In this document: positions 1 to 64,000 of the stretch, in pieces
Position numbering within the stretch: the stretch's first letter is position 1
How the letters are laid out: each line of letters starts with the position of its first letter
Virus record (IMG/VR): IMGVR_UViG_3300031576_000001
Coordinates: 186,001 to 250,000 of that record
Reading direction: 5' to 3' (one strand)
DNA: 64,000 bases
Origin: a virus
Program-made: the position numbers and the translations under genes
Notes under the pieces: generated by a model
The model's database searches: none
What the model saw: only the letters and a program-made list of their open reading frames with translations
What the model was told of the DNA's origin: nothing

Positions 1-66
1 TTCAGACTCAGAAAGTACACCGAGGTAGCCTCTTCGCCTGAGAGGGGGTAGCCTTAGCCTTTAGCC

Positions 67-717
67 ATGAGATACCGAGTCCTCCTTGCTGTTACCCTCT
101 TCGCCCCCACCGTGCTCGCCCAAGACCCTGTGCAAACCGAGAACCCCGCGGCTTGTACGTCGGACAGTGTTTGCATACCCAGGGAGGATCTAGCTGTTTT
201 CGTTCAACTTTTGAAAGAGCGGCAGTGCTTGGTACGCACCAAGCCTGAGATTACCCTCTCGCCCATCCCGCTGGTCATTGACCGACAGGGTAGAGTCTAC
301 GGAGAGACAAAGACCACCCTACTCATACAATGGTGTAACTTTGAGATTACAGGGGGTGGGCCCGTCAAGATTGACGTGGCGGTACAGGATGAGCCCGTGC
401 CCCCACCACCCAAGCCGTCCCTCTGGCAGCCCGCGCTAAGGCTAGGCGTGGGCTACACAGTGCAAGCCTCTTGGGATGCTTTCTTGCTAGTCTCCCCTCT
501 GGCGTACCGGGGCGTGAGTCTCAACGGTCACGCTGGGGTGCGCTCCATAGGTGGCGGTTTGGGCTACGGTGTAACCTCTTACGGAGGCTTTTACGCTGGG
601 TACAGCTACAGCTACGAGGGTAAGCACGGGGCTACGCTGGGCGTATACGGCCGGCTCTGGTTAGTCCACCCCGCTAAGAGGGTGCTACCGACTAGAAAAG
701 CGTCTTCACCAAGGTAG
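67..717 (+). CDS. Exported protein with signal peptide and glycine-rich C-terminal half
   Basis: Encodes 216 residues. The first 18 (MRYRVLLAVTLFAPTVLA) form a typical signal peptide with an AxA-like cleavage context before Gln. The mature N-terminal part has three or four cysteines and a VYGETKTTLLIQWCNF segment. A short proline run (PVPPPPKP) leads to a C-terminal half of alternating Gly/Tyr/Ser-rich stretches that look like beta strands, as in outer-membrane or surface proteins. Exported phage proteins of this size are sometimes spanins or entry proteins, but no family is recognised. A TAGCCT box lies upstream of the ATG. The 3' end overlaps the convergent next gene by about 105 bases. Confidence 0.7.
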   Translation: MRYRVLLAVTLFAPTVLAQDPVQTENPAACTSDSVCIPREDLAVFVQLLKERQCLVRTKPEITLSPIPLVIDRQGRVYGETKTTLLIQWCNFEITGGGPVKIDVAVQDEPVPPPPKPSLWQPALRLGVGYTVQASWDAFLLVSPLAYRGVSLNGHAGVRSIGGGLGYGVTSYGGFYAGYSYSYEGKHGATLGVYGRLWLVHPAKRVLPTRKASSPR

Positions 718-1298
718 CGCTCGTACAAGGCGCTTAGCTCGTCGCAGGTTTGCTGGACTTGACTCTGGTAACTCTCGTCGATGCGACAACCCCAGAGGTA
801 CAGCGACTTGTAGAGACCGTCCCTTGTCACGTTGTGGAGTGTGTTAGCCAGCGCTCCGTGCCCCAAGGAGTTACCAACCCCACCAAAACCGCGGGTAACC
901 CCCCTACCCAGCGTCAACTCGCAACGGTACACGGCACCCTCTTTGGTGACCGTCACTTTGGAACCCAGCCTGTCCCTATCGCCCTTAGCCCAGAGGGTAG
1001 CCAGACTTATCGCCAGGTGCTCCATCCCAGGCACGTTTCTCTTTTTGTCCAAGAGAACCCGTCGCAGTCTGTTCCATTGGCTTTCACTGATACGGTCGGA
1101 CCAGAAGTTGTCTGCATAAAACCTGTCCCCCAGGTGCTCAAGGAACGCCTCTCGGTAGGACGCCCCGTTGGTTTTCCGCACCGGACCCTCTGCAAACCGA
1201 GCCGTGAGCGAGAAAAGCCCGTTTCGTTCCTGGCAGGTTAGCTGCCAGTCCCTCTTGACGTTGTTTATCACGATGGCTGTGCTCAAGTAATCCAGCAT
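612..1298 (-). CDS. Hypothetical protein, 228 aa
   Basis: Start taken at ATG 1298 (MLDYLSTAIV); a TTG six codons upstream is possible. The promoter-like GGTGTACCAC box lies about 40 bases upstream, so this message probably has a short leader; a GGAG sits ahead of the ATG. The protein is soluble-looking, with no membrane segment or recognised motif; its middle part is rich in Arg/Lys and Gly (GRGVTRGFGGVGNSLGHG). The last third overlaps the upstream exported-protein gene in antisense. Function unknown. Confidence 0.6.
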   Translation of the reverse strand: MLDYLSTAIVINNVKRDWQLTCQERNGLFSLTARFAEGPVRKTNGASYREAFLEHLGDRFYADNFWSDRISESQWNRLRRVLLDKKRNVPGMEHLAISLATLWAKGDRDRLGSKVTVTKEGAVYRCELTLGRGVTRGFGGVGNSLGHGALANTLHNVTRDGLYKSLYLWGCRIDESYQSQVQQTCDELSALYERYLGEDAFLVGSTLLAGWTNQSRPYTPSVAPCLPS

Positions 1299-1339
1299 GG
1301 CGTGTGGGGTCTCCAAAAGGGGTTCTGCACGGCTTTGCC

Positions 1340-1657
1340 ATGGTGGTACACCTTTTCCCGGCAGCTAGGGCTGTGCAACGCCGTATCGTAGCAAGATGGG
1401 TAGACAAGGGCACGCGAAAGCTGTCACGAGAGGTATACCGTCGCATCGGGGAAGACCCGCAAAGCGCTCAGTACCTCTCCGGGCTTCTACGGCGTCAAGC
1501 TGGTGACGTAGTGTCACTCCCCCCCTACGACCCCGCCCCGTTCAAGGAGATCGTAGACACTTGCCTCATGGTGACTGACCGTGACCCGGCGCGACTAAGA
1601 GACCTTGGATCAGCCTTGGACAGCCTGGCGCAAGCTGGGGCTAAAGCTACCGGGTGA
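1340..1657 (+). CDS. Small basic hypothetical protein with RVAxRY-like N-terminal motif
   Basis: From ATG 1340 this gives 105 residues beginning MVVHLFPAARAVQRRIVARW. The segment RRIVARW resembles the N-terminal RVAxRY motif shared by several larger proteins of this window. A GTG at 1304 is an alternative start. No ribosome-binding site or promoter box is clear, and the 3' end overlaps the convergent gene by 48 bases. The composition looks protein-like, but there is no family match. Confidence 0.5.
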   Translation: MVVHLFPAARAVQRRIVARWVDKGTRKLSREVYRRIGEDPQSAQYLSGLLRRQAGDVVSLPPYDPAPFKEIVDTCLMVTDRDPARLRDLGSALDSLAQAGAKATG

Positions 1658-2911
1658 CAGCGGTGACGGGTGACAGCACGGTTTGCGGTATCTGCCGCGA
1701 GCTAAGCTCCAGATGTAGCTGAGGAGCCGGAAGAACATGCGCGAGACAAAGCCCTCTTCCTCGACGGGGCTTGGCGTCACGGGCGAGGGGGCGTCGTACA
1801 CGACCGGGGGTTCCTCTTCGGGTTCAGTCTGGACGCTGGGTTCCGTGGTCGTCACGCTCGGGGCAACCAAGGTGACGTGGCTCACGTAGAGTTTGCCGTC
1901 CCTACGGACCTCTTTGTTGGACACGGCGGCACCGAGGCGGGTACCGATGATGTGCGGGTGCGTACCGAAATGTGACGCCATACCCTCGACCGTGCTACCC
2001 TTCTCGCCCAGCGTGGAGAGGTAGGCAACGAGGTCATTCTTGGTGGGCGTGGGGAGTACGACGCCCGGGAGGTGACAGACGCCCGACGTGACCACGATGG
2101 TGCCCTTTTCGGTCAACGATTGTACCGCCGAGAGGTAATCGTTGCCGCACACGCCGAGGACAGCGACCGAGGAAGGCTGCTTGGTGATGAGGTTAAGCAC
2201 GTTGCACTCCGTCTTGGTCATGACCGGCTCACCCTTCGGGTCCCTCGTCGGGCTGGCGACGGTGAGGGACCACAGTTTGCCCTCGACGGTGACCTGACCT
2301 TCACGCTGCATGGCTCGCAGTTCCGTGAGGACGACGGCGCGGGCGCGGTGGACGCACTTGTTGATCTGGATCACGGAGAGGGCGTATGGCTGCGCCATGG
2401 TCAGCGCTTCCGTGATCTTGGTACGGAGCCACGCTGGTTTGGTGGCCGCCTTGGGCGCAGAAGTCTTTGGGCTCACGGAAGGCGCCGGCTTCTTGGGTGC
2501 TTCGGGCTTCCAGCCGATCCGACCGTTCCGCACGAGGAGACCCTTCAAGACCAGCAGCGTGGTGGCGACATACCGCTGGCTCTGGGTCGCCAGGGGTGCC
2601 TTGTTGAGGACGCGCACCTTGCCACCCACCCAAGCCAGCACGGTCAGCTCGTTGGGGGTGAGGTAGGGGGCGGGTACCCGGTCACCCTTGCTGCGGTAGT
2701 ACTCGGCAAGTTGGTCCAGGGTACACTCTCCCTTCTCCCGCCTGCGGTGCGACACCCCGTCATAGGTGCAGGGGATGCCCTCCTTGTGGAGGTTGTAGAC
2801 GAGGGTGAGCAGCGGGGCGCTGTCCGCGATCAAGGTTACCGGCCTCTCCTGGGGGGGCGCCTCGGTCCCTGGGGTGATGTCGTGGATGATGTGTGTGCGG
2901 GGGTTGTCCAT
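1610..2911 (-). CDS. Multi-winged-helix-like DNA-binding protein, hypothetical
   Basis: Start set at ATG 2911 (MDNPRTHIIH) because the box GGTGTACAGA lies seven bases upstream, matching the leaderless pattern of this genome. The 433 residues contain at least three stretches that read like winged-helix or HTH units: around residues 150-215 (LRTKITEALTMAQPYAL...VLTELRAMQREGQV), 220-280 (TECNVLNLITKQPS) and 290-350 (KNDLVAYLSTLGEKGSTVEG). They are separated by an Ala/Pro/Lys linker. The C-terminus has an acidic Pro-rich stretch, then a hydrophobic/aromatic segment and a basic tail. Repeated HTH units suggest DNA binding, perhaps regulation. The assignment rests on pattern only. Confidence 0.6.
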   Translation of the reverse strand: MDNPRTHIIHDITPGTEAPPQERPVTLIADSAPLLTLVYNLHKEGIPCTYDGVSHRRREKGECTLDQLAEYYRSKGDRVPAPYLTPNELTVLAWVGGKVRVLNKAPLATQSQRYVATTLLVLKGLLVRNGRIGWKPEAPKKPAPSVSPKTSAPKAATKPAWLRTKITEALTMAQPYALSVIQINKCVHRARAVVLTELRAMQREGQVTVEGKLWSLTVASPTRDPKGEPVMTKTECNVLNLITKQPSSVAVLGVCGNDYLSAVQSLTEKGTIVVTSGVCHLPGVVLPTPTKNDLVAYLSTLGEKGSTVEGMASHFGTHPHIIGTRLGAAVSNKEVRRDGKLYVSHVTLVAPSVTTTEPSVQTEPEEEPPVVYDAPSPVTPSPVEEEGFVSRMFFRLLSYIWSLARGRYRKPCCHPSPLSPGSFSPSLRQAVQG

Positions 2912-2918
2912 GCCTTGT

Positions 2919-2928
2919 TCTGTACACC
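2919..2928 (-). promoter_or_regulatory. Leaderless-type -10 box GGTGTACAGA
   Basis: Lies seven bases upstream of ATG 2911 on the minus strand. It is divergent from the box that drives the rightward replication operon. Confidence 0.6.
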
Positions 2929-2943
2929 ATCGCTCCATTAAAA

Positions 2944-2953
2944 GGTGTAGGTT
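2944..2953 (+). promoter_or_regulatory. Leaderless-type -10 box GGTGTAGGTT for the replication operon
   Basis: The TAGGTT hexamer ends eight bases before ATG 2962, so transcription should start at or next to the start codon. No good -35 is visible. Confidence 0.65.
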
Positions 2954-2961
2954 ACCCTGGC

Positions 2962-5900
2962 ATGACTGAGAAACCGTCCGTGTACGACAGGCTCAAGCTA
3001 GCCAGGCAAAACCCGCAGTTCAGCCTGAAACCTACCCCCACCCTCACTGTTGCTGTCACCCCTACTTGTGAGCAGAAAGCCGCCGTTACCCTTCGTCCGT
3101 ACCAAGCCGTGGGCGCCTATCACCTCTTGGTGCAACCACGGATGGTCCTCGGGGATTGCTGCGGCTCCGGCAAGTGCGTCACGGAGGACACCCTTCTCCG
3201 TACCGACCGGGGCTGGCTACCCATAGGGGCACTGGCACCCCCCCAAGAGGTAGACGAGGGATTTGCCTCGTTTACCCAGGTACCCCCCGCAGTCTTGGAC
3301 GGCATGAACCTGACCCCACCTAAGAGGTTCTACCACGGGGGACTACAGGCGTGCCTCACGGTCACGACCGCTTACGGTTACCGTGTCACTGGAACCAAGG
3401 CTCACCCCGTTCTGGTCTGGCGGGACGGCTCCCACCAGTTCGTACCCCTTGGGGAACTAGAGCCTACAACGGACTACCTCTGCGTGGATCGTACCCCCGT
3501 ACCCTTTCCCCCCGACCCGGCGCTACCTGCCCCGGTACAGAAGCACCTCCAGGCGCCGACGCACCTTGACCCGGATCTTGCCTCTCTCCTGGGTTTTTGC
3601 GTGGCAGAGGGACACCTGAACGGTACCAGTTTGCGCCTGCGCGTCTCCTCTCCTTTTAAGAGGGGTGTGGTAGCCAGGCTCATGGACCGCCTCTTTGGGT
3701 GGCGTGAGCCTGGCTACCACCCCCAAGAGATCCGAATCTGTCGCAGGGGCGTGGTCCGTTTCCTAGAGGCTTGTGGGTTGGATTTGACCTGTAATCAAGA
3801 CCGAGTGGTCCCCTGGTCTGTCTTGCAGGGGAGCCAGGCGTCGGTGTCTGCCTTCCTCGCTGCTATTTTCGAGGGTAAGGCCAGTATCAGCCCCGAGGGG
3901 AGGATTGAGCTACGTACCTCTTCGCGCCCGCTAGCTCAGACGTTGCAAGTGATGCTGCTAGGGTATGGCATTGTGTCGAGTCTGCGTGAGAAGACCGCCA
4001 TACACGCCAGCAAGTACAGCTTGAAGATCGGCGGACCCTCGTCGCGCATTTTCCGAGATGAAATTGGGTTTTTGTCCTTTGAGAAGCAAGACTACCTCCG
4101 GGCAAAGACCAACCGAGGGGAGCATTGCAACCGCGACCTTGTGCCTGGCTGCGAGGGGCGCCTCCCTGAGTTGGTCGCCCTTCTACGCGAGAGAGACCCC
4201 CAGTGGCTCAACAAGAACGTGGTACTCAGAACCCGTGTTCAAACGATAAAGACCGGGAAGAGTCACCCCTCTTATGCCTTCCTCGACCGATTCTTGGCTG
4301 AGTGCCGGGCTCATGGGTTGCAGGACACGGAAAGCTACATCGAGCTAGAGAGTCGGGTGGAGGCTCACTACTTCTACGACCGGATCGAGACGGTAACGCC
4401 GGGGACCGCGGACGTGGTGGACCTGGAAATGCCCGACCCGTGTCACTCCTTCGTGGGTAACGGGCTGGTGTGTCACAACACGGTGCAAACGGTGGCGGCG
4501 CTGTCTTACCTGTGGGACCGCCTAGAGCCCACCCACAAGGTCATCGTGGTCTGCCCCAAGTCCGCCCTCTACCAGTGGCAAAGTGAAGTCGCCAGGTTCA
4601 CAGCGGGCGTTACCGTGTACGTAGCCTCCGGTCCAAACCGCAAGAAAGCCTACGAGGCGTTCTTCTCTGCGGACCCTACCAAGAGCAAGTCTCTTTTGCT
4701 GGTAGGGTACGCCTCGCTAGCTCGGGACTGGCACCAAGGCGCAGGCTCCGTCAAGGTCAACGGTAAGCTCACGGTCACGCAGGGCTACCTGGAGGGTCTG
4801 GTCACCAAAGCCGTTACGGCTTACCCCCTCTCTTTGGTGCTTGATGAGTGTTTTGAGTACCACACCCCCGTCTTGCTCGCTGATGGCACAAAGCAGCTTA
4901 TTGGGCAGATCGCAACCAATAAGTTGGCTGTGCGTGTGCTGTCGTGGGACTTCAGTACAGGGCAAGTCGTACAAAAGAATGTGATCGGCTGGTACCGGCG
5001 TCCTCTGCACTCTAAAGGTTCACTGTTGCGTGTGGACTTTCGGTTTGCAGGTACAGTCAATGTTACAAAGAATCATAACTTCTACCGCACCAACGGAGAG
5101 AAAGTACCAGCGGTTAAACTTAAGGTGGGAACCAAAACCGCCGCCTATCTGTGCAACACCCCTTCCGACGTGCAAGCGCAAGTGGTGTACGGTGGACTCC
5201 TTGGGGATGCTTCAGTAGCAGGGCGAAAGACCCTGCTATGGGGGATCGTGTTTGGGCACAGCTCAAAACAAAAGGAGTACCTCCAGTTCAAGAAGACAGT
5301 TTTGCAAAGTCTGGGTGTGTCAGAGGACACGCACCACCAAACAGAGTACCAAACCGGAGAACAGCAAATGGTGCATTTCCGTTTGAACGGAAATGCCGCG
5401 ATAACCTCAAAGCTATGTGACGCAGGAATTTGGTCTCAGGATTGCAAAACCATAACTGCGTCATTCCTTGACATGGTGAACCCCTGGGGACTCGCTATCT
5501 GGTATGGGGACGACGGTAGCCTGTCCACATTTACTAGGTCGGATGGGAGTAAGCGCTACAACATAACCCTCCATACAGAGGGTTATCACCGGTTTGAGGT
5601 GGAATTGCTTGCAGGTTGGCTCCGGTGGCGATGGGGGGTGTCAGCGTTGGTGAAGATTAGAAAGAACAAGAGGTCTGCTTGCAAACCGTATTACGTGCTA
5701 TACTTGCCTCACGAAGCGGCTCAGAACTTTCTGAACTTGCTTCCTGGTGCCTTGCCTGGGGTAGCTTACAAGTTTCCTGGTAAGAAGGTCATCGATCCTG
5801 CAATTCTTGACTTGACCCCTAAAGCGTCAATTGTGGTGGATGAAGTGATTTCCGTCTCAACGTGCCTCCCCCCTGTTAACCCCAAGCTGAAGACACAGTT

Positions 5901-7050
5901 TGTTTACGACCTGGAGGTGGAGGGTACTCACAATTACTTTGCCAACGGCGCGCTTGTTTCCAACTGCACCGCTGTGAAGAACCCTCAGACCAAAACCCAT
6001 GAGGTCTGCAAGCAGCTAGCCGGACAAGCCAAGAGGGCTTACGGGTTGACGGCCACCCTCTTGCGCAACTCACTCATGGATGGGTACGGGATCTACAAGG
6101 TCATTCTCCCTGACCTCTTTCGCAACAAAACCCGGTTCATGGAGGACTATTGTGTAACCCGCACCATGTTTCTGGGGCGTAAGCAGGTGCCCCTCATCGT
6201 GGGGTACAAGAACCTCTCCGTATTTCGCAGCACGATTGACCCGTACTTTCTGGGGCGTCGCAAGGAGGACATATCCAAAGACCTACCCGTGCTCACCTCA
6301 CGCGATGTCGAGGTCACCCTGTCCAGCGAAGAGGCTACCAAGTACGACGAGGCGTTGACGGGCGTACTGGACTTGATGAGCGGGGAGCGCAGGGATTACA
6401 CGGAAACCGTGGCCATGACCTCTTTGCTTTACTGCCAGCAAATTGCTAACAGCCTGGCTCTCATTGACGCTGACCCTACAGGTTGCACGCTAGCGGTTTC
6501 CTCCAAAGAGGAGGCTCTCATTGACCTCTTGACCGAAGGGCTCGACGGAGAGAAGGTCATTGTGTACACCCGCTTTGAGAAGGGTATCGAGCGTCTACGC
6601 GCTCTCCTCCAGAAAGCCGGAGTCAAGACCACGCGCATCACGGGCAAGGAGAAAGACCACGAGAGGCAGAAGAACCGGCTAGCCTTCCAAGAGGGGGACA
6701 CGTCGGTCATTGTCATCACGGACGCCGCCAGCGAGGCACTTAACCTCCAAGCCGCTGCCGCCATGGTCTTCTTTGACTCCCCGTGGTCCTGGGGGCATCT
6801 CGTGCAGCTTATTGGCCGGATGGTGCGTATCGGTTCCCCTCACCGGGGGGTTGTGGTGTATCACCTCCTGGCTACGCTGCCTGGCAAGAAAAAGAAGACG
6901 ATTGACCATTACGTGGTAGACACGCTACGCCGCAAGAAAGGACTGATTGACCAAGTGATCGGGGAAGCTGCCGTGGGCGCCTTGGTTTTCGAGGGTGACA
7001 TGGGGGTCGTGCATGACCTCATGGGGAAGATCCGTGACGACAGCCTGTGA
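2962..7050 (+). CDS. SNF2/superfamily 2 helicase interrupted by two inteins
   Basis: The 1362-residue precursor contains inteins at residues 72-506 and 630-1001, leaving an extein of about 555 residues. The spliced protein is a SNF2-like ATP-dependent helicase or translocase. Walker A reads CCGSGK joined to TVQTV across intein 1. Motif II reads LVLDE joined to CTAVKN across intein 2. Motif III-like GLTATLLRN, VIVYTRFEKG and motif VI QLIGRMVRIG follow. The start at ATG 2962 fits the leaderless box at 2944-2953; an upstream extension would cover that promoter. It is the first gene of the replication operon, followed by a DnaB-like helicase and a polymerase, so a role in replication, recombination or transcription coupling is likely. 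Active protein requires two splicing events. Confidence 0.9.
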   Translation: MTEKPSVYDRLKLARQNPQFSLKPTPTLTVAVTPTCEQKAAVTLRPYQAVGAYHLLVQPRMVLGDCCGSGKCVTEDTLLRTDRGWLPIGALAPPQEVDEGFASFTQVPPAVLDGMNLTPPKRFYHGGLQACLTVTTAYGYRVTGTKAHPVLVWRDGSHQFVPLGELEPTTDYLCVDRTPVPFPPDPALPAPVQKHLQAPTHLDPDLASLLGFCVAEGHLNGTSLRLRVSSPFKRGVVARLMDRLFGWREPGYHPQEIRICRRGVVRFLEACGLDLTCNQDRVVPWSVLQGSQASVSAFLAAIFEGKASISPEGRIELRTSSRPLAQTLQVMLLGYGIVSSLREKTAIHASKYSLKIGGPSSRIFRDEIGFLSFEKQDYLRAKTNRGEHCNRDLVPGCEGRLPELVALLRERDPQWLNKNVVLRTRVQTIKTGKSHPSYAFLDRFLAECRAHGLQDTESYIELESRVEAHYFYDRIETVTPGTADVVDLEMPDPCHSFVGNGLVCHNTVQTVAALSYLWDRLEPTHKVIVVCPKSALYQWQSEVARFTAGVTVYVASGPNRKKAYEAFFSADPTKSKSLLLVGYASLARDWHQGAGSVKVNGKLTVTQGYLEGLVTKAVTAYPLSLVLDECFEYHTPVLLADGTKQLIGQIATNKLAVRVLSWDFSTGQVVQKNVIGWYRRPLHSKGSLLRVDFRFAGTVNVTKNHNFYRTNGEKVPAVKLKVGTKTAAYLCNTPSDVQAQVVYGGLLGDASVAGRKTLLWGIVFGHSSKQKEYLQFKKTVLQSLGVSEDTHHQTEYQTGEQQMVHFRLNGNAAITSKLCDAGIWSQDCKTITASFLDMVNPWGLAIWYGDDGSLSTFTRSDGSKRYNITLHTEGYHRFEVELLAGWLRWRWGVSALVKIRKNKRSACKPYYVLYLPHEAAQNFLNLLPGALPGVAYKFPGKKVIDPAILDLTPKASIVVDEVISVSTCLPPVNPKLKTQFVYDLEVEGTHNYFANGALVSNCTAVKNPQTKTHEVCKQLAGQAKRAYGLTATLLRNSLMDGYGIYKVILPDLFRNKTRFMEDYCVTRTMFLGRKQVPLIVGYKNLSVFRSTIDPYFLGRRKEDISKDLPVLTSRDVEVTLSSEEATKYDEALTGVLDLMSGERRDYTETVAMTSLLYCQQIANSLALIDADPTGCTLAVSSKEEALIDLLTEGLDGEKVIVYTRFEKGIERLRALLQKAGVKTTRITGKEKDHERQKNRLAFQEGDTSVIVITDAASEALNLQAAAAMVFFDSPWSWGHLVQLIGRMVRIGSPHRGVVVYHLLATLPGKKKKTIDHYVVDTLRRKKGLIDQVIGEAAVGALVFEGDMGVVHDLMGKIRDDSL
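3175..4479 (+). mobile_element. Intein 1, in the Walker A motif, with LAGLIDADG-like endonuclease
   Basis: The 435-residue intein begins with Cys (CVTEDTLLRT, block A), has a TKAHPV-type block B, and ends VCHN followed by extein Thr. It sits between GSGK and T of the P-loop. The central part has LLGFCVAEGH and a second weaker FLAAIFEGKA motif, typical of two-motif LAGLIDADG homing endonucleases. Insertion at an invariant ATP-binding motif is the usual place for inteins, because imprecise loss kills the host protein. Confidence 0.92.
4849..5964 (+). mobile_element. Intein 2, in helicase motif II, with LAGLIDADG-like endonuclease
   Basis: The 372-residue intein starts with Cys (CFEYHTPVLL) after LVLDE and ends LVSN before extein Cys. 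Block F/G-like sequence is VYDLEVEGTHNYFANG. Endonuclease motifs are GGLLGDASVA and AIWYGDDGSL. Its codons are visibly richer in A and T than the flanking extein, which suggests later acquisition than intein 1. Both inteins must splice for an active helicase. Confidence 0.92.
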
Positions 7051-7822
7051 GCGTTGTAAAGGCACGGGTTTCATACCGGTCACCCCTGACCTGAGCAAGG
7101 AGTGCATTTGCGCGTACTCTCGCAGGGTAGAGAAGCACCTTGGGCTAGAGCTTGCCTCAGCCGCAAACCACCCCAACGGTCCCCTTTATCAGTACGAGGC
7201 GGGCGTAGTGACGGTGGACCGGACCCGGGACAACCTCATGCTCTCTGGGGCGTGGGAGGCTATTCTGCCGCACTTGAAGTGGTGCTTTCTGTGCAAGGGG
7301 CTGGGTTTTCGCTTCCTTGAGGTCACGGACGAGCGGATCAAGTCGGTATGGTTGGGCAGCGAGGCATACCACAAGAAACAAGCCAAGAAGCGGGAGGACG
7401 GGGACACCTATAACGGGCTAAGAGACCTCTTGGAGCCTCCCGACTTGGTGCTCTTGCGTTTGGGCTTTCTGGGTTATGCCAACGTGGCGATGCCGGGCGT
7501 GCTCAAGGAGTCCTTGCTTCTCCGGTACGCTCAGAAGAAGCCTACGTGGCTTGTAGAAGACCCCACGATAGCCCCCTTTGCGCCAGGGCACCACGCCTAC
7601 AGTGATGACGTGGGTACGTACATCGCACAGCACTTTCAGACGGTGACGTTCAAGGCTGCACGTACAACGCCCACGGAGATAACCCTCTCCGAGGCTAGCG
7701 CCAAGGTGTTTGACCGTCCTCTCCCACAGAGCCCACAACGCAAGCCCAAGGCACAGCCCACGGAAGACCTGGCGGATATGTCTCAGTTTGGTGGTGGCAG
7801 CAAGAAGAGGAAGTGGAAATGA
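7034..7822 (+). CDS. Zinc-finger protein, possible helicase-loader-like factor
   Basis: Taken from GTG 7034, overlapping the helicase gene end by 17 bases; ATG 7013 is also possible. The 262-residue protein has two CxxC-GxG knuckles, CERCKGTGF at the N-terminus with a CIC partner and CFLCKGLGF around residue 90. Such zinc knuckles occur in DnaJ and at the N-terminus of some phage helicase loaders. A central segment (PPDLVLLRLGF, then KPTWLVEDP) resembles the Walker-B-side part of DnaC-like loaders, but no Walker A is visible. The tail is basic (KKRKWK). Its position directly before the DnaB-like helicase, with a four-base stop/start overlap, supports a helicase-associated role. This is inference. 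Confidence 0.7.
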   Translation: MTTACERCKGTGFIPVTPDLSKECICAYSRRVEKHLGLELASAANHPNGPLYQYEAGVVTVDRTRDNLMLSGAWEAILPHLKWCFLCKGLGFRFLEVTDERIKSVWLGSEAYHKKQAKKREDGDTYNGLRDLLEPPDLVLLRLGFLGYANVAMPGVLKESLLLRYAQKKPTWLVEDPTIAPFAPGHHAYSDDVGTYIAQHFQTVTFKAARTTPTEITLSEASAKVFDRPLPQSPQRKPKAQPTEDLADMSQFGGGSKKRKWK

Positions 7823-9378
7823 AACGTCTTCTTCGTGGTGTGATCCGTTGGACGGCTGAAGAGACCTCCGCCGTAGTGACCCGGAACTACCGGGCGCTCA
7901 TGGAGTCGCGTATCAAGTGGGAGAGGCATGACGACGCGGCGCTCCTGGCCTATGTGACGCAGTATTACCGCTCACACCTTGAGGTTCCGGGGCTGCAATC
8001 GGTCACGGACTACTTTACCGCGTCCAACGACGTGGAAGTCATCGAGCGCCTCAAAGACCTTGGGTCCGCAGAGGTTTACCAGGGGAGCGCCTTTGATGAA
8101 TTGATTGCCCGTGTGCAAGAGGCTCAGATCAAGCAAGCCTCTCTGGCGCTGGTGGACACCACGCGAGCCATCATCACCAAGGGGGTCAAGATTGACAAGG
8201 AGGAGCTTCTTGGACCCACGGACGGTATCCGTTACTTTACCAGGGAGGCGCCTAACGTCATCATTGCCAGTCACGGTGCCAAGGTCAGGGGCAGCGTCAA
8301 GCAAGACGCACAAGAGGAGATCGACCGGTACTACCGTGCCAAGTATGACCCTAATGGCGCGTATGGCGCTCTCACCGGGCTTGTTGAAATGGACAAGATC
8401 ATCCACGGGGGCAAGAAGGGTGAGCTTTGGATACACGCGGCTTTTGTGGGGGGGCTCAAGTCTACTTTCGCTCGTAACTGGTGCTACCACCTGGCTACGC
8501 GGGCTGGTGCGAACAGCCTGTACTACTCGCTGGAAATGCCCTTTGAGCAGGTACAGACCCTCTTTTGTGTACTTCACACAACGCACGTCAAGTGGACCTC
8601 TCAGGGGCGCACCCCGCTTGCCTACGATAGCGTGAAGTACGGGTTGCTGACCCCAGAGGAGGAAGCCTTTTACGAAGAGGTTTGCCTTGACTGGAAAAAC
8701 AACCCGGAATACGGCGACGTTTTCATAGAGAGCCCAGATGAGATCGACGTTACCATAGAGGAGGTCAAGGCTACCGCGGAAGTCAGGCACCACGAGAACA
8801 AGCTAGCCATGTTGGTTCTTGACCACGGGGGGCTTATCAAGCCAAGGGTGCGCAACAAGGACTACGTGATCGAGTTCAACAGCGTGGTCAGGGACGCCAA
8901 GAAGCTAGCCCTCTCGTTCAACAAGGGCGAAAAGATATTCGTGCTTCTCCTGGCGCAGATAAACCGGGACGGTTACGACACGGCGGTAAAGAACGCCGGG
9001 CGCTATCAGCTACGGGCGCTAGGCTACGCCAACGAGCTAGAGCGCAGCGCCGACGAGGTAACCACCTCCTTCCTGGACGATGAGCACCGGAAGAACGGTA
9101 CGGCTTTCTTTGATCACTTGAAGCGCCGGGACGGTCAACTTTACCAACCGTTTACCGCACGGATCGACTTTGCCTCTCAGCGGCTCTACAACATGGAGCG
9201 CTTCGGTGGCGAGGATGGTCCCTCTTACGACGATAACCGTAGCGTGCTGGACCTCGTACTGGGGGGCGTGTTAGTTCAGATGGGCAGGCCAGAGACACTC
9301 CCAATCAAGAGGACACTACCTTTATGCCCATGCCCCCCTGGATTACAGCCCGCGTTGAACGTGCCAGAGAGGTCGTAA
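7819..9378 (+). CDS. DnaB-like replicative DNA helicase
   Basis: The 519-residue RecA-fold helicase starts at ATG 7819, which overlaps the upstream stop (ATGA) and has a GAGG ribosome-binding site. The N-terminal 190 residues form a helical domain. The ATPase core begins around residue 190 with GLVEMDKIIHGGKKGELWIH. Walker A is the variant FVGGLKST rather than GxxxxGKS, a form seen in other phage DnaB-type proteins. NSLYYSLEMP (motif H1a), LAMLVLDHGG (Walker B region) and FVLLLAQINR (H3/H4) follow. A C-terminal SADEVTTSFLDD and KRRDGQ match the arginine-finger region. It should unwind the fork as a hexamer. Confidence 0.88.
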   Translation: MKRLLRGVIRWTAEETSAVVTRNYRALMESRIKWERHDDAALLAYVTQYYRSHLEVPGLQSVTDYFTASNDVEVIERLKDLGSAEVYQGSAFDELIARVQEAQIKQASLALVDTTRAIITKGVKIDKEELLGPTDGIRYFTREAPNVIIASHGAKVRGSVKQDAQEEIDRYYRAKYDPNGAYGALTGLVEMDKIIHGGKKGELWIHAAFVGGLKSTFARNWCYHLATRAGANSLYYSLEMPFEQVQTLFCVLHTTHVKWTSQGRTPLAYDSVKYGLLTPEEEAFYEEVCLDWKNNPEYGDVFIESPDEIDVTIEEVKATAEVRHHENKLAMLVLDHGGLIKPRVRNKDYVIEFNSVVRDAKKLALSFNKGEKIFVLLLAQINRDGYDTAVKNAGRYQLRALGYANELERSADEVTTSFLDDEHRKNGTAFFDHLKRRDGQLYQPFTARIDFASQRLYNMERFGGEDGPSYDDNRSVLDLVLGGVLVQMGRPETLPIKRTLPLCPCPPGLQPALNVPERS

Positions 9379-9896
9379 CCGCCTTTGACCTCCTCTCCCG
9401 GTACGGTGTCACACTGCCTAGAGGGTATGATTCCACCCAGCAGATACCGTGTCCGTTTCACGGGGACAAGAGGCCATCCTGTAGGGTGTATGACAGCACG
9501 GCGGGGCAACCGTCGCATGTTTGGTGCTACGTGTGCAATGAGCGCTGGGATGTTATCCGCCTGTTCAGCAAGTTTGAGAACATAGAGAGCGACAAGTTTA
9601 CCCGGGTGCTCACCCTCTTGGAGAAGGCATTTGACTTGCCCCCCTTGCCGGAGGGCGCAGGGGTCAAGCCCGAGAAGGAGCTAACCCCTTACGAGAAGCT
9701 ACTGCCCAAGGTGGAGCTAAGGCTGTCTTTCTTCCGGGGGGAGGTAGACGCTGCCCAGTTTATGGGGCTTGTTGACGCCTTGGACGAGGCAATCCACGTC
9801 GGGGAGACCGCGGGTCACCAAGAGGGGGAGGTACAGCTACAGCACGTCCTAGACCTCTTGAGGGTCTTACCGTGCGCGCAGTCACGCTACCTGTAA
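9324..9896 (+). CDS. CHC2-type zinc-binding domain protein (primase N-terminal domain only)
   Basis: Encodes 190 residues. C43, H46, C68 and C71 (CPFH...CYVC) match the CHC2 zinc ribbon of DnaG-type primases, which recognises the priming site. WCYVCNERWDVIRL is the conserved second half. No TOPRIM catalytic motifs (EGxxD, DxD) appear in the remaining helical 110 residues, so this is a stand-alone zinc module. It overlaps the end of the helicase gene by 55 bases and is followed closely by the next operon gene. It could partner a separate catalytic subunit elsewhere in the genome. Confidence 0.8.
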   Translation: MPMPPWITARVERAREVVTAFDLLSRYGVTLPRGYDSTQQIPCPFHGDKRPSCRVYDSTAGQPSHVWCYVCNERWDVIRLFSKFENIESDKFTRVLTLLEKAFDLPPLPEGAGVKPEKELTPYEKLLPKVELRLSFFRGEVDAAQFMGLVDALDEAIHVGETAGHQEGEVQLQHVLDLLRVLPCAQSRYL

Positions 9897-9913
9897 AGGA
9901 GAGGGGTGGCGAC

Positions 9914-10246
9914 GTGAAGTTTGCCTTGCTGCCCTGTGCCACCACCCTGCCGCCCTCTTGGCTAGCGCTGGTGACCCTTGTGCCCGAAGAGGTCTGGAAT
10001 CATGCGCTGTATGGGTACACGGAGCCCTTGAACAAGCTGCTAGGGCGGGCTCCGCTGGTTTGCTTGCGCAAGGTACCCGAGCAAAGGTGCGACAAGAGGG
10101 GGGCTTGCGCAATGCACGACCCTAATGTGTGCCTAGCCCGGCACGATGCTCGTCCTTGGTGCTTTGAGGTCTCCGCCTACCCTGGGGCTACTGAGGTTTT
10201 GAAGGCGTGGTCAGAGGGGGTGTATGTGCTACTGCTCACCCCATGA
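9914..10246 (+). CDS. Cysteine-rich hypothetical protein
   Basis: Start at GTG 9914 is chosen for the ribosome-binding site GGAGAGG at 9898-9904; a longer in-frame GTG at 9872 overlaps the previous gene. The 110-residue protein has clustered Cys/His residues (CDKRGACAMHDPNVC and ARPWCF), suggesting a metal site. Its stop overlaps the polymerase start in ATGA, so the two are probably coupled. No family recognised. Confidence 0.65.
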   Translation: MKFALLPCATTLPPSWLALVTLVPEEVWNHALYGYTEPLNKLLGRAPLVCLRKVPEQRCDKRGACAMHDPNVCLARHDARPWCFEVSAYPGATEVLKAWSEGVYVLLLTP

Positions 10247-12948
10247 TCCATGACGACGTAGACGCCGCAGACTTCCTTGCGACTTCAGGGATAAAGCAGC
10301 AAATCCCAGCCTGCAACACCCCGCGAGCGTGGATGCTCAACGGTCACAGGTTCCGAGTCGTTGACTCCCTCTCAGAGGTTGCAGCCATCGTTGACGGCGC
10401 CATTGCACAAGGGGAGGTCGCACTTGACCTGGAGTGTGAGGGTCTCGACAACCGGATCTACTACAAGAAGGGCAAGCCGTACACGGTTCACAAGATCGTA
10501 GGCTACTGCCTCTCAATAGACGGGGTGACAGGGTACTACATCCCCGTGGGGCATGGGGGGGACGGGTGGGAGAGCAACCTCCCTGCGGAAGAGGTAGCCA
10601 AAGAGATAGCCCGTTTGTGTTTTGAGGCTCAGCCTGTCATCAAAGAGGGTGAGGCTTTTCCGCTAACAAGCCGGAACTACACCCCTGGCGTAGTTAAGAT
10701 ATATTTCTGGAACGCCAAGTATGACCAGGAAATGCTGTTCCCTGTCATCGGGCTTGATTGGTGGCACCCCGACTCCTTTGAGGACGGGATGCTCAAGTAC
10801 TTCGCCGTCCACGCTGGCGGTGAGCTAGGGCTAAAACCCAGGGCGCACGAGGACTTGAAGTACGAGGGTCCAGAGATTGTAGACTCCTCTCAGCTAAGGC
10901 TGGATTACGAGTCGGACCCTGGCTTTATTCGCGTCAAGTACACGGGCGAAGTGACCGGACGGACGGTCAAGCACCCCTATGCGATGCTTGAGCTTACGGA
11001 CATTTTCAAGGGAAGAGAGATCCGGTTCTCTACTCTCATTCCTAAAGACGCTGCTCTTTACGCCGCCTCCGACGCTATTTGCACGCTGAGGTTGTGTTCC
11101 GCCAAGTACAACCGTGATCTGTGCGAAGAAGTGCGGTATCGAGGCGCCGAGTGGACGTACCGTCTAGAGCGCAGCACGGTTCAAGTAGTCAGAAGGATGG
11201 AGCGTAACCGAGTCTACCTGGACCGTAAGGTCATCGAAGAGGTCTCTCAGCAAGCCGACGATGAGGCGAACCAGCTAGCGCAGAAGATCAAGGACATTGC
11301 CAGCGCCGCCGGGTTTGGAGCGATTGACCCTAACTCCGCAAAGCAAATAGGCGACTTCCTCTTTGACGAAAAGCCAGGGTGTTTGCACCTCACGCCCAGT
11401 CCCGGGAAGAATGAGGCTTCCGGTCAGTGGAAGACCGGGGGTGACGAGCTAGAAGCTCTCTCCGAAGAGCTAGGCGAGGCTGCCCCAGAGATCCTGACCC
11501 TGATCGTCAAGTACCGCAGCGCCGCCAAGGTCAAGGGCACCTACATCGACAACATGCTCAAAGGCATGGACCCCAACGGCGAGATACGGATCAACTTCAA
11601 GCAGGTGGGCGCTGCTACGGCTCGGTTTGCAACCCCCAAGGGTAAGCACAGCCAGGGCTTCTGCGGGTTTACCACCCACGGAATCCCCAAGTCGGACAAG
11701 AAAGACGCCCCCGAAACGGCAAAGGCGCTCAGGAAGACGTTCAAGGCTCGACCTGGCTACGTCATGGTCAAGATTGACTATGCCGGCGAGGAGCTACGTA
11801 TCGCGGCTAACCTCTCCGGCGAGCCGTTGTGGGTCAACGAGTTTCTCCATGGTACAGGGGACTTGCACACCATTACGGCGATTGCTTTCTTTGGCGATAA
11901 GCGAGATAGCCCTGACTGGCCGACCTTGAGGGGTATGGCGAAAGCCGGGAATTTCGCGATGCTTTTCGGTGGTGGTGCGGGTGCCATCATGCGCGCCACG
12001 GGTTGCAGCAAAGAGGAGGGTATACGTAAGAAGAAGTCCTTTGACGCTACGGTTACAGCCTGGGCAAAGTGGGTCAAGATGCAGCACGCCAAGGTCAAAG
12101 CGGACGGGGGCGTGCGTAACGCCTTTGACCGCTGGATAGAGATCCCCAACGCTAACGCAGAGGAAAACTTTCTCAAGGCGGAAGCAGAGCGCCGGAGTCT
12201 CAACTTCGCAATCCAGGGCAGCGGGGCGGACATTATTCGCATTTCAAAGGTCATTTGCCACCAAGAGGCACAGCGTAGGGGGTGGCTCCGTGACTGGATG
12301 CTACCAGAGAGCGAAGCCAACCGAGACCTCTTGCGTATTTTGCTGACGGTACACGACGAGCTAGTTTTTGAGGTCCACGAGAGCATTGCCTTTGAGGCTA
12401 CCACGCTAATGAAGGAGGTCATGGAGCGTCCTACGCATCTAACCCGCTTTGGTCCCAAGTGGCGCGTGCCCCTCGTTGCTGAGGCACTCATCGGAGAGTC
12501 CTGGGATGCAAAGTACGGGTGGGAGGAGCTAACCCACGGCAAGCCTTACAAAGAGGGTACGCCTGTCAGCCCGAAGCATTACGTGCATGAGGGGCGCCTC
12601 TACCGCGTACCTCCCTCTGGGCTCATCGGTAAGCCTGGGTTCATTTTCGACCCAGCGGTACACCAACCCGGGGTGGTGGTAGGTGTCTCCGACGCGCCCG
12701 CCTCTGCGCCGGAGGCTGCCCTTCCTCCCTCAGTTAACAAGGGGCCAGAGCCGGTGACGCTCACGCTGGGGGAGGCGTCTGAGTTTTCAGCGTGGGTTAT
12801 GGGGGCGATAGTCCAGGTTGCGCACGACCCCGAGGGTACGCCCTTGGTAGTTACGGGACCGGGGGGCGAGGTACTTCTTAGCCAAGAGGAGGGGTTTCGT
12901 GTGGACCCTGCCAAGGTGAGATTTTTCCACATGCTTTTCAAGCTATGA
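10243..12948 (+). CDS. polA: DNA polymerase, family A, with 3'-5' exonuclease domain
   Basis: The 901-residue replicative polymerase starts at ATG 10243, overlapping the upstream stop. The exonuclease domain has its ExoI acidic pair at D62 and E64 (ALDLECEGLD). Polymerase motif A is VKIDYAGEELRIAA, motif B is KAGNFAMLFGGGAGA and motif C is LLTVHDELVFEV. There is no 5'-3' nuclease domain, as usual in phage replicases. About 120 residues follow the polymerase fold, with a Pro/Ala-rich linker and a small terminal domain. It acts with the DnaB-like helicase and CHC2 protein encoded just upstream. Confidence 0.95.
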   Translation: MIHDDVDAADFLATSGIKQQIPACNTPRAWMLNGHRFRVVDSLSEVAAIVDGAIAQGEVALDLECEGLDNRIYYKKGKPYTVHKIVGYCLSIDGVTGYYIPVGHGGDGWESNLPAEEVAKEIARLCFEAQPVIKEGEAFPLTSRNYTPGVVKIYFWNAKYDQEMLFPVIGLDWWHPDSFEDGMLKYFAVHAGGELGLKPRAHEDLKYEGPEIVDSSQLRLDYESDPGFIRVKYTGEVTGRTVKHPYAMLELTDIFKGREIRFSTLIPKDAALYAASDAICTLRLCSAKYNRDLCEEVRYRGAEWTYRLERSTVQVVRRMERNRVYLDRKVIEEVSQQADDEANQLAQKIKDIASAAGFGAIDPNSAKQIGDFLFDEKPGCLHLTPSPGKNEASGQWKTGGDELEALSEELGEAAPEILTLIVKYRSAAKVKGTYIDNMLKGMDPNGEIRINFKQVGAATARFATPKGKHSQGFCGFTTHGIPKSDKKDAPETAKALRKTFKARPGYVMVKIDYAGEELRIAANLSGEPLWVNEFLHGTGDLHTITAIAFFGDKRDSPDWPTLRGMAKAGNFAMLFGGGAGAIMRATGCSKEEGIRKKKSFDATVTAWAKWVKMQHAKVKADGGVRNAFDRWIEIPNANAEENFLKAEAERRSLNFAIQGSGADIIRISKVICHQEAQRRGWLRDWMLPESEANRDLLRILLTVHDELVFEVHESIAFEATTLMKEVMERPTHLTRFGPKWRVPLVAEALIGESWDAKYGWEELTHGKPYKEGTPVSPKHYVHEGRLYRVPPSGLIGKPGFIFDPAVHQPGVVVGVSDAPASAPEAALPPSVNKGPEPVTLTLGEASEFSAWVMGAIVQVAHDPEGTPLVVTGPGGEVLLSQEEGFRVDPAKVRFFHMLFKL

Positions 12949-13412
12949 CTGAGCGAACCCAAGACTACCTCTCAGAGTGTAACGACCCCTCGCTGGGACC
13001 GCCCCTTACGGAGGAGGAGTTCAAGCTGGCGTTTTGTGACCGGTGCGTCAACGCTGAGTGTAAGCGAGCCATCCGGGGTGACCCTTACCAGGCTCGTACC
13101 TCTACGTGGGAGAAGAGACTGTTTTTGGAGGTACCTCGACTGAAGCCTACGGACCCACGGTACGAGGGGATACGTCACCAGCGGTTTGAGAAGGTCAACC
13201 CCCCCTTGGGCAACGTGACTCTCAACCCCAAGCCGCCCCAAGAGGCAGGGGCACCCCCAGGGAGACCCCCCCTCCTCTTGGCGAACACGGTGTATACAGG
13301 ACCGGTGACGCTAGCGGGCGCTACAGAGAAAGCGCCTGTCTGGCGAGAACCTTTGCCAGAGGCTACGGTAGTCCAACCTGGCGCCAAGGTGCGCCTCGGA
13401 AAGAAGGGTTGA
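12945..13412 (+). CDS. Hypothetical protein with Cys motif
   Basis: Encodes 155 residues, with the start overlapping the polymerase stop (ATGA). An N-terminal CDRCVNAECKRAI segment could bind zinc or an iron-sulphur cluster. The C-terminal half is Pro-rich and probably disordered. Its operon position links it to replication, but no family is recognised. Confidence 0.65.
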   Translation: MTERTQDYLSECNDPSLGPPLTEEEFKLAFCDRCVNAECKRAIRGDPYQARTSTWEKRLFLEVPRLKPTDPRYEGIRHQRFEKVNPPLGNVTLNPKPPQEAGAPPGRPPLLLANTVYTGPVTLAGATEKAPVWREPLPEATVVQPGAKVRLGKKG

Positions 13413-13415
13413 TAA

Positions 13416-13604
13416 ATGCGAGTCAAAGCCAGAATCTTGCAGGATGGTACGGTGGTAACAGAGGTTCTCGACCGTGGGGAGCACCTTTGCGACGCGATCT
13501 ACCAGATCACAAACAAGATGGGCACCCAAGTCTCCGACGAGGAGCTACCTGATTGCCCAGGTAACCAGGCTCAAGAGTACCAGGGGACCGGAGGCAGTCA
13601 GTGA
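13416..13604 (+). CDS. DUF2997-like small protein
   Basis: Encodes 62 residues: an N-terminal strand pair (MRVKARILQDGTVVTEV), a cysteine-containing helix (HLCDAIYQITNKMG) and an acidic end. This layout matches DUF2997 proteins, which are usually encoded next to DUF1257 (Ycf35-like) and a Ycf46-like ATPase. The two following genes are exactly those, which strengthens the call. Biochemical role unknown. Confidence 0.65.
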   Translation: MRVKARILQDGTVVTEVLDRGEHLCDAIYQITNKMGTQVSDEELPDCPGNQAQEYQGTGGSQ

Positions 13605-13930
13605 GTCACCGGGTAACCACACAGGTCAACATCACGGACAGCGCGCTAGCGATAGCCACGCTACGCGAGCTAGGGCTACCGTTCACGCAAACGGGGGACG
13701 TGATTGAGATCACGGGGGGCTCAGGCTATAAGCACGCCCGGATCAACCTGAAAAAGGGCACCATCACGGGTGATAGTGACCACGGGCACAACTCCAAGAA
13801 GTTTGGGCTTCTCCGTCAGGCGTACTCCCGCACCAAGTACCGCGCTACGCTAGCCGCCGAGGGTGCTATCATAGAGTCCGAGGAGGTCATGCGGGACGGT
13901 GTGGTCGAGTTCATTTACACGAAGGCGTGA
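13601..13930 (+). CDS. DUF1257 / Ycf35-like protein
   Basis: Encodes 109 residues, with the GTG start overlapping the previous stop. It opens MSHRVTTQVNITDSALAIAT followed by LRELGLPF, the family-typical MSH start and LxELG segment. The middle KHARINLKKGTITGDSD and the QAYSRTKYRATLAAEG helix also match. In plastids and cyanobacteria ycf35 is conserved but uncharacterised. Here it sits between DUF2997 and a Ycf46-like AAA+ gene. Confidence 0.65.
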   Translation: MSHRVTTQVNITDSALAIATLRELGLPFTQTGDVIEITGGSGYKHARINLKKGTITGDSDHGHNSKKFGLLRQAYSRTKYRATLAAEGAIIESEEVMRDGVVEFIYTKA

Positions 13931-13943
13931 CTCTCTAGCCCAA

Positions 13944-15512
13944 ATGGAATCGGTCTTTCAGCACATTCGCAGCCACAAGTCCGCCATCCTTTACGTGACG
14001 GATGCGGAAGACCGCTTTCTTTTGCGCTTTCTCGCTGAGGCGACCCTACCCGAGACCAAAGCCAACACCTTCGTCTACAACGCCAGCCTTGGGCTAAGAG
14101 GTATCGTGGAGTACCTCCGTGACTGGGAAAGCCGGGAGTACAAGGCGGACCCTGCAACCCTTAGCCTCGCTGACACCCTGACCCACATTTACAAGGCGGA
14201 AAACGACAAGCCATCGTATTACATCATCACCGACGCGCACCGTATCTTCACGGAGCACGTTTTGATGCGCCGCCTCTTGAACATCCTGCTTCAAGTGCAG
14301 AACAACAAGGCGAGCCGAAAAACACTTGTGCTCCTGACGACGAGCGCAGGCGTGCCAGACGCGCTAGCGCGCCATGTTGACGTGGTGGTGGACCCTGGCC
14401 CCGAGGAGGCTGAGCTTACCCAAGAGGTAAAGACCCTGGCTTCCAAGACGGGGCTAACGTGTTCCGCCAAGAGGGCTAGCTTTCGAGGGTTGTCCCTTGT
14501 CGAGATAACCAACCTCTTCAAGGAAGCCAGAGTTACCGGAGACAGGGACATCACAGACAGCGCGCTTTTCAAGTACAAGCTACGGCGCATCAAGACTAGC
14601 GGGATCGTGGAGCACGTAGACACGTCGGGCTTTGACTTCTCGCTGGTGGGCGGTCTGGACCGTTTCAAGCTCTGGGCTGAGAAGACACGGCACGCCTGGA
14701 CCCCAGCCGGTCAAGCGTTTGGTCTCGTACCCCCCCGAGGTGTGCTCAATGTGGGAATATATGGATGTGGGAAATCACTCTCCGTAAAAGCCTTGGGTAA
14801 GACCTGGGGTTTGCCCGTCTTGCAAATGGAGTTTGGTAAGCTGCGCTCGTCCCTGGTAGGTGACTCAGAGCGTAACCTGTACCGACTGACACGCACCCTT
14901 GAGGGCATAGGCTCCTGCATCCTTTATTGTGACGAGGCTGAGAAGGGATTCTCTGGCTTGGGCTCGTCCGACAAGAGCGATAGTGGTACGCAGGCCAGAC
15001 TGATCGGCATACTGTCCACCTGGCTACAGGAAACCAAGTCACACGTTTGCCTGGCGCTCACGGCTAACTCCCTGAGAGGGCTCCCACCTGAGTTTGTCAA
15101 CAGGATGGACGCCCGCTTCTTCTTTGACCTCCCTACCGAAGAGGAGCGTACCGCAATAATCAAGATTCACCTGGCCAAGCTGAAGCTAGACCCCGAGAAG
15201 TACCCCTTGTATCACTGCGCGCTCGCCTCGGAGGGCATGGTGGGACGCGAGATAGAGCAAGCCCTCCGCTGGGCGATGGTGGAGTCCTTTGCCGCTGGCA
15301 AGGCTACGCTGGACAGCGCTGACTTGATAAACGCCCTGAAGAACAAGCCCAGGATCTCTCACACCCTCAAAGACGAAATAGCTGAGATTACCTCTTGGGT
15401 GGGTTATGACCCTGACCGGGATGATGGGGTACGCGCGTTGCTGGCGTCCTCTCGCCGCCCGCCCGCAGCGCCGAAGGCAACAGCCTCTATCCCACAGGGA
15501 GGGAAGCCGTGA
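13944..15512 (+). CDS. Ycf46-like AAA+ ATPase
   Basis: Encodes 522 residues from ATG 13944. The N-terminal 230 residues are the non-ATPase domain typical of Ycf46 proteins. The AAA+ module starts at PPRGVLNVGIYGCGKS (Walker A GIYGCGKS), with LYCDEAEKGFSG as Walker B and ALTANSLRGLPPEFVNRMDARF as sensor 1/arginine-finger region. A C-terminal helical lid follows (GREIEQALRWAM). Such ATPases presumably remodel protein complexes. In this operon the target could be the replication machinery. The substrate is unknown. Confidence 0.85.
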   Translation: MESVFQHIRSHKSAILYVTDAEDRFLLRFLAEATLPETKANTFVYNASLGLRGIVEYLRDWESREYKADPATLSLADTLTHIYKAENDKPSYYIITDAHRIFTEHVLMRRLLNILLQVQNNKASRKTLVLLTTSAGVPDALARHVDVVVDPGPEEAELTQEVKTLASKTGLTCSAKRASFRGLSLVEITNLFKEARVTGDRDITDSALFKYKLRRIKTSGIVEHVDTSGFDFSLVGGLDRFKLWAEKTRHAWTPAGQAFGLVPPRGVLNVGIYGCGKSLSVKALGKTWGLPVLQMEFGKLRSSLVGDSERNLYRLTRTLEGIGSCILYCDEAEKGFSGLGSSDKSDSGTQARLIGILSTWLQETKSHVCLALTANSLRGLPPEFVNRMDARFFFDLPTEEERTAIIKIHLAKLKLDPEKYPLYHCALASEGMVGREIEQALRWAMVESFAAGKATLDSADLINALKNKPRISHTLKDEIAEITSWVGYDPDRDDGVRALLASSRRPPAAPKATASIPQGGKP

Positions 15513-16468
15513 CAGACCTAGCTAACGTAGAAGCACTCCAGGGGTTTCTGGCGACGAGACGCTCGCCCCCCCGCCTTGAAAACCAGCCGTTTGTCAGGCT
15601 GGTACGCCTCTTGGTTGAAGAAGACGCTGGTTTTCGTGAGGCTTTTCTTGCAAACGACACGGGCGAGCTAGCCTCCTTGATAACCCAACGCTGGCCAGAG
15701 GCGCCTACCGAGCAAGCGCAAGAGGTCTCTGCGTACCTCTTGGAGGAGAAGGCTTGGCTGGTTACGCAGCCTGCGGGGCTGACGGTCACGGCGCCTGATG
15801 GGTCCGTGCTGGGGATACTCCCCCCGGAGGCCATCACCAAGCTACCCGCGGTTTACCGTGAGGACGGAACGCTGGTAGAGAGGGGCTACGGTGTGCGCCC
15901 TTCGGTGGAGGCGGCTCTGGGGTACGCTTGGTACCAGCGCCAGCGAGAAGAGGCTCAGCTAACCAGGGTGCCCGAAAGCGCGAAGTTTTTGGCTACCGAG
16001 GGGCAGCGCGCCCAGTTCCTCGGGGGTTTGGCTAGCCTTGAGGCTCTTTTCAAGGCTAGCAAGCTGGTCATGTTCAAGCCTGGACCCCTGGCTCAGTACG
16101 GGGAGAGCTACTCCGTCAAACACAAAGCCCCCATTGAGAACCTACAGTCTTTCTCTGGGCGGTATGATTTTCAGGGGGACGTGGCGCGTGCTGTGACCCG
16201 TGAGCTTGTGGACGGAGCGCTACAAAGAGGCATGTGGTCCGTGCCTACCTCTCGGTGGTGCGACGTACTGTATGACGCGAACGCCTGGGTACTCAAGGAC
16301 GGAACCCGGGTAGCGTACACGGGCGACGTACTTCTACGGTACAACCCCAACGCAAGCCTGAAGTGGACCACGGCGACCTACGGGGGGTCGTGGCTACTGC
16401 ATCTCTCCGTAGAGGGCTTGACTGTCGCGTACAATCCCTCTCTGGTCCGGGTGGTGGACGGAACATGA
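15509..16468 (+). CDS. Hypothetical protein, 319 aa
   Basis: The GTG start overlaps the ATPase stop (GTGA), suggesting translational coupling. The N-terminal half is acidic and helical; the C-terminal half is rich in Trp/Tyr and strand-like (YDANAWVLKDGTRVAYTGDV). No motif or family is recognised. Confidence 0.7.
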   Translation: MTDLANVEALQGFLATRRSPPRLENQPFVRLVRLLVEEDAGFREAFLANDTGELASLITQRWPEAPTEQAQEVSAYLLEEKAWLVTQPAGLTVTAPDGSVLGILPPEAITKLPAVYREDGTLVERGYGVRPSVEAALGYAWYQRQREEAQLTRVPESAKFLATEGQRAQFLGGLASLEALFKASKLVMFKPGPLAQYGESYSVKHKAPIENLQSFSGRYDFQGDVARAVTRELVDGALQRGMWSVPTSRWCDVLYDANAWVLKDGTRVAYTGDVLLRYNPNASLKWTTATYGGSWLLHLSVEGLTVAYNPSLVRVVDGT

Positions 16469-16716
16469 ACCTGTGGGCCATACGCACCCGGCAAGCAGAG
16501 ACCGCCCCGCCCCTGGCACTGTTTGGTGTCGTGGTGGGCTCAGGTGCGGACTGCTTGACTTACGACGGGGACCAGATCGAGGGGCTACTAGAGGCTCTTC
16601 GCAAAGAGGGTGTGGCGTACCGTGCAGAGTCCTTGGTGGACCCCAGGGTGAATGGTGTACCCCTTCTGGAAAATCAACAATTTTACACCCCACCGGGAGC
16701 CAACCATGGTGCGTAA
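16465..16716 (+). CDS. Small hypothetical protein
   Basis: Encodes 83 residues from ATG 16465, overlapping the upstream stop (ATGA). It contains LFGVVVGSGADCLTYDGDQI and no recognised domain. It is part of the tightly packed operon. Confidence 0.6.
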   Translation: MNLWAIRTRQAETAPPLALFGVVVGSGADCLTYDGDQIEGLLEALRKEGVAYRAESLVDPRVNGVPLLENQQFYTPPGANHGA

Positions 16717-17089
16717 CACGTTTGCTTGCCAGATTCTCCGTGGGGAGACCATGCACGACGTTGTAGCCGCGGTTTACCAGGAAGCCTCTGCGTGCTCTTG
16801 TGCCTTCCCGGCACTCACTATACTAGGTAGGCTCCCTCTGGGTAAGGCGTGTTACGTCAGGCTCACCTTGGACTGTCACCCTGAGAGCTTCTCGGCGCTG
16901 GTCAACGCCCTTCTCACCAAGAGGGGGGTTGTAGCCTCTGAGCCTGGGAAGGGCTACGTGAGACGTGAGGGGGGCGAGGAAAGGGGCACGTTGCGTGTTG
17001 GTTTGATGCACGCGACACCCTTGGAATCTGACCACCGTGTCTATGTGGGCACGACACACCCCCACTGGCAACGACAGTTCCAAAGGTAA
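16706..17089 (+). CDS. Hypothetical protein, 127 aa
   Basis: Start at ATG 16706 overlaps the previous gene by 11 bases. The protein MVRNTFACQILRGETMHDVV... has alternating helices and strands, and cysteines near residue 29 in SACSCAF. No family recognised. It is the last gene before the nitrilase-fold gene. Confidence 0.6.
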   Translation: MVRNTFACQILRGETMHDVVAAVYQEASACSCAFPALTILGRLPLGKACYVRLTLDCHPESFSALVNALLTKRGVVASEPGKGYVRREGGEERGTLRVGLMHATPLESDHRVYVGTTHPHWQRQFQR

Positions 17090-17091
17090 CC

Positions 17092-17817
17092 ATGCTTCGC
17101 GTAGCCGCTGTCCAAATGGCCCCCGTGTTCCTCAACAAGGAGGCTAACCTGATGAGCATGGACCGCCTGATGCGCCAAGCCAAGGGCAAGGCAGACCTGA
17201 TCGCCTTCCCCGAACTTTGTACCACTGGCTATAGCCTCATGAGTGACAAAGAGGCTCGCAGCGTGGCGGAACCTGTCGAGGGTCTAACTTTTCAAGCCAT
17301 GCTCAGGCTAGCCCGTGCCTACGACATGACCGTGGTGTGGGGCATGGTCATCGAAGAGAAGGGCAAGCTGTACAATGGTCAAGTCTATATTGAGCCCAAC
17401 GGCAAGTGGGAGAAGGTCTACAAAATTAACCGATTCGGGCAGGACTGGATCTGGGCTACTGCCGGCGACGAAAGCCCCCCGATCATTACCCTCGATGACG
17501 GTACCAAGGTAGGCTTGCTTATCTGCCGCGACGTGCGTGACAAGTGGGGCAGATCCGAGAAGACGCTCTACAGCAAGGGGGATGCTGATATAGTTGTGCT
17601 GTCAACGGCCTGGGGTGACGGTGGCTTCCCAGCGGTAGCCTGGATGGACTTTGCAGAGCAAAACAAGACGGCGCTCGTCGTTTCAAACCGTTACGGCAGA
17701 GAGCGCAACAACAACTTCGGGGAGGGTGGTGTATGCGTGATCTCAAAGGACGGCAAAGTCTCCTGTGAGGGGCTACGGTGGAACATGGACTGCATTGTGT
17801 ACGCCACCATTGACTAA
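17092..17817 (+). CDS. Carbon-nitrogen hydrolase (nitrilase superfamily)
   Basis: Encodes 241 residues, close to the usual family length. The catalytic triad is visible: E41 in AFPELCTTGY, K111 in VYKINRF and C145 in GLLICRDVRD. The opening LRVAAVQMAP is also typical. Members hydrolyse amides or nitriles; amidase, carbamoylase or the glutaminase part of NAD synthetase are possible. The substrate cannot be told from sequence. No NAD-synthetase domain is attached. Its start follows the previous stop by two bases, so it belongs to the same operon. Confidence 0.88.
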   Translation: MLRVAAVQMAPVFLNKEANLMSMDRLMRQAKGKADLIAFPELCTTGYSLMSDKEARSVAEPVEGLTFQAMLRLARAYDMTVVWGMVIEEKGKLYNGQVYIEPNGKWEKVYKINRFGQDWIWATAGDESPPIITLDDGTKVGLLICRDVRDKWGRSEKTLYSKGDADIVVLSTAWGDGGFPAVAWMDFAEQNKTALVVSNRYGRERNNNFGEGGVCVISKDGKVSCEGLRWNMDCIVYATID

Positions 17818-17840
17818 GACCCTCTTTGCCGTGAGACTTC

Positions 17841-18317
17841 ATGGACTTTCGAGATTGGCTACCTGGCCCTGGCGAGTACCTTCACGACACGGGCGCCAAG
17901 AATCGGTATGAGGAGCGCAGGAAGCTGTGGGCGTGGTCGTATTACGGGCGATACAAGCACGACCTACACTGGTTGCTTCACAATTGCGTGGTGCATCCCA
18001 AGCTAGGCGCCGCTGCTGTGCTTGATTGGTACATTGTTATCGCGCCGGGCAAGCTGAACGTGAGTAGGACGGACAACCGGATGACCAGGGCGGTACGTGA
18101 GCATGGTATCTCTTCGGCGTGGCTCCATAACCGGGACACCAGCCGAGAGACGGATGAGGACGTGGAGAAGCCCAAGGTCAAGGGCGTGGCCCGCACGGCG
18201 TGGTGGGTTCTGCACAACTGCGTAGCTCACCCTCTCATCGGATTGTTTCCGAAAGACTGGGCGTTTGCGCTACACGACCGGACAGCAGCCAAGATGGACG
18301 TGGACGGGTGGGTCTAG
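17841..18317 (+). CDS. Protein with two HNCVxHP repeats
   Basis: The 158-residue protein contains WLLHNCVVHPKLGA and WVLHNCVAHPLIGL about 75 residues apart, an internal duplication. The HNCVxHP motif recurs in short phage and bacterial proteins of unknown function. The paired His/Cys could bind a metal or an iron-sulphur cluster. The segment between repeats is charged. Confidence 0.65.
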   Translation: MDFRDWLPGPGEYLHDTGAKNRYEERRKLWAWSYYGRYKHDLHWLLHNCVVHPKLGAAAVLDWYIVIAPGKLNVSRTDNRMTRAVREHGISSAWLHNRDTSRETDEDVEKPKVKGVARTAWWVLHNCVAHPLIGLFPKDWAFALHDRTAAKMDVDGWV

Positions 18318-18335
18318 GAGACTCGACCCACTACG

Positions 18336-18353
18336 CCCTCTCTGCTAAGAGGG
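18336..18353 (+). repeat. Short hairpin CCCTCT-loop-AGAGGG
   Basis: A six-base-pair inverted repeat lies between the HNCVxHP gene and the ParB-like gene, ending two bases before ATG 18355. It may attenuate transcription or mask the start region. It also contains the abundant CCTCT/AGAGG word, so chance is possible. Confidence 0.35.
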
Positions 18354-18354
18354 C

Positions 18355-18981
18355 ATGGCCATGTGGGACTGTTCAATACCCAAGCCTACAAACCAGACGT
18401 TCTCTGACGCACACTCTTGCTTCTCCGTTCAAGAGCTTATCGACCTGAACCAGGACAACCCTGTCGAGGAACGCCCCATAACGGACTTCAACGGGGAGCT
18501 AGAGTGTAGCCCCTGGGGCAGCCTGTCTACCCTCCGCAAGTTCTTGCACCACGCCAACCGGGTCAACTGCGCGGACACGAGCCACCCCATCCTTGTCAAC
18601 CAAGAGGGCCTAGTGCTGGACGGGTTGCACCGACTGGCTTACGCCTTCTTGAAGGGGTACCAGACCGTGAGGGTCCGTGTGGTCACAAAGTACCCACCAA
18701 ATCTCTGGGAAGAGAAAGACCTGGCAAGGCTGGCAGCTTTTGGGCTGATTACCCTGTCTCAGATAGAGGCACGCATAGTGCCGCCCGTTCCGGTGACACA
18801 ACAGGGTAATCTTTGCCCCACCCTGTCTACGGTGTGCGCCTCTTTGCTCTGTGCGGTTACCAACCCCTCCGTTAAGAGGGACGCGCCCCAGGACGAGCCA
18901 GAGCCAGCGTTATGGGAGGTCAAGAGTGACCCCGTCGTCTCGGTTTCCTTTAGCCTTAATCGGCTTGGTGGTGTAGGCTAG
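18355..18981 (+). CDS. ParB/sulfiredoxin-fold domain protein
   Basis: Encodes 208 residues. The core HPILVNQEGLVLDGLHRLAYAF... around residues 82-105 is the ParB-like box II (DGxHRxxA), which binds nucleotide in ParB-type proteins. The C-terminal 60 residues are Pro/Cys-containing and not family-like. Phage copies often act as DNA-binding or modification accessories. The exact role is unknown. ATG 18361 is an alternative start. Confidence 0.7.
   Translation: MAMWDCSIPKPTNQTFSDAHSCFSVQELIDLNQDNPVEERPITDFNGELECSPWGSLSTLRKFLHHANRVNCADTSHPILVNQEGLVLDGLHRLAYAFLKGYQTVRVRVVTKYPPNLWEEKDLARLAAFGLITLSQIEARIVPPVPVTQQGNLCPTLSTVCASLLCAVTNPSVKRDAPQDEPEPALWEVKSDPVVSVSFSLNRLGGVG
18970..18979 (+). promoter_or_regulatory. 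Leaderless-type -10 box GGTGTAGGCT
   Basis: Ends six bases before ATG 18986 and overlaps the end of the upstream gene. It is identical in sequence to the box ahead of the methyltransferase at 31387. Confidence 0.6.
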
Positions 18982-18985
18982 GGGT

Positions 18986-20146
18986 ATGACCTACCCGAAC
19001 CTGGACGATAGATTTCAGCCGATCTACACCAAGCCCCTCACGGGGATTCCCACGGCAAAGCGTGCGCGAGCGGACGCTTCTAGCGCGGGGCTAGCGGGTC
19101 CAGCGCTAGACAGGGTGGTGAGGTTGGAGGGTGCAGAGAGGCACTGGGCGAGAACGACCGCTACCCTGGAAATGGCATTGTGGGCTGCTTTCTCGGTACG
19201 CCACCGGGACTGGCAAGAGGACACGGAGCACCGCAAGGGGTTTGCACGAGACGCGGCGAGCCTGGTCAGCGGGGGAGCCTCTGAGTTGCACTTCCTCACG
19301 GACGTGCTGGCGCTAGCCTGGGCGCACCTCACGTTGGACATCAACTACCACGGCGGCGGGAACGAGGACCAACCCGCCGTGCGCCTGCCCCCGTTCCGCT
19401 CTCTTGGGCTGGGCAAGTGGAACAAGATCGACACGGAGAGCTACGCCAGTGCCGGCAAGTCAGCCCTGGTCATCCTGGGCGAAGAGCTTGACGCTGAAGC
19501 CGAGAGGTACGCCCAAGAGGCGAGCGGGGCGACCGTTACTCAGTTTCAAGCCAGGGACGGTGAGTTGTACGTAGAGGTACGGGTAGGCTCCGTGCTTGCC
19601 GTGTCCACGCACGTTCCCCTGGCGTGGTACAGGGGGAGCGACCTCTGGGGGATTGACCCCTGGGTTGACCGTCTTTGCCTCGCCAAGCTGTCAGCCTGTC
19701 TCAAGTCTGGTTTCAAAGAGGGGATGTTGCCCTGGGCTACGTTGTACAACCGGCTGCAAGCCAGGCGCCGTGTCTTCCGGGCTGCACATTTCTGGTATGA
19801 CTTGCTGCAAAAGTTCCCCGAGTACATGGAGCCCGCCCGTACTGCTGAGCCTGGTTCGCCCCTTCACGCGGTGTGGCAGCTAGCGTGTTTGCCTTACGAG
19901 AGTGACCTCCTGGCGGCGGACCTGTGGCTCAAGAGTGTAGCCGAGGAGGGCGCTTCCATGTCACAAGCGCTAGCCTGGCTAGAGTCCCTCCACCACCTAG
20001 AGGGGGCTCTTGTCCCCCCGGACAGGGTAACCGACCATGACCTCAGTTTCCTCTCCAGCGCGTCTCCCTGCGAGGGTAGCCCAGCGTTACGCTGCAAAGA
20101 CGAAAGCCAAAGCGCCGCCGTCAGCCCCGGAGCCCACGGGGATTGA
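18986..20146 (+). CDS. Hypothetical protein, 386 aa
   Basis: ATG 18986 is fixed by the box at 18970-18979. The protein is mostly helical with many Trp and Tyr residues (AAHFWYDLLQKFPEYM) and no membrane segment or catalytic motif. It overlaps the next gene by about 110 bases in another frame. It precedes the group of tagged proteins and might be structural, which is a guess from position. Confidence 0.65.
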   Translation: MTYPNLDDRFQPIYTKPLTGIPTAKRARADASSAGLAGPALDRVVRLEGAERHWARTTATLEMALWAAFSVRHRDWQEDTEHRKGFARDAASLVSGGASELHFLTDVLALAWAHLTLDINYHGGGNEDQPAVRLPPFRSLGLGKWNKIDTESYASAGKSALVILGEELDAEAERYAQEASGATVTQFQARDGELYVEVRVGSVLAVSTHVPLAWYRGSDLWGIDPWVDRLCLAKLSACLKSGFKEGMLPWATLYNRLQARRRVFRAAHFWYDLLQKFPEYMEPARTAEPGSPLHAVWQLACLPYESDLLAADLWLKSVAEEGASMSQALAWLESLHHLEGALVPPDRVTDHDLSFLSSASPCEGSPALRCKDESQSAAVSPGAHGD

Positions 20147-21998
20147 GAAGGCAATCAAGGACGCCTTTGCTTCTCTGGGGGGCGAGTTGGGCTCTACGCT
20201 GGCTAGTGAGTTCGTCTCTGTTCTTGACAGCAAGCTAGAGAGCGCCCGTGAGCGTGTGCTCAACTTGTCTGCGAAGTCCTGGGCGGTGGCACGCAAGGGG
20301 ACAGAGACCTCCTCTTGGGAATCTGACGAGACAGGATACCACTACTCGGTCGAGCTAGACTACCCAGAGGTTGTAACGGCTACCGTGAAGGCGCCGTTGT
20401 CGTGGGACACACTAGTCACTGAGGTTGCCCAAGGGGTAGACACAAAGCACCGTGGTCTCGCCGTAGAAGTTATGCGTACCCCGGCAGTAAAAGCAGCTTG
20501 CCTCAAGGTGGCGGAAGAGCGGGTGGCGCTACAGACCATTGAAGCAGGAGAGCTACGGACCTCACCTCTGGGTGCGTCCGCGGTAGAGTTCGCTGAGGAC
20601 AAGTCACAAAGGTCCATCGACTCCGACGACGACCCCAACTACGAGATACCCTGGGGTAAGCACGAGATTACGGTACACGGGGGCAGCGTGACCGCAAAGC
20701 TAACCTCCTCTGGCGCGCTGGACGTACTCTTTACCGCGAGCGTCGGGCTAGAGGTTGAGTTTTTCTGGCCCGGTGACCGTGGGTACAACGATTGGTTACT
20801 TAGAGGCTCCCTGGCTTCTATCCCTCACAAACAGGGAGAAGCCATGCCCAAAGACGTTGACCGCTACCACGACGAAGTATTGAAAAGCAACCCTGACTAC
20901 TCAGAGGCTCAAGCATGGGCTACGGCGTGGTCAATTTTCTGCCGGAATAAAGACCCTGGGTCGGAGCACTGCAAGAAGCCCACGTCGGAGTACCTCTCAG
21001 GCAAAAATGCGGGGCTACTGGTCAGGGTCGCCTCTGCCTACCTCGACAAGCACGCAGCGCAAGACCCTGAGTATACCTCGCACCTCAAGCACTTCCTGGT
21101 AGCCCTGGACAAGGAGGTCAACAAGCTGGCGGGTCACCGAAGCGAGCCTTTGACGGTGACGACCAAGGACTTTGGTGGTGCGAGGGGTCTGCCGCGCGTC
21201 ATTGTCCAGGGACCGAAGGCACAGCACTACCTCTTCGTGGTCGAGAAAGGTAACCCCAAGAAAGCCTACGGGTGGCAAATTTCGCTGTGCGACGCAGAGA
21301 GCGGCGCCCCTCTGAAGGGTAAGAAGCCTGTGGGTACGCTGAACCCTCGCCCTGAGAAGCGCTGGGCAAAAGACCCCATTGGGTGGCACGACGCCTTTGC
21401 TAGCCTGCGGTCACTTGACCTTGACGCACTCTACGGCAAAGAGGACTTGACCGAGGAGGAGCTAGCCCCTGGGTCTACACGGTGGGACGCCCTTGAGGAG
21501 CTACCTCCCATGGAGACTGAGATTCCTGGGGACGACGCTAGCTGGTCTGACCTGGAACAAGTCAAGAATGCAGCAAAAGCTAAACCGTCTAGCAAGTGGA
21601 AAGACCTTGGCAGCTACAGTCGCGAGGCCACAGCGGTTGAAGAGGCTATTGCTAGTCTGGACGCGGTAGAGAAGGAAGTGAGCCAGGGTATCGAAGAGGC
21701 TACCTCCAAGCTCAGACCTACGTGGGTTGGGGACGCAAAGAAAGTGGTGGGTGAGGTTTACAACAAGCTCCAAGCTGCCTTGAGGAGTGCGGACTTGACG
21801 TTGGGGGCTATGGGTCCAGCACTCCGAAAGTTGCCCCTACACTCCAAGCTAACCCAAGAGGCTGTCGCCATGGTGTCTACTCTGGAGAGCGCGGTTACGC
21901 GGCTCACCGCAGTGCGAGCGGCTTTGAGTCGTGCCACGGTTGGGGACACCCCGGCGGTAGAAGCTGCTTTGGCAAAGACAAAAGCACTTCTAGGTTAG
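20037..21998 (+). CDS. Large modular protein with N-terminal and internal RVAxRY-like motifs and a PGSEHC module
   Basis: Encodes 653 residues. The N-terminus MTSVSSPARLPARVAQRYAA carries the RVAxRY motif. Around residues 270-320 lies MPKDVDRYHDEV...AQAWATAWSIFC...KDPGSEHC, a module widespread in large-phage proteins. It is followed directly by a second motif copy, LLVRVASAYLDK, near residue 330. The C-terminal third is acidic then helical and probably coiled. The repeated motif suggests a modular or processed polyprotein. Function unknown. The start overlaps the preceding gene by 110 bases; the motif position supports ATG 20037. Confidence 0.75.
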   Translation: MTSVSSPARLPARVAQRYAAKTKAKAPPSAPEPTGIEKAIKDAFASLGGELGSTLASEFVSVLDSKLESARERVLNLSAKSWAVARKGTETSSWESDETGYHYSVELDYPEVVTATVKAPLSWDTLVTEVAQGVDTKHRGLAVEVMRTPAVKAACLKVAEERVALQTIEAGELRTSPLGASAVEFAEDKSQRSIDSDDDPNYEIPWGKHEITVHGGSVTAKLTSSGALDVLFTASVGLEVEFFWPGDRGYNDWLLRGSLASIPHKQGEAMPKDVDRYHDEVLKSNPDYSEAQAWATAWSIFCRNKDPGSEHCKKPTSEYLSGKNAGLLVRVASAYLDKHAAQDPEYTSHLKHFLVALDKEVNKLAGHRSEPLTVTTKDFGGARGLPRVIVQGPKAQHYLFVVEKGNPKKAYGWQISLCDAESGAPLKGKKPVGTLNPRPEKRWAKDPIGWHDAFASLRSLDLDALYGKEDLTEEELAPGSTRWDALEELPPMETEIPGDDASWSDLEQVKNAAKAKPSSKWKDLGSYSREATAVEEAIASLDAVEKEVSQGIEEATSKLRPTWVGDAKKVVGEVYNKLQAALRSADLTLGAMGPALRKLPLHSKLTQEAVAMVSTLESAVTRLTAVRAALSRATVGDTPAVEAALAKTKALLG

Positions 21999-22006
21999 AA
22001 CACGCC

Positions 22007-23440
22007 ATGCTTTCCGAGAGAGTCGCGACCCGTTACCGTTGTGCGCAGCTAGCCAAGACGGCGGGCAGTGACCTTTGGGCGTCCGTGGTAGCCGCCCTGA
22101 CCCAAGCGGCTAGCGAGGCTAGTGCTTTGAAGGGCGCCGAGCCTGACACTGAGGAGGGTAAGCGTACTCTGCTCAACATGGTTCTACTGGGGACCGGGAA
22201 GCCCCTAGCCTCCTTGGCGGAAAACCCTACCTTCGTAAAGTGGGTCACGCTAGGTTTCCCTTCGGGTCAGGGTGCGGCTACGCTTGAGCAACTCACCGCC
22301 CTTTACGAGAACGCTAGGGAGGAAGCCAAAGCGGTACGCAATGGCGACCCAGTGTTTGAGTTCCGGCAAGCCGTGACCGCCTTTGAGCGCGTGGTCAATG
22401 ACCTCTTGGCAGAGCTAGCGCCTGAGCGTTTGACCTACCAAGGCTTTACGGTCACCAACTATGACCACATGAGCGATGCCGTGGTCCGTGGGCTCCTAGA
22501 GGGTGTGGATTACGTGGTAGCCCTGTTCAAGCGCAGAGGGCTAGAGAAGCTGTTGCACTCTGGGGTAACCGAGATTCACCTGGATATTGAGAACTACATT
22601 AGCGACAAACCTAGCACTCTAGGGCACTACCGTCCTTCTCAGAGGGCGATCCATATGTACCCTAATGGGCTCAGAATAGCCAACACCCCCAGAATGCTGA
22701 GCAAGTGGGTCAACGAGATATTCCTGCATGAGTTTGGGCATTACATTCACCTGGCGTACCTGCCCAAAGAAGCCATGGAGGCGTGGAACGCTACGTGGGA
22801 CGATTTCAAGGTCAAGTGTGAGGTTTTTACACAGGCGACCACAAACATTAGCGTGGAGGAACGTGCGCTATTCTGGTCATTGTTGCAGAAGAATGGCTAT
22901 CAACCGTCCAAGGTAGCACCCAAACTGAAGCCTTTCCTCAGATTGAAATTTGGTGCGTGGCTACGCCAGTACTACTCTGGTCCCCTCATTACAGCGGGGC
23001 AGTTCAAGCTGACCGAGAAGGGTAAGAACTTCTTTGCCCTCTTTGTGGACCCTGAGAAGTACATGCTGGAAGAGCGCGGTTACTATGTGGACGAGCCAGG
23101 GTACGCCAAGGAGTATCAGAAGCTAGAGCGTACCAGACTGACGGACATAGGACTCGTTAGCCCTTCGACCTTCCCGATCCCCAACGAAACGGTAGAAGAG
23201 ATCAAGAAGGCCAACCCTGAGCTAAAGGCTGAGGTTTCAGCGGAGCTAGACAAGTTGCAACCCGTATCGACCTACGGGCGCACCGACGAGATGGAGGACT
23301 TTGCAGAAGCCTTCGTGGCTTTCGTAGGGGCGCCTGAGAAGCTAACCCACATGGCGAAGTTCCGTATGCAGCGGGCGCTCTCTCTTGCTGGGCTGTACGG
23401 CAAAGAGGTCATGAAGCTAGCCCAGCACCCTGAGCAGTGA
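22007..23440 (+). CDS. Zinc metalloprotease-like protein 1 (HEFGH) with N-terminal RVAxRY motif
   Basis: Encodes 477 residues starting MLSERVATRYRCAQLA. HEFGH at residues 241-245 is a gluzincin-type HExxH site, and EDFAEAFVAF about 190 residues later supplies a likely third zinc ligand. A region before the site (RRGLEKLLHSGVTEI) aligns with similar regions in the two following genes, so the three are paralogues. Possible roles are maturation of phage proteins or attack on host proteins. The TAGGTT ending ten bases before ATG resembles the genome's -10 box and overlaps the previous stop. Confidence 0.8.
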   Translation: MLSERVATRYRCAQLAKTAGSDLWASVVAALTQAASEASALKGAEPDTEEGKRTLLNMVLLGTGKPLASLAENPTFVKWVTLGFPSGQGAATLEQLTALYENAREEAKAVRNGDPVFEFRQAVTAFERVVNDLLAELAPERLTYQGFTVTNYDHMSDAVVRGLLEGVDYVVALFKRRGLEKLLHSGVTEIHLDIENYISDKPSTLGHYRPSQRAIHMYPNGLRIANTPRMLSKWVNEIFLHEFGHYIHLAYLPKEAMEAWNATWDDFKVKCEVFTQATTNISVEERALFWSLLQKNGYQPSKVAPKLKPFLRLKFGAWLRQYYSGPLITAGQFKLTEKGKNFFALFVDPEKYMLEERGYYVDEPGYAKEYQKLERTRLTDIGLVSPSTFPIPNETVEEIKKANPELKAEVSAELDKLQPVSTYGRTDEMEDFAEAFVAFVGAPEKLTHMAKFRMQRALSLAGLYGKEVMKLAQHPEQ

Positions 23441-25126
23441 GGGATTCTCATCAGGCGCGAGGCTGGACAGCACGGACCTGAAACTCTCTAGCTGGTCTCT
23501 GTTGAGGCTCTCCTCCATGACGTAACGCTCAAAGACTTCTGCAAAGGCTTCCTCGATTGAGCCTGCCCCGTAATCAGACACGGCACTGACGGGCTTGATC
23601 TCACCTTGCGTGTCGGATACCTTGTCAAGATACTGGGTAACGAGAAGGTAAGCGTCCCAATGGTCCTTGCTCCAATCCAGGTACCACCTCGTTACACTCA
23701 AAGAGGCGAGTTCCTCCTTGCTGTAGAGCGCTATACCCTCCAGTGTGGCGAGGGTGCTGTAGATTGCGGTCTCAGCCTCCGAGAAGTCTACCCCGGGTAC
23801 GGTGGGTAGTATAGCTCTCAGGCTTCTCTCAAAGGCGTCCCTCAGTCCGTCTAGCTGCGAAACCAATGCTTTCAACAAGTCATCGCCCTCTTGGAAGAGC
23901 AGCTTGTAAATCTGAGTCTGAAAACTGTCAAATGCCTGTTGGGCTTCTTTCTTGACCTTACCTATATTGACAAGGGGAGCCTCTGGGTTGTACCTAACGC
24001 GGTATGGTCCAGAGGGGTACTCCCTGGTTTTCTCAGAGGTATTGGTGCGTACTAGGTCATTGAACCGAGCGCGTTGGTCTGACCGCATAAACTTGTACCA
24101 ATAACGGTGCCCCATTTCGTGAACAATGGTGTCCACCACCGATTGTCGAGGGGGTATGGTGAGCTTTACCGTGTCATCACCATCGTGGTACGTGCCTGCT
24201 GTACTCTCCAAAGAAGTGTAACCGTATTGCTGGTACGCCTCTTGAGCCGCGGGGCTCAGCTTGTCGTAGGACGTGCTACCTAGAAAGAACACCCCATACC
24301 ACAACTTGCCAAAACCCTTACGCTCCAAGAGAGACTTGGCTTCCATGAAGTATTGTGCGTAGGCTTCAGCGTTCGCTATCAGCTCAACCCCATAGCCCTC
24401 TTTGACGATGACTCTCAGTTTGCCAATGCTGAAGTCACGGTACCAGAGTAGGTCACCCTCCTCTTTGGCCTTCTCCGTATATTTAGCTGCCAGGATCTTG
24501 TAAATAAAATCAATCCTGGCGGGCACGTCCACCACGCGAGGGTGCTTCACCTTGACCCAGAGGCGCGGTATGGCGTTCTCGACCATGGCACGAGCCTTGG
24601 CGTTCAGGTTGTACAACCAAGGCTCGTCCTCCTTGACAAGCGCGTCCTTGTCCTCTTGGGGCATTCTGTTGGCTAGCCGGCTGGCCGTCGCCAGCAAAGC
24701 CGGTATGTCTACGTCAGGGTAGCTCTTTAGTTGAGCCGGTACGTTTCGACCGTAGACCTTCCAAGAGGCGTCTTCGATCAGGCGCCGGAACAGGCTGGCT
24801 AGCTTGGCGCTGGGCGAGTTATCGCCCTTGTACGGGATGGTCGCTAGCTTGGCGTCAAAGGCTAGCTGTCGTTTGTTAGCCTCCTCTAGGTCGTCGCGTA
24901 TGTCCTTGACGTACTCCTTGACAGCTTGCGCGGCTACCGGGTGGAGCCCCATCGCCTTTAGCTCGCGCTCAAAGGTCTCTAGCCAGTAGTAAAGGTCATG
25001 GATGTAGCTGAACGTATTCTTGTTCTTCAAGCCCTCGACAAGCTCTTTCTTCTTGGCTTGGAAGAACTTGATCGGCACAAAGCCGGCGTGTTTGGCGCGA
25101 TACCTGGCGACAAGACGGTCAATCAT
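23417..25126 (-). CDS. Zinc metalloprotease-like protein 2 (HEMGH) with N-terminal RVAxRY-like motif
   Basis: Encodes 569 residues on the opposite strand, starting MIDRLVARYRAKHAG. HEMGH lies at residues 336-340 (DTIVHEMGHRYWYKFM), and SIEEAFAEVFERYVM near the C-terminus gives the third ligand. RKGFGKLWYGVFFL upstream of the active site matches RSGFPQVCYGPVFI in the next gene. The 3' end overlaps the first protease gene by 24 bases. The long N-terminal helical region may be a binding or pro-domain. Confidence 0.8.
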   Translation of the reverse strand: MIDRLVARYRAKHAGFVPIKFFQAKKKELVEGLKNKNTFSYIHDLYYWLETFERELKAMGLHPVAAQAVKEYVKDIRDDLEEANKRQLAFDAKLATIPYKGDNSPSAKLASLFRRLIEDASWKVYGRNVPAQLKSYPDVDIPALLATASRLANRMPQEDKDALVKEDEPWLYNLNAKARAMVENAIPRLWVKVKHPRVVDVPARIDFIYKILAAKYTEKAKEEGDLLWYRDFSIGKLRVIVKEGYGVELIANAEAYAQYFMEAKSLLERKGFGKLWYGVFFLGSTSYDKLSPAAQEAYQQYGYTSLESTAGTYHDGDDTVKLTIPPRQSVVDTIVHEMGHRYWYKFMRSDQRARFNDLVRTNTSEKTREYPSGPYRVRYNPEAPLVNIGKVKKEAQQAFDSFQTQIYKLLFQEGDDLLKALVSQLDGLRDAFERSLRAILPTVPGVDFSEAETAIYSTLATLEGIALYSKEELASLSVTRWYLDWSKDHWDAYLLVTQYLDKVSDTQGEIKPVSAVSDYGAGSIEEAFAEVFERYVMEESLNRDQLESFRSVLSSLAPDENPSLLRVLG

Positions 25127-25152
25127 GGTGGTAGCCCGGTGTATAAGGCGGG

Positions 25153-25158
25153 TAGACT
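25153..25158 (+). promoter_or_regulatory. Possible -10 box TAGACT
   Basis: The same GGCGGGTAGACT context occurs ahead of the methyltransferase start at 29416. Here it lies 30 bases upstream of ATG 25189, implying a short leader. Confidence 0.4.
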
Positions 25159-25188
25159 AAGAGCCCTCTTTTCCACAGGTTCTTCTGT

Positions 25189-26367
25189 ATGACCGTCAAG
25201 CAAGCCGCCTCTATGGGTGACCCCGCGGTACTTCTATCGCAACTTTCCAGTCTTAGCTTCGACCTGGACCGCAACGTGGCGGATCTCAAGGAGTACCACG
25301 CCAAGCTAGAGCGCCGCGACCCAGACCGTTACCGTAACAGTTCTATCGTAGATGCTGCTTGGAAGCAATTCGGAGACATTCTCGGGTCACGTAAGGTGCG
25401 CGACCTTGGTTTTGCGCTCCTACAGGATTACGATATGACGGTAGCCCACCGAAAGGCTGTCGAGGTGGGGGTACACTTGCTCAGTCACGGCGCCCGTCCC
25501 AAGGCGCCAAGGACGGGTGACCGCGCGTTGGCAATGGCTAGCTTCGTCTTGGACCGGTGCATCACGGTGCAGAACCTTCTCAGCTCCGCAAAGGTGGTCA
25601 TTGAGTCAGGCAAGAAGCACAGCACAGAGGGTGTGGGTGCTACAGCCAACGCAACGAAGTTTCCCGCAGGCAGCTTCACAGTAGTCAACTCTGGCGGGTT
25701 CCCTGAGAAGACCATCAGAACGGTCGTGGACCTTGTAAAGAAGGCGGACCAGGCTCTAAAGCGCAGTGGATTCCCGCAGGTTTGCTATGGCCCCGTGTTC
25801 ATCACGAAGACAGTGGGTCGCTCGTCCAGTGTGCTGGCGTTCTACGATCTGAAGACGGATGATATGTACGTCCGCGCTAACCTGAAAGGCTCGGGCAACA
25901 GCATCCTCCTGAACTTCTTGCATGAGGTAGGGCACCGCTTTGACTTCAAGTTTCTAAAGGATAACCAGGGTAAGCAACGCCTCTACAATGAGGTTTCCAG
26001 GCAAGAGGGTCAACGTGAATTTATCGCACCCATCGTGGGTACACAGTTCAAAGACCACAAAGGTCTGAACTGGGAGGTTCTACGTGTAAGCGGCTCTTCC
26101 CTCTATGTGCAAGACGCAGAGGGGCGCACGGGGACAATGAGTGTGCGTGGGTACTATGAGCAGACCGGCAAACTAAGGGACACGGCTAACCCTAAGCACC
26201 TTGGGTTTGTGTCTGCTTATGCCAAGACTGACCCCGATGAGAACTTCGCTGAAATGTTCTCTCTGTACTGTGATGATACGCTCCCCGTCATGCAAAGCCT
26301 CTCCTTTGAGGAAGTGTGCTTTGGTAAGCAGGACACGTCACGCAAGACCGCGTTAGCTCAGAGCTAA
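25189..26367 (+). CDS. Zinc metalloprotease-like protein 3 (HEVGH)
   Basis: Encodes 392 residues. HEVGH at residues 245-249 (LNFLHEVGHRFDFKFL) and ENFAEMFSLYC near the C-terminus form the metallopeptidase site. It is the shortest of the three paralogues and lacks the RVAxRY-like N-terminus seen in the other two. It is transcribed divergently from protease 2, with 62 bases between starts. ATG 25213 is an alternative start. Confidence 0.8.
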   Translation: MTVKQAASMGDPAVLLSQLSSLSFDLDRNVADLKEYHAKLERRDPDRYRNSSIVDAAWKQFGDILGSRKVRDLGFALLQDYDMTVAHRKAVEVGVHLLSHGARPKAPRTGDRALAMASFVLDRCITVQNLLSSAKVVIESGKKHSTEGVGATANATKFPAGSFTVVNSGGFPEKTIRTVVDLVKKADQALKRSGFPQVCYGPVFITKTVGRSSSVLAFYDLKTDDMYVRANLKGSGNSILLNFLHEVGHRFDFKFLKDNQGKQRLYNEVSRQEGQREFIAPIVGTQFKDHKGLNWEVLRVSGSSLYVQDAEGRTGTMSVRGYYEQTGKLRDTANPKHLGFVSAYAKTDPDENFAEMFSLYCDDTLPVMQSLSFEEVCFGKQDTSRKTALAQS

Positions 26368-26841
26368 GGCGCCCATTAGCTCGCCCCAGTCCGAGGCTAG
26401 TAGGAAGTCGGCACAGAGGTGTACACCCTCAGTCAGCCTCGGGAGCTTGCGGTAGGCACACCCAAGAGGCGCTGTCCCTGCAAGGCAGGGGGGCTCAGGC
26501 GTGTCCTCCTCGCGCAGCCGCGGACCTTCGTAGCACTGGCTACCCAGGCGAGACCCGTAGGTGTACGCCTCGCTGTAGTACGGGCAGTGGTTAGCGGAGA
26601 CCTCTTCGGGGGTAAACTCGACCGTGATCCGCCAGTGTCCCCTTATAGGCTTCTGACCTGACCAGTTCTTGGGGAGGGGCAACAGGGTGCTCAGGTAGGC
26701 TCGCCCCTGTGCCTGACTGCAACGGTAGTTAGGGCAGTCAAGGTAAGCGTCCGGGTGGCGGTCAAAGAAGCTTGTGTCGCCGTCGCCTGTAAAGTAGCGG
26801 TCAACGAGCACGGTCTCTTTACGGAGGGGGGGTGACGGCAT
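26353..26841 (-). CDS. Cysteine-containing hypothetical protein
   Basis: Encodes 162 residues. The start is set by a GGTGTACCAT box eight bases upstream of ATG 26841. Eight cysteines are spread along the chain (CPNYRCS, NHCPYY, SQCYEG, PPCLAG, LGCAYR, HLCADF). No signal peptide or family is seen. The 3' end overlaps protease 3 by 15 bases. Confidence 0.65.
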   Translation of the reverse strand: MPSPPLRKETVLVDRYFTGDGDTSFFDRHPDAYLDCPNYRCSQAQGRAYLSTLLPLPKNWSGQKPIRGHWRITVEFTPEEVSANHCPYYSEAYTYGSRLGSQCYEGPRLREEDTPEPPCLAGTAPLGCAYRKLPRLTEGVHLCADFLLASDWGELMGALALS

Positions 26842-26849
26842 GGGGGCTC

Positions 26850-26859
26850 ATGGTACACC
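26850..26859 (-). promoter_or_regulatory. Leaderless-type -10 box GGTGTACCAT
   Basis: Eight bases upstream of ATG 26841 on the minus strand. Confidence 0.6.
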
Positions 26860-26880
26860 TCTTTTCCTCGCACGTCTACC

Positions 26881-27960
26881 ATGACGAGCACGCTAACCGA
26901 GCGAGTGGTAGCCAGACACCTCTCAGCCTACGTAGAGGTGCCGGACTACGACGAGCCCGAGGAAAACGACTTTGAGGCTGCCAAGAGGGAAGACCTTGCC
27001 TATTGGGACAAGGTGGAGGCGGTCTTCTTCAAGTTCGCCAAGACCTACGTGAAGCCTCTGGTAGCCAACCCCAGCTTTGAGCCGGAGTTTCGCTCTGCGG
27101 TGTCTGACTGCTTCTTCAAGGCGAAGGGCTCTCACACACAGTTCAACATTGCATTGGCTTTGCACACCCGCTCCCCCCGAGGGTGCTATCAGTCGCCCTT
27201 GGAGCACTCGTGGAACTACCGTAACAAAGAGGCCATTGCCTACGCTAATAAGCTGCGCACCGGGAAGAAGCTAGACCGGGCACACCGGCAGATTGAGTCT
27301 GTCGAGGGTTGGTTCCGTAGCCTGGCAGAGTTCAAGGCGTACAGTGAGGGCACCGAGATCATGGAGGCGCTAGAGGCTACGGCTGACGTTTCCGGGTGGT
27401 CTCAAAAGTGCCTGGACGTAGCTAACGCCCTCTCCGACCACGTACACAAACTCAAGTACGCCTCGTCCATGTGGGGTAGCCCTACCATTCTCAAGAACTT
27501 CCAAGAGGCATGGGACGTGGCGCGTCAGGGCTACAAGACGATAAAGCCCATCTTTGAGAAGGCGTGGCTACAGTTTTGTGGGGCTGACCGGCAGCTAGAC
27601 AAGTTCACAGACGCTTGGTGGAAGGTACGCCAGATTACCCTAAAGGCTTACGAGGATTTCCGAGTGGGGGACAAGTCCGCCGTCGTAAAGCTCTACGCTG
27701 TCCGTGTCGAGACGTGCCTCCGTCAGTACCACGAGGTCATGGACCGGGGGCGAGAGGCTTTCGACCGTGACCTCTTCGTCAAGGCGACCAAGTGGAGCGA
27801 CATGCAGTCCGAGTACCAAAACGCTCAGAGGAAATTCTTGATAGACTTGATAGACTGGGATCTGCCATGGCCTTGGACGGAGCACCACCCAAAATCCTGC
27901 ATACTCAAGGCGGTCACTCAGCTTGAAGCCTTGGACCGCAAGCGTGGCACACTGTTCTGA
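26881..27960 (+). CDS. Helical protein with RVAxRY-like N-terminal motif
   Basis: Encodes 359 residues beginning MTSTLTERVVARHLSAY, the tag shared with neighbours. The rest is predicted helical, rich in Trp, Lys and Glu, with no enzymatic motif. It could be a virion or scaffold component. The tag is the only link to the other proteins. Start at ATG 26881 lies 21 bases beyond a divergent promoter box. Confidence 0.7.
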   Translation: MTSTLTERVVARHLSAYVEVPDYDEPEENDFEAAKREDLAYWDKVEAVFFKFAKTYVKPLVANPSFEPEFRSAVSDCFFKAKGSHTQFNIALALHTRSPRGCYQSPLEHSWNYRNKEAIAYANKLRTGKKLDRAHRQIESVEGWFRSLAEFKAYSEGTEIMEALEATADVSGWSQKCLDVANALSDHVHKLKYASSMWGSPTILKNFQEAWDVARQGYKTIKPIFEKAWLQFCGADRQLDKFTDAWWKVRQITLKAYEDFRVGDKSAVVKLYAVRVETCLRQYHEVMDRGREAFDRDLFVKATKWSDMQSEYQNAQRKFLIDLIDWDLPWPWTEHHPKSCILKAVTQLEALDRKRGTLF

Positions 27961-27970
27961 ACGTCTCCCC

Positions 27971-27980
27971 GGTGTAGAAC
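27971..27980 (+). promoter_or_regulatory. Leaderless-type -10 box GGTGTAGAAC
   Basis: Six bases upstream of ATG 27987. Confidence 0.6.
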
Positions 27981-27986
27981 CACCCC

Positions 27987-28328
27987 ATGCGTCGAGAAGC
28001 CAAGAAAACCACGGGGAGTGTAGCAAAGCAGCGCAGTAAGCACCTACTTGCCCAGCGCCAGCGCGACGCCATGCAAGCACTACACGAGGGTAAGGAAACC
28101 CGCCTCTTGGTGGTACCCTACTTCGGCGGCAAAAGGCAGTGGATGGTAGTCACTCCCATTTCTAGTGACACCGCGCCCCAGAGTGGAGTGACAGTAGTGG
28201 CTCTAGCCGGGGGCGTTATCCAAGAGGGTGTAGTCATCGACAAGGACGGGCGCACCTTTGCTACCAACAGGCGAGACTATTACGACAGCACAGTCAAAGT
28301 GCTAGGCTCCGTCAAGTTGACCACGTAG
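27987..28328 (+). CDS. Small basic hypothetical protein
   Basis: Encodes 113 residues with a Lys/Arg/Gln-rich N-terminus and a strand-rich C-terminal part (RLLVVPYFGGKRQWMVVTP). It starts from its own leaderless promoter. No family recognised. Confidence 0.65.
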   Translation: MRREAKKTTGSVAKQRSKHLLAQRQRDAMQALHEGKETRLLVVPYFGGKRQWMVVTPISSDTAPQSGVTVVALAGGVIQEGVVIDKDGRTFATNRRDYYDSTVKVLGSVKLTT

Positions 28329-28339
28329 CCCCCCAAAGC

Positions 28340-28345
28340 TACACT
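28340..28345 (+). promoter_or_regulatory. Leaderless-type -10 box TACACT
   Basis: Seven bases upstream of ATG 28353; the GGTG prefix is replaced by AAGC. Confidence 0.5.
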
Positions 28346-28352
28346 CCCTACC

Positions 28353-28709
28353 ATGGACGTTTGCAGCGTTGTCCCTGCCAACCTGAGTGAAGCCCTCGTC
28401 TACATAGACGACACCTGGCCCGACATGCGCGAAGAGCTAATCGAGCATGGTCCTGTGGCGTATCACAGCACCATGGGGATGCACCTTCGGAACATCTTTG
28501 GGCTGTGGTACAAGAGCCCCCTCGCTCAACACCTAGAGAAGCACTGGGGCGTTTCCCACCCAGACGACATGAGCGGGCTTCTCTTGGAGCAATGGGTCAC
28601 CTGGCTCAAGAAAGCCAAGCCCGCCCTCCCATGGGAGCCTGGTTACGTACCGCCCTGGGTCGAGCCTCCCACCTGTTTGACTCTGGCGACCGAGATTGCT
28701 TTATCGTAG
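28353..28709 (+). CDS. DUF6794 domain protein
   Basis: Encodes 118 residues. The sequence AYHSTMGMHLRNIFGLWYKS followed by PLAQHLEKHWGVSHPDDMSG is the DUF6794 signature (H-x-GLG-x-x-IRNxxGLW, then HPDDMS). The family is common in bacteria, including Myxococcota, and has no known function. The end overlaps the convergent DUF6197-like gene by 67 bases. Confidence 0.75.
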   Translation: MDVCSVVPANLSEALVYIDDTWPDMREELIEHGPVAYHSTMGMHLRNIFGLWYKSPLAQHLEKHWGVSHPDDMSGLLLEQWVTWLKKAKPALPWEPGYVPPWVEPPTCLTLATEIALS

Positions 28710-29029
28710 AGGCTAAGCACGTCCTCTTTGGTGCGCTTCGGGTCGTCATTCCATTCACCCATGTGAAGCTCAGTGGGGTCGATGTTCAGCACACACGCAA
28801 AAAGGGCGTGTATGTGGTAGGCGGTACGCTTCTTATCGCTCTTGGGGATGTACCGGTACACTGCACCCATACTGCAAAAGCACACGGCGTACTCGTCGTC
28901 GGGGGTGACCTGGCTATGGCTGGCGTCCCTAGCGTAGAGCCCTTGCGTCCACCCTTTCCGTACCAGGGCCTCCCGCGCCCTGGTGAGTATACTTAGAATG
29001 AGCACCCAATCCGAGGCGTAGTCGGTCAC
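28643..29029 (-). CDS. DUF6197-like protein A
   Basis: Encodes 128 residues from GTG 29029, which overlaps the stop of the upstream paralogue (GTGA), so the pair is coupled. Diagnostic segments are ALVRKGWTQGLYA, CFCSMGAVYRYI and WNDDPKRTKEDVLSLYDKAI, the DUF6197 pattern of GW-x-QG, CxxGA and WND...T.EEV. It is one of three paralogues here. Function unknown. Confidence 0.72.
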   Translation of the reverse strand: MTDYASDWVLILSILTRAREALVRKGWTQGLYARDASHSQVTPDDEYAVCFCSMGAVYRYIPKSDKKRTAYHIHALFACVLNIDPTELHMGEWNDDPKRTKEDVLSLYDKAISVARVKQVGGSTQGGT

Positions 29030-29373
29030 GACCCCACCCAGTCTGTCTGAGAGATAGCTCGGTCGTACAACGCCAAGACTTCCTCTTTGGTTGTGCTCGC
29101 CCGGTCGTTCCACATCGAAATGCGCATATTTGTCAGCCTTTCCAAGCTGTGGATGCAATCGCCGCGAAGGTTGATGGCTTCACCCGTGACCCGCATGATT
29201 GCCCCCAGCGCACAAAAGCCCACAGCCGTCTCGTCCGCAGGGTGTACCGGAACCCCAGAGGGTGACAGGGCATAGGCCCCCTGGACCCAACCTGAGCGAG
29301 CCAGCAAGTCACGCGCATCTTGCAGGGCTGCTTTGATCTCTTCCTTGGTGGGTTCTTCCTCGTCGTCGTGCAT
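29026..29373 (-). CDS. DUF6197-like protein B
   Basis: Encodes 115 residues starting MHDDEEEPTKEEIKAAL. Family segments are LLARSGWVQGAYA, GFCALGAIMRV and MWNDRASTTKEEVLALYDRAI. ATG 29373 lies six bases after GGTGTAAAGG on the minus strand. It is the first gene of a two-gene leftward operon with paralogue A. Confidence 0.75.
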   Translation of the reverse strand: MHDDEEEPTKEEIKAALQDARDLLARSGWVQGAYALSPSGVPVHPADETAVGFCALGAIMRVTGEAINLRGDCIHSLERLTNMRISMWNDRASTTKEEVLALYDRAISQTDWVGS

Positions 29374-29379
29374 AGCGTG

Positions 29380-29389
29380 CCTTTACACC
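29380..29389 (-). promoter_or_regulatory. Leaderless-type -10 box GGTGTAAAGG
   Basis: Upstream of ATG 29373 on the minus strand, only ten bases from the divergent box at 29400. Confidence 0.6.
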
Positions 29390-29399
29390 AAGAGGCGGG

Positions 29400-29405
29400 T
29401 AGACT
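29400..29405 (+). promoter_or_regulatory. -10 box TAGACT ahead of GTG 29416
   Basis: Spacing of ten bases to the GTG. It shares GGCGGGTAGACT with the site at 25153. Confidence 0.5.
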
Positions 29406-29415
29406 CCCCGCTACC

Positions 29416-30420
29416 GTGATCAAGTACCTCGGGTCAAAGCGTACCCTGTTGCCTACCATCCTCAACGCCCTCTCGGGGTGTGACTCAGTGCTCGACCTGT
29501 TCTCGGGTACCTCTCGGGTGAGCGTGGCGTGCAAAGCAGCCGGCAAGAGGGTGGTCTCTGCGGACTACGCCAATTACGCTCACACGCTGGCGACCTGTTA
29601 CGTTCAGACAGACAGTGACCGCGCAGAGGAGGCTGGTAGAATTATCACGGAGCTAAACCAGCTTCCCGGTCGGGCGGGCTACTTTACCGAGACATTCTGC
29701 CGGAAGTCACGGTTTTTGCAGCCGTTCAACGGAGAGCGCGTTGACGCCATCCGAGAGGCTATTGAGCAGAAGGGGCTCGACCCGGAGCTAAAGGCCGTCG
29801 CGCTCACCAGCCTCTTGGAAGCCGCGGACAAGGTAGACTCCACGGTGGGTCTACAAATGGCGTACCTCAAGGAGTGGGCGAAGAGGTCGTACAATCCGTT
29901 GACCCTCGCGCTCCCGGCGCTCTTGCCAGTGAGCCCTCACGGTAAGGGTCTCGCGCTACAAGGGGACGCTAGAGCGCTAGCGGGGGAAGTTGAGGTTGAC
30001 GGGGTATACCTAGACCCCCCCTACAACCAGCACTCCTACCTTGGAAACTACCACGTTTGGGAGTCTTTGGTCCTCTGGGACGCGCCCGAAGTGTACGGGG
30101 TGGCGTGTAAGAGGGTGGACACCCGAGAGAAACGGAGCCCGTTCAACTCCCGGCGGTGGGCACGGCAAGCCTTCTCAGAGGTAGTCCAGCGGTGCCGCGC
30201 CAGGAAGAGGATCGTGGTCTCATTCAGCGACGAGGCTTTCCTGGTCAGACAGGACGTAGAAGCCATTCTACGGGAGAGGGGCACTGTGTCCGTGGTCACG
30301 CTCCCCCACAAGCGGCACGTCGGTAGCCAGCTTGGGGTCTTCAACCCCGATGGGTTGCGTGTGGGTACCCCCGGTAAGACAGAGTGCCGTGAGTATCTCT
30401 TCGTTACTGAGGTTGGGTAG
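29416..30420 (+). CDS. D12-class adenine-specific DNA methyltransferase
   Basis: Encodes 334 residues from GTG 29416 (VIKYLGSKRTLLP). Motif I is VLDLFSGTSRVS, and the catalytic motif IV is YLDPPYNQHSYLGNYH. The late segment KRHVGSQLGVFNPDG is typical of stand-alone phage and plasmid methylases. It transfers methyl from SAM to adenine N6; the recognition site is unknown. No cognate nuclease lies next to it, so it is probably a protective or orphan enzyme. The 3' end overlaps the convergent gene by 153 bases. Confidence 0.9.
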   Translation: MIKYLGSKRTLLPTILNALSGCDSVLDLFSGTSRVSVACKAAGKRVVSADYANYAHTLATCYVQTDSDRAEEAGRIITELNQLPGRAGYFTETFCRKSRFLQPFNGERVDAIREAIEQKGLDPELKAVALTSLLEAADKVDSTVGLQMAYLKEWAKRSYNPLTLALPALLPVSPHGKGLALQGDARALAGEVEVDGVYLDPPYNQHSYLGNYHVWESLVLWDAPEVYGVACKRVDTREKRSPFNSRRWARQAFSEVVQRCRARKRIVVSFSDEAFLVRQDVEAILRERGTVSVVTLPHKRHVGSQLGVFNPDGLRVGTPGKTECREYLFVTEVG

Positions 30421-30918
30421 GGCAACGTGACGCTGCTTTTGGCTAGGTGCCAGCCTGAGCGTTACGGATTCCACGACACGGTTGAGGTCGTCAACGTAGC
30501 GGTAAGGGTTCTGGCTGCCCCAGGAGTGAAGGCTAGCCAGAGCATCTTTACCCTTGGCTAGCGCCCGGTAGTCCTTGGCTCGCTCCCGGGCAGCGATCCG
30601 CACGCTGGCAAACCGAGTGTAGAATTGCTTGGCGGTGGCGTCTATCACGGTACGGGGGGAGCCGGGTAGCTCTAGCCAGCAATGCCCTGTGGGGGTACTC
30701 CTACAGAACATCCCGGTTGCCAGGTCAACCTCCGTGTAGCCCTTGGCGTAGAGGACTTGACCCAGGGCGAAGGATACCACGGCGCAGAGTCCCCCGAAGG
30801 TCGTGTAGTTCGGTGGTCCCCCTTGGTAGATCACAGGGAGCCGGAGGGCAGCGACCTCTTCGCGAACCAAGAGGGCAGCCCGGATGACAAACTGACGGTC
30901 AAGCCCCGTCACGGACAC
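30268..30918 (-). CDS. Transglutaminase/cysteine-protease-like protein
   Basis: Encodes 216 residues. The order C45 (FGGLCAVVSFAL), H79 (TGHCWLEL) and D93 (VIDATAKQF) matches the Cys-His-Asp triad of the transglutaminase-like fold. Such proteins hydrolyse or cross-link amide bonds. It follows DUF6197 paralogue C with a 20-base overlap, in the same leftward operon. Its last 50 codons overlap the methyltransferase gene. Substrate unknown; fold assignment rests on motif spacing. Confidence 0.65.
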   Translation of the reverse strand: MSVTGLDRQFVIRAALLVREEVAALRLPVIYQGGPPNYTTFGGLCAVVSFALGQVLYAKGYTEVDLATGMFCRSTPTGHCWLELPGSPRTVIDATAKQFYTRFASVRIAARERAKDYRALAKGKDALASLHSWGSQNPYRYVDDLNRVVESVTLRLAPSQKQRHVALPNLSNEEILTALCLTGGTHTQPIGVEDPKLATDVPLVGERDHGHSAPLP

Positions 30919-31288
30919 GGCTGACCTCGGTAGCCACCCAGAGGGGGTCGTCGGTACGGTACGGCTTGGGAGGCGCCACGATGCCAGCCTCTTGGTAGAG
31001 GAGGGAGAGCACTTCCTCTTGGGTCCGCTGGGGGTTGTCGTTCCAAACCGAGGGTGCGGTCCTCAGCACACTGTCAAGGTGTCCCCTGACCGCCAGGAAA
31101 CCGTCCAGGGAGGGTAGCGCCTTTATCACGGCGCCCATGAGGCAGAAGGCGTAAGCGTCCGGGCGGTCGGGTTGGCTCACCTTAGTCCCCTCTTGGGTGC
31201 GGGCGTAGCTCCCCTGGCACCATGGGTTTTGTAGGAGGACCAAGAGTGTGCCCCGTAGGGTCTCTTTGACTTCGGGTGTGGGTGGCAT
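30899..31288 (-). CDS. DUF6197-like protein C
   Basis: Encodes 129 residues. NPWCQGSYA, AFCLMGAVIKAL and VWNDNPQRTQEEVLSLL match the family segments of the other two copies. Start ATG 31288 lies eight bases after GGTGTACCCA. It is the third paralogue within 2.7 kb but is separated from the others by a methyltransferase on the other strand. Confidence 0.75.
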   Translation of the reverse strand: MPPTPEVKETLRGTLLVLLQNPWCQGSYARTQEGTKVSQPDRPDAYAFCLMGAVIKALPSLDGFLAVRGHLDSVLRTAPSVWNDNPQRTQEEVLSLLYQEAGIVAPPKPYRTDDPLWVATEVSRVRDGA

Positions 31289-31296
31289 CGTTTCTG

Positions 31297-31306
31297 TGGG
31301 TACACC
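31297..31306 (-). promoter_or_regulatory. Leaderless-type -10 box GGTGTACCCA
   Basis: Eight bases upstream of ATG 31288 on the minus strand. Confidence 0.6.
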
Positions 31307-31371
31307 AGCGCCAGGGGGGTTTAAGGCTAAGCGGGGGTGTAAACTAACCCTCATGTTCGGAGAGCCTCTTT

Positions 31372-31381
31372 GGTGTAGGCT
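31372..31381 (+). promoter_or_regulatory. Leaderless-type -10 box GGTGTAGGCT
   Basis: Five bases upstream of ATG 31387. A second similar element, GGGTGTAAACT, lies at about 31336-31346. Confidence 0.65.
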
Positions 31382-31386
31382 AGGGT

Positions 31387-33942
31387 ATGACCGTGCCACC
31401 CCCCGTGAACACCGTGCTCCTTGGCGACTGCCTCTCACACCTACGCACCCTGGACAGTGATTCCGTTGACGCTGTAGTGACCGACCCCCCTTACGGGTTG
31501 GGTACCAAGGAACCCACGGGTCAAGAAATTGTAGACTACATACAGGGTAAAGCGCTCGACACAGGCGGCGACTTCATGGGGCGCGAGTGGGCCATACCCT
31601 CTGTGGAAACGTGGAAAGAGGTCTACAGGGTGCTCAAACCAGGGGCACATTGTTTGGTATTTGCTGGGACTAGAGCCTGGGATTTGATGGCTCTCGGGCT
31701 AAGGGTAGCTGGCTTTGAGTTTCGAGACACCATAGCTGATTTGCACCCAGCGCTTGTTTGGCTACAAGGGAGCGGGTTTCCCAAGGGGCTGGACGTGGGA
31801 AAAGCCATTAATAAGAAGAAGGGTGCAGAGAGAGCAGTGGTTGGGATTGATCCCAACCACCGAAGCGTTTCAGGTGTAAGTTATCAGGGAGCTTACGCGG
31901 GTGGAAACACAGGAGCGCCTGTACTCACAGCACCAGCAACACCCGAAGCTAAGCAATGGGATGGCTGGAATGTAGCTCTAAAACCCTCTTGGGAGCCCAT
32001 CCTTGTTTGCCGCAAGCCCCTCTCTGAAAAGACCGTAGCGGCTAACGTCTTGAAGCACGGTACAGGGGCGATTCACATAAACGCCTGCCGTGTAGGTACA
32101 GCTAAAAATGTACCGACCTCCGCGGGTCGGAGCACCCACAGCAACGCTTGGGGAGGTGATAGTCTAAGGCACGAGACAGGCGAAGAGGGTGGGCACAACC
32201 CTAACCTTGGACGCTGGCCACCTAACGCTACCTTTACGCATAGCGAGGAGTGCCAGCCTATCGGTACCAAGAGAGTCAAACTTGTGGGCGCTACGGCACA
32301 CAGAACGGGTCAGGGTAGTGGTGGGACGTTTGTGCCCCAAGGCTCCCCTCATGCAGGCTACAAAGACGACGACGGCACGGAAACAGTAGAGGCGTGGGTT
32401 TGTACTGAGAACTGCCCTGTGTGTTTGCTGGATGCACAGAGCGAGGCTTTGGGTATACACCCTGCGGGCAACACAGCCGTTTCAGAGTGCCACCACAATG
32501 GAAGTGTAGCCTTTGGTAATATAGGGTCGATAGCACACAACCCTAACACCTACAAGGACGAGGGTGGTGCTTCCAGGTTCTTCCCTCAATTTGAGCCGTT
32601 CAAGTACGTTCCTAAAGTACATACCAAGGAACGCACCCAAGATGGCAGGCTGACCAACCCTCACCCTTGTTTGCACCCGGATGCTCTGGTTTTGACGGAG
32701 GATGGGTACAGACAGATTTCTGCGATTGAGGTAGGTAACCGTGTTTACGCTGCTGACGGGCGGTTTCATCTCGTCTCACACACCACCCGCCACACGTACA
32801 CTAAAGAGCATCTTTACAGGATACACGTAAAAGGACTTTCTGACGATACCCTTGTCACCAACAACCACCCATTTCTAGTTTGGCGCCCTACTCGCCAAGG
32901 CGCCAGGGTAGTATCAGGTCAAGTCGCCTGGGTTAGAGCTGAGGATCTTAGGGTGGGGGACTATACCATGACCCCACGATTGGCTGAATCGGTCGAGACC
33001 CCGATTGACCTCCCTACTGATCCTGAGCTTTGGTTTCTGTTCGGTTTGTACCTTGCCGAAGGCAGCCTAGATACGAAGGGTTACCTTGTTTTTTCGCTAC
33101 ACCAAAAAGAAACGTACTTTGTGGATAAAATGAGACAATGTTACGGTGCTAGTACCGTTAGGACGTACCCCTCCAAACAATCACTAAGTATGAACGTGTT
33201 TGTGTTTAGTAAACAAGCTGGTGCCTGTTTCAAGGCTTGGGGGGGCTCTGGGGCTTCTAAAAAAAGGTTGGCTCCTGTCATCTGGAGTTTGCCTCAGCCC
33301 CTTCGACGCATGATATTTCAAGGCTGGATGGCTGGCGACGGTGGGTTGATTCGCAACCACTGGCAAGCAAAAACAGTGTCACCGGACCTGGCTGTACACA
33401 TGATGCTGCTAGGCGAGTCCTGCGGTTACAAGGCGCGGGTCTACCGTTCCATGGGTACAACCAAGGGTATCGGTACCAGGCTCTTCAAGAAAACACTACC
33501 CGTGTACCAACTAGACTTCAGTAAGTCAGATCGACTAGCGGGGCCCGTAGCCGTGAGGTACGAGGATACGGATTACACACTTCGGTATGTGGATAGCGTC
33601 GGTAAGGAATCGTATTGTGGAGAGGTCGTCAACCTCTCCGTTGAGGGTAGCCCTACGTTTATGACTGCCATAGGTATGAGCCATAACACCCTCAAGCCAC
33701 TCGCACTTCTCCGTTGGCTCGTAACGCTCGTGACCCCCCCTAACGGGCTCGTACTGGACCCCTTCTGTGGCTCTGGTACAACGTTGCAAGCGGCTATCGA
33801 GCTAGGCTTCTCTGCCTTGGGTTGCGAGAAAGACCCTGAGTTTCACAAGCTGAGCCAGGACCGCTTGGCACTGGTTCTCCAAGCACAGCAAGACAAAACG
33901 GACGCCCGTAGAGGGTTGTCTATGCTGGACGACATGGAGTAA
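31387..33942 (+). CDS. DNA methyltransferase (N4/N6, DPPY first) interrupted by an intein
   Basis: The 851-residue precursor contains an intein at residues 428-767, leaving an enzyme of 511 residues. Catalytic motif IV is VVTDPPYGLG near residue 35. SAM-binding motif I, VLDPFCGSGTTLQAA, comes near the C-terminus, giving the beta-class order. The intein splits the conserved HP-T-KPLAL segment. The middle of the extein has several cysteines (CTENCPVCLLD), possibly a zinc site in the target-recognition region. It could methylate cytosine N4 or adenine N6. It is the second of three DNA methyltransferases here. Confidence 0.9.
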   Translation: MTVPPPVNTVLLGDCLSHLRTLDSDSVDAVVTDPPYGLGTKEPTGQEIVDYIQGKALDTGGDFMGREWAIPSVETWKEVYRVLKPGAHCLVFAGTRAWDLMALGLRVAGFEFRDTIADLHPALVWLQGSGFPKGLDVGKAINKKKGAERAVVGIDPNHRSVSGVSYQGAYAGGNTGAPVLTAPATPEAKQWDGWNVALKPSWEPILVCRKPLSEKTVAANVLKHGTGAIHINACRVGTAKNVPTSAGRSTHSNAWGGDSLRHETGEEGGHNPNLGRWPPNATFTHSEECQPIGTKRVKLVGATAHRTGQGSGGTFVPQGSPHAGYKDDDGTETVEAWVCTENCPVCLLDAQSEALGIHPAGNTAVSECHHNGSVAFGNIGSIAHNPNTYKDEGGASRFFPQFEPFKYVPKVHTKERTQDGRLTNPHPCLHPDALVLTEDGYRQISAIEVGNRVYAADGRFHLVSHTTRHTYTKEHLYRIHVKGLSDDTLVTNNHPFLVWRPTRQGARVVSGQVAWVRAEDLRVGDYTMTPRLAESVETPIDLPTDPELWFLFGLYLAEGSLDTKGYLVFSLHQKETYFVDKMRQCYGASTVRTYPSKQSLSMNVFVFSKQAGACFKAWGGSGASKKRLAPVIWSLPQPLRRMIFQGWMAGDGGLIRNHWQAKTVSPDLAVHMMLLGESCGYKARVYRSMGTTKGIGTRLFKKTLPVYQLDFSKSDRLAGPVAVRYEDTDYTLRYVDSVGKESYCGEVVNLSVEGSPTFMTAIGMSHNTLKPLALLRWLVTLVTPPNGLVLDPFCGSGTTLQAAIELGFSALGCEKDPEFHKLSQDRLALVLQAQQDKTDARRGLSMLDDME
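32668..33687 (+). mobile_element. Intein 3, in the methyltransferase HPTxKP motif
   Basis: The 340-residue intein starts with Cys (CLHPDALVLTEDG) after NPHP and ends MSHN before extein Thr. Block B is TNNHPFLVW. Homing-endonuclease-type motifs are LFGLYLAEGSLD and IFQGWMAGDGGL. Codons are more AT-rich than the extein, with homopolymer A runs near 33260. Its insertion point is an invariant methyltransferase motif. Confidence 0.9.
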
Positions 33943-34230
33943 GTCCCCACGCCACACCTCACGCCAAGAGCCTACGTCCGTGTCACTGAACCCGTAATCC
34001 GAGGGGTCTTTGTGGCGCGGACACCTCACGTCGAGAACACTATCAGCGCCCCCTCTTCCCTTGAGGGGTCTCCCGTAGAGGTGACCATTAAGCCAGCCCT
34101 CGCCTCTAGGTGGCTCCTTGGGTTGGACTACAGCGGTGCCGCAGAGGGAGCACACCCCGGGGCGTCGGTAAGGGTGGTTATGTGTAGGCAAGACACACCC
34201 TGTATCGTACTGGCAGACCCTTGTGGTCAT
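33802..34230 (-). CDS. Small zinc-binding-like protein
   Basis: Encodes 142 residues. The N-terminus MTTRVCQYDTGCVLPTHNHP and VCSLCGTAV, plus CPRH further on, suggest a zinc ribbon. It overlaps the methyltransferase gene end by 141 bases in antisense. No clear promoter box; GAGAG lies nine bases before ATG. Moderately convincing as a gene. Confidence 0.5.
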   Translation of the reverse strand: MTTRVCQYDTGCVLPTHNHPYRRPGVCSLCGTAVVQPKEPPRGEGWLNGHLYGRPLKGRGGADSVLDVRCPRHKDPSDYGFSDTDVGSWREVWRGDLLHVVQHRQPSTGVRFVLLCLENQCQAVLAQLVKLRVFLATQGREA

Positions 34231-34540
34231 CCTTGGCTCTCCACTAAGAGGTCATACACAGTAACGGGCCACCCTCGGTCTACAAGCTCTTGCTGCACAA
34301 GGGGCTCGACTCTGAACCACTGCCCGCCCCCGTGGTTTACGATGAGCCTGACTGTTTCGAGCTTCTCGCGGGGACAGCCGGTGGTCGCGGGGCATTACGA
34401 GGTCAAACGGGGCGTGGGGGGCTTTGACGTTCTCATGGGGGGGTCAGGTCGTACCTCTCCGTGACAGGTCAGCCTTTGGCGCTGCCCTGTACCTCGTTGA
34501 GAGGGTACCCCTGGCTATGGCGTCTAGCCCCTGGAATGTT
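34231..34540 (+). pseudogene. Region without an intact gene; possible frameshifted coding remnant
   Basis: No full reading frame explains these 310 bases. In one rightward frame, 34248-34427 reads EVIHSNGPPSVYKLLLHKGL... and stops. A second frame is protein-like across 34370-34440 (QPVVAGHYEVKRGVGGFDVL). The first frame resumes as VRSYLSVTGQPLALP up to 34540. A G7 run at 34437-34443 sits at the second switch. This could be a decayed gene or sequence errors. There is no clear start codon. Confidence 0.35.
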
Positions 34541-34888
34541 TTAGTGGGGGGTGAGTGTGTGGGCTGGCGTGGGTTCCGGCTCGACAAGGATTTCGCAGCC
34601 CTTGAGCAAGGCGCCCCCACCCAAAGCCACGAGGAAGGCAAGGGGCACCCAGAACACCCACGGTTTGCTTTTTGCTTGTGCCCCTACCTGTGTCCCTAGT
34701 CCCCATGCCGGCGAGGTCAAGGAAAGGCGACCCCCCTCTACGTTGATCACGTAAGGGAGGGAGGCAATCTTGAGCCCCTCTACGCTGGCCCCGTTGTCCG
34801 CGACGATACTGATTGTCTCGCCCCCATTCTTGATTTCCACAATGAGCGCGGGGGCAGGGGCTTCTTGGTAGTTTTCGTGCGTAGTCAT
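34541..34888 (-). CDS. Small membrane-anchored protein
   Basis: Encodes 115 residues from ATG 34888 (MTTHENYQEAPAPALIVEI), set by GGTGTAGCGT 11 bases upstream. The first 70 residues are soluble and strand-rich. WVFWVPLAFLVALGGGALL at about residues 79-97 is a membrane segment, followed by a short Pro-rich tail. No family recognised. Confidence 0.65.
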   Translation of the reverse strand: MTTHENYQEAPAPALIVEIKNGGETISIVADNGASVEGLKIASLPYVINVEGGRLSLTSPAWGLGTQVGAQAKSKPWVFWVPLAFLVALGGGALLKGCEILVEPEPTPAHTLTPH

Positions 34889-34899
34889 GCTTCGTCCGT

Positions 34900-34909
34900 A
34901 CGCTACACC
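34900..34909 (-). promoter_or_regulatory. Leaderless-type -10 box GGTGTAGCGT
   Basis: Eleven bases upstream of ATG 34888, just beyond the stop of the preceding small membrane protein gene. Confidence 0.5.
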
Positions 34910-34911
34910 AA

Positions 34912-35061
34912 TTAAAGGAGCGATGCTGTGCTGTGCCACCACGCGGCAAGGTAGTAACCAACTGTGAACGCGAAGAGGCACCACCCTGACCAGAGGCGCC
35001 AGCGGGACAGCCTCTTTACCTCGCGGGGCTGAAGGGACCACCCTTGGGTGTCTTGGTCCAT
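34912..35061 (-). CDS. 49-residue single-span membrane protein
   Basis: Reads MDQDTQGWSLQPREVKRLSR, then a hydrophobic stretch WCLFAFTVGYYLAAWW, and ends at TAA 34912-34914. The basic N-terminal flank (KRLSRWRLW) suggests the N-terminus stays in the cytoplasm. It is divergent from the DUF1848 gene, whose promoter overlaps its start. Its own start context (TACACC, then GGC-ATG) is a weak box. Small phage membrane proteins can be holin-like or superinfection factors; no evidence decides. Confidence 0.5.
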   Translation of the reverse strand: MDQDTQGWSLQPREVKRLSRWRLWSGWCLFAFTVGYYLAAWWHSTASLL

Positions 35062-35064
35062 GCC

Positions 35065-35074
35065 GGTGTAGGCA
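35065..35074 (+). promoter_or_regulatory. Leaderless-type -10 box GGTGTAGGCA
   Basis: Nine bases upstream of ATG 35084. Confidence 0.55.
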
Positions 35075-35083
35075 GAACAAGAC

Positions 35084-35926
35084 ATGCCCCCTCCCCCCTC
35101 AGAGAACCTACGCAGTGGTCAACGTGAGCGGTTGCCCTACAGCCTCTCACGCTACACGGACATTCCAGCCTCACTGGACAAGTGGCAGTGGTGGTGTAAC
35201 GCCTTGCACCAGGGCTACATGCAAGGCTTTGACCCAAGGACCGCTACGCCCTCTTGGTGGTCCCTGGCGCCGGAGGACACACTGTCCCTGGAGTTCTGGA
35301 CCAAGAACCCGGAGCGGCTCATTCAGACCGAAGAGTCTCTACGCCCTTACTCTTCTCTGCACGTCCACGTTACCCTTACCGGGTGGGCTGAGGTTGAGCA
35401 TGGCGCCCCTTGCCTAGAGGAGGGCATCGCTTTGCTCAGGCGCACGATAGCTACCTTTGGGGAGTGTGCCGTGTCGTGGCGGTTCTCGCCCGTCCCCCTC
35501 TTGGAAGAGGGGGTGGTCACCGAGCGTTTTGCCCAGATCCTTGACGGTTTGATGCCCCATGTGCCACGGGTGGTCTACGTGGGTTTCCTGCAAGAGAACC
35601 TCTCTACGCTCAAGGAAACCCGCACCGTCGAGGAGCGCGCTCGTTTGCTGTGGGGGCTAGCTAGGCTAGGTCGGGTAGCGGGGTGCAAGGTGCTGGTTTG
35701 CAGCGACCTGGCTACGTGGACACCCCTGCTCAACCCCCACCCCAACCTGACCCACGGGGTTTGCGTCCCCACTACGCGCTACCCTTTCTCTGTGGAAACC
35801 GAGGAGTGTGGGTGTGCTTTGATGGCGGACCCTTTCACAATGAATGAAAGTTGCCAGCTAGCTTGTGTATTTTGTTACGTAGTTACAACCCGCAAACACA
35901 ACACAACGAGGCTCCCCCTCCTATGA
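35084..35926 (+). CDS. DUF1848-family radical-SAM-like protein
   Basis: Encodes 280 residues. YSLSRYTDIPA near the start, LEFWTKNPERL, LHVHVTLTGWAEVEHGAP and VSWRFSPVPLL follow the DUF1848 order, related to spore photoproduct lyase-type radical-SAM proteins. The C-terminus has CxxxCxxC (CQLACVFCYV), which would hold the 4Fe-4S cluster, plus an upstream CGC. It could repair or modify nucleic acid, but its reaction is unknown. Its stop overlaps the next start (ATGA). Confidence 0.8.
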   Translation: MPPPPSENLRSGQRERLPYSLSRYTDIPASLDKWQWWCNALHQGYMQGFDPRTATPSWWSLAPEDTLSLEFWTKNPERLIQTEESLRPYSSLHVHVTLTGWAEVEHGAPCLEEGIALLRRTIATFGECAVSWRFSPVPLLEEGVVTERFAQILDGLMPHVPRVVYVGFLQENLSTLKETRTVEERARLLWGLARLGRVAGCKVLVCSDLATWTPLLNPHPNLTHGVCVPTTRYPFSVETEECGCALMADPFTMNESCQLACVFCYVVTTRKHNTTRLPLL

Positions 35927-36210
35927 ATCCCTTTCAGCCCCTCGCCCACCCCGAAGAAGACTCCCCCGACCTCTACGAAGAGGAAGTAGCTGGCGCTATC
36001 CATCGGTCACCCGTAGCGGACGACATGGTAGCCTGCCCCGTCTGTGAGACGCGCCACCAGAAGACAAACCATCGCTTGCTCACCAAAGAGGGTAGGCACT
36101 TCTGGCGCATAACGTGGGCGTGCTGCCCTAGCGCCAGGAAGACCTTCGTTTACAACACGACGCCCCCTAACAAGCCAGGCAGAACACCTCTTAGTTGTCC
36201 CCCGGCGTAA
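35923..36210 (+). CDS. Zinc-ribbon-like small protein
   Basis: Encodes 95 residues from ATG 35923, coupled to the DUF1848 gene by an ATGA overlap. CPVCETRH and WACCPSARKTF form a two-knuckle zinc ribbon. The N-terminal 35 residues are acidic. No family recognised. Confidence 0.62.
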   Translation: MNPFQPLAHPEEDSPDLYEEEVAGAIHRSPVADDMVACPVCETRHQKTNHRLLTKEGRHFWRITWACCPSARKTFVYNTTPPNKPGRTPLSCPPA

Positions 36211-36214
36211 GAAC

Positions 36215-36562
36215 ATGACGTGCCCCGCCGTAGATCCTTGCGCTCCCTCGACCCGGTGTGACCGCGATACCGCTAACAATGTGTGGGTCGAGCACGGGGT
36301 CGGACCCGGAGACTGCCTGACCCCCGGCGTTTGCCTCTTGGACAGCATGAATGATTGCGACATCATTTACGTCCTGGAACGCAATGAGCGCGCCCGCGCA
36401 GACCTCCTACGGGTCACCTCAGACCCTCACCTGATTGACCTGGCAAACCAAGTGCAGAGACTACCTCTTGGCGAAGAGGAGGACGCCTTGATGAATATGC
36501 TCAATAATGAACCCCTGCCCCTCTACACGCACTTTCACGGACAACCCCCATGGAACCAGTAA
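36215..36562 (+). CDS. Hypothetical protein, 115 aa
   Basis: Follows the previous stop by four bases. The N-terminal half has five cysteines (MTCPAVDPCAPSTRC...GDCLTPGVCLLD); the C-terminal half is helical and acidic. It overlaps the next gene by 13 bases. Function unknown. Confidence 0.6.
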   Translation: MTCPAVDPCAPSTRCDRDTANNVWVEHGVGPGDCLTPGVCLLDSMNDCDIIYVLERNERARADLLRVTSDPHLIDLANQVQRLPLGEEEDALMNMLNNEPLPLYTHFHGQPPWNQ

Positions 36563-36759
36563 TCAAGCTGCCCCGTTCGCCCCGCGAGTGGGACGCTCTA
36601 GCCAGGAAAGCCATTGCCAGAGCCACCCTCCTAGACGACCGCAGGCTGCACGGACTAAAGGCTGCCATCGTAGCCGGGAAGACCGCAGAGCACCTACGCA
36701 AGATGAGCATTGTGAGCGAGGCTGACGTACTGAGAGAGTTCCCTAGCAAGGCTACCTGA
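36550..36759 (+). CDS. Small helical protein, 69 aa
   Basis: MEPVIKLPRSPREWDALARK continues as charged helices with alternating Arg/Lys and Ala/Leu. It might bind nucleic acid. It is the last gene of the small rightward operon starting at 35084. Confidence 0.6.
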   Translation: MEPVIKLPRSPREWDALARKAIARATLLDDRRLHGLKAAIVAGKTAEHLRKMSIVSEADVLREFPSKAT

Positions 36760-36773
36760 CAGTCCCTCCCTGC

Positions 36774-36799
36774 GCGACTTCTACTCAGGAGTTGCGCCT
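36774..36799 (+). terminator. Possible terminator hairpin after the small operon
   Basis: GCGCGACT pairs with AGTTGCGC (one G-T pair) around a ten-base loop, 15 bases after the stop at 36759. No U-run follows. The remaining 136 bases before the next gene contain small inverted repeats (GTGGG-CCCAC near 36870) but no recognised RNA family. Confidence 0.4.
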
Positions 36800-36935
36800 C
36801 ACTGTCGAATGGGTTAGAGTTACAAAGTTCTTGCAGGCTTGAGGTCCGAAAGGAAAACGGTGGGAACCCCCACTTAGCTCGCCGGAGAAGTTCTCAAACT
36901 CGCACCCCTCTCTTTGGGTGTGCGTGGAGGGTCTC

Positions 36936-37235
36936 ATGTACGGCGACTGTATGAAATGGTGCCCTGTCTGCGACAAGTACTACGAGGACTTGTCCCCTCG
37001 CAGTTACTCGCGTGCCCCCGAGTGTCCTGTATGCCCTAAGAAGTCCACCAATGCTCAAACCCCGCGCACGTCGCGGTGCAATTGGCATGGTGGGTCGGGA
37101 CCGAAGAGTGACGAGTGCCCCGACTGCGTGGAGTTTGAGCGTTGGCGGGACGAGAAGATCCGGGAGGAGCGCAGGAACCCCCCGGAGCGCCCCCCGTACA
37201 GCGAGGAGCAGGACAGGCAATGGTGGCGGTGGTAA
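36936..37235 (+). CDS. Cysteine-rich zinc-finger protein
   Basis: Encodes 99 residues. ATG 36936 is preceded by GGAGG at six bases, one of the clearest ribosome-binding sites of the window. CPVCDKYY, CPVCPKK and CPDCVEFERW give three CxxC knuckles. The end is rich in Arg, Glu and Pro. Function unknown. Confidence 0.7.
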   Translation: MYGDCMKWCPVCDKYYEDLSPRSYSRAPECPVCPKKSTNAQTPRTSRCNWHGGSGPKSDECPDCVEFERWRDEKIREERRNPPERPPYSEEQDRQWWRW

Positions 37236-37314
37236 GTGTGCGCGTTTGAGGTACGCACAGGGAAACCCCGTAGGACGCACAGGCCCTTTGACTACACGCT
37301 AGGGTTGGGGTGCT

Positions 37315-37364
37315 TAGTCTTAGGTGGTGTGAAGCACAGGAGCCTCCAAGCCCACCTAAGACTA
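37315..37364 (+). repeat. Perfect 13-bp inverted repeat with 24-base loop
   Basis: TAGTCTTAGGTGG (37315-37327) pairs with CCACCTAAGACTA (37352-37364). The loop holds a small GGAG/CTCC repeat. It lies in the 210-base gap before a strong promoter and may be a terminator of the upstream gene or an RNA structure. Confidence 0.6.
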
Positions 37365-37375
37365 GACACCTCAGT

Positions 37376-37387
37376 CTGTCATGACAG
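37376..37387. promoter_or_regulatory. 12-base palindrome CTGTCATGACAG, possible operator
   Basis: A perfect palindrome 15 bases upstream of the -35 element at 37403. Suitable as a dimeric regulator site. The regulator is not identified. Confidence 0.45.
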
Positions 37388-37402
37388 GCGCATTTTCTTA
37401 CC

Positions 37403-37431
37403 TTGACAGTATTCCGGGGCTGGTGTACGCT
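37403..37431 (+). promoter_or_regulatory. Strong sigma70-type promoter: TTGACA, 17 bases, TACGCT
   Basis: Consensus -35 at 37403-37408, exact 17-base spacer, and -10 at 37426-37431 within GGTGTACGCT. It combines the genome's GGTGTA box with a perfect -35 and drives the basic winged-helix gene at 37446. Confidence 0.75.
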
Positions 37432-37445
37432 GGCACCCAGACCCG

Positions 37446-38069
37446 ATGAATACAATACAAGTAAAGAAAGCCCTACAAAAGGGCGTCGAGCAAGCCAAGC
37501 AAGACCTTCAACGGTGGGAGGAGAGCGTAGCGGCTTTCGAGAAGATCGAGCGCACCTTCTCGAACACCCCAGCGAAGAAGACGCCCCGTAAGCCCGCGAA
37601 ACCCGCGAAGCGCAAGCCGGCGGCGTACCGGACGGCTCGCAACACGAAGATCAAGACGACAACGCCTCGTCAGCACACGCGCAAGCCCGCGCCCTCTACC
37701 GCCCTGACCCAGGCGAGCAAAGGCAAGGGGGGGCGTAAGCCTCGTCAAGAGACGGTCGAGTTGGTGGACGCTATCCGTGGCACCCTGGGTAGCCAGTCGA
37801 TGAACTGCAAAGAGGTTTTCGACGCTCTCAAGGCAGGCGGGCGCAAGATCAACAGCAATGACCCTTCGGGCTTCATTCGCTACTTGCTCTCGACCAACAA
37901 GGCGTTCACTCAGGACGCCAGCAAGGGTCGGGGGTACTACAAGACCAGCACCCCCGGGGTGGTACCTGCGCAGGCGAGCACGGCGAGCACAGCCAAGCCA
38001 ACCGCGAGGAAGAAGCTGAGCAACGGGCTCAACCACCCCACGGTGGGCGCCGCGAACCCCTTCTCCTGA
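37446..38069 (+). CDS. Lys/Arg/Ala/Pro-rich DNA-binding protein with winged-helix-like C-terminal part
   Basis: Encodes 207 residues. Residues 1-40 form a charged helix (MNTIQVKKALQKGVEQAKQD). Residues 45-100 are histone-tail-like (KKTPRKPAKPAKRKPAAYRT). Residues 103-165 look like a HARE/winged-helix unit (LVDAIRGTLGSQSMNCKEVF, then SGFIRYLLSTNKAF). The perfect promoter and its own terminator suggest a single abundant product, perhaps a nucleoid-like or packaging-associated protein. That role is inferred. Confidence 0.72.
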   Translation: MNTIQVKKALQKGVEQAKQDLQRWEESVAAFEKIERTFSNTPAKKTPRKPAKPAKRKPAAYRTARNTKIKTTTPRQHTRKPAPSTALTQASKGKGGRKPRQETVELVDAIRGTLGSQSMNCKEVFDALKAGGRKINSNDPSGFIRYLLSTNKAFTQDASKGRGYYKTSTPGVVPAQASTASTAKPTARKKLSNGLNHPTVGAANPFS

Positions 38070-38093
38070 AACGCACCCTCCTCCCCTGACCTG

Positions 38094-38119
38094 GCCCCGA
38101 GTGTACAACCTCTCGGGGC
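38094..38119 (+). terminator. Terminator-like hairpin GCCCCGAG/CTCGGGGC
   Basis: Perfect 8-bp stem with a ten-base loop, followed by TTCGGTGTTT, 25 bases after the stop of the basic DNA-binding protein gene. Confidence 0.65.
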
Positions 38120-38142
38120 TTCGGTGTTTAATAGCCCTGACC

Positions 38143-38664
38143 ATGCCCAACTTGCGAGACGAGCAACACCGAAAGATAGGGTGGGTCGTGATCCTCCCTG
38201 ACGGGGCTTACGGGGAGGTAGTCTCCTGGGACAGGACTCTCCGGCTCGCCAAGGTGAAGACCCTCTCTGGGGTAACGGAGCACCCAGAGGAGGATTGCGT
38301 GACCTACGCTTACCCAGCGGAGGAGTACGCTGCTCTCAGCCTGCCCCCGGTAGCTACCGCCAAGAGGGGTACGGTGGTGAATGTCGAGGTACGGCGGTCG
38401 CCCCGGGTGGGCGTGGTTCAGCGTGACACACTCGCGCCTTACCAGGGGTGGGTCTATCGTGCGCCCCGAGGGTTGTACCTTCACCCCAACGTGAGGGTGC
38501 GTTTTGGTGAGACAGTGTGCGTGGTGTGGACCGATGGTTCGCTCACGTCCATGCTGGTACCCAAGAATTACGGAACTGTGGCGAGCAAGCGAGCGCTACG
38601 CGAGACAGCGGAAGCTACTGCCAGGAACGCCTCTTGGTGGGACGACAAGAAAGGTGAGTTTTAG
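38143..38664 (+). CDS. Hypothetical protein, strand-rich
   Basis: Encodes 173 residues from ATG 38143, which lies eight bases after a TTAATAG-like -10. The sequence is rich in Val/Gly strands (IGWVVILPDGAYGEVVSWDR), suggesting a beta-barrel or SH3-like fold. Its stop overlaps the GTG of thyX. Confidence 0.62.
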   Translation: MPNLRDEQHRKIGWVVILPDGAYGEVVSWDRTLRLAKVKTLSGVTEHPEEDCVTYAYPAEEYAALSLPPVATAKRGTVVNVEVRRSPRVGVVQRDTLAPYQGWVYRAPRGLYLHPNVRVRFGETVCVVWTDGSLTSMLVPKNYGTVASKRALRETAEATARNASWWDDKKGEF

Positions 38665-40136
38665 TGCAACCACAAGCCAAGGTCATCCTCGATAGCGTCA
38701 CTCCGGGGGGTTATCGCCTCACCACGTTGGAGGTCACCTACCACCGATTCGTGCTCGCAGAATTGAATACCCACAGAACCCTGTCGCGTAACTCGGGTAG
38801 CTCGCGGGCTATCCCTCTCAGTAAGACGCTGGACTTTGTGCGTAACAACACGGCGTTGCCGGTTCACTGGGGTAAGAACCAGAAGGGGATGGTAGCCGAA
38901 GAGGAGATTAGCCCAGAGGATCAACGCCAGGCGGCTACCGTGTGGATGCGAACCATGAGCGCGGCGGCTAGTGGGTCAGAACAGCTAGCGGCTCTTGGGG
39001 TACACAAGCAGCTAACTAACCGACTCATCGAGCCCTACTCCTGGCAACGCAGCATTTTCACGGCGACCGAGTGGGATAACTTCCTGGGGCTACGGGTGGA
39101 CAAGGACGCTCAGCCCGAGTTTTACGCTCTGGCGCTAGCTATACAGCAAGCCCTGGTTACCAGCACCCCTACGCTTCTCTCAGAAGGTCAGTGGCACCTT
39201 CCCTACGTGGACGGAGCTACCCGCGCCGCCTTCTCTGAGGCGGACTGCATCAAGGTCAGCGCCGGACGGTGCGCCAAGGTCTCGTACCTCACCCACGAGA
39301 CCAGTGCCGACCCTTGCGATGACATCGACCGGTGCAACCGTATTCTTGAGGCTGGACACTTCTCGCCCGCCGAGCACCAAGCCATGAGCTTGACCAAAGA
39401 GGGTTGGGTAGAGTACGCCACCGAAGCGTTCTGCCGGTTTCTCTCTGACCGTATACCGCTGGGTAACCTGCAAGGGTGGGTTCAGTACCGCAAGCTACTC
39501 ACGGACGAGCACGACTTCTCACGGGTCAAAGCCAAGAGGCGGGTTGGCTTAGTGCCTGTATCCTTGCCCCTCTTGGAACGTGAGGAAGCCCGGCTCGTCG
39601 CCAGCCGGAGCTTGCTTGGTAAGCCTAGCCCGGGTGTGTCGTGTCGCCGGGGGTGCTCCTCTTGCTGCTACCGCCCCGTGTACGCCACCGTCCTAGAGGG
39701 CGCCGCCGTGTACCGCTCTCTTAAAAGGAGGGGCATGGGTGACCTTGTACCCCCCCTCAAAGCCCACGGGGAGAACCTACGTAGCCAAGACCCCCTAGTA
39801 TGGTTCTTGTCGCGGCAATCCTGTCCCCTCCTCACGAGCACCCGGGAGTGCTCTGTGTACGACGGGCGCCCCATGGCGTGCCGCGCACATGAGGTCACTT
39901 CTGACCCGTACCTGTGTGACCCGCACCAGCTATCAAAAGGATTGTCTGTTGTTGACCGAGAGGCGGATCTACAGGGGTTTGCCAAGCAGGCGCGCAGCGG
40001 GGAGCTAAGGCTAGGATGGCGTCTACCCACGCTCCCTCTTGGGTTGGCGGTCTGGCTAGCCGGCGAGGTTATCGAGGGTCGTGTCCCTACGGAAGAGGTG
40101 CCCCAGAGGGTGTTCCTCTTGCTGGCTAGGGGCTGA
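38664..40136 (+). CDS. thyX: ThyX-YkgJ fusion: flavin-dependent thymidylate synthase plus CxxxCxxCC domain
   Basis: Encodes 490 residues. Residues 1-290 are ThyX: ELNTHRTLSRNSGSSRAIP is the phage-type ThyX motif, and RCAKVSYLTHE, HFSPAEHQAM and LQGWVQYRKLL follow. It makes dTMP from dUMP using FAD and methylene-tetrahydrofolate. From about residue 320 a second domain has CRRGCSSCCYRP, CPLLTSTREC and RPMACRAHEV, the YkgJ (UPF0153) metal-binding pattern. The frame is continuous with no stop between the parts. The GTG start overlaps the preceding stop. The combination is unusual; the metal domain could supply a redox or tethering role. Confidence 0.85.
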   Translation: MQPQAKVILDSVTPGGYRLTTLEVTYHRFVLAELNTHRTLSRNSGSSRAIPLSKTLDFVRNNTALPVHWGKNQKGMVAEEEISPEDQRQAATVWMRTMSAAASGSEQLAALGVHKQLTNRLIEPYSWQRSIFTATEWDNFLGLRVDKDAQPEFYALALAIQQALVTSTPTLLSEGQWHLPYVDGATRAAFSEADCIKVSAGRCAKVSYLTHETSADPCDDIDRCNRILEAGHFSPAEHQAMSLTKEGWVEYATEAFCRFLSDRIPLGNLQGWVQYRKLLTDEHDFSRVKAKRRVGLVPVSLPLLEREEARLVASRSLLGKPSPGVSCRRGCSSCCYRPVYATVLEGAAVYRSLKRRGMGDLVPPLKAHGENLRSQDPLVWFLSRQSCPLLTSTRECSVYDGRPMACRAHEVTSDPYLCDPHQLSKGLSVVDREADLQGFAKQARSGELRLGWRLPTLPLGLAVWLAGEVIEGRVPTEEVPQRVFLLLARG

Positions 40137-40208
40137 GGGTTGGGTGGTGTCCTGATTAGGGCAATTTGGCTCAAACTCGGGTGCCACTAAGGGTTGTCCC
40201 TGACCGGG

Positions 40209-40249
40209 GTGTTGCGCGTGGTGTGCAACACGGTGCAATCAGGCAACAC
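40209..40249. repeat. Inverted repeat GTGTTGC with two GCAACAC copies
   Basis: GTGTTGC at 40209 can pair with GCAACAC at 40225 or 40243, giving alternative hairpins directly upstream of the -10 box at 40251. It may be an operator, or a terminator for thyX. Confidence 0.45.
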
Positions 40250-40250
40250 G

Positions 40251-40256
40251 TAGGTA
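40251..40256 (+). promoter_or_regulatory. Leaderless-type -10 box TAGGTA
   Basis: Five bases upstream of ATG 40262. Confidence 0.5.
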
Positions 40257-40261
40257 AAGCT

Positions 40262-40588
40262 ATGGCAAAGTGTGCTGTGTGCGAGCGTAACTGGGAAAAG
40301 GGGGTCACCTTGACCCTCTCCGAAGCAGAGCGAGCCGTCTTCCGAAAAGTGGGACTCGACCCGGTAACCACGCTCTTCTACTGCAACCCGTGTTACCGCC
40401 TCCTCTCAGAGAACCAAGCGCAAGCGGCGTCCTTCATGAAGGGGGTCTATCAGGTGGGGGCGCGGGCTCAGGGCGTAGCTCCGGCGTTGGTAGCCCAGAG
40501 GGGAGACGCCTTGTACACCAAGCTACTCCCCGGCGCTGCTTTGCCAGGCGGGCTCCGTGGGCGCAAAGACAAGCTCAAACCAAGCTAG
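40262..40588 (+). CDS. Small zinc-binding protein
   Basis: Encodes 108 residues. CAVCERNW at the N-terminus and CNPCYRLL about 40 residues later form a four-Cys zinc site. The tail is basic. The start follows a -10 box. No family recognised. Confidence 0.62.
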   Translation: MAKCAVCERNWEKGVTLTLSEAERAVFRKVGLDPVTTLFYCNPCYRLLSENQAQAASFMKGVYQVGARAQGVAPALVAQRGDALYTKLLPGAALPGGLRGRKDKLKPS

Positions 40589-40669
40589 CCCCAGGATGAG
40601 CGCAAAGAGCGCCAAGATTCGCAAAGCGCCGTAAGCCTTCCGGGTAAAGCGTCGCATCTTGCTCGGCAT
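40523..40669 (-). CDS. 48-residue single-span membrane protein
   Basis: Reads MPSKMRRFTRKAYGALRILA with a hydrophobic stretch ALRILALFALILGLAWFELVF after a strongly basic N-terminus. ATG 40669 lies five bases after GGTGTACCCT, matching the leaderless pattern well. It overlaps the zinc protein gene in antisense by 66 bases. It resembles the 49-residue protein at 34912 in size and layout. Confidence 0.55.
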   Translation of the reverse strand: MPSKMRRFTRKAYGALRILALFALILGLAWFELVFAPTEPAWQSSAGE

Positions 40670-40684
40670 GGTGTAGGGTACACC
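40670..40684. promoter_or_regulatory. Bidirectional palindromic promoter GGTGTAGGGTACACC
   Basis: The six-base arms GGTGTA/TACACC are perfect inverted repeats, so each strand carries a GGTGTANNNT box. The minus-strand box serves ATG 40669; the plus-strand box could give a 25-base leader for ATG 40709. Confidence 0.6.
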
Positions 40685-40708
40685 ACGCTTTCTGACACGG
40701 CGCCACCC

Positions 40709-41251
40709 ATGAGAAAGATCCTGTTTCTTGACATAGACGGCGTGGTCAACAGCCACGCTTACAGGAAAGAGCCCAAGCACTCCAGGGGTGCCTACGGAAC
40801 GATGTGCTCCTGCGGTGAGATTGACCCCCTCTTGGTGGAGAAGCTGAACGCCATCCTACAGGGGCACCCTGACACGGAGGTTGTGCTGTCGTCAGCGTGG
40901 AGGTACGACGAGACCCCCCCGAGCATGACCATGACGTTGCAGCACCGGGGGTTTCGGTACGTGGTCACGGACAGCACCCCCAGAACCTCGGACGAGCGCC
41001 TGACCGAGATTGCCCTGTGGTGGGCAACGCCTTTCTACCCAAGCGAACCTGTTGCCTTCGTGGTGTTGGACGACTTGATACCCACGGTAGACGCCCCGTG
41101 GTGTGTCTGTACGAGTGCCTGGGTAGGGCTCACGGACGAGGATGTGGTGAAAGCCAAAGCCGCCCTGGGTACGCCCGTGACTCAAGAGGACTGGGCGCTG
41201 TTTATTGCCGCTGCCTTCCCTGAGAAGGATGAGGAAGACCCTGATGCGTAA
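40709..41251 (+). CDS. HAD-superfamily phosphatase-like protein
   Basis: Encodes 180 residues. Motif I is ILFLDIDGVVN, motif II is VVLSSAWRYDE and a later LDDLIP supplies the acidic pair. This is the arrangement of the HAD domain found in Swiss-army-knife RNA-repair proteins. It probably acts as a phosphatase on a nucleotide or on RNA/DNA ends. Substrate not known. Confidence 0.78.
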   Translation: MRKILFLDIDGVVNSHAYRKEPKHSRGAYGTMCSCGEIDPLLVEKLNAILQGHPDTEVVLSSAWRYDETPPSMTMTLQHRGFRYVVTDSTPRTSDERLTEIALWWATPFYPSEPVAFVVLDDLIPTVDAPWCVCTSAWVGLTDEDVVKAKAALGTPVTQEDWALFIAAAFPEKDEEDPDA

Positions 41252-41272
41252 GCCGGAAATAAGGAGAGATCC

Positions 41273-41878
41273 GTGTCAATACCGCTGATAACACCCCTGT
41301 CCCCTGAAGACCGTATCCAGGTGAGGAACCAGCTAGAGAGGCTCCCTGTGGAGCTACGGCTAACGGTTCTCAGTCACGAGTTTTACAACTCCCCGCCAGA
41401 GGACCGCATGTTCTGGCTTGAGGCTGCCGGAGATTACGGTTTCAACCACGCTGACCTTGAAAGGGCTACCACGACGAGGGAAGGCATGGTTGCCTCTCTG
41501 CAAGACCTTGTACCGTCCTGCAAGACCGAGGCTCAGCAACGGGCGCTCCTCAAGGTGTTTGCTGGCGTGATCCTGGTAGCCGAGGGGGTTTGCAAGGGCG
41601 ACCCCAACTTTGAGCTAGCCGGGAGGGATGTTTACGCTGCGGCGCTCACGGCTCTTCGTGACGCCTCTCCTCAGAGGGAAACCCAGCCTGTCATCACCGG
41701 AGAGGTACTCGACGCTTTGACTGCTGAGCTTACCAAGGTGACCACCCGCGAGGATTTGCTAGCCTGGTACGTCCAGGTAGGCGCGGACGTGGACAGCCTC
41801 TCCGTTGTCGAGCGTAATCACCTGTTTGCAGCGATCCGCGCAAAGAAGGCTAGCCTCACAGGGGGTAGACAACCGTGA
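41273..41878 (+). CDS. Helical hypothetical protein
   Basis: Encodes 201 residues from GTG 41273, with AGGAGA six bases upstream. Mostly helical and acidic, no motif recognised. Its stop overlaps the next GTG (GTGA), so it is coupled to the SLOG-type gene. Confidence 0.7.
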   Translation: MSIPLITPLSPEDRIQVRNQLERLPVELRLTVLSHEFYNSPPEDRMFWLEAAGDYGFNHADLERATTTREGMVASLQDLVPSCKTEAQQRALLKVFAGVILVAEGVCKGDPNFELAGRDVYAAALTALRDASPQRETQPVITGEVLDALTAELTKVTTREDLLAWYVQVGADVDSLSVVERNHLFAAIRAKKASLTGGRQP

Positions 41879-42411
41879 AGATCCTGGTCACGGGCTCGCG
41901 AAAGTGGACCCGCCGAGAGGTCATCCTGTCCGCCCTGACTGGGTTTCCCGCAGGGTCCACGGTCATCCACGGAGCCGCCACGGGGGCAGACACCCTTGCC
42001 GGGGAGGTCGCCGTGTCTCTGGGCTACTGGGTCAGGGAGTACCCCGCTGACTGGTCCCTACACGGCAAAGCAGCGGGACCGATGCGTAACACCTTCATGT
42101 TGGAGAGGGAGAGCCCCTTTGACATTTGCCTGGCTTTTCCCCTACCAGGCAGCAAGGGGACGCTGGACATGATGCGAAAGGTGCAGAGAGCCCGTGTTCC
42201 CCTTGTCGTTGCGGACGAGGCAACAGGGGTGCCCGTGTTCCGCAGGCTGTACACGGTAGCCTCCCTCACGGAGCCTGCCCGTGAGTACGACACCCACGAA
42301 GAGGCTCTAGCGGCGTGGCGCCTGGACGAGGGGTGTTGTGCGCTGTACTCCCCCGGCATGGATGACGCTACCCTGACCCGAGGCATGAATGTCAACTACT
42401 CCAGGCGCTAG
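41875..42411 (+). CDS. DUF2493 / SLOG-fold nucleotide-binding protein
   Basis: Encodes 178 residues. MKILVTGSRKWTRREV, STVIHGAATGADTLAGEVA and YPADWSLHGKAAGPMRN are the DUF2493 (YspA-like SLOG) signature. The fold binds nucleotides or their derivatives and occurs in some signalling and defence systems. The C-terminal 50 residues are extra. GTG start is coupled to the previous gene. Confidence 0.8.
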   Translation: MKILVTGSRKWTRREVILSALTGFPAGSTVIHGAATGADTLAGEVAVSLGYWVREYPADWSLHGKAAGPMRNTFMLERESPFDICLAFPLPGSKGTLDMMRKVQRARVPLVVADEATGVPVFRRLYTVASLTEPAREYDTHEEALAAWRLDEGCCALYSPGMDDATLTRGMNVNYSRR

Positions 42412-42471
42412 CCCCAGGGAACCTACAGACATCAACAGAGGACTACTCACCTTGGAAAGGATGCCTGCCGA

Positions 42472-42681
42472 ATGAGCCGCGAAGATGCAATGAATCGGTA
42501 CTGGACAGAGCAGGCTGCTGTCAGCGCGAGCACTCGTGACGCAGCTCAGAAAGAGCGCACTCGTTTGCTCGCTGCAATACGGGAGCATTTGGTAGAACGC
42601 AAGGCTTACCTGGCGAAGGACGAGACGGAGCGCAAGGCAGAGCTAGACGGTGTGCTTCTCTATCTAGACACGCTCAAATGA
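42472..42681 (+). CDS. Small charged helical protein
   Basis: Encodes 69 residues, MSREDAMNRYWTEQAAVSAS..., alternating Lys/Glu/Arg and Ala, likely a helical hairpin or coiled coil. AAAGGA lies ten bases before ATG. The stop overlaps the next start (ATGA). Confidence 0.6.
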   Translation: MSREDAMNRYWTEQAAVSASTRDAAQKERTRLLAAIREHLVERKAYLAKDETERKAELDGVLLYLDTLK

Positions 42682-42941
42682 CAGCCCTCAGCACAAAACT
42701 GCTCACCTTGGAAGAGGCGATTGAGCACTGCCAGGAGAACGCTGTCGGAGACACCCCCTGTGCCAGGAACCACCGCCAGCTAGCCGAATGGCTTCTTGAG
42801 CTACAAGCTAGGCGCTACAACAAGGCCCCCACCGTCGCGTGGGGTCAGGGTCAGGGTCAGGTATTAGAGGGTACCGTAGGCTTCCTCTTCGCTCACTTCC
42901 CGACCAAGCTCGCGGAAACACGCCTTGAGCCGGGCGTTTAG
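42678..42941 (+). CDS. Small hypothetical protein
   Basis: Encodes 87 residues, coupled to the previous gene. The first 55 residues are helical. A GQGQGQ run follows, from GGTCAGGGTCAGGGTCAGG at 42843-42861. The C-terminus overlaps the convergent gene by 78 bases. Confidence 0.55.
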   Translation: MTALSTKLLTLEEAIEHCQENAVGDTPCARNHRQLAEWLLELQARRYNKAPTVAWGQGQGQVLEGTVGFLFAHFPTKLAETRLEPGV

Positions 42942-43763
42942 AGCGCTCGCCCGCCGCCGCACCTGAGCGTAGGAAAGCTCACCGTCACAAGAAAGATTTT
43001 CAGGGCTTAGCTGGCAGTACAACCCCAGGATCTCCCGCTTGACCTCAGCCTCGCTCCGGGGCGCCTTCGGAGCAGAAGGCTCCGTGGCGGGAGGGGGCGC
43101 TGTGGTGGCACCCTGCGGGGCGAGAGTCACCAGCGAGCGCGCCACGTTCCACACGGACCCCACGGCGTAAGCCTTGAACGTGCCGCGAGACTCCAACTGC
43201 CTGACCTTGATGGTCTTGCTGTTGACCTTGACGAACACCCCGAGGGTCTTCTCCCCGTTGGCGCGTCCGAAGAAAACCTTGTCACCAGCCTTGATATTCT
43301 GTTCCATGGTCACTTGCCTCCGTGTCGTGCGTCGTTGTTGAAAAGGCAGCCTGCCTAACGTCCAGTAGGGGGGTTTAGCGTTACCCTTACGTGTGCCCGT
43401 GATCTCGACGAATTTCACGGTTTTCTCGACGCGGGCGCCGTTCTTCCGAGAGAACTGAACCACCACCCCCGTGCCGGTGACACGCTGCACCGTGCCGTTG
43501 TACGTGCCGCACCCCCCGGGGCAGGGGTAAGCCCACGACACCACCGCACCGGGGTAGAGGTAGACGCCGCGGGACCAGCAAAACTCGACCCACTGGTCCA
43601 GGGCGTCCTTGTGTGAGCCGTGGGCGGGCATCACGGGGACCGCAAACAAGCCTTCCTTGTCGCGGCTGTCCACGCAGAGACCTTCCACCACGGAGAGGGT
43701 GAATTCCTTATGGGTGCCGCGGTTACCGACGATGACGAGGTTTTTGAGGTTGAGGGGGCGCAT
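42864..43763 (-). CDS. Two-part hypothetical protein, or two genes joined in frame
   Basis: The frame of 299 codons has two units. Residues 1-128 (MRPLNLKNLVIVGNRGTHKE) are strand-rich with CPGGCGTYNG. Residues 153-299 start MEQNIKAGDKVFFGRANGEK, resembling phage proteins with a GRxNGEKT...VKVN core and a helical LSPENLSCDGEL tail. ATG 43307 inside the frame has its own GGAGG ribosome-binding site. The linking 25 residues do not look like protein. A C6 run (as G6 at 43369-43374) ahead of the junction would, if one base shorter, end the first unit at TAG. Two separate proteins are therefore likely. Confidence 0.6.
   Translation of the reverse strand: MRPLNLKNLVIVGNRGTHKEFTLSVVEGLCVDSRDKEGLFAVPVMPAHGSHKDALDQWVEFCWSRGVYLYPGAVVSWAYPCPGGCGTYNGTVQRVTGTGVVVQFSRKNGARVEKTVKFVEITGTRKGNAKPPYWTLGRLPFQQRRTTRRQVTMEQNIKAGDKVFFGRANGEKTLGVFVKVNSKTIKVRQLESRGTFKAYAVGSVWNVARSLVTLAPQGATTAPPPATEPSAPKAPRSEAEVKREILGLYCQLSPENLSCDGELSYAQVRRRASALNARLKACFRELGREVSEEEAYGTL
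43317..43321 (-). promoter_or_regulatory. Internal ribosome-binding site GGAGG
   Basis: Nine bases before ATG 43307, inside the longer frame. It supports independent translation of the downstream unit. Confidence 0.6.
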
Positions 43764-43780
43764 AACCCCTCTTACGCTCA
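43761..43780 (-). promoter_or_regulatory. 20-base start element TGAGCGTAAGAGGGGTTATG
   Basis: Identical to the element at 56009-56028 including the ATG, and close to GCGTAGGAGGGGTTATG at 59129-59145. It contains a purine-rich ribosome-binding-like AAGAGGGG. Confidence 0.6.
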
Positions 43781-43805
43781 GAGGCTACCGCGATTCACGA
43801 GAAAG

Positions 43806-44369
43806 TTAGGGCTCGGACGTGAGGCAGTTTAGACCTACAGGGTCAAGGGGACACGCCAGGAGGCGATGGTTCGTGCGTAGGTTCATCCACAAGTGCCCCA
43901 GCACGTTTCTACCTCTCAGGTAGCCGTTTCCTGAGTCTACAGCGCCCCAGAACGTGTCCTTGTGACTCTTCTCGACAATGTACTGAGAGGTCGCACGCAG
44001 AACCACCCCAAGGCGGTCGTAATGGTCAAAGAACTTGTGAGCCAAGCACCAAGCCATGACCTCGACCTTGACCTGTTCCCAGTCAGGGCGGGTCGATGCA
44101 GTGTGTTGCTTGCTCAACATCTTGGCTTGCATGGGGTTCTTTTGCGAACGGATAGCCTCTTGGACGTGGGGTAGGTGGGGGTAGCGGCACGCCTGATAGA
44201 GGCCCTCTGTGTGATACCAGAGCTTACCAGTCTCGCGTTCTAGCGCCAAGAGGGGGAAGTCTGCCGCCATGTTGCTTAGCTCGCCCCAGGGCTCGCGTGT
44301 CTTGCAGAAGAACACGCTTTCGCTGGGGTACCACCGACACTCCCGCATACTGTCAAGGTCGAGAGGCAT
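43806..44369 (-). CDS. NADAR-domain protein (YbiA-like)
   Basis: Encodes 187 residues. FFCKTREPWGELSNM, WYHTEGLYQACRY, NPMQAKMLSK and IVEKSHKDTFWGA are the NADAR signature, with NVLGHLWMNLR near the end. NADAR proteins act as N-glycosidases on ADP-ribose-like groups; some remove ADP-ribose from DNA or nucleotides. In a phage it may serve counter-defence or NAD-related metabolism. It follows the zinc protein gene with a four-base gap, in a leftward operon. Confidence 0.85.
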   Translation of the reverse strand: MPLDLDSMRECRWYPSESVFFCKTREPWGELSNMAADFPLLALERETGKLWYHTEGLYQACRYPHLPHVQEAIRSQKNPMQAKMLSKQHTASTRPDWEQVKVEVMAWCLAHKFFDHYDRLGVVLRATSQYIVEKSHKDTFWGAVDSGNGYLRGRNVLGHLWMNLRTNHRLLACPLDPVGLNCLTSEP

Positions 44370-44373
44370 GGGG

Positions 44374-44694
44374 TCAGTCCTGCCCCGTACCGGAGTACCC
44401 AGGAGCCCCTTTAGCTACGGAGTACCCGAAGTAGGTCTTGGGCGGGTTCCACGACTCCCAAGCCTTATCGTCGAGCTGTACGGGGTCATCGTCCCGGTTA
44501 GGGTAACCTCGGGGCCCCTGGTAGGTCGGGTTGGTGGCGCAATGCGAGCAAAGATACTGCGGGCTGGTGTTCTTCCAGGCTTCCTTTCCCTTGGTGATGA
44601 CAACAGAGCCGGGGGAGAGCACCAGCCCCTCCGTGAAGCACTGCTTGCACCGGTCGCACCGGAAGACTTCTGTGACTTGGGTTTCTTTAGCCAT
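44374..44694 (-). CDS. Zinc-finger protein
   Basis: Encodes 106 residues from ATG 44694 (MAKETQVTEVFRCDRCKQCF), six bases after GGTGTATAGC. CDRCKQC and CSHCATN provide a zinc site. The C-terminal half is Tyr/Gly/Pro-rich. Co-transcribed with the NADAR gene. Confidence 0.7.
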   Translation of the reverse strand: MAKETQVTEVFRCDRCKQCFTEGLVLSPGSVVITKGKEAWKNTSPQYLCSHCATNPTYQGPRGYPNRDDDPVQLDDKAWESWNPPKTYFGYSVAKGAPGYSGTGQD

Positions 44695-44700
44695 GTGCGG

Positions 44701-44710
44701 GCTATACACC
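44701..44710 (-). promoter_or_regulatory. Leaderless-type -10 box GGTGTATAGC
   Basis: Six bases upstream of ATG 44694 on the minus strand. Confidence 0.6.
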
Positions 44711-44739
44711 GGGGGCTTTTCTCCCCGGGGGCTTTGGTT

Positions 44740-46554
44740 ATGACGCTATGTGACCGGGTAGCCGCGAAGTACAAAGAGAAGAAGAAGGTCAAGACCCAGA
44801 AGGGCGAGTCTACGGTCTACCTCTACTCGGAACGCCAGGTCAAGAACCGCAACAAGGAAAAGGCCAAGAGGCTAGAGTCTCTTCGCAAGAACATTGGTGA
44901 CCTTATGGGTCGCGTCAAGCGTGACCTAAAGTCTGAGGACGTGGACACCAAGCTAACCGCGCTCGCCGTTGCGCTTGTTGACTCTACGTATGAACGAATT
45001 GGAAATGAGGAATCTGCGGACGAGCGTGGGCACTACGGGGTTACCGGGTGGCTCAAAAGTCACGTCAAGTTCAGCAAGAGCAAGGCGGTTATCAAGTACA
45101 CGGGCAAGGCTGGCGTCGAGCACACCAAGGAAGTAAAAGACAAAGCCATTCTCTCCGCGCTACGTGACGCTTGCGAGGCGGTTGAGAAAGACGACCCGAT
45201 CTTTGAGTACGACGGGGGCACCGTGACCCCTGAGAAGGTCAATGCTTACCTGAAACCGTCCAAGATAACAGCCAAGGACTTGAGGGGCTATCATGCTAAC
45301 GATACGATCAAGGCCATTCTGAGGACTCTACGCGGTAAGGGCGGCAAGCTCCCCAAAGACAAGGAGGAGCGCAAAGCTAAGCTCAAAGAGGAATGGAAAC
45401 AAGCCCTCGCAGAGACGGCTGAGATTATTGGGCATGAGTCCATTACATTGAAAAAAAGCTACCTTGTGCCCGGGCTTGAGGCAGACTTCATGAAAAACGG
45501 CACGGTAAACGATAAGATGGCTTCCCTACAAAGCTCCCGGTACTCTTCTATTGCTCAGCGAGTAAGCCAGCGATGGGCGCACCTTCACGATTGCGTGATC
45601 CACGCGGGCTGCCCTGTGTGTGGCTTCACGGTGGACGAGGCTACCGGAGAGGTATACGACCCTGGCTACCCCTGTCCTGTGTGTGGCGTGGGTGGCGCCG
45701 TTGTGCTTTCCGCTGAGGACTCCCTGGGTCGACAGAAGATAGCCTCTGAGGCGGACTCTGAGGTTACGCTAGCGGCTCGCGTGATGGTAGCGGCTTATCA
45801 AGGCTCCCCGGGGATAGACAAGACTGCCAACATGGCGGGTCGTGTCAAAGACCTACTTGCCCTTTGGAAGCGGGCACCCTCCGTGTGGGAGAAGATCAAA
45901 GAGGCTATTGGTTTGCCCGACGACTTCGACAGCCTCTCGATGCTGGGCAAGGCGCACGCCCTCATGGGAGCCTTCAAGGAGTTTGCGGCGCAGGGGAAGA
46001 AGGCAGTCGCCCACATTTTCCACCAGCTACCGACGACCTTCCCTCTCAGCATGTTCTTCGTGCCGCGTAAGAAGGTGCCAGGCATCACGGACCTTTTGGC
46101 AAGACTGGTTGACGAGGTACCCTGGCTCAAGTCCGCGCTAGGCAAGGCGAGCGCTCACCTGGGGAAGCTGGACGACTTGCTCGACAAGTACGTGCCCATA
46201 ACCAGCAAGGTCATCAAGGCTGCCGCCTTTATCTGGGTCTGGTTTGCGGCAGCCGAGCTATCGTGGGACATACCGTTTCTGGTCAGGGGTTTTACGGGGC
46301 TCATCGGGCTAGGGGAGCTTTTCGGCTCCATGCCAGAGAGCGCCCTGGGTCTGATAGCCAGCATGTTTGGGCTAGGGTACGGCGCCCTCCCGGTTACCTT
46401 GGTTATCCGGCTTGTCTGGCTTGTCGCAGAGGATTACCTCTCTTGGGTACCCGGCAAGGGGCTCAAGGTTCACTGGGACAAGCTAGGCATACAACGCCAC
46501 GATGAGCTAGTGGTGACTGCGTTAGTCACCCCACCCCGGGCACGTTCTCTTTAG
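44740..46554 (+). CDS. Topoisomerase IB fused to a zinc-finger/membrane region, with RVAxRY-like motifs
   Basis: Encodes 604 residues. The N-terminus MTLCDRVAAKYKEKKK carries the tag. Residues 10-255 are bacterial-type topoisomerase IB: ALVDSTYERIGNEE, HYGVTGWLKSHV, YTGKAG, DLRGYHANDT and GHESITLKKSYLVP, the last with the active-site Tyr. It should relax supercoils by a 3'-phosphotyrosine. After residue 265 comes another motif, AQRVSQRWAHL, then two CPVCG knuckles, a third related AARVMVAAYQ, and a helical part with hydrophobic segments near the end (AAFIWVWFAAAELSW and LPVTLVIRLVWLVA). Fusion of a topoisomerase to such a tail is unusual; cleavage into two proteins is possible. Confidence 0.82.
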   Translation: MTLCDRVAAKYKEKKKVKTQKGESTVYLYSERQVKNRNKEKAKRLESLRKNIGDLMGRVKRDLKSEDVDTKLTALAVALVDSTYERIGNEESADERGHYGVTGWLKSHVKFSKSKAVIKYTGKAGVEHTKEVKDKAILSALRDACEAVEKDDPIFEYDGGTVTPEKVNAYLKPSKITAKDLRGYHANDTIKAILRTLRGKGGKLPKDKEERKAKLKEEWKQALAETAEIIGHESITLKKSYLVPGLEADFMKNGTVNDKMASLQSSRYSSIAQRVSQRWAHLHDCVIHAGCPVCGFTVDEATGEVYDPGYPCPVCGVGGAVVLSAEDSLGRQKIASEADSEVTLAARVMVAAYQGSPGIDKTANMAGRVKDLLALWKRAPSVWEKIKEAIGLPDDFDSLSMLGKAHALMGAFKEFAAQGKKAVAHIFHQLPTTFPLSMFFVPRKKVPGITDLLARLVDEVPWLKSALGKASAHLGKLDDLLDKYVPITSKVIKAAAFIWVWFAAAELSWDIPFLVRGFTGLIGLGELFGSMPESALGLIASMFGLGYGALPVTLVIRLVWLVAEDYLSWVPGKGLKVHWDKLGIQRHDELVVTALVTPPRARSL

Positions 46555-46753
46555 CGAGCGCGATGACGAGACGGAAGAGCGGAGCACCATCCTTGTTATA
46601 GACGGCGCTGTGGTTGTAACCACCGGGCTCCCCGGTGAGTGCCGCAAGAAGCTCGCTCATGATCCGGTACGCCTCTCCCCTGGTCAGAAGGAGGATCTTG
46701 GTGTCGGCGTCCCCGGAGACAGGGGTTTCTGCACTGAGAGTGATCAGTTTCAT
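46526..46753 (-). CDS. Small hypothetical protein, 75 aa
   Basis: MKLITLSAETPVSGDADTKI continues with helices; soluble. It begins ten bases after the stop of the next upstream gene, so it is probably translated from the same leftward message. Overlaps the topoisomerase gene end by 29 bases. Confidence 0.6.
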   Translation of the reverse strand: MKLITLSAETPVSGDADTKILLLTRGEAYRIMSELLAALTGEPGGYNHSAVYNKDGAPLFRLVIALAKENVPGVG

Positions 46754-46763
46754 GGTGGTTCTC

Positions 46764-47354
46764 TTACGTCGAGCCCTGTTTACCGTTCACGAGGAAAGAA
46801 ACGGGTCTTTTCAGACCTTGCCCTGAGACCCCTAACCGGGCGCTCTCAAACTGGTTCAGCTTTTGGGTGACCTCCTCTTCGGTGAGGGGGAGGGTGACGT
46901 TGAACGTGTCCGTCTTGGCGCTGTACTTGACGGCGAGCCCGTACTGGCGGCACTTCCTGGCTAGACCGAGCGCCTGGCTCGTCTTGCTGGTAGCCTGTCG
47001 GAGGTTCGCCTTGTGGGTAGCGACCCCCTCCTTGTAGGAGGTGGTGAGGTCGCGGGCTACGGTGTGGGCGTTGAGGGGAGAGAGCCCCATTCCGTAGTAC
47101 CGGCTCTCAGGTTTGGTGCCTGGGTAGATGACTTGCGCCAAGAGGTTGTCCTTGGTGGGCTTGGCGGTCCACGACACCACGAGTGAGGGCAACAAGGACG
47201 CCGGAGTGTGCCTGTTGCCCGTGGGGGTCAAGGTGACCTTCTTAACCCCGTCAAAGACCGTGATGGAGGAGAGGGTGAAGTTGAGCCCTTCGAGAAGAAG
47301 CTCGGCTTGCACTGAGGCGAGAAACCACCGTACAGGGAGGGGGTAGCGTGCCAT
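46764..47354 (-). CDS. Hypothetical protein, 196 aa
   Basis: Starts MARYPLPVRWFLASVQAELL at ATG 47354, ten bases after GGTGTACCGG. Mixed strands and basic helices; the C-terminal TDTFNVTLPLTEEEVTQKLN is followed by a short basic end. No family recognised. Confidence 0.65.
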   Translation of the reverse strand: MARYPLPVRWFLASVQAELLLEGLNFTLSSITVFDGVKKVTLTPTGNRHTPASLLPSLVVSWTAKPTKDNLLAQVIYPGTKPESRYYGMGLSPLNAHTVARDLTTSYKEGVATHKANLRQATSKTSQALGLARKCRQYGLAVKYSAKTDTFNVTLPLTEEEVTQKLNQFESARLGVSGQGLKRPVSFLVNGKQGST

Positions 47355-47364
47355 GTTCCTTTGA

Positions 47365-47374
47365 CCGGTACACC
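47365..47374 (-). promoter_or_regulatory. Leaderless-type -10 box GGTGTACCGG
   Basis: Ten bases upstream of ATG 47354 on the minus strand. Confidence 0.5.
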
Positions 47375-47399
47375 GTTCCCCGCCTCTTGGCGTATGGGT

Positions 47400-47690
47400 A
47401 TGACGGATTACATCCAGCCTGGGGAAACCGTTCTCTACGGAAAATTCAAGAACCGCCCCGCTCTGGTGGTGCGCTTCTTCCGAGATGACCGTGGGGTACC
47501 CATGGTCGAGCTAGAGCCCGTCCCCAAGGGTCGCAAGTCAAACCGGATTATGTCCCTCTTTACCGTGTGGAAGCTACCCGCCAACCGTGCTGAGGCTACC
47601 GCGACCAAGATTGCAGGGCGCTATGTGGGTAGGTATGAGGTATCACCCGATAGCGACGACTTAGCTTTCCTGGGTCTGCGGCAAATGTAG
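47400..47690 (+). CDS. Small beta-rich protein
   Basis: Encodes 96 residues from ATG 47400 (MTDYIQPGETVLYGKFKNRP). The N-terminal 55 residues look like a small beta-barrel (VLYGKF, ALVVRFF, PMVELEPV). The last 23 codons overlap the convergent sigma-like gene. Function unknown. Confidence 0.6.
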   Translation: MTDYIQPGETVLYGKFKNRPALVVRFFRDDRGVPMVELEPVPKGRKSNRIMSLFTVWKLPANRAEATATKIAGRYVGRYEVSPDSDDLAFLGLRQM

Positions 47691-48289
47691 GAGCCCCCCG
47701 GTGGCGCCGGGCGCCAACGCAACCAAGAGGCTATCTCCGGGTGCGCGTGTTCTAGCCAGGTCATGGTGCGTTCTTTTCGTTTCCACAACGCCTCTAGGCT
47801 AAGAAATGTGGTGCGACCGATGTCCGCATAGCTCTCCCCTTTACCTAGACGGTAAAGAAGAAGGGCGTCTACGCCCGGAGGTTGGTTGACCACGATAACC
47901 GCTAGCTGAGGGAGTACCTCATCGTAAAACGTATTCTCCCGGGCTAGCTCTTCGCGTTGCTCTTTCTCTAGCTGGCGTTGTTTCTGGTCACGTCTGCCCA
48001 TGACCGCCATTTTGCGGCTGTGGTCAATGGCACGGTTTTTTCCGCAGCACGCGGCGTAGTTGAGGGCTGACCAACCCGTCAAACCCTTGGCTAGAACCAG
48101 GGCGACCACCTTGTCAGCGCCCTCTGCCCACTTGGGAAACAAGACCCTCAAAGCGGGAAAGTCTTGCGACGTGCGAAAACCTCTCTCAAAGCCCTCTCGC
48201 ACCCTTACCTCTAGCTCTGGGGGTAGTTTAGCCTCGCCCTGAGAGGGTTCTGAGGTGGCTACGGGCGGCAGCGTCGAGGGCGTTTCCAT
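47621..48289 (-). CDS. ECF-like RNA polymerase sigma factor (putative)
   Basis: Encodes 222 residues. Residues 83-93, GKNRAIDHSRK, resemble sigma region 2.3/2.4 (RNxAIDxxR). Residues 140-172, with YRLGKGESYADIGRTTFLS, resemble region 4 HTH. An acidic N-terminal 25 residues and a basic C-terminal tail flank the core. It could direct polymerase to phage promoters such as the GGTGTANNNT boxes. The similarity is in motif and order only, so the call is cautious. Confidence 0.6.
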   Translation of the reverse strand: METPSTLPPVATSEPSQGEAKLPPELEVRVREGFERGFRTSQDFPALRVLFPKWAEGADKVVALVLAKGLTGWSALNYAACCGKNRAIDHSRKMAVMGRRDQKQRQLEKEQREELARENTFYDEVLPQLAVIVVNQPPGVDALLLYRLGKGESYADIGRTTFLSLEALWKRKERTMTWLEHAHPEIASWLRWRPAPPGGSYICRRPRKAKSSLSGDTSYLPT

Positions 48290-48294
48290 TGGGC

Positions 48295-48300
48295 TCTGTA
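48295..48300 (-). promoter_or_regulatory. Leaderless-type -10 box TACAGA
   Basis: Five bases upstream of ATG 48289 on the minus strand. The same hexamer serves the gene starting at 2911. Confidence 0.5.
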
Positions 48301-48377
48301 CTCAAGTTAGGTGTGAGTAGTCCTGTGTACAATAGTTGACTCGCGCCCGCCAGCCACAAGCACAACGAGCTAGTTGG

Positions 48378-48418
48378 CACTCAGTAAGGGCACCACTGTT
48401 GGACACACTTACTGAGTG
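48378..48418 (-). terminator. 11-bp inverted repeat CACTCAGTAAG/CTTACTGAGTG
   Basis: A perfect 11-bp stem with a 19-base loop overlaps the stop codon (48409-48411) of the leftward gene at 48409-48741. It probably ends that transcript before the sigma-like gene. No U-run is seen. Confidence 0.6.
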
Positions 48419-48741
48419 TACCGCTCGAAAACCACGGAGTACCCCGTCTCAGGGGGGTACGTGTGCGACACCCAAGAGGCCGTGTTGCCGTCCAGCGTGA
48501 CGTACCCACACTCGTGAGGGTACGCCGCTCCAGGCTTCGTATCCACGAAGAGACTGACGCCGCCCACAGGGCACGGGTCAACAGGCACCCTCTTTCCCAG
48601 GGTGTCGGTCACTGGCTCTTCATGGTGCTCCGCAGCACGCAGCGAGACGGCGAAGAGGGGGTGGCGTTTCCGTTTCTTGAGGGTAGAGAGGCGCCCCCCA
48701 AAGTTACGGAGAACCGATTCGCGAATTTGGTCGTGGTTCAT
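48409..48741 (-). CDS. Hypothetical protein, 110 aa
   Basis: Encodes MNHDQIRESVLRNFGGRLST..., with a basic N-terminal half and a strand-rich C-terminal half (HECGYVTLDGNTASW). ATG 48741 follows GGTGTAAGGG by eight bases. No family recognised. Confidence 0.65.
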   Translation of the reverse strand: MNHDQIRESVLRNFGGRLSTLKKRKRHPLFAVSLRAAEHHEEPVTDTLGKRVPVDPCPVGGVSLFVDTKPGAAYPHECGYVTLDGNTASWVSHTYPPETGYSVVFERYTQ

Positions 48742-48749
48742 GCAGTGTG

Positions 48750-48759
48750 CCCTTACACC
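48750..48759 (-). promoter_or_regulatory. Leaderless-type -10 box GGTGTAAGGG
   Basis: Eight bases upstream of ATG 48741 on the minus strand. Confidence 0.55.
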
Positions 48760-48768
48760 AATGGTGAC

Positions 48769-49644
48769 TCAAGAGACCACACCCTCTTGGCTGAAAAGGA
48801 GAAGCTCATCCACCGGACCCCGTGCCGCGCCATCCCGGTTGACGCGACGTGACGCTTGGACCACCACGCCCGCAAAACCCTTGTAGACCCGCCGAGTCTC
48901 TTCGGTGTCCGACTGGCTAAGAAGAGCAGGTATGCCGCGGTGCGTCAACTCTCGGAGGAGTCCTGCCAGTGCGTCGTGGCCAAGCTTGTTTGCCGTGTAC
49001 CCCTCGAACGTACCCAGGTAGGGGGGGTCCAGGTATACAAAGTCAGACTCCCCCAAGAGGGGCATCGTCTCGGCTAGGAGCCTCAAGGCGTCCCCGCACC
49101 GGAGCACGGCGGGCGCAAGGGCTCTTGAGGCTTCCGTCAAGGCGTCCTCCGCAGGTACCAAGAGGGTGTCTTCTTTACCCCAGGACACGTTGTACCTCCC
49201 TCTCTGGTTGACGCGCCAGAGTCCATTGAAGCCACAACGGTTCAGCCCGTAGAAAAAGCTAGCCTGACTTACGCCCTCTCCTCGGGTAGAGTTCAGCATG
49301 GACGCCCAGTGAGCGTAGGTCTCTTGGGGTGCCCCTTGGTAGAGCCGGCGTTGCTCCTTTAGCTCCAAGAGGAGACAGGTGGGGTTAGCCCTCACCTGTT
49401 GGTAGAAGTTGACCAGGGCGGGGTTGGCGTCGGAGAGAAAGGATACCAGCGGGGGTTGCCGCCTCTTGGACAGGGCGAAGAAGACAGCGCCGCCCCCCAT
49501 GAAGGGTTCCACGTAGACCCTCACCCTCTCAGGGGCACGGGGTAGGATCTTACCCAGGAGTTGACCTTTGCCGCCGACCCACTTTAGCAAGGGTTCTGAG
49601 GCTACGGGAGCAGGGTCGGGGTACTCCTCGTCGTCATCTATCAT
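48769..49644 (-). CDS. Dam-like adenine DNA methyltransferase
   Basis: Encodes 291 residues from ATG 49644; a longer frame upstream exists. LLKWVGGKGQLL, VEPFMGGGAVFF (motif I), SFFYGLNRCGFNGLWR and YLDPPYLGTFEG (motif IV) give the Dam/D12 order. It would methylate adenine N6; whether the target is GATC cannot be told from sequence. It ends a leftward operon behind a winged-helix protein and a small unknown, and is the third DNA methyltransferase of the window. Confidence 0.9.
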   Translation of the reverse strand: MIDDDEEYPDPAPVASEPLLKWVGGKGQLLGKILPRAPERVRVYVEPFMGGGAVFFALSKRRQPPLVSFLSDANPALVNFYQQVRANPTCLLLELKEQRRLYQGAPQETYAHWASMLNSTRGEGVSQASFFYGLNRCGFNGLWRVNQRGRYNVSWGKEDTLLVPAEDALTEASRALAPAVLRCGDALRLLAETMPLLGESDFVYLDPPYLGTFEGYTANKLGHDALAGLLRELTHRGIPALLSQSDTEETRRVYKGFAGVVVQASRRVNRDGAARGPVDELLLFSQEGVVS

Positions 49645-49648
49645 GGGC

Positions 49649-50047
49649 TCAGCACTCGCGTATGAAGGCACTCAGCCCGTGAGAGACCAGTCGGTGCCTC
49701 TCAGCCTGAACCGCGTCCAAGAGGGGCGACGTGAAAACTGGACAAGGCGTTTTGTGATCCAGGGTGTCTACACCCTCTTCGGTCAGGTAGTAGAACGCGT
49801 TCTTGATGCAGGCGCGGTACGCCCGGTAAGCGTCTGCGGTAGGCGTACCAGCGCAAAGCAATACGACTTCCCACGTTTTCTCTTTTGGCTTTAGCGAAGC
49901 CGTAGCGGCTGTGGTTTGCTTGGTGGACTCCAGCGTGACGGCGAGACGTAGCAAGGTGATGCACGCGGCGTCCACGTCGGAGGGCTCGGTTACGCCCTCG
50001 ACCACGGAGAGGAGGTGTTGCAGCTTGGCTTTGATGTCGTTGTTCAC
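49649..50047 (-). CDS. Helical hypothetical protein
   Basis: Encodes 132 residues from GTG 50047, overlapping the upstream stop (GTGA). Helical, with a VVLLCAG strand in the middle. Lies four bases before the methyltransferase start. Function unknown. Confidence 0.65.
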   Translation of the reverse strand: MNNDIKAKLQHLLSVVEGVTEPSDVDAACITLLRLAVTLESTKQTTAATASLKPKEKTWEVVLLCAGTPTADAYRAYRACIKNAFYYLTEEGVDTLDHKTPCPVFTSPLLDAVQAERHRLVSHGLSAFIREC

Positions 50048-51024
50048 GGGGAGCCTTTCTTGGTGGGGTTGTGTACGTTACCGATCCAGACCACGCCGTC
50101 ACGCTCTTCGGCTTGCAGACCGAAATCAGGGTGGAGGCGCAGCTTGTTCTGAAGGGCTTGATCCAGGGCAGCCGCCACACGCGGGACAGAGACACCCCCG
50201 AGGCGGGTCACGTTCAGCTTGGAGACTTCCTGGGCGATGGTCATGAGAGCCCTGGGCTCCGTGTAGCCGTGCATCGCCAGCTTGAGGATGCCGGGTAGCG
50301 TGTCGCGTTGAACGTCCACATGACGGAGGGTCATGGAACAGGGCGACCGCCGGTCGTAGTGTACGATGCCGTACATTCCCAACTTGAGTTCTTCCTGCGG
50401 CTGGGTTTCGTTGGTCTCGACGTAGCCCGGATTGACTTGGTAGAGCCTCTCGGGTCTGCCAGGGAGGCTCGTGGGTTTCAGCCCGGGGTGCCCCTGTAGC
50501 ACATCCTCCACCGCGTCCTTCTTGAGGGTCTTACCGTGTGACGCCAACAACTGTAGAATCTCTGGGACACTCAGGGGCTTTCCAGCCTCCGTGAGAATGC
50601 GCAGTACCGCTTGGCGCGTGAGGGAGACCGGGTTGCCCTTGTTCTTGAGCTTCTTGAACACGTCGGTCTCGTCCACATCAGACCCTTGGGGTGGCACGGT
50701 ACCTGGAACAATGGGCTCTGCCGCTGGGGGGTCTACCGGGAGCGTGGTGTCCGCTGCAACAGGAGAGGGGGTGGGGGTGGGGTCTTTGGTTTCAACAGGG
50801 GTTGCACCGCTCGCAGGCGTGGTAGAGTCAGGCTGTTGGGTTGCACGACCCAACAAGGGGTCGATGTCAAAGGTTCGCCCCCAGAGCGTCCCCAAGAGGG
50901 TTTGAAAACCTTGAAGAAACTCCTTGTCCCGCCTGGTTACGACAACCACGCCCTCCGCAAGCGCCCAGAGGCGCAGTACATGACGACGAAACTCGTTTTG
51001 CTTCATGACGGTCTTTTTGCTCAT
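50044..51024 (-). CDS. Winged-helix-like protein with Pro/Thr-rich linker
   Basis: Encodes 326 residues from ATG 51024 (MSKKTVMKQNEFRRHVLRLW). An N-terminal helical part is followed by a Pro/Thr/Ala linker (residues 60-110). A winged-helix unit comes next (LTRQAVLRILTEAGKPLSVP, then EILQLLASHGKTLKKDAVE), and a C-terminal domain with PEERDG-like strands ends the protein. Likely a DNA-binding regulator. It is divergent from the HNH gene, with start codons overlapping. Confidence 0.65.
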   Translation of the reverse strand: MSKKTVMKQNEFRRHVLRLWALAEGVVVVTRRDKEFLQGFQTLLGTLWGRTFDIDPLLGRATQQPDSTTPASGATPVETKDPTPTPSPVAADTTLPVDPPAAEPIVPGTVPPQGSDVDETDVFKKLKNKGNPVSLTRQAVLRILTEAGKPLSVPEILQLLASHGKTLKKDAVEDVLQGHPGLKPTSLPGRPERLYQVNPGYVETNETQPQEELKLGMYGIVHYDRRSPCSMTLRHVDVQRDTLPGILKLAMHGYTEPRALMTIAQEVSKLNVTRLGGVSVPRVAAALDQALQNKLRLHPDFGLQAEERDGVVWIGNVHNPTKKGSP

Positions 51025-51301
51025 GGCGTCTAGATGGCACATACACCAGAAACGCAGGGCTCTGCGCGAAAGAGCCGTTGCCTACAAGGGGGGTGCGTGT
51101 GTGCTCTGTGGGTACAACCACTGTCACGCTGCCCTTGATTTCCACCACCCCGACGCCTTGACCAAGGACTTCAACGTGTCGTCACGCACGGCGTGGACCC
51201 CGGCGCTAAAGCGGGAGCTAGACAAGGTGGTCTTGCTTTGCGCCCGCTGCCACCGAGAGGTTCACGATGGTCTCCACCCCTCTTTGCTAGAGCTTCACTG
51301 A
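51023..51301 (+). CDS. HNH endonuclease-like protein
   Basis: Encodes 92 residues from ATG 51023. CVLCGYNHCHAALDFHHPD gives the first zinc pair and HNH His residues; VVLLCARCHREVHDG supplies the second pair and the final H. It is a minimal free-standing HNH nuclease, as found in phages for packaging or homing. It overlaps the divergent gene start by two bases. Confidence 0.82.
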   Translation: MASRWHIHQKRRALRERAVAYKGGACVLCGYNHCHAALDFHHPDALTKDFNVSSRTAWTPALKRELDKVVLLCARCHREVHDGLHPSLLELH

Positions 51302-51383
51302 ACCCAGCGGCAGGTTCGCTAACTCAGGCTCAAGCTAGCCCGCCGACAGACACCCCCATTGCAAACCCTAGCCCAAGACGCAC

Positions 51384-51686
51384 CTAGATTTCCTGCAAGA
51401 CGCGGGCTGCTTCGCCCATGCTGCGCAGGATGTTGACAAGCGGTTGGCAGACGAAGTACGGGTCTGCCACGTCAAGGCGTATATACTCCGACGTGATGGT
51501 ACCCCGAATAGCCCCCATCCGGTCCCCTGCGACCTTGGAAACCAGGAAGGTGCCCTCCTCCCCGGTGACCAAGTTCCCAGCCGCTCCGTCTACCTCGTAC
51601 CCCCCGGAGACCAAGAGGGAGGTGAGCGCTCCCCACACGGACTCGCGAAAGTCCTGTGTATTTGGCAGTACGATCAGGTTTTTCAC
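51384..51686 (-). CDS. Hypothetical protein, 100 aa
   Basis: GTG 51686 overlaps the upstream stop (GTGA), giving VKNLIVLPNTQDFRESVWGA.... Mixed helix and strand. Coupled to the membrane-anchored gene upstream. Function unknown. Confidence 0.6.
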   Translation of the reverse strand: MKNLIVLPNTQDFRESVWGALTSLLVSGGYEVDGAAGNLVTGEEGTFLVSKVAGDRMGAIRGTITSEYIRLDVADPYFVCQPLVNILRSMGEAARVLQEI

Positions 51687-52276
51687 CGGGTGGTCTCGTC
51701 GGTCTCGACCGTGTTTTCGAGGTTGGTGCGGAAAGCACGCCCCGCGTTGAACCATTCCAGGGAGTCTCCCCAGTGCGCCTCTGGGTAGAGCTTGGGATCG
51801 TCGTACCCACGGGCAAACGCCCCGATGCACGCCGGCATCGCGGTACCAAGGTCTTCGTAGTACGGCACCTTGAAGGCTTTGCTGATAACCGCCTCGTAGC
51901 CATAAGGGCTCTCCCCCATGACGCTCTTGTAGTCAGGCTGGTTTTGCAAGAGCCAGGCGCCCAACGGGTCTACGCCCTCCCGTGATGTATCCCTGAGAAA
52001 CTTATCGTCGCTGTAGCTGTACAGCACCCCAAAGTGCCCCTGGCTAAGAGGAATGTTCTCCCTCTTAGCCCACGCTACCGCGGCTGTCATGGCGTCGAGA
52101 AACGGAGCCGGGCTGGGTACCCCATCGGTTTTCCACTTGAATGTGTCGAGCTGCGCTTGCTTTTTCTTGGCTTTCTGTCGGTTCTTGAGCAAGTCAAAAA
52201 CGCTCATAATACCGTAACCGTAGGCACACAACGCAGCGATGAAAGCCGCACTTTTCAGGATGTAGGGGGTATCCAT
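51683..52276 (-). CDS. Membrane-anchored hypothetical protein
   Basis: Encodes 197 residues from ATG 52276, seven bases after GGTGTACGCT. An N-terminal hydrophobic segment (ILKSAAFIAALCAYGYGIM) is followed by a basic stretch (KNRQKAKKKQ) and a soluble domain with many aromatic residues. Probably anchored in the inner membrane with the domain inside the cell. Confidence 0.68.
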   Translation of the reverse strand: MDTPYILKSAAFIAALCAYGYGIMSVFDLLKNRQKAKKKQAQLDTFKWKTDGVPSPAPFLDAMTAAVAWAKRENIPLSQGHFGVLYSYSDDKFLRDTSREGVDPLGAWLLQNQPDYKSVMGESPYGYEAVISKAFKVPYYEDLGTAMPACIGAFARGYDDPKLYPEAHWGDSLEWFNAGRAFRTNLENTVETDETTR

Positions 52277-54665
52277 GAGAGGTAGCGTACACCGCCGCCC
52301 CCTGACCCGCACCCATTAAACGCCAAGAGGCTCCCCTGTAGTCACACAAGGGAGCCTCCCCGGTCGCGGTACCGGCAAGGGGTAAGATGGCGATCTTGAC
52401 CTCGGAGAGGGCGAACGTGGCTTGTACGTCCCCCAGCTTGGCGGTCTTCAACGTCAGCTTGCAGTTGTCCAGGGAGGTAAACTCCGAGAACCATACCTGC
52501 CCAAGCACGGTGGCGAGCTTGATCTGTGCGATTTCCCTGAGAAGCTCCCTCGTCTCACGGGTCGCCTCCTCGGCGCGGGCGCGTAGCCAGGTCAACCCTT
52601 CCTCGGGGTACTGGAGGGCAACGTCCTTGATGGCAGGCTCCATCAGCAAGGCGCCAGCGTTACCCTTACCCTTGGCCAGCTTCTCCACAGCCTCTTTGAG
52701 GGAGGGCAACGCTGAGAGCCCCTTGAGACTCACGGTAAGCTCGCTTCCGATGTAATGGTCCGTGGACTCCTTGGTCAGCGCCTTGGGTGCGAACCCGCCG
52801 TAATCCGTGATCCCTTGCTCTTTCAACCAAGATGAAACCTCTTCGCCGTGGATAGCGCTGTACCCCAGGCTGGTCTTGCCCCCACCGTAGTCCTTGAGGT
52901 ACCCCTGGTAGACCTTCTGCCGGGCGCGAGCCTCGGTAAGCTGCATGACCTTCTCGCCCAACGTCTTGGCTGAGAGGGTCTTGGTCATGGAGCGGTTGAC
53001 CACGGCAAGGGAACCCAGGTCAAGAACCGCCTCGACCTCAAAGTCCAGCTTGGTCTCGGAGAGAACCGGTACCCCTTTGGCTTTCAGGTTGGCTAGCGTC
53101 TCGTGCGAGACCTTGACCGGCAAGCTCTTGACATTGACCAGACCGTCACGGATGATGCTGTAGTTCCGGTGAATGTAAGTAGGGAACTTCTCGGGGAGGT
53201 TGCCCACCATGGACGGGGGGAGCCGCTTGGAAAGGTCCACGGTCCCCCACACCTTGACCTGTAGGCTCACGTTCGGGCGATCCTCGTTGTAAACGAGGTT
53301 TTCGATGGTCGAGCCCGCTTCCTTCTCAGCCTCATCGGGCACGAACGTGAGAGGCTCTGGCTTGCTGGCGACAATGCTTGCAATCTTCTCTTGCAAGGTT
53401 TTGACAGCGGCTACCGTGATCTTGGGCTTGCTCATCTGAGCTTGCAACGAGGCGATCTCAGCCGTCTCCTCGTCCGTGAACCGCGAAGAGGCATCCTCCC
53501 GTGCGCGCCCGATCCGGGTGTACTTCCACTCGGGGTGGTACGGCAGAACCCGGTTGGTGCTGTCCGAGGCGAGGATACTGAGCACGTCCAGCACGGTCAC
53601 GGCGTTGTCGTCGGGTACCTTGGTGGGGTCGTAACCCTCTTGGTAGCGAGCGCCCGCGTCAAAGGCTGCCTTGGTCACGTCCGCCTGAAACTCGCTGTAC
53701 TTCTGCTTTCCGAAGCACTTGGCAAACCGGGTAATGAAGCGCACGTCACCCGTGAACTTCAACAAGGGGAGCACCACGTCGGGCTGCATCCGGCTTGAGA
53801 ACAGGCTAATCGCCGCGTACACGGGGGGCAGTACCGCCTCGTCAGGCTTCCCCGTGGTCGGCGCACCCCCCTTGCTCGCAGAGAGGTAGTACACGGTGGT
53901 CACGTCGGGGGGTACCGTGACGGAGCCCCCCTCTACGCCAAACGTCAGCACGTCACCCTGAGAGAGGGCAAAGGCCACGTTACCTACCGCGTCCCCGGAG
54001 AGGGTCAGCGTCTTCTTGGGGGTCGCCGCGACCTTGCGCCCGAAAACCTTGGTGATTTGTGGCTCGTAAGCCGAGAAGTCCTCCGTGAAGAGGAGGGCAC
54101 CCCCCAGCTTGGCTGCCATCGCAGAGAGGAGGGAGCGGTCAGCGTAAAACCCCCACTCGACCACGGCGGCACTATCCGCCTCAATCTTGCCCAGGGTAGC
54201 CAGGATCTTCTCTCGGCTCCCCTGGTTGTCGTAACCGTCGCTGAGGAACAGGAGGGCTACTGCCTCCCCGGGGTGCGCCTTCCTTAGCCTGGCGATCACG
54301 CGCGCCGCTTCCTCCAAGGGGTCTTGGAAGCCTGTGAGCCCTACCGGCTTGAGCCAGCGGTCCACCGCAGCGTTGACCTTGGCCAGGTCTTTGAGGTTAC
54401 GTAGCGCCACGTCCTCGAAGATGACCCCACACTCCCCCCTGCCGGAGAACCAGATCAGGCTCACGGTGTCCTTCTCGCCCACCAGCGAGGGAAACTTGCC
54501 CTTGATCTGCGCTCGCATGTCGGGCAGCGCACCGCTCATTGAGCCGCTGCAATCGACAACCAGCAAGTGATTCGTCGGGGGCGCTTTCGCTGGGGTGCTG
54601 TCTTTGCCCGCGCTAAAGGCTACCAGCGCGAGTCCGTTACCAAGAGGCGTTGTTGTCGGTTTCAT
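52194..54665 (-). CDS. VWA-domain protein (MIDAS-type)
   Basis: Encodes 823 residues as read. ATG 54665 lies nine bases after GGTGTACCTT. LLVVDCSGSMSG at residues 35-46 is the DxSGS MIDAS site, and VALLFLSDGYDNQG is a later VWA strand. Residues 200-300 are strand-rich; the rest is helical with Lys/Glu-rich stretches. Phage VWA proteins are often linked to virion assembly or complexes with AAA+ ATPases. The last 50 codons cross a terminator-like hairpin and the next gene's promoter, so the true end may be near 52370. Confidence 0.8.
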   Translation of the reverse strand: MKPTTTPLGNGLALVAFSAGKDSTPAKAPPTNHLLVVDCSGSMSGALPDMRAQIKGKFPSLVGEKDTVSLIWFSGRGECGVIFEDVALRNLKDLAKVNAAVDRWLKPVGLTGFQDPLEEAARVIARLRKAHPGEAVALLFLSDGYDNQGSREKILATLGKIEADSAAVVEWGFYADRSLLSAMAAKLGGALLFTEDFSAYEPQITKVFGRKVAATPKKTLTLSGDAVGNVAFALSQGDVLTFGVEGGSVTVPPDVTTVYYLSASKGGAPTTGKPDEAVLPPVYAAISLFSSRMQPDVVLPLLKFTGDVRFITRFAKCFGKQKYSEFQADVTKAAFDAGARYQEGYDPTKVPDDNAVTVLDVLSILASDSTNRVLPYHPEWKYTRIGRAREDASSRFTDEETAEIASLQAQMSKPKITVAAVKTLQEKIASIVASKPEPLTFVPDEAEKEAGSTIENLVYNEDRPNVSLQVKVWGTVDLSKRLPPSMVGNLPEKFPTYIHRNYSIIRDGLVNVKSLPVKVSHETLANLKAKGVPVLSETKLDFEVEAVLDLGSLAVVNRSMTKTLSAKTLGEKVMQLTEARARQKVYQGYLKDYGGGKTSLGYSAIHGEEVSSWLKEQGITDYGGFAPKALTKESTDHYIGSELTVSLKGLSALPSLKEAVEKLAKGKGNAGALLMEPAIKDVALQYPEEGLTWLRARAEEATRETRELLREIAQIKLATVLGQVWFSEFTSLDNCKLTLKTAKLGDVQATFALSEVKIAILPLAGTATGEAPLCDYRGASWRLMGAGQGAAVYATSHGYPLHPEKCGFHRCVVCLRLRYYERF
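52284..52293 (-). promoter_or_regulatory. Leaderless-type -10 box GGTGTACGCT
   Basis: Seven bases upstream of ATG 52276. It lies inside the 3' part of the frame of the VWA gene, which is one reason to doubt that gene's annotated end. Confidence 0.6.
52327..52358 (-). terminator. 9-bp terminator-like hairpin inside the VWA frame
   Basis: GAGGCTCCC pairs perfectly with GGGAGCCTC around a 14-base loop. On the minus strand it is followed by TTGGCGTTTA. Expected position for the end of the VWA transcript. Confidence 0.6.
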
Positions 54666-54674
54666 CGTTGGGCT

Positions 54675-54684
54675 AAGGTACACC
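54675..54684 (-). promoter_or_regulatory. Leaderless-type -10 box GGTGTACCTT
   Basis: Nine bases upstream of ATG 54665. Confidence 0.55.
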
Positions 54685-54726
54685 CCAAACGGTAGGACCG
54701 TAGACCCAAACTATGTCCTACCCTCG

Positions 54727-55053
54727 TCAGTCGTTGTTGAGGGCGTCTGGCACGCACCCCAGCTTCTTGTACACTCTGGCAAAGAAGGCTTCCACCTCTT
54801 CGATGGTGTTGCCCTCCTGGGTTGCCAGGCGAAACGACATCGGGTTTCCCGCGTCAGACGGGAGGTAGAACGTGACCTCCCACGCGAAAGAGGTAGACAT
54901 CCCAAAAAACTGCCATTGCTGGCACTGTAGGAAGTAGAGCTTCTTGTCGTCACCCCACACAGTCTTCAGAAACAGAGCGACCTTGAAGGCATCCCGGTCA
55001 TAGTATACCCGGTAGCCCGTGGCTTTGAGGTTTTCTGGCGTAATAGGGGTCAT
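54727..55053 (-). CDS. Hypothetical protein, 108 aa
   Basis: Starts MTPITPENLKATGYRVYYDR at ATG 55053, seven bases after a TACGGA box. The protein is aromatic- and strand-rich (LYFLQCQQWQFFGM), suggesting a small soluble domain. No family recognised. Confidence 0.62.
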   Translation of the reverse strand: MTPITPENLKATGYRVYYDRDAFKVALFLKTVWGDDKKLYFLQCQQWQFFGMSTSFAWEVTFYLPSDAGNPMSFRLATQEGNTIEEVEAFFARVYKKLGCVPDALNND

Positions 55054-55087
55054 GTGTGTCTCCGTAGGTGCCACTCTTGGCGAGGCG

Positions 55088-55390
55088 TCAGGGTACAACG
55101 CAGAAGTTGTCTGGCTCAGAGGGGCACGTCTCTAGGACCAAGGTGTGAAAGACCCCTACCTTGTCTTGGTAGGTCAGGGTCGCCGCAGTCTTGCTGACGG
55201 GGGTGACCTGTGGCTTGTCGATACCATTGGTTGCCGCCCAAACCAGCACCCGCTCTTTGGTGACGGAGAGTACCTCTGGGGTCCGGATAGCCTCCCAATC
55301 TCGGTTTGTTCGCGAGATTTTGCGCACCGCTAGCCCGGTAACCAACAGGGTGCCTGCGCAAACGAGCAGCAGGACTGCACGATCTATCAT
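55088..55390 (-). CDS. Small exported or membrane-anchored protein
   Basis: Encodes 100 residues. The N-terminus MIDRAVLLLVCAGTLLVTGL is a signal anchor or signal peptide, followed by a soluble domain with two late cysteines (ETCPSEPDNFC). ATG 55390 follows GGTGTAAGCT by six bases. The Cys in LLVCAGT is not a clear lipobox. Confidence 0.65.
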   Translation of the reverse strand: MIDRAVLLLVCAGTLLVTGLAVRKISRTNRDWEAIRTPEVLSVTKERVLVWAATNGIDKPQVTPVSKTAATLTYQDKVGVFHTLVLETCPSEPDNFCVVP

Positions 55391-55396
55391 GCCCGG

Positions 55397-55406
55397 AGCT
55401 TACACC
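55397..55406 (-). promoter_or_regulatory. Leaderless-type -10 box GGTGTAAGCT
   Basis: Six bases upstream of ATG 55390 on the minus strand. Confidence 0.6.
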
Positions 55407-55420
55407 CTCTTGGTCTTCTG

Positions 55421-55639
55421 TCAGGGCTTAGGGGGAAGGCGCCGCACGACCCTGCGAAGCGCCTCTACCGTGGCGCTAGCGGGATTGTTGGGGTCAAAGC
55501 CGCTCTCGGTTTTCATCCAGGGGTAGGGTCGCCCGTTCTCTTCGTGGTACCCGAAGGTCAAAGTGACGCTGTTCAAGGCGGACAGCCCGAGGCTCTCGCG
55601 AGCCTCTTCAATCAACTCGCGCATTTGCAGGGGAGTCAT
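55421..55639 (-). CDS. Small hypothetical protein, 72 aa
   Basis: ATG 55639 is preceded by AGGAGA at eight bases, so it uses a classical ribosome-binding site and lies in one operon with the gene upstream. An N-terminal helix (MRELIEEARESLG) is followed by a strand and a basic tail. Confidence 0.62.
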   Translation of the reverse strand: MTPLQMRELIEEARESLGLSALNSVTLTFGYHEENGRPYPWMKTESGFDPNNPASATVEALRRVVRRLPPKP

Positions 55640-55657
55640 GGTTATCTTCTCCTAGGC

Positions 55658-56011
55658 TCAGGGGAACTGGGCGACGCCCTTGAAGGTGTAGATCGGACCC
55701 TCGACGGCGCCCACCGTCACGGTCGCGGGCTTGCTCAGCTTGCGCAACACGACCCGGTTGAGGGGGTCGCCCGTGTTGAGGCTCACCTTGTCGCCGCTCA
55801 GGCGAGCCGAGGACATCGCCCACATGACGTGGGCGGGGGTGCCGAAGACCTTGAAGGTCACCCGGTAACCCATGCCAGGCTCGAAGGTGGCGCCCTTGAT
55901 GGTGCCTCGCATACCCTTGCGGGTCGAGACGGCTTCGCAGCCCTTTTCCACGATGAAAAGGGTGCCGACGAGGCGCGCGGGGTCAAACTTGGGGGTTTTG
56001 GAGGTGGTCAT
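55658..56011 (-). CDS. Small beta-rich hypothetical protein
   Basis: Encodes 117 residues from ATG 56011 (MTTSKTPKFDPARLVGTLFI). Strand-rich, with RGTIKGATFEPGMGYRVTFK, compatible with a small beta-barrel. The start lies in the 20-base element shared with the gene at 43763. Function unknown. Confidence 0.65.
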   Translation of the reverse strand: MTTSKTPKFDPARLVGTLFIVEKGCEAVSTRKGMRGTIKGATFEPGMGYRVTFKVFGTPAHVMWAMSSARLSGDKVSLNTGDPLNRVVLRKLSKPATVTVGAVEGPIYTFKGVAQFP

Positions 56012-56028
56012 AACCCCTCTTACGCTCA
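56009..56028 (-). promoter_or_regulatory. 20-base start element TGAGCGTAAGAGGGGTTATG
   Basis: Second exact copy of the element at 43761-43780. Confidence 0.6.
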
Positions 56029-56107
56029 CCCTGGCGGGCGACTCACGGAAAAGATGTCGGGAGGGGACACCTTTTAATAGAAAGGACTCGACGATGGGAG
56101 TCACCCT

Positions 56108-57709
56108 TTACCCTTGTAACCGAGAGGAGGCTAGGTGAACGATGTCCCACGCGGGCTCGCCTGTGTAGACCTCAGCCTCTAGGGGTGTGAAGTGCCCCAG
56201 TAGGAGCCTTGCCTTCTTGCTGGCAGAAACCTCCAAAGACTCGATGGCTGCCATGAGGTTCAGCAAGACCTCTGACGACTCGTTCTTGAGGGGACCGTCA
56301 ACAAGGTGGTTCAGCAAGTCCAGCGCCTTGGGGTTGAGGGAATAATGCGACCGCCCCCCTTTGAGCGCCGTGAGGTTGATCTTTACCCCGAGAGGCTTGC
56401 TGGTGATGGGGGTCAGTCGCCAGTCGTCGCGCAGGGCGACAACGGATTCTGGTTTGAGGGCTACCGCCTTACCGTTGAAAAACATGGTTGCCGTGTACTG
56501 TGTGGGTCTCACGCCCTGAGCCACGTCAAACATGATTTCCACCTGGATCTTGCGACCCGCACCTTCAGCCTCAGCAAGGAAGCCCGCGCCAGCCAGGGCG
56601 TCTTTCAAAGAGAGGGTCTCTTTCTCGGTCCTCACGTCCTTTGCGGTGAGCGTAGTCTTGGTGGGGCTAAGGACGGCAAACTTCTTAGGTACCTCGAAGT
56701 CCCCAGGTAGACTCTTGGCGAGCGCCAGCATGACTTTCGGAATCGCTGAGAGGTTCTTGGCTACCCCGGAGACTGCGAGAAAGGACTCCTCGGCTACGGT
56801 CTTTAGCCCCGTGGCGCTAACACTGGGGGTTTCATTGTATCGCACCCCACAGAGCACGCCGTACTGTTCGCCCTTCTTACCCACCGCTACGAAGATTTGC
56901 GCGGTTTGGTCCACGGTTGAGCCCTCCCTTCTCAGCGTTTTCCAGCCGTGGTCGGCTACCACGCCCCATTCCACCCCGGAGGGGGGGTTGTAGAAGGGCA
57001 CCCCTGGAATGGTGGTGGGTGGCTTCTTACTGTTGCGATAGTGGTTGACGGGTACCGCAAAGAGAGCCACTGTATCCTGCAACGCGTCAACCACACCCTC
57101 TTTGGTTGTAAAAGTGCGGACTACCTGTGGGACTGACGACAATTTACCTGAGCCTTGGAGGGAGTAAGCCCATTTGGACAGATCCCCTCTTGGCTGAAAC
57201 ACTTTGAGGAATAGATTCCCGTCGTAGGTATTACCAGCGATGCGACAGGCTACACCTTCGTTGATCAGTTCGATCTTGAAAAGCGACCACGGCACAAGGT
57301 CTGGCATTTGTGCCGTAAGATAGCGTAGCCAGTGGGGGGAAGCCTCTTGGCATACCCTTAGAAGATCCGTAGCTGGGGGCGGTTGCTGGGGTCGCGGTGC
57401 GGGGCGCGTGTACGGTGACTGTGGACGGGGAGCGTAACCACCCCCACCCCCGCTGTACTCGGGCGTAGCGCGCTGTACCCCCGTTAGTACGTCCTTGGCC
57501 ACGTTGACCTGGACCATCTTGCTTGGGTCACCACCCCGGTCAGGGTGGTTCTCAATCGCCTTGCGCTTGTACGCCTTCTTGATGTCCTCTTCGGTGGGTG
57601 TACCCGTCAAACCTAGCAAAGCCAGCGCTTCGCTACGCTTCATGGCTTGGACCAGGCGAGCATAGAGGGTTCTCTTGTAACGGCGAACAAGTTCGTTTGG
57701 GTCAAGCAT
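56108..57709 (-). CDS. J-domain protein with large C-terminal region and RVAxRY-like N-terminus
   Basis: Encodes 533 residues. The N-terminus MLDPNELVRRYKRTLYARLV is followed by a J domain at residues 28-85 (AYKRKAIENHPDRGGDPSKM, with HPD). A Gly/Pro-rich linker (residues 90-120) leads to a 400-residue region without recognised motif. J domains stimulate Hsp70, so it may recruit host DnaK. A shorter paralogue of the N-terminal part is encoded at 58151. Confidence 0.78.
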   Translation of the reverse strand: MLDPNELVRRYKRTLYARLVQAMKRSEALALLGLTGTPTEEDIKKAYKRKAIENHPDRGGDPSKMVQVNVAKDVLTGVQRATPEYSGGGGGYAPRPQSPYTRPAPRPQQPPPATDLLRVCQEASPHWLRYLTAQMPDLVPWSLFKIELINEGVACRIAGNTYDGNLFLKVFQPRGDLSKWAYSLQGSGKLSSVPQVVRTFTTKEGVVDALQDTVALFAVPVNHYRNSKKPPTTIPGVPFYNPPSGVEWGVVADHGWKTLRREGSTVDQTAQIFVAVGKKGEQYGVLCGVRYNETPSVSATGLKTVAEESFLAVSGVAKNLSAIPKVMLALAKSLPGDFEVPKKFAVLSPTKTTLTAKDVRTEKETLSLKDALAGAGFLAEAEGAGRKIQVEIMFDVAQGVRPTQYTATMFFNGKAVALKPESVVALRDDWRLTPITSKPLGVKINLTALKGGRSHYSLNPKALDLLNHLVDGPLKNESSEVLLNLMAAIESLEVSASKKARLLLGHFTPLEAEVYTGEPAWDIVHLASSRLQG

Positions 57710-57798
57710 GGCTTCTCATCACAGAGGGGGATAAAAACTACCTTTTTCCCCGAGAGTCTAAAGTAAGATGCCGCGCTACCTCTTGGCTATCGGCGTGC

Positions 57799-57804
57799 TA
57801 CACT
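57799..57804 (+). promoter_or_regulatory. Leaderless-type -10 box TACACT
   Basis: Ten bases upstream of ATG 57815. Confidence 0.45.
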
Positions 57805-57814
57805 CCTGCACACC

Positions 57815-58114
57815 ATGAAAGCTCTATTGATCCTGTTGGTTCTGCTCACGGCGTCGAGCACGGCTTACGCTGACATTATGCCAGGGAGGTTCCCCCGCTA
57901 CAACCCGCCACCCCGTTATATACTGTGGCAGGAGCCCCCGGCGTGGGATGACCACTCGCCGGTCCCTAGTGCGCCTCTACCTGGCACGCCTCAACCCTGG
58001 GAAGTACCGGTACCTGCAACGCCCCCTGCCCCTGCGGGGGCGCTGGCGCTGGTCATGCTGGCTCTAGGTGCTACCGCCCTCTTGGTTACCAGGCGCAACG
58101 CAAAAGCAGCCTGA
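57815..58114 (+). CDS. Exported Pro-rich protein with C-terminal sorting-like tail
   Basis: Encodes 99 residues: signal peptide MKALLILLVLLTASSTAYA, a Pro-rich middle (PPPRYILWQEPPAWD; PGTPQPWEVPVPATPP), then a hydrophobic span ALALVMLALGATALLV and a basic end TRRNAKAA. Signal peptide, Pro-rich body, terminal span and Arg tail is the layout of PEP-CTERM or MYXO-CTERM sorted proteins, though the short motif itself is not a clear match. It may be attached to the host envelope. Confidence 0.68.
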   Translation: MKALLILLVLLTASSTAYADIMPGRFPRYNPPPRYILWQEPPAWDDHSPVPSAPLPGTPQPWEVPVPATPPAPAGALALVMLALGATALLVTRRNAKAA

Positions 58115-58150
58115 CACAGAGGGTGTCCTTCTATTCCCTACCTGACAGGT

Positions 58151-58660
58151 ATGCACCATCGGGTTGTCGCACAGTACGTTCGCAAGCTCTACGCCCGCCT
58201 CGTCCTGGCAATGACCACCCAGGAAGCCAAGAGGCTCTTGGGGTTGACCTCAGCCTACCCGACCCAAGAGGAGGTAAGCAAAGCCTGGAAACAGAAGGCG
58301 CGTGAGAACCACCCCGACCTGGGGGGTAGTGACGCGGTGATGGCTCAGATCAACGCAGCCAAGGACGTACTTCTCGGGCTAAACCAGCGATTCACCCCGG
58401 ACCCTACGTGGTCTACTGGGGGTCCGCAACAGGCTCAAGCCACGCCAGCGCAGGGGTGGTCATGCAGAACCGCCCTCCAGCACGACCCACAGGGGATAGC
58501 CAGAGAGAACAGTTTCAATACCTCCGGGTTAGAGAGCGCCGCAACCTCTTCCTCTGAGAGGTTAGCCAGGGGCAGCGCCATCGCGGAGCCCCACGGAGCC
58601 GTCACGACAAGGTTGGCACCCTCCAGCGTCACGGTAGGGTCAGGTTGGCTTGTGTCGTAA
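58151..58660 (+). CDS. Second J-domain protein, short paralogue
   Basis: Encodes 169 residues. The N-terminus MHHRVVAQYVRKLYARLVLA and the J domain with ARENHPDLGGSDAVM (HPD intact) align along their whole length with the start of the 533-residue protein at 56108. After residue 95 the sequence (STGGPQQAQATPAQG onward) does not look like a domain and overlaps the convergent gene by 226 bases. It may be a truncated duplicate that still encodes a working J domain. Confidence 0.65.
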   Translation: MHHRVVAQYVRKLYARLVLAMTTQEAKRLLGLTSAYPTQEEVSKAWKQKARENHPDLGGSDAVMAQINAAKDVLLGLNQRFTPDPTWSTGGPQQAQATPAQGWSCRTALQHDPQGIARENSFNTSGLESAATSSSERLARGSAIAEPHGAVTTRLAPSSVTVGSGWLVS

Positions 58661-58887
58661 TTGTAAGCGTCGTGGCAGTAGTCTCGGGCGAGGTCGTCCA
58701 GCGAAGTGTACCCCCCGGCGCCCGCACACTTCTCGACCCACCACCCCAGGTCCGTCGCGTGCAGCCGGAAAGCCGTACCGTTGCCCAGCGTCAACTTGAC
58801 CATCGCCTCCCTCGCGTTAGGTGGGTCTACAGAGACCACCACCTGACCCACCAAGAGACCCCTTAGCTCCTCTAGCGCGTTGCTCAT
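58435..58887 (-). CDS. Hypothetical protein, 150 aa
   Basis: Starts MSNALEELRGLLVGQVVVSV at ATG 58887, seven bases after GGTGTAAGGC. It has strand-rich and helical parts with a Cys-containing HDAYN segment. No family recognised. Overlaps the J-domain paralogue tail in antisense. Confidence 0.65.
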   Translation of the reverse strand: MSNALEELRGLLVGQVVVSVDPPNAREAMVKLTLGNGTAFRLHATDLGWWVEKCAGAGGYTSLDDLARDYCHDAYNYDTSQPDPTVTLEGANLVVTAPWGSAMALPLANLSEEEVAALSNPEVLKLFSLAIPCGSCWRAVLHDHPCAGVA

Positions 58888-58894
58888 GCCGCCT

Positions 58895-58904
58895 GCCTTA
58901 CACC
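58895..58904 (-). promoter_or_regulatory. Leaderless-type -10 box GGTGTAAGGC
   Basis: Seven bases upstream of ATG 58887. Confidence 0.6.
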
Positions 58905-58956
58905 AACCACCCCCGAAGAACCACCACGTACCCTCTTGGTTTCCATACAGACCCAT

Positions 58957-59118
58957 ATGGAACTTCCGGGTAGGTCTAAGATGACCCTGCCACTTTTTAC
59001 GATGTTTTTATCACTGAGCCCCGAGGGGAGGACTCCAGTGTGCATCGACAGAATTTCTCCATACACTTGTAGGTCGAGGTGGGTGCAAGGAGACCCGGAA
59101 GAAAGTTGTGAATCGTGA
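58957..59118 (+). CDS. Possible 53-residue protein
   Basis: ATG 58957 lies five bases after TACAGA, the same hexamer used by two other genes. The product MELPGRSKMTLPLFTMFLSL has a short hydrophobic part and a Cys-containing end. Composition does not decide whether it is real. The surrounding 255-base gap holds no other gene. Confidence 0.35.
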   Translation: MELPGRSKMTLPLFTMFLSLSPEGRTPVCIDRISPYTCRSRWVQGDPEESCES

Positions 59119-59142
59119 GGCTAGCCAAGCGTAGGAGGGGTT

Positions 59143-59442
59143 ATGAACGCCACCGAAACCTGCCGCTGCCCCCTCTGCTGTACCCCCTTTGACAACCACG
59201 ACGGGTTGTTTGACCTTTGCGAGGGTTGCTCCGGGGTGGTGACCTCCGACCTGGACAGCATCGCCCTCTTCGCGGCTGAGGGGGTCTCCGATTACCTCTA
59301 CGAAGAGGTTCCCGCCCTGTGCCCCTGCCTCTCGGTGTGCCCGGAGTGCGCGGAGCCTACCGCTCCCGACGAGTGGTCCCCGCACAGCGTGGCGCCGCTG
59401 TGCATCAACTGCGACCACTACCCTTTCGCGGCGGACGCCTGA
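59143..59442 (+). CDS. Cysteine-rich zinc protein
   Basis: Encodes 99 residues with CRCPLCCTPF, DLCEGCSG, CPCLSVCPEC and LCINCDHY, at least eight cysteines in CxxC pairs. The start has GTAGGAGGGGTT directly upstream, a strong ribosome-binding site. Probably binds two zinc ions. Function unknown. Confidence 0.7.
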   Translation: MNATETCRCPLCCTPFDNHDGLFDLCEGCSGVVTSDLDSIALFAAEGVSDYLYEEVPALCPCLSVCPECAEPTAPDEWSPHSVAPLCINCDHYPFAADA

Positions 59443-59469
59443 CCGCTCCGCTCAGCGAGGAGAACCCCC

Positions 59470-59682
59470 ATGGACATCACGATTCGCGTTTCCACGCTGG
59501 ACGGGTCTAATCGCACCCGCAAGTTCAAGACCCTCGCGGGGGCTCGCAAGTTCGCACAGAACCGGGTTGGGGAGCACCCCGAGGTCAGCGAGTTCTTTCG
59601 GTACGCGGTAGGCGCCTGGGGTGACGTGAAGGTGAGCGTGACGGGTTGCACGCTCGCTGACCTCTTTCCGCCCAAGCCCTGA
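59470..59682 (+). CDS. Small hypothetical protein, 70 aa
   Basis: Preceded by AGGAG eight bases before ATG. Strand-helix-strand layout (MDITIRVSTLDGSNRTRKFK then a basic helix). Co-transcribed with the zinc protein. No family recognised. Confidence 0.65.
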   Translation: MDITIRVSTLDGSNRTRKFKTLAGARKFAQNRVGEHPEVSEFFRYAVGAWGDVKVSVTGCTLADLFPPKP

Positions 59683-59690
59683 GCCGGGCG

Positions 59691-59700
59691 GGTGTATCTA
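59691..59700 (+). promoter_or_regulatory. Leaderless-type -10 box GGTGTATCTA
   Basis: Six bases upstream of ATG 59707. Confidence 0.55.
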
Positions 59701-59706
59701 CGCCCC

Positions 59707-60072
59707 ATGCCCGAATTCGTAACCAAAACGTGGACCCCCGTGGACCACAGTTGCCGCCAGGGGCGTTCCCTGGCTGGCCACTGGGAGGTCCACACCACGG
59801 ACAGTCCAGAGAAGGTCCATCTGGACCAAGACGCCTCGTTTCCCTGGCAGGGGTTCCGTGAGCCTGTGGTGCGCTCCTACAGCATACAGATCCCCGAGAA
59901 GCTCGCCTATGCCTTCGAGGAGGCAATCAACAAGCACTTTCCAGGGACACTGGACGTGCTCTACGTTTGCCCGATTTACACCAAAGAGGAGGTCCGGTAC
60001 GATTACGACCCCTCCAACGTGAGGCTAGCTTGGTTTTGCCAGGGTTTTGGAGCAGCGGTATCGAGCTACTGA
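59707..60072 (+). CDS. Hypothetical protein, 121 aa
   Basis: Begins MPEFVTKTWTPVDHSCRQGR. Aromatic- and acid-rich, with a YSIQIPEKLAYAFEEAIN segment. Soluble. Ends four bases before a symmetric hairpin shared with the convergent gene. Function unknown. Confidence 0.65.
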   Translation: MPEFVTKTWTPVDHSCRQGRSLAGHWEVHTTDSPEKVHLDQDASFPWQGFREPVVRSYSIQIPEKLAYAFEEAINKHFPGTLDVLYVCPIYTKEEVRYDYDPSNVRLAWFCQGFGAAVSSY

Positions 60073-60075
60073 TAC

Positions 60076-60097
60076 CGCTATCGCGTTTTCGATAGCG
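60076..60097. terminator. Bidirectional terminator hairpin CGCTATCG/CGATAGCG
   Basis: A perfect 8-bp stem with loop CGTTTT lies exactly between two convergent stops (60072 and 60100), as expected for a shared terminator. Confidence 0.7.
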
Positions 60098-60099
60098 TG

Positions 60100-60564
60100 T
60101 CACCTAACCTGGCGTAAGCCCTTGACAATCAAGGTAAAAGAGCCAAGCGGAGAGGTAACCTGCATGGTGCGCTCTCCTGGGGGGGTGTAGACATCGAGGG
60201 GGTAAGCACCCTTGGGTAGGAGGTTACCCAGGTGGTAGTGAAGCTCACCCCACACCCAAGAGGCAAGGCTAATCTCGGGGGGCTTCTCGGTCTTGGTACT
60301 GTCCTCTTCCCAGACTTGCACCGTGGGCTCAGGGTTGAAGGTGGGTGGGGGGTTTATGGTGACCTGGAACCGGTAGAGGTGGGAGCCCTCTGGGTAGCCC
60401 TGTGGGCTAAGGGGGAGGTCACGCTCCAAGTAGAGGTTCTTCTCCGTGGTTGCCCAGTTGTAGGCGAGCCAGGCGGTCATCACGCGGGGAGTGTACTTCT
60501 CTGGGTCTTCTCCGGGTTGGGCGACTCTCATGCGGTGTGGGTGCTGTGTGCTCGTATCGGTCAA
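60100..60564 (-). CDS. Hypothetical protein, 154 aa
   Basis: Reads from a TTG at 60564 (MTDTSTQHPH...) with a TAAAGA box eight bases upstream; ATG 60531 (MRVAQPGEDP) is the alternative. The protein is strand-rich with a PPPTFNPEPTVQVWEED region. No family recognised. Confidence 0.58.
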   Translation of the reverse strand: MTDTSTQHPHRMRVAQPGEDPEKYTPRVMTAWLAYNWATTEKNLYLERDLPLSPQGYPEGSHLYRFQVTINPPPTFNPEPTVQVWEEDSTKTEKPPEISLASWVWGELHYHLGNLLPKGAYPLDVYTPPGERTMQVTSPLGSFTLIVKGLRQVR

Positions 60565-60616
60565 GGTGGGCTTTCTTTACCCTCAAATTCTTGTGAAGGG
60601 TAGCCCCACCTTAACG

Positions 60617-60622
60617 TAATAT
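60617..60622 (+). promoter_or_regulatory. -10 box TAATAT
   Basis: Five bases upstream of ATG 60628; the most consensus-like -10 seen here. Confidence 0.55.
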
Positions 60623-60627
60623 TGGGT

Positions 60628-60948
60628 ATGTCCCCTAATCGCCCCACCCCACCCTCTCGTAATACCGCCGCCCGCCTGGCTCGGAAATGGGCGCTTGCTA
60701 TGCCCTCCGCGGGCGACCGTCTGTCCCGCGCCGTGCCCCTCATCGATGGGGTCAACACCTGGGACGGCGAGAAGTTCACCATCGTCGGCAGCAAGGGTAC
60801 GGTCTACAGCATCGTGGTGGACCGTACCAAGCAGGGCGGTTCCCGCTGTACCTGCCCGGACCACACCGAGAAGGGCAACCGCTGCAAGCACTTGTGGGCT
60901 TGCGCGCTCTGGGAAGTTGGGCGTAAGGTGGACTACCTCGACTTCTGA
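60628..60948 (+). CDS. SWIM zinc-finger protein
   Basis: Encodes 106 residues. CTCPDHTEKGNRCKHLWA near residue 80 fits the SWIM CxCxnCxH zinc finger, which binds DNA or proteins. The N-terminal part has a WDGEKFTIVGSKGTVYSI strand pair typical of such small proteins. Function in the phage unknown. Confidence 0.8.
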   Translation: MSPNRPTPPSRNTAARLARKWALAMPSAGDRLSRAVPLIDGVNTWDGEKFTIVGSKGTVYSIVVDRTKQGGSRCTCPDHTEKGNRCKHLWACALWEVGRKVDYLDF

Positions 60949-61018
60949 GCCTGGAGGCTATGACGGTGCCACACGACTAGAGGTCAGTGCAAGCCCTCCC
61001 GTGGTACCAGACCCGTGC

Positions 61019-61024
61019 TAGGCT
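61019..61024 (+). promoter_or_regulatory. -10 box TAGGCT
   Basis: Seven bases upstream of ATG 61032; GTGC replaces GGTG. Confidence 0.5.
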
Positions 61025-61031
61025 CGCCACC

Positions 61032-61271
61032 ATGAGTGACCTCTCAGTGTGCATGGGGTGCGGGGACGACGGCACCCGGTACGACCCCGAATGGGGAGGG
61101 TATCTTTGTACCGTGTGCAAGGTCGTGCCCCCGGACAACCTTGAGAAGCCCGCGGGGCTTTGTGAGGGGTGCGCTCAGCCATTTAGCCGGGAGAGACCGC
61201 TTGTGTACTCCCCCGGGTGGTCCATCCCTTACCACGGGGAGTGCCTCTCGGGTGCGGGGCTAACGACCTGA
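61032..61271 (+). CDS. Small double zinc-knuckle protein
   Basis: Encodes 79 residues. CMGCGDDG, CTVCKVVP, CEGCAQPF and a late HGECL give two zinc sites. The start follows a TAGGCT box. Function unknown. Confidence 0.7.
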   Translation: MSDLSVCMGCGDDGTRYDPEWGGYLCTVCKVVPPDNLEKPAGLCEGCAQPFSRERPLVYSPGWSIPYHGECLSGAGLTT

Positions 61272-61293
61272 AATTTCCACCCTCCTTCTCTCT

Positions 61294-61303
61294 GGTGTAT
61301 CCT
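61294..61303 (+). promoter_or_regulatory. Leaderless-type -10 box GGTGTATCCT
   Basis: Seven bases upstream of ATG 61311. Confidence 0.6.
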
Positions 61304-61310
61304 AGACACC

Positions 61311-61730
61311 ATGTCAGACGACGCTGTACTGTACGGGCTTCTTGGGTTGTGCGCTGTGCTGGTGGTTCTTGAAGCCTGGCGTAACCACCAGATACTCAAG
61401 AACATTGCCAAGCTCAACGACGACTTGAGCGCCAGGCTCAACGCTATAGGGACGCACAAGCCACCGGAGAGGGTTGTTGAGCCGGCGCCCTCGACGACAA
61501 CCGAGGCTAAAGGTGTTGAGCGCCCGTCGTGGGAGTTTCCGTTGTCCCCCTCACAGTACACCCACGTCAGCGTCAAGGGTAACCCGGCTGACGTGCAGAA
61601 GGTTCTCGACGAAGTGGTGGCGCTAACACAGGCCGTTCAAAAGGTGGGCTCTGTGTCCCACCAAGGGTCAGCCGGCGAGGCGTCCTCTACCAAAGAGGGC
61701 TCTACTAGCCGCAATGAGTTAACAGGTTGA
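61311..61730 (+). CDS. Single-span membrane protein with coiled region
   Basis: Encodes 139 residues. Residues 5-22 (AVLYGLLGLCAVLVVLEA) form a membrane anchor, followed by a charged helix (NHQILKNIAKLNDDLSARLN), a Pro/Thr linker and a small acidic region. The layout resembles i-spanins, but no partner is seen. The end overlaps the convergent gene by 94 bases. Confidence 0.65.
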   Translation: MSDDAVLYGLLGLCAVLVVLEAWRNHQILKNIAKLNDDLSARLNAIGTHKPPERVVEPAPSTTTEAKGVERPSWEFPLSPSQYTHVSVKGNPADVQKVLDEVVALTQAVQKVGSVSHQGSAGEASSTKEGSTSRNELTG

Positions 61731-62035
61731 GGGGGTGTGTCGGTAGGCTCCCATTCGTCTACCTCGTCGCTGACCCCCGTGGTGCGAAGCGTGCGCGGGA
61801 TAATGGCGGGTAGTCCCCTGGACAGGGACCGGCTTGCTGCGTGAAGTTGACGCCTGGTTTCCGCCACGCGAGCCGTAGAAGCCTCGGTACTGCGCAGACC
61901 CGACTTGATCCCCTTGGGCGTGACCAGCGTGCGGGTAGCCTCTCGGTTTCTGGCGATAACGTCTCGGATCTCAGCCTCGGAGAGCCCTGCGGCGTTACCG
62001 AGTCGCCGGATCTGTTCTTCCACGGGTAGTGGCAT
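61637..62035 (-). CDS. Helical hypothetical protein
   Basis: Encodes 132 residues starting MPLPVEEQIRRLGNAAGLSE. The N-terminal 80 residues are helical and basic; the C-terminal part is acidic and disordered. ATG 62035 lies nine bases after TAGGAT (62045-62050). No family recognised. Confidence 0.62.
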   Translation of the reverse strand: MPLPVEEQIRRLGNAAGLSEAEIRDVIARNREATRTLVTPKGIKSGLRSTEASTARVAETRRQLHAASRSLSRGLPAIIPRTLRTTGVSDEVDEWEPTDTPPQPVNSLRLVEPSLVEDASPADPWWDTEPTF

Positions 62036-62077
62036 GGTGAGCCTATCCTACCCTAAGAGGAAAGGAGCGTCTACAGC

Positions 62078-63154
62078 ATGGCTACCCTCGCAGAAGTCAA
62101 AAAAGGCACCTATAAAAGCTATTGTGGTCCCGTTTTCTGGGGTTCGGTCAAGGTTTCCGACCCAGGGGTCACTGAGGGCGGCAAGTTCTTGGTTGTCACT
62201 TCCACAACCGAAGGGGGGCGCTGGGACTCGGGGCAAGCCTACGATTCTTGCCGTTTTACCGCGGGCGGTATTCAATACTGCGAGCGCTTCTTCCTGGTCT
62301 CAGGCTTGCTAAACGCCATCGGTAACCGTAGCCAGGCACTTCTCACCCCGTTGCAAGACACCCTGGCTAACTTTGGGGCTGAGTTCAAGAAGGGTAGGTT
62401 TCACCTGAACGGCAAAGAGGTAAAGACCGACAAGGACCAGTGTAACCTGTTCTTCAAGGGGGGCACAGGGCTACAAGGCTCTTGGACGGACGACGCTTGG
62501 CAACAAGGATCTGAAATCGTGGTCGCCGTGGCTAACGTGCTGGCACAGCCCGAAGCGATTGACGTTCAGAAGGCGTACACACTCCCCAGGCTCAAGGGTT
62601 TTGCGATCAAAGAGGCTGCCAAGGTGCTCTTTGGGGGTGGCGAGCCTAGCGTAGGTTGGGTAGGGGCTATCAGGGCAGCCTACATTAGCTTTGCAGCCAA
62701 CAACCCCACGCTCGCCTACAACGCATTTACCAGGGTTTTTCAGGAGTCAGGCGAAGAGGTATTCAGCGAGGCGTGGTGCGTGAGGCTGCTAGAGGCGCTT
62801 ACCTTTAGCTCCGGGGTGGTCATCTACCCCGAGCGGTACAACAAGATACGCCCCGTCATTGAGCGCCTCTTCGGGGTGGACCTCCCCGACCACGCAAGCC
62901 AGTTGAAGACCTGGGAAGAGGGGATGGGCTCTACGCGCACCCTGACGACGCCCGTCGAACTACAAGAAGCCCTTATCACTCTAGGTTACGACCTTGGACC
63001 CGCAGGCGCTGACGGTAAGGTGGGCAAGAAGACCACGGAAGCAGTCAAGGCGTTTCAGAGTCAGCGTGGCTTGGTGTCGGACGGTCTTGTGGGACCGCAG
63101 ACACGGACAGCTCTGCTACAGGCTCTTGAGGCTGTGCAACCCCCGTCGCAGTGA
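62078..63154 (+). CDS. Endolysin-like protein with C-terminal peptidoglycan-binding domain
   Basis: Encodes 358 residues. AAAGGAG lies ten bases before ATG. Residues 1-270 form a catalytic-like domain with GGRWDSGQAYDSCRF and GGIQYCERFF, the pattern of muramidase-like domains found with peptidoglycan-binding modules in phages and Myxococcota. Residues 288-352 are a PG_binding_1 domain (VELQEALITLGYDLGPAGAD, then FQSQRGLVSDGLVGPQTR). It should cleave the host wall. There is no signal peptide, so a holin or delivery in the virion would be needed. Confidence 0.78.
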   Translation: MATLAEVKKGTYKSYCGPVFWGSVKVSDPGVTEGGKFLVVTSTTEGGRWDSGQAYDSCRFTAGGIQYCERFFLVSGLLNAIGNRSQALLTPLQDTLANFGAEFKKGRFHLNGKEVKTDKDQCNLFFKGGTGLQGSWTDDAWQQGSEIVVAVANVLAQPEAIDVQKAYTLPRLKGFAIKEAAKVLFGGGEPSVGWVGAIRAAYISFAANNPTLAYNAFTRVFQESGEEVFSEAWCVRLLEALTFSSGVVIYPERYNKIRPVIERLFGVDLPDHASQLKTWEEGMGSTRTLTTPVELQEALITLGYDLGPAGADGKVGKKTTEAVKAFQSQRGLVSDGLVGPQTRTALLQALEAVQPPSQ

Positions 63155-63566
63155 GGGTGACCTCTGGCAAGGGCGCAGGCTCAGGGGGCGCTTGTACCGC
63201 GGGGGCAGGCGTAGGGGGCAACGCTACCGGCGCGGGCTCTGGGGTGTTAGCCGCTTGCAGCACCTTACGAAGAGCCTCTTTGGAGGCTTTCTTGGTAGGC
63301 GTAGCTTTGACCGGAGCGGGCGGCGGGGTCTCCGCTACGGGCGTGGTCGCTGGCCCAGACTCTTCAGGGGGAGCGTGGTCCAAGACGCCCAGCGCCAGGT
63401 TACAAAGGTCGTACAGGTCAGCCGCCTTGTTACCCGCGTAACGCATAGCGTTAGGGAGCGTGACTAGGAGGCGGGCTCGGTAGTGTTGACTATGTGCCAC
63501 GTCCGCCCCGATGAGCTTTGCGGAGAGGCAGCGGTCGCGAAGGTCGAGAATCTCTTGTCTCTTCAT
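63045..63566 (-). CDS. Pro/Ala-rich protein with helical N-terminus
   Basis: Encodes 173 residues from ATG 63566, with a TAAGTT box upstream. Residues 1-70 are helical (MKRQEILDLRDRCLSAKLIG); the rest is a low-complexity Pro/Ala/Val/Thr tail typical of a flexible linker or surface protein. The tail overlaps the endolysin gene end by 110 bases. Confidence 0.6.
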   Translation of the reverse strand: MKRQEILDLRDRCLSAKLIGADVAHSQHYRARLLVTLPNAMRYAGNKAADLYDLCNLALGVLDHAPPEESGPATTPVAETPPPAPVKATPTKKASKEALRKVLQAANTPEPAPVALPPTPAPAVQAPPEPAPLPEVTLTATGVAQPQEPVAELSVSAVPQDRPTPSHADSETP

Positions 63567-63579
63567 GGTGCGGGGTAAC

Positions 63580-63996
63580 TTAGCACACCACAAGGGCTCC
63601 GCACGCTTTGGCGCTAGAAGGGCGTACCGAGAGGGTTAAGGGGTACTGGCTACGCTTCAGGTACCAGACCCACCTTGCGTCAAAGGGGCCAGACTGAGGG
63701 GGTACGACCACGGCGGGCTTTGCGGGTGGCTTGTTGCAAGCGCAGTCATTGTTCTGGTGGAGCCCAAAGAGCTTGACCTTGACGATGCCCACCGTGTACA
63801 GCGGTACCGTGAGGGCGAGCACACGCCCGACGTGCAAAGCTCCCATCACGTTTTGCGCGAGACCCATGGCTAAGCCATTAGCCTCTTTGCGGAGACTCCG
63901 CTCACTGGCGCCAAGGTAGGCGATCTGAGAGTGGTCCACCGTGCCAGCCTTGCCTGCCTCAAGGCTCGTTGCCCGAGGGACTACCCTCATGCTCAC
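63580..63996 (-). CDS. Membrane-associated hypothetical protein, start uncertain
   Basis: Encodes 138 residues as read from a GTG near the window edge; ATG 63990 is next, and the real start may lie outside. A hydrophobic stretch (VLALTVPLYTVGIVKVKLFGL) is followed by a Cys pair (NNDCACNKPP) and a Pro-rich part. No family recognised. Confidence 0.55.
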   Translation of the reverse strand: MSMRVVPRATSLEAGKAGTVDHSQIAYLGASERSLRKEANGLAMGLAQNVMGALHVGRVLALTVPLYTVGIVKVKLFGLHQNNDCACNKPPAKPAVVVPPQSGPFDARWVWYLKRSQYPLTLSVRPSSAKACGALVVC

Positions 63997-64000
63997 GTCC

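Follow-up and report, generated by a model that had tools for sequence, protein, structure and literature searches.

A short basic segment at the ends and joints of diverse phage proteins, a candidate tag for loading cargo into the prohead

The locus described here raises the question of why proteins with unlike domains, encoded by a single phage genome, should share a short basic segment close to the N-terminus. The window (the whole 64,000-nt stretch of DNA that was analysed) comprises bases 186,001-250,000 of a 322,633-bp virus record. The record is that of a tailed phage, with terminase, portal and head protease families present outside the window. Only for a few phages has it been established which proteins the head carries and injects, and packaging signals that can be recognised are even scarcer.

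Genes were called in the window and in eight further stretches (115 kb more), about half of the record, giving 195 proteins; counts for the genome are partial. One of the window genes encodes a vWA protein, which is common to many Salmonella and Klebsiella phages. Further phages came from scans of IMG/VR and of annotated phages: the contigs G001 (393 kb), G002 (167 kb), G003 (107 kb), G004 and G005, and LR745208, a metagenomic record of 485 kb. A wide ATG-anchored scan of IMG/VR returned 26 stretches, mostly out of frame.

The segment in the window and in its own genome

The initial annotation had named seven RVAxRY-like segments, and all of these were found at the coordinates below. As read from the sequences, the consensus is a short, basic, amphipathic tag, RVAxRYLxA, with the fuller form [E/S/A]-R-V-A-x-R-Y-L-x-A. 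The copies and related features of the window are as follows.

20037-20099, + strand: N-terminal tag MTSVSSPARLPARVAQRYAAK of a 653-aa protein (20037-21998), CC-ATG start
21024-21059, + strand: internal tag copy RVASAYLDKHAA at residue 330, directly behind a 57-aa domain
22007-22051, + strand: N-terminal tag MLSERVATRYRCAQL of a 477-aa zincin-like protein, HEFGH at residue 241
25085-25126, - strand: N-terminal tag MIDRLVARYRAKHA of a 569-aa protein, HEMGH at residue 336
25189-26367, + strand: zincin-like protein without the tag, HEVGH, Peptidase_Mx1 match (E=3e-5)
26881-26931, + strand: N-terminal tag MTSTLTERVVARHLSAY of a 359-aa protein of unknown function
44740-44787, + strand: N-terminal tag MTLCDRVAAKYKEKKK of a topoisomerase IB, found before this domain in five other phage records as well
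45559-45579, + strand: weak internal tag-like RVSQRWA at residue 274, behind the topoisomerase domain
45778-45798, + strand: internal tag-like RVMVAAY at residue 347, at the start of the C-terminal domain of the topoisomerase
57665-57709, - strand: N-terminal tag variant MLDPNELVRRYKRTL of a J-domain protein
58151-58192, + strand: N-terminal tag variant MHHRVVAQYVRKLY of a paralogous J-domain protein

Five of the seven tagged ATGs stand in the CC-ATG context that is typical of the genes of this phage (CC at -2/-1 of the start codon in 61-67% of window genes), which makes these starts credible. An eighth, weaker case had been proposed at 1340; the match is weak, and the open reading frame itself is doubtful (coding score 7.1). 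The tagged proteins had been described as completely different from one another. This held for most of them; the two J-domain proteins are paralogous (51% identity) and were therefore counted as one case, and at least two of the zincin-like proteins are related to each other.

Homologues of several of these proteins were found in the other contigs. The G004 homologue of the protein at 25126 is also tagged (MPSKRIVNRYLTALA), and the homologues of the untagged protein at 25189 in G003 and G002 bear an N-terminal tag. In LR745208, the homologue of the 57-aa domain that precedes the copy at 21024 is likewise followed by a tag, KVAFRHL. A related-locus search found no relatives of the locus at 22007. 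Outside the window, two strong new members that had played no part in defining the pattern were identified, L031:5904 (MTLSERVASRYHQ), whose gene call directly precedes that of the terminase large subunit, and L032:10216 (MLTERIVTRYLTAA), together with a weaker one, L034:15062 (MTTIAERVASRAAA).

That the motif is commoner at N-termini than expected, as the initial annotation implied, was borne out by the counts. With a relaxed motif, [RK][VIL][VA].[RKQ][YFHW], and the first 22 residues taken as N-terminal, the 195 proteins of the genome gave nine N-terminal and two interior matches (odds 42, p=3.4e-8), and the reversed motif gave none and three, respectively. Because the pattern had been derived from window sequences, a strict motif was tested in six other phage records. 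Here, nine matches were N-terminal and 12 interior (odds 6.3, p=1.6e-4), and the enrichment persisted after removal of the two matches through which contigs had been selected (odds 4.9, p=0.0025). Across all seven records the strict motif gave 14 N-terminal matches, whereas 119 permuted orders gave 0.42 on average; just one permutation scored high (12), and it is nearly the same motif as the original. An all-against-all comparison of N-termini within the genome (score 33) gave nine similar pairs, some of them ordinary paralogues, versus one for interior segments and one for shuffled sequences. The same comparison in G001 gave no excess of similar N-termini.

The similarity might still be a by-product, arising from a common way of starting a helix or from shuffled modules without a shared function. 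The motif is short, some of its interior matches are due to chance, and in the topoisomerase and in Zn-ribbon-like proteins the segment runs on into a conserved domain. In the topoisomerase, the segment RVAAKYKEKKK is joined to the domain in six of six homologues, even where it is internal, and may belong to the domain. Upstream of it there is only a start, or else one of three kinds of module: HAD-like, PAP2-bearing or 2H-phosphoesterase-like (HAD and 2H being our reading of sequences that had no Pfam match). The near-zero reversed and permuted controls, and the excess of similar N-termini over interior and shuffled controls in the genome itself, make this account very unlikely.

Copies at ends, at joints and in fusions in other phages

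The tag recurs on differing proteins in large uncultured phage contigs, for example as MSVHAERVATRYLEAA on a zincin-like protein and as MSLALRIATRYLIAI, MSIVERVAERYLKQA, MRIWERVAARYLEAV and MATLAQRVATRYLRI on others. Its partner domains include topoisomerase IB, zincin-like HExxH, J-domain, 2H-phosphoesterase-like, HAD-like and poly(A)-polymerase-like domains, and homologues with 28-29% identity retain it. A tblastn search of 50,697 phage records with the RVAxRYL consensus (E<=10), for which so short a query is insensitive, gave no credible match (best E=9).

The segment had been described as an N-terminal motif. The N-terminal enrichment stands, and the description proved too narrow, because copies also occur internally and at C-termini. 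The C-terminal copies lie 1-16 residues from the end and include those closing L091:4859 (LASRVASRFLRRVA), the HAD-like L091:5274 (PSPEKVASRYLTRRQ), L091:5816 (SPSRVAARFLAYSTRTR), L032:6637 (SLTERVARRYLSRLPVLRSR) and a poly(A)-polymerase-like protein of G003 (RVALRVANRWLA). A secretion signal was rejected on account of these internal and C-terminal copies.

Interior copies were located at joints between modules. One protein of G001 (L098:8139) has four tag-like segments, and L091:5816 has three strong tags in one chain. In at least three cases, the fusion or splitting of a gene in another phage coincides with a tag. In L213, one gene ends with AALRVASRWLFKELK and the next starts with MNRDLQIRVAARWLF. 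The C-terminally tagged HAD-like protein of G002 (L091:5274) matches the N-terminal module of an LR745208 chain in which HAD-like module, tag and topoisomerase follow each other, and a free-standing G002 protein with an N-terminal tag (L094:8031) corresponds to the C-terminal part of the window topoisomerase.

Tagged genes beside the head maturation protease

In G002, a 1,247-aa tagged protein with a long charged, coiled-coil-like region is encoded between the portal and the head maturation protease. It bears tags before and after its topoisomerase IB domain and another at the C-terminus, and both genes preceding it also end in tags. Chains of several domains near the head protease were observed in L091:5816 and L040:8828 (PAP2 and topoisomerase IB), and so for some of the tagged proteins.

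The protease of the genome under study (L088:4131) matched the PHROG head maturation protease family (E=7.5e-9), as did its G002 homologue (E=6e-15). A structural model from 30 sequences was usable (pLDDT 72; a model from three sequences, with pLDDT 34.5, was useless), and the top Foldseek match of a protease homologue was T4 gp21 (5jbl, probability 0.82, E=0.014). Together with the PHROG matches, this weak structural match is the basis for the term gp21-like. The protease profile, run with hmmsearch against PDB sequences, had no meaningful match.

To avoid selection on the tag, 79 loci were picked by head-protease similarity. Of these, 45 were non-redundant and previously unused, and the protease was located in 41. 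Of the 174 genes lying up to 7.5 kb upstream of the protease, 14 carried terminal tags, compared with 6 of the 474 other genes (p=5e-5). Homology among the loci limits their independence, and L258:8888 at least, among the 14, is probably a chance match. The reversed pattern was terminal in none of the 648 genes. In the 45 loci the strict motif had no significant N-terminal enrichment (2 N-terminal, 15 interior; p=0.37), and its copies were mostly interior or C-terminal. The interior count was nearly equal to that of the reversed motif (15 and 13), so single interior matches without context are not to be counted.

A tag that marks proteins encoded beside the protease that builds the capsid is most likely an address label for loading into the particle. 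Alternatively, the tag could chiefly be a recognition site for that protease, with a cut after RVAxRYLxA releasing modules and trimming cargo, and targeting left to some other feature. The position of tags at module joints, with several per chain in L098:8139 and L091:5816, and the closeness of the protease gene to the polyprotein gene would suit such a site, as would the Ala found two residues after YL in 15 of 24 N-terminal and interior copies. In the six C-terminal copies this Ala is absent (one of them stops before that position), and cutting so near the end would gain little; on single-domain cargo the tag starts 3-12 residues from the N-terminus, leaving little to trim. We consider a site of this kind, without a targeting role, unlikely. 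Some cutting may nevertheless accompany loading: the frequent Ala leaves room for it, and a cut after YLxA is predicted from this conserved residue alone. YLxA may resemble the cleavage sites of herpesvirus assemblin, one reason why cutting was considered as the main function.

The basic, amphipathic helix-like sequence might instead direct proteins elsewhere in the infected cell, to a phage nucleus or replication compartment, to the membrane or to DNA, and a topoisomerase and chaperone-like partners would suit a replication compartment. A destination of this type does not predict a cluster of terminal tags in the head operon, ahead of the protease gene. The C-terminal and internal copies also speak against a secretion-type leader, and we regard such a destination as quite unlikely.

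A second tag was found in the same setting. This 26-residue segment, LRSKLIRLAHxNPxLRPHLLPLLKxA, is near-identical on unrelated proteins, which further argues against similarity as a by-product. It starts about 20 diverse proteins of G002 and LR745208, lies inside a few, and is present in further IMG/VR contigs. A diverged copy, LTLRSLVIKTAHASQDKAPFLPILRHLKAQ, ends a 979-aa protein of the genome under study (L088:58), whose gene lies between those for the portal and the protease, in that order. In L253, L241, L248 and L251, the gene directly before the protease closes with a segment of the related LLP[IV]I type. Apart from LR745208, the second tag was absent from the 50,697 phage records, and among prokaryote genomes the full tag was present in one MAG contig only. 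Neither tag had a match in isolated phages, and string searches of the open literature with either returned no paper. As two unlike tags, each on diverse proteins, both occur beside the head protease, they are best read as address labels for the prohead core.

Predicted role and comparison with known systems

The initial annotation had suggested a common targeting, packaging or processing signal. This is the best-supported reading, in view of the independent recurrence of the tag, its position at termini and joints, and the clustering of terminal copies beside the gp21-like protease; packaging and cleavage are the predicted parts of it. Specifically, and with a probability of roughly 0.57, the tag is proposed from sequence to be a capsid-targeting or loading tag for prohead cargo, perhaps cut by the gp21-like protease. 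It would act as a transferable peptide, a tagged terminus or joint recruiting its protein or module into the prohead core during head assembly, presumably by binding to core or capsid. The protease may cut at or near the tag, freeing the modules of polyproteins, and the cargo would be ejected into the host with the DNA; it would include topoisomerase IB, zincin-like proteases, J-domain, 2H-phosphoesterase-like and HAD-like proteins, and others. Several findings count against a loading tag: some homologues are untagged, as at 25189; the N-terminal bias was not repeated in the 45 loci, where interior matches were about as frequent as for the reversed motif; the topoisomerase segment may belong to its domain; and the structural match to gp21 is weak.

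More tentatively, and with rather less confidence than in the tag itself, at least two interchangeable tags, RVAxRYLxA and the 26-residue segment, could form a general cargo-loading code that works at the N-terminus, at the C-terminus and between modules, making the injected proteome readable from sequence. If loading is indeed the function, the proteases, topoisomerases, chaperones and phosphoesterases that uncultured giant phages inject could be predicted from the sequence alone, and the tag could serve as a tool to load proteins into phage heads.

The closest working analogy is the T4 CTS, the only feature that the T4 internal proteins (IPI-III, Alt) have in common (PMC3012670). In both cases a short terminal peptide is common to otherwise unrelated proteins and a gp21-type protease is encoded in the same genome; the likeness is functional and not one of membership, with cleavage and packaging of the tag being predicted. 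Unlike the N-terminal T4 CTS, the present tag is also C-terminal and interdomain, and is carried by more kinds of enzyme.

In phage P1, whose Dar system protects the injected DNA, the first 30 residues of DarB suffice to load a reporter into the capsid (PMC9024508). The Dar proteins have no recognisable common consensus (PMC9024508), whereas here one is recognisable across proteins and phages. The internal proteins that giant phages of the SPN3US/phiKZ type load and process carry N-terminal propeptides, mostly of more than 100 residues (PMC5694885). In contrast, the tag has about 10-20 residues, with a fixed core ending within about 20 residues of the start, and YLxA is unlike the quoted SPN3US cleavage sites, which have Glu before the cut (PMC5694885).

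The polyvalent proteins of Iyer et al. (2017), in the parts of that account consulted, are multidomain phage proteins that combine peptidases with other enzyme domains; their genes lie close to those of virion proteins, and the products are thought to be packaged and processed (PMC5512222). L091:5816 and L040:8828 resemble them in having several domains per chain among virion genes. They differ in the sequence tag at module ends and joints, of which no description was found in those parts (PMC5512222), and in that the modules here also occur as single tagged proteins.

Second tag and other N-termini

A second tag, LRSKLIRLAHxNPxLRPHLLPLLKxA, was common to approximately 20 diverse proteins at loci of G002 (an uncultured 167-kb phage contig) and of the 485-kb metagenomic record LR745208. 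Examples from these loci, given as stretch:gene start, are:
L121:16194, second-tag protein
L122:14337, second-tag protein
L037:34195, second-tag protein

In the uncultured 393-kb phage contig G001, the start M[DN]LLRIAAR[IV]A (L119:10157, L098:12486) may define a third N-terminal family, and similar starts were also present in the head loci L237 and L234. The core of the first tag (RVAxRYLxA) was weakly resembled by the N-terminus of a putative capsid protein (KEKVVDQYIGSSAGR; L089:14244, L248:14884 and L238:4548).

Intein-like insertions

The head maturation protease gene of this phage is split by an intein-like insertion, and a LAGLIDADG segment in a window helicase is probably an intein.
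Genome 77,631-80,567 (L088:4131-7067), head maturation protease gene; insertion with LAGLIDADG similarity
Window 2962-7050, a 1,362-aa helicase whose residues 736-940 match a homing endonuclease (LAGLIDADG)

Zincin-like proteins and start-codon context

Within window 22007-26367, three adjacent proteins, all zincin-like, carried HExGH motifs (HEFGH, HEMGH and HEVGH); two of the three have relatives in other phages. CC stood directly before the start codons of the 54 best-supported window genes, with C making up 61-67% at -2/-1. Their Shine-Dalgarno signal was only weak, being found in 16 of the 54 compared with 19% of random stretches.

Follow-up and report, generated by a model that had tools for sequence, protein, structure and literature searches.

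Three consecutive genes of a huge phage, on alternating strands, encode putative zinc metalloproteases of the zincin type that are old paralogues of each other, and two of them begin with a short peptide that recurs on otherwise unrelated proteins of this phage and its relatives. The genes, here called A, B and C, are located in a window of 64,000 nucleotides (G000:C1:186001-250000 of a 322,633-base IMG/VR virus record). The best explanation, toward which we lean with restrained confidence, is that they are modules split off from a polyvalent protein, which would be packaged via the peptide tag, injected and used to cut host proteins. Observation, structural models and sequence comparison support the shared motifs and a zincin-like fold; they also support an old origin of the paralogues, a recurring tag and, in relatives, a setting among head genes.

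Three zincin genes and their predicted fold

Three adjacent open reading frames with HEFGH, HEMGH and HEVGH sites had been reported in the first-pass annotation, and their coordinates, lengths (477, 569 and 392 amino acids) and strands (+, -, +) are all confirmed:

22007..23440, + strand: zincin A, 477 aa, with N-terminal tag (open reading frame, HExxH and tag matrix; family profile against A by hhalign, 97.9%)
22727..22741, + strand: HEFGH active-site helix of A (motif; residue 241)
23273..23308, + strand: Y423-x6-E430-x-F-A-E434 of A (by analogy, the catalytic Tyr and the third ligand)
23417..25126, - strand: zincin B, 569 aa, with N-terminal tag (open reading frame, motifs and profile; relatives via alignment A6)
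24107..24121, - strand: HEMGH of B (motif; residue 336)
23537..23572, - strand: Y519-x6-E526-x-F-A-E530 of B (motif)
25127..25188, no strand: B-C intergenic gap of 62 bases with divergent starts (sequence)
25189..26367, + strand: zincin C, 392 aa (open reading frame and motifs; AlphaFold2 model, pLDDT 71.7)
25921..25935, + strand: HEVGH of C (motif; residue 245)
26218..26253, + strand: Y344-x6-E351-x-F-A-E355 of C (motif)

A and B are arranged tail-to-tail with their 3′ ends overlapping by 24 bases. A scan of 19900-28100 for sigma-70-like promoters gave no site against 2.0 expected, and terminator-like sites in the region numbered 10 against 7.1 expected. Among frames of at least 100 aa in the window, one further HExxH is found at 36938, in a 134-aa frame, and a zincin profile run on the whole 322,633-base record matches only A, B and C.

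About 95 to 180 residues beyond HExGH, all three proteins have a segment with FAE at residue 432 in A, 528 in B and 353 in C. This downstream segment had been noted earlier under the formula E-[ED]-x-FAE; the exact motif is Y-x6-E-x-F-A-E-x-F. Since this motif is common to the three, the Glu two residues ahead of FAE (E430 in A, E526 in B and E351 in C) is likely to be the third zinc ligand, so that A, B and C each combine HExxH with a predicted Glu ligand in a later helix, as in gluzincin-like enzymes. The LWYG region ahead of the active site, also described as shared, is clear in B and C, whereas in A its Tyr is replaced by His.

Structure prediction was run on A and C, and for both models the best structural match is the zincin domain of anthrax lethal factor. 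The AlphaFold2 model of C, built from six sequences, is of moderate quality (pLDDT 71.7, pTM 0.49) and has strands at 201-206, 217-220 and 225-229, an HExxH helix (H236-255) and a Glu helix (H349-361). With VIA-align it is superposed on lethal factor (4pku) with Z 11.4 and 3.6 A over 157 residues, and on PPEP-3 with Z 9.5; the model of A is of low quality (pLDDT 49.1), and its best match is again lethal factor (1pwp, Z 11.4). Furthermore, a profile of 38 relatives compared with PDB sequences matches lethal factor at 2.9e-5 with both motifs aligned, including Y-x6-E. A Foldseek search of the C model against PDB returned 458 matches with E no higher than 10 and none at 1e-3, while in BFVD three viral matches were found, to Erwinia phage pEa_SNUABM_5 (1.6e-3), a "putative peptidase" of Pseudomonas phage PaBG (4.2e-4) and Achromobacter phage Motura (8e-5), all annotated M34-like peptidases of cultured jumbo phages with a similar predicted fold. 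The PaBG entry, S5WBB3, is assumed from its name to be gp182, which is matched by the family profile at E 5.9e-9 and harbors HEYGH and Y-x6-E.

Sequence models of known families respond weakly. C scores 12.6 bits against Pfam ATLF (PF07737; gathering score 27.4) and 23.9 bits against Peptidase_Mx1 (PF15890; gathering score 25.6), and neither model matches A or B. None of the Pfam models named MPTase-PolyVal matches A, B or C at E up to 10, no PHROG matches them below 0.03, and NCBIfam gives for the trio only a weak lipoprotein-type zincin match of C under the cut-off. The models of A and C and the profile alignment support, for the trio, a closest resemblance to the fold of lethal factor and PPEP, for which M34 is presumably the family name. 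Common to lethal factor domain IV, PPEP and the trio are HExxH, a Tyr and a third-ligand Glu seven residues apart, and the ExFAE helix; unlike those enzymes, the trio is phage-encoded, is not known to be secreted and scores below the ATLF gathering score, and because of these sub-threshold scores it is called here M34-like rather than a member of the family.

Age of the paralogues and recurrence of zincin arrays

The earlier view that the three are paralogous metalloproteases is supported by blastp (B against C, 8e-5; A against C, 3e-3) and by the 38-relative profile, which includes C and excludes A and B, and yet matches B alone at 99.6% (E 1e-24) and A alone, by hhalign, at 97.9% (E 4e-13). 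On these comparisons, the common ancestry of A, B and C is beyond chance, the similarity being weak but real. A FastTree phylogeny with midpoint root was built on joined conserved blocks of 65 non-redundant cores, which were selected with regular-expression patterns for HE.GH and for the Y/E motif; these residues are conserved in the 65 by construction. The most recent common ancestor of A, B and C holds all 65 tips; B belongs to a 6-tip clade (support 0.97) and C groups with a zincin of another phage record, G001 (0.945), while A is poorly placed in an 11-tip clade with a support of just 0.48. A recent local triplication or tandem duplication is rejected, because the common ancestor spans all tips and B and C each cluster with zincins of other phages. 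The duplication is, on the tree, an old one, and the paralogues diverged early into separate subfamilies. Among 62 aligned zincin open reading frames, HExxH is present at the aligned site in every one; apparently dead active sites in loci L107, L113 and L116 came from a map restricted to HE.GH and were discarded, L113 at least having HEVAH.

Relatives were reached with alignments rather than single proteins: megablast of 20000-28700 in phages gave no match, A and B as single queries against viral contigs recovered no relative, and single-protein searches overall found few. Alignment A7 retrieved 34 loci and A6 30 loci from IMG/VR viral contigs of 5.8 to 536 kb, and removal of 11 that were duplicates or already seen left 53; these lie on fewer than 53 contigs, as five contigs contributed two or three loci apiece. 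Profile A7, representing one subfamily, was also run once over cellular genomes, with 20 pattern stretches and no relative found. Counted with a profile into which most of these sequences had gone, 34 of the 53 loci have one zincin domain, 16 have two, two have three and one has four; locus L121 has three zincins in a row, and L120 has four on one strand with an adjoining terminase gene. Neighboring zincins thus recur among these phages. The earlier remark that phages rarely carry three such proteases side by side has to be qualified: at least three domains occur in 3/53 loci, and adjacency is not rare among relatives, at least two domains being present in 19/53.

The terminal tag

A, B and the two proteins flanking the trio, of 653 and 359 aa, begin with R-[VL]-[AV]-x-R-[YH], a form of the wider consensus L-A-E-R-V-A-x-R-[YF]-L-x-A-K. 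A matrix of nine columns was made from 29 seed peptides hand-picked from the window and the first relatives, and the following tags are found with it:

22013..22039, + strand: tag of A, SERVATRYR, residues 3-11 (PSSM score 23.8; A is among the seed peptides)
25097..25123, - strand: tag of B, IDRLVARYR, residues 2-10, a weaker match (PSSM score 14.8; B is among the seed peptides)
20037..21998, + strand: tagged neighbor, 653 aa, tag PARVAQRYA at residues 11-19 (tag matrix)
26881..27960, + strand: tagged neighbor, 359 aa, tag TERVVARHL at residues 6-14 (tag matrix)
44740..46554, + strand: tagged type IB topoisomerase (TopIB), tag CDRVAAKYK at 44749-44775 (Pfam Topoisom_I, 4e-26)

C has no tag, and an in-frame stop lies 11 codons ahead of its start. 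In the record as a whole, six genes, at 14935, 65904, 93216, 206037, 208007 and 212881 (record numbering; the last three are the 653-aa neighbor, A and the 359-aa neighbor), score at least 17 near the N-terminus, and a stricter pattern in the first 40 residues is found in 4 genes of this phage against 0.19 expected. The tag is shared by otherwise dissimilar proteins. The 653-aa neighbor weakly resembles a PHROG family of head maturation proteases (residues 270-300, E 0.018), and the 359-aa neighbor matched no known family. The open reading frame of the topoisomerase opens at 44269; a search for TopIB in phage records gave only the metagenomic LR745208. A HAD phosphatase whose family is associated with RNA repair (HAD_SAK_1, 2e-24) bears the tag at its C-terminus, and a tagged 2H phosphoesterase (2_5_RNA_ligase2, 5e-13) is matched by the Acb1 model at 0.003, under the cut-off. 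Another tagged protein, at 16819-17463 of the record, contains HEMTH and is not matched by the zincin profile. In relatives, TopIB is a frequent companion of the zincin (15/53 loci), and at 10 of these 15 loci a tag scoring at least 12 is present within 60 residues upstream of TopIB.

Among 2576 proteins, drawn from the fetched loci and six phage records, the matrix gives 73 matches of at least 16, compared with 0.5 per shuffle; the count includes those from G000 to G003 and W01, which are partly circular given the choice of the seeds. An origin by chance, both HExGH and RVAxRY being short strings that might be common in Arg- and Ala-rich proteomes, is scarcely credible against this excess, against the recovery of the zincin family by profiles over more than 100 residues, and against the outgroup phage PaBG, in whose 215 open reading frames from the fetched parts a single tag-like match of 14.6 and none of at least 16 was found. 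A tag of at least 14 precedes the domain in 11/51 held-out zincin open reading frames versus 17/445 others (Fisher p 2.6e-5), a comparison that somewhat favors zincins by its search stretch (up to 360 residues, 250 for controls) and in which some controls are themselves zincins or TopIB. Anywhere in the same open reading frame, the tag accompanies 22 of 53 held-out zincin domains, an uncontrolled count, and the other 31 lie in frames without a tag of at least 14.

The positions of the tag bear on its role. Of the 73 matches, 30 are N-terminal (at most 20 residues from the start), 10 are C-terminal (at most 15 residues from the end) and 33 are internal as called, the internal class including open reading frames whose start was called too far upstream. 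The first-pass annotation suggested that the proteases may process the tagged proteins nearby. That A and B are tagged themselves and that the tag is also C-terminal or internal fit this suggestion less well, although cleavage at the tag is conceivable. In its fuller form, the zincins would be maturation proteases that cut polyproteins of the phage, or its tagged virion proteins, while the head is assembled, with the tag at or near the cleavage site. Zincin processing of multidomain polypeptides has been proposed, with P1 DdrB as an example, in a survey of such polyvalent proteins (Iyer et al., 2017; PMC5512222), and in some large proteins the tag is located between modules. We nevertheless judge this role improbable: a cut at the 30 N-terminal and 10 C-terminal tags would free almost nothing, the residues after the tag show no strong pattern except A or K, these phages possess their own prohead protease gene, and the phage of the window has three zincins and no zincin-TopIB polyprotein. 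The presence of the tag on A and B, at C-termini and inside multidomain proteins points rather to a routing peptide than to a mark of substrates, and its recurrence on many otherwise unrelated proteins of other huge phages suggests that it routes proteins, perhaps into the phage head for delivery to the host.

Short N-terminal sequences that send internal proteins to the head are known from T4 and P1 (PMC5694885, PMC9024508), and the gene for one such P1 protein, DarB, adjoins portal and prohead protease. The RVAxRY peptide resembles these capsid-targeting sequences as a short terminal peptide common to unrelated proteins of one phage, and differs from them in standing at either end and also inside proteins; its packaging role is proposed by analogy. 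Literature searches for RVAARYL, RVASRYL, RVATRYL, RVARRYL, RVAxRYL and VAXRYL found no paper.

Head-gene context and possible delivery to the host

Phage polyvalent proteins have been proposed to be packaged and injected, and their zincins either to process polypeptides or to attack host proteins; what most of the likely-packaged ones have in common is the portal-terminase packaging system (Iyer et al., 2017; PMC5512222). The zincin-like MPTase domains described there share with the trio the three-stranded sheet, the HExxH helix and the later Glu helix. The likeness extends to the surroundings in relatives, where a terminase, portal or prohead-protease gene lies in the fetched stretch of 9 of the 53 loci (portal in 7), the other 44 having no head gene there. 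Directly past the portal gene, a large open reading frame in loci L099, L101, L107, L115 and L116 has zincin and TopIB together, the one in L125 has two zincins, and L113 has two consecutive zincin frames with TopIB in the second. Large proteins of L115, L099, L116 and L110 also contain Pfam domains for inorganic pyrophosphatase (InPase), RNA ligase and PolyA_pol, comparable with the InPase and nucleotidyltransferase-type companions of MPTase domains, and in Rctr197k a 2175-aa frame between terminase and portal contains a zincin.

In contrast to these multidomain proteins, A, B and C are single-domain proteins, three in a row, with a terminal tag on A and B, and the trio has replication genes upstream and is about 130 kb away from the portal and protease genes. 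If two or more effector domains, or a place adjoining portal or terminase, define a polyvalent protein, the trio falls outside on both counts, each member having one recognizable domain; L099, L115, L116 and Rctr197k have at least two, and 9/53 relative loci have the place. In W01 and G003 the gene order is portal, HAD phosphatase, TopIB and protease, and in the phage of the window a 1175-aa protein (72970-76497, record numbering), located between portal and protease, is homologous to part of the relatives' large proteins. Because relatives join zincin and TopIB in large proteins while here the zincins, TopIB and the homologous 1175-aa part stand alone, the trio can be described as parts of a split polyvalent protein.

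In the mechanism we prefer, A, B and C would be stand-alone modules of the polyvalent type, corresponding to parts of the large portal-adjacent zincin-TopIB protein, each with a probable zinc endopeptidase site made of two His, a Glu seven residues past a Tyr and a general-base Glu. The RVAxRY peptide on A, B and other proteins would be a docking tag. Zincins made late would be bound to the prohead by it, packaged along with the DNA, and would enter the host with the DNA, where they may cut different host proteins, e.g., defence or regulatory ones. The early divergence into separate subfamilies is the reason to think of different targets, and the earlier suggestion of an attack on distinct host targets is compatible with the data and is the one we prefer. 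Packaging, injection and host-protein cutting are inferred. Against this explanation, C is untagged, as are most held-out zincin domains (31/53); the trio is far from head genes, and 44/53 relative loci show none in the fetched stretch; the models are moderate (C) or poor (A), with no Foldseek match in PDB at 1e-3; and PaBG gp182 is not in the listed virion proteins.

The last point comes from a cultured jumbo phage, for which 14 virion proteins were listed in Table 1 from a stained gel and MALDI; neither the zincin gp182 nor the topoisomerase gp84 is among these 14 (PMC7412058). Both lack the tag, and gp182 (best score 6.4) is, compared with the trio, a lone zincin outside the head module. 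This absence, the position of the trio beside replication genes and outside the head module, and the usefulness of the tagged TopIB, HAD phosphatase and 2H phosphoesterase inside the cell would all suit zincins whose synthesis and action on host proteins both take place inside the infected cell, with the tag as an intracellular address, e.g., of the replication compartment, a membrane or a phage-made body. We regard this as unlikely, though less so than a role in maturation; some relatives have tagged and zincin genes directly between portal and prohead protease, and the portal-terminase system that mostly unifies likely-packaged polyvalent proteins (PMC5512222) argues for the head.

The preferred explanation of packaged and injected zincins may be a case of something wider. 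Possibly, though we put it forward tentatively, RVAxR[YF]L serves a lineage of huge phages as a portable peptide for loading cargo, at either terminus or between modules of a protein, by which a mixed set of enzymes, namely several lethal-factor-like proteases, TopIB, a HAD phosphatase and a 2H phosphoesterase weakly similar to the anti-CBASS protein Acb1, is loaded into the virion for delivery to the host. If so, these phages would inject, as separate proteins, an arsenal that other phages combine in a single polyvalent polypeptide.

Polyvalent proteins with zincins are already known, as are M34-like peptidases of jumbo phages, while arrays of old paralogues with a common terminal tag are undescribed as far as our literature searches show. 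If the explanation holds, stand-alone proteases would be linked to the idea of polyvalent proteins, with a direct test of how host-modifying enzymes are packed, and a nine-residue signature would read out from huge-phage genomes the proteins co-delivered with DNA, most of them unannotated. Even as an intracellular address, the tag would mark a gene set that is grouped by nothing else.

Tagged proteins with HExxH sites

L005:16819-17463 of G000 (the huge-phage record that holds the window), minus strand: 214-aa protein, N-terminus MTLPLRAQRYLKEAG, with an HEMTH site
21656-22450 of the metagenomic phage record LR745208: tagged protein with an HEVTH site
L076:12146-13672 of the related phage record G001, minus strand: tagged zincin

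A family search with the 214-aa HEMTH protein returned no match. The C-terminal stretch of the G001 zincin was judged by eye to be ADP-ribosyltransferase-like, and Pfam gave only weak zinc-ribbon-like matches to it.

A phosphoesterase, and a gene upstream of terminase

L050:5198-6688 of LR745208, minus strand: 2H phosphoesterase (2_5_RNA_ligase2, 5e-13)
L008:5374-8904 (G000 62374-65907): 1177-aa protein, upstream of terminase

Similarity of the phosphoesterase to the anti-CBASS protein Acb1 was weak (0.003) and under the cut-off; tag copies are located downstream of its domain in the same ORF. Internal repeats are seen by eye in the 1177-aa protein, whose gene is followed by that of a tagged 129-aa protein.

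Type IB topoisomerase and helicase

Window 44740-46554: type IB topoisomerase (Pfam, 4e-26) with an N-terminal tag
Window 2893-7050: DNA helicase ORF

The topoisomerase has matches in five of the six phage records searched, the window's own record included, and LR745208 was the sole match among 50,697 phage records. A second tag-like peptide, RVSQRW, is found C-terminal to its catalytic domain. One in-frame TAG is present within the G001 match (L073, G001:32659-33405). Residues 759-963 of the helicase ORF are LAGLIDADG homing-endonuclease-like, and this stretch is possibly an intein.
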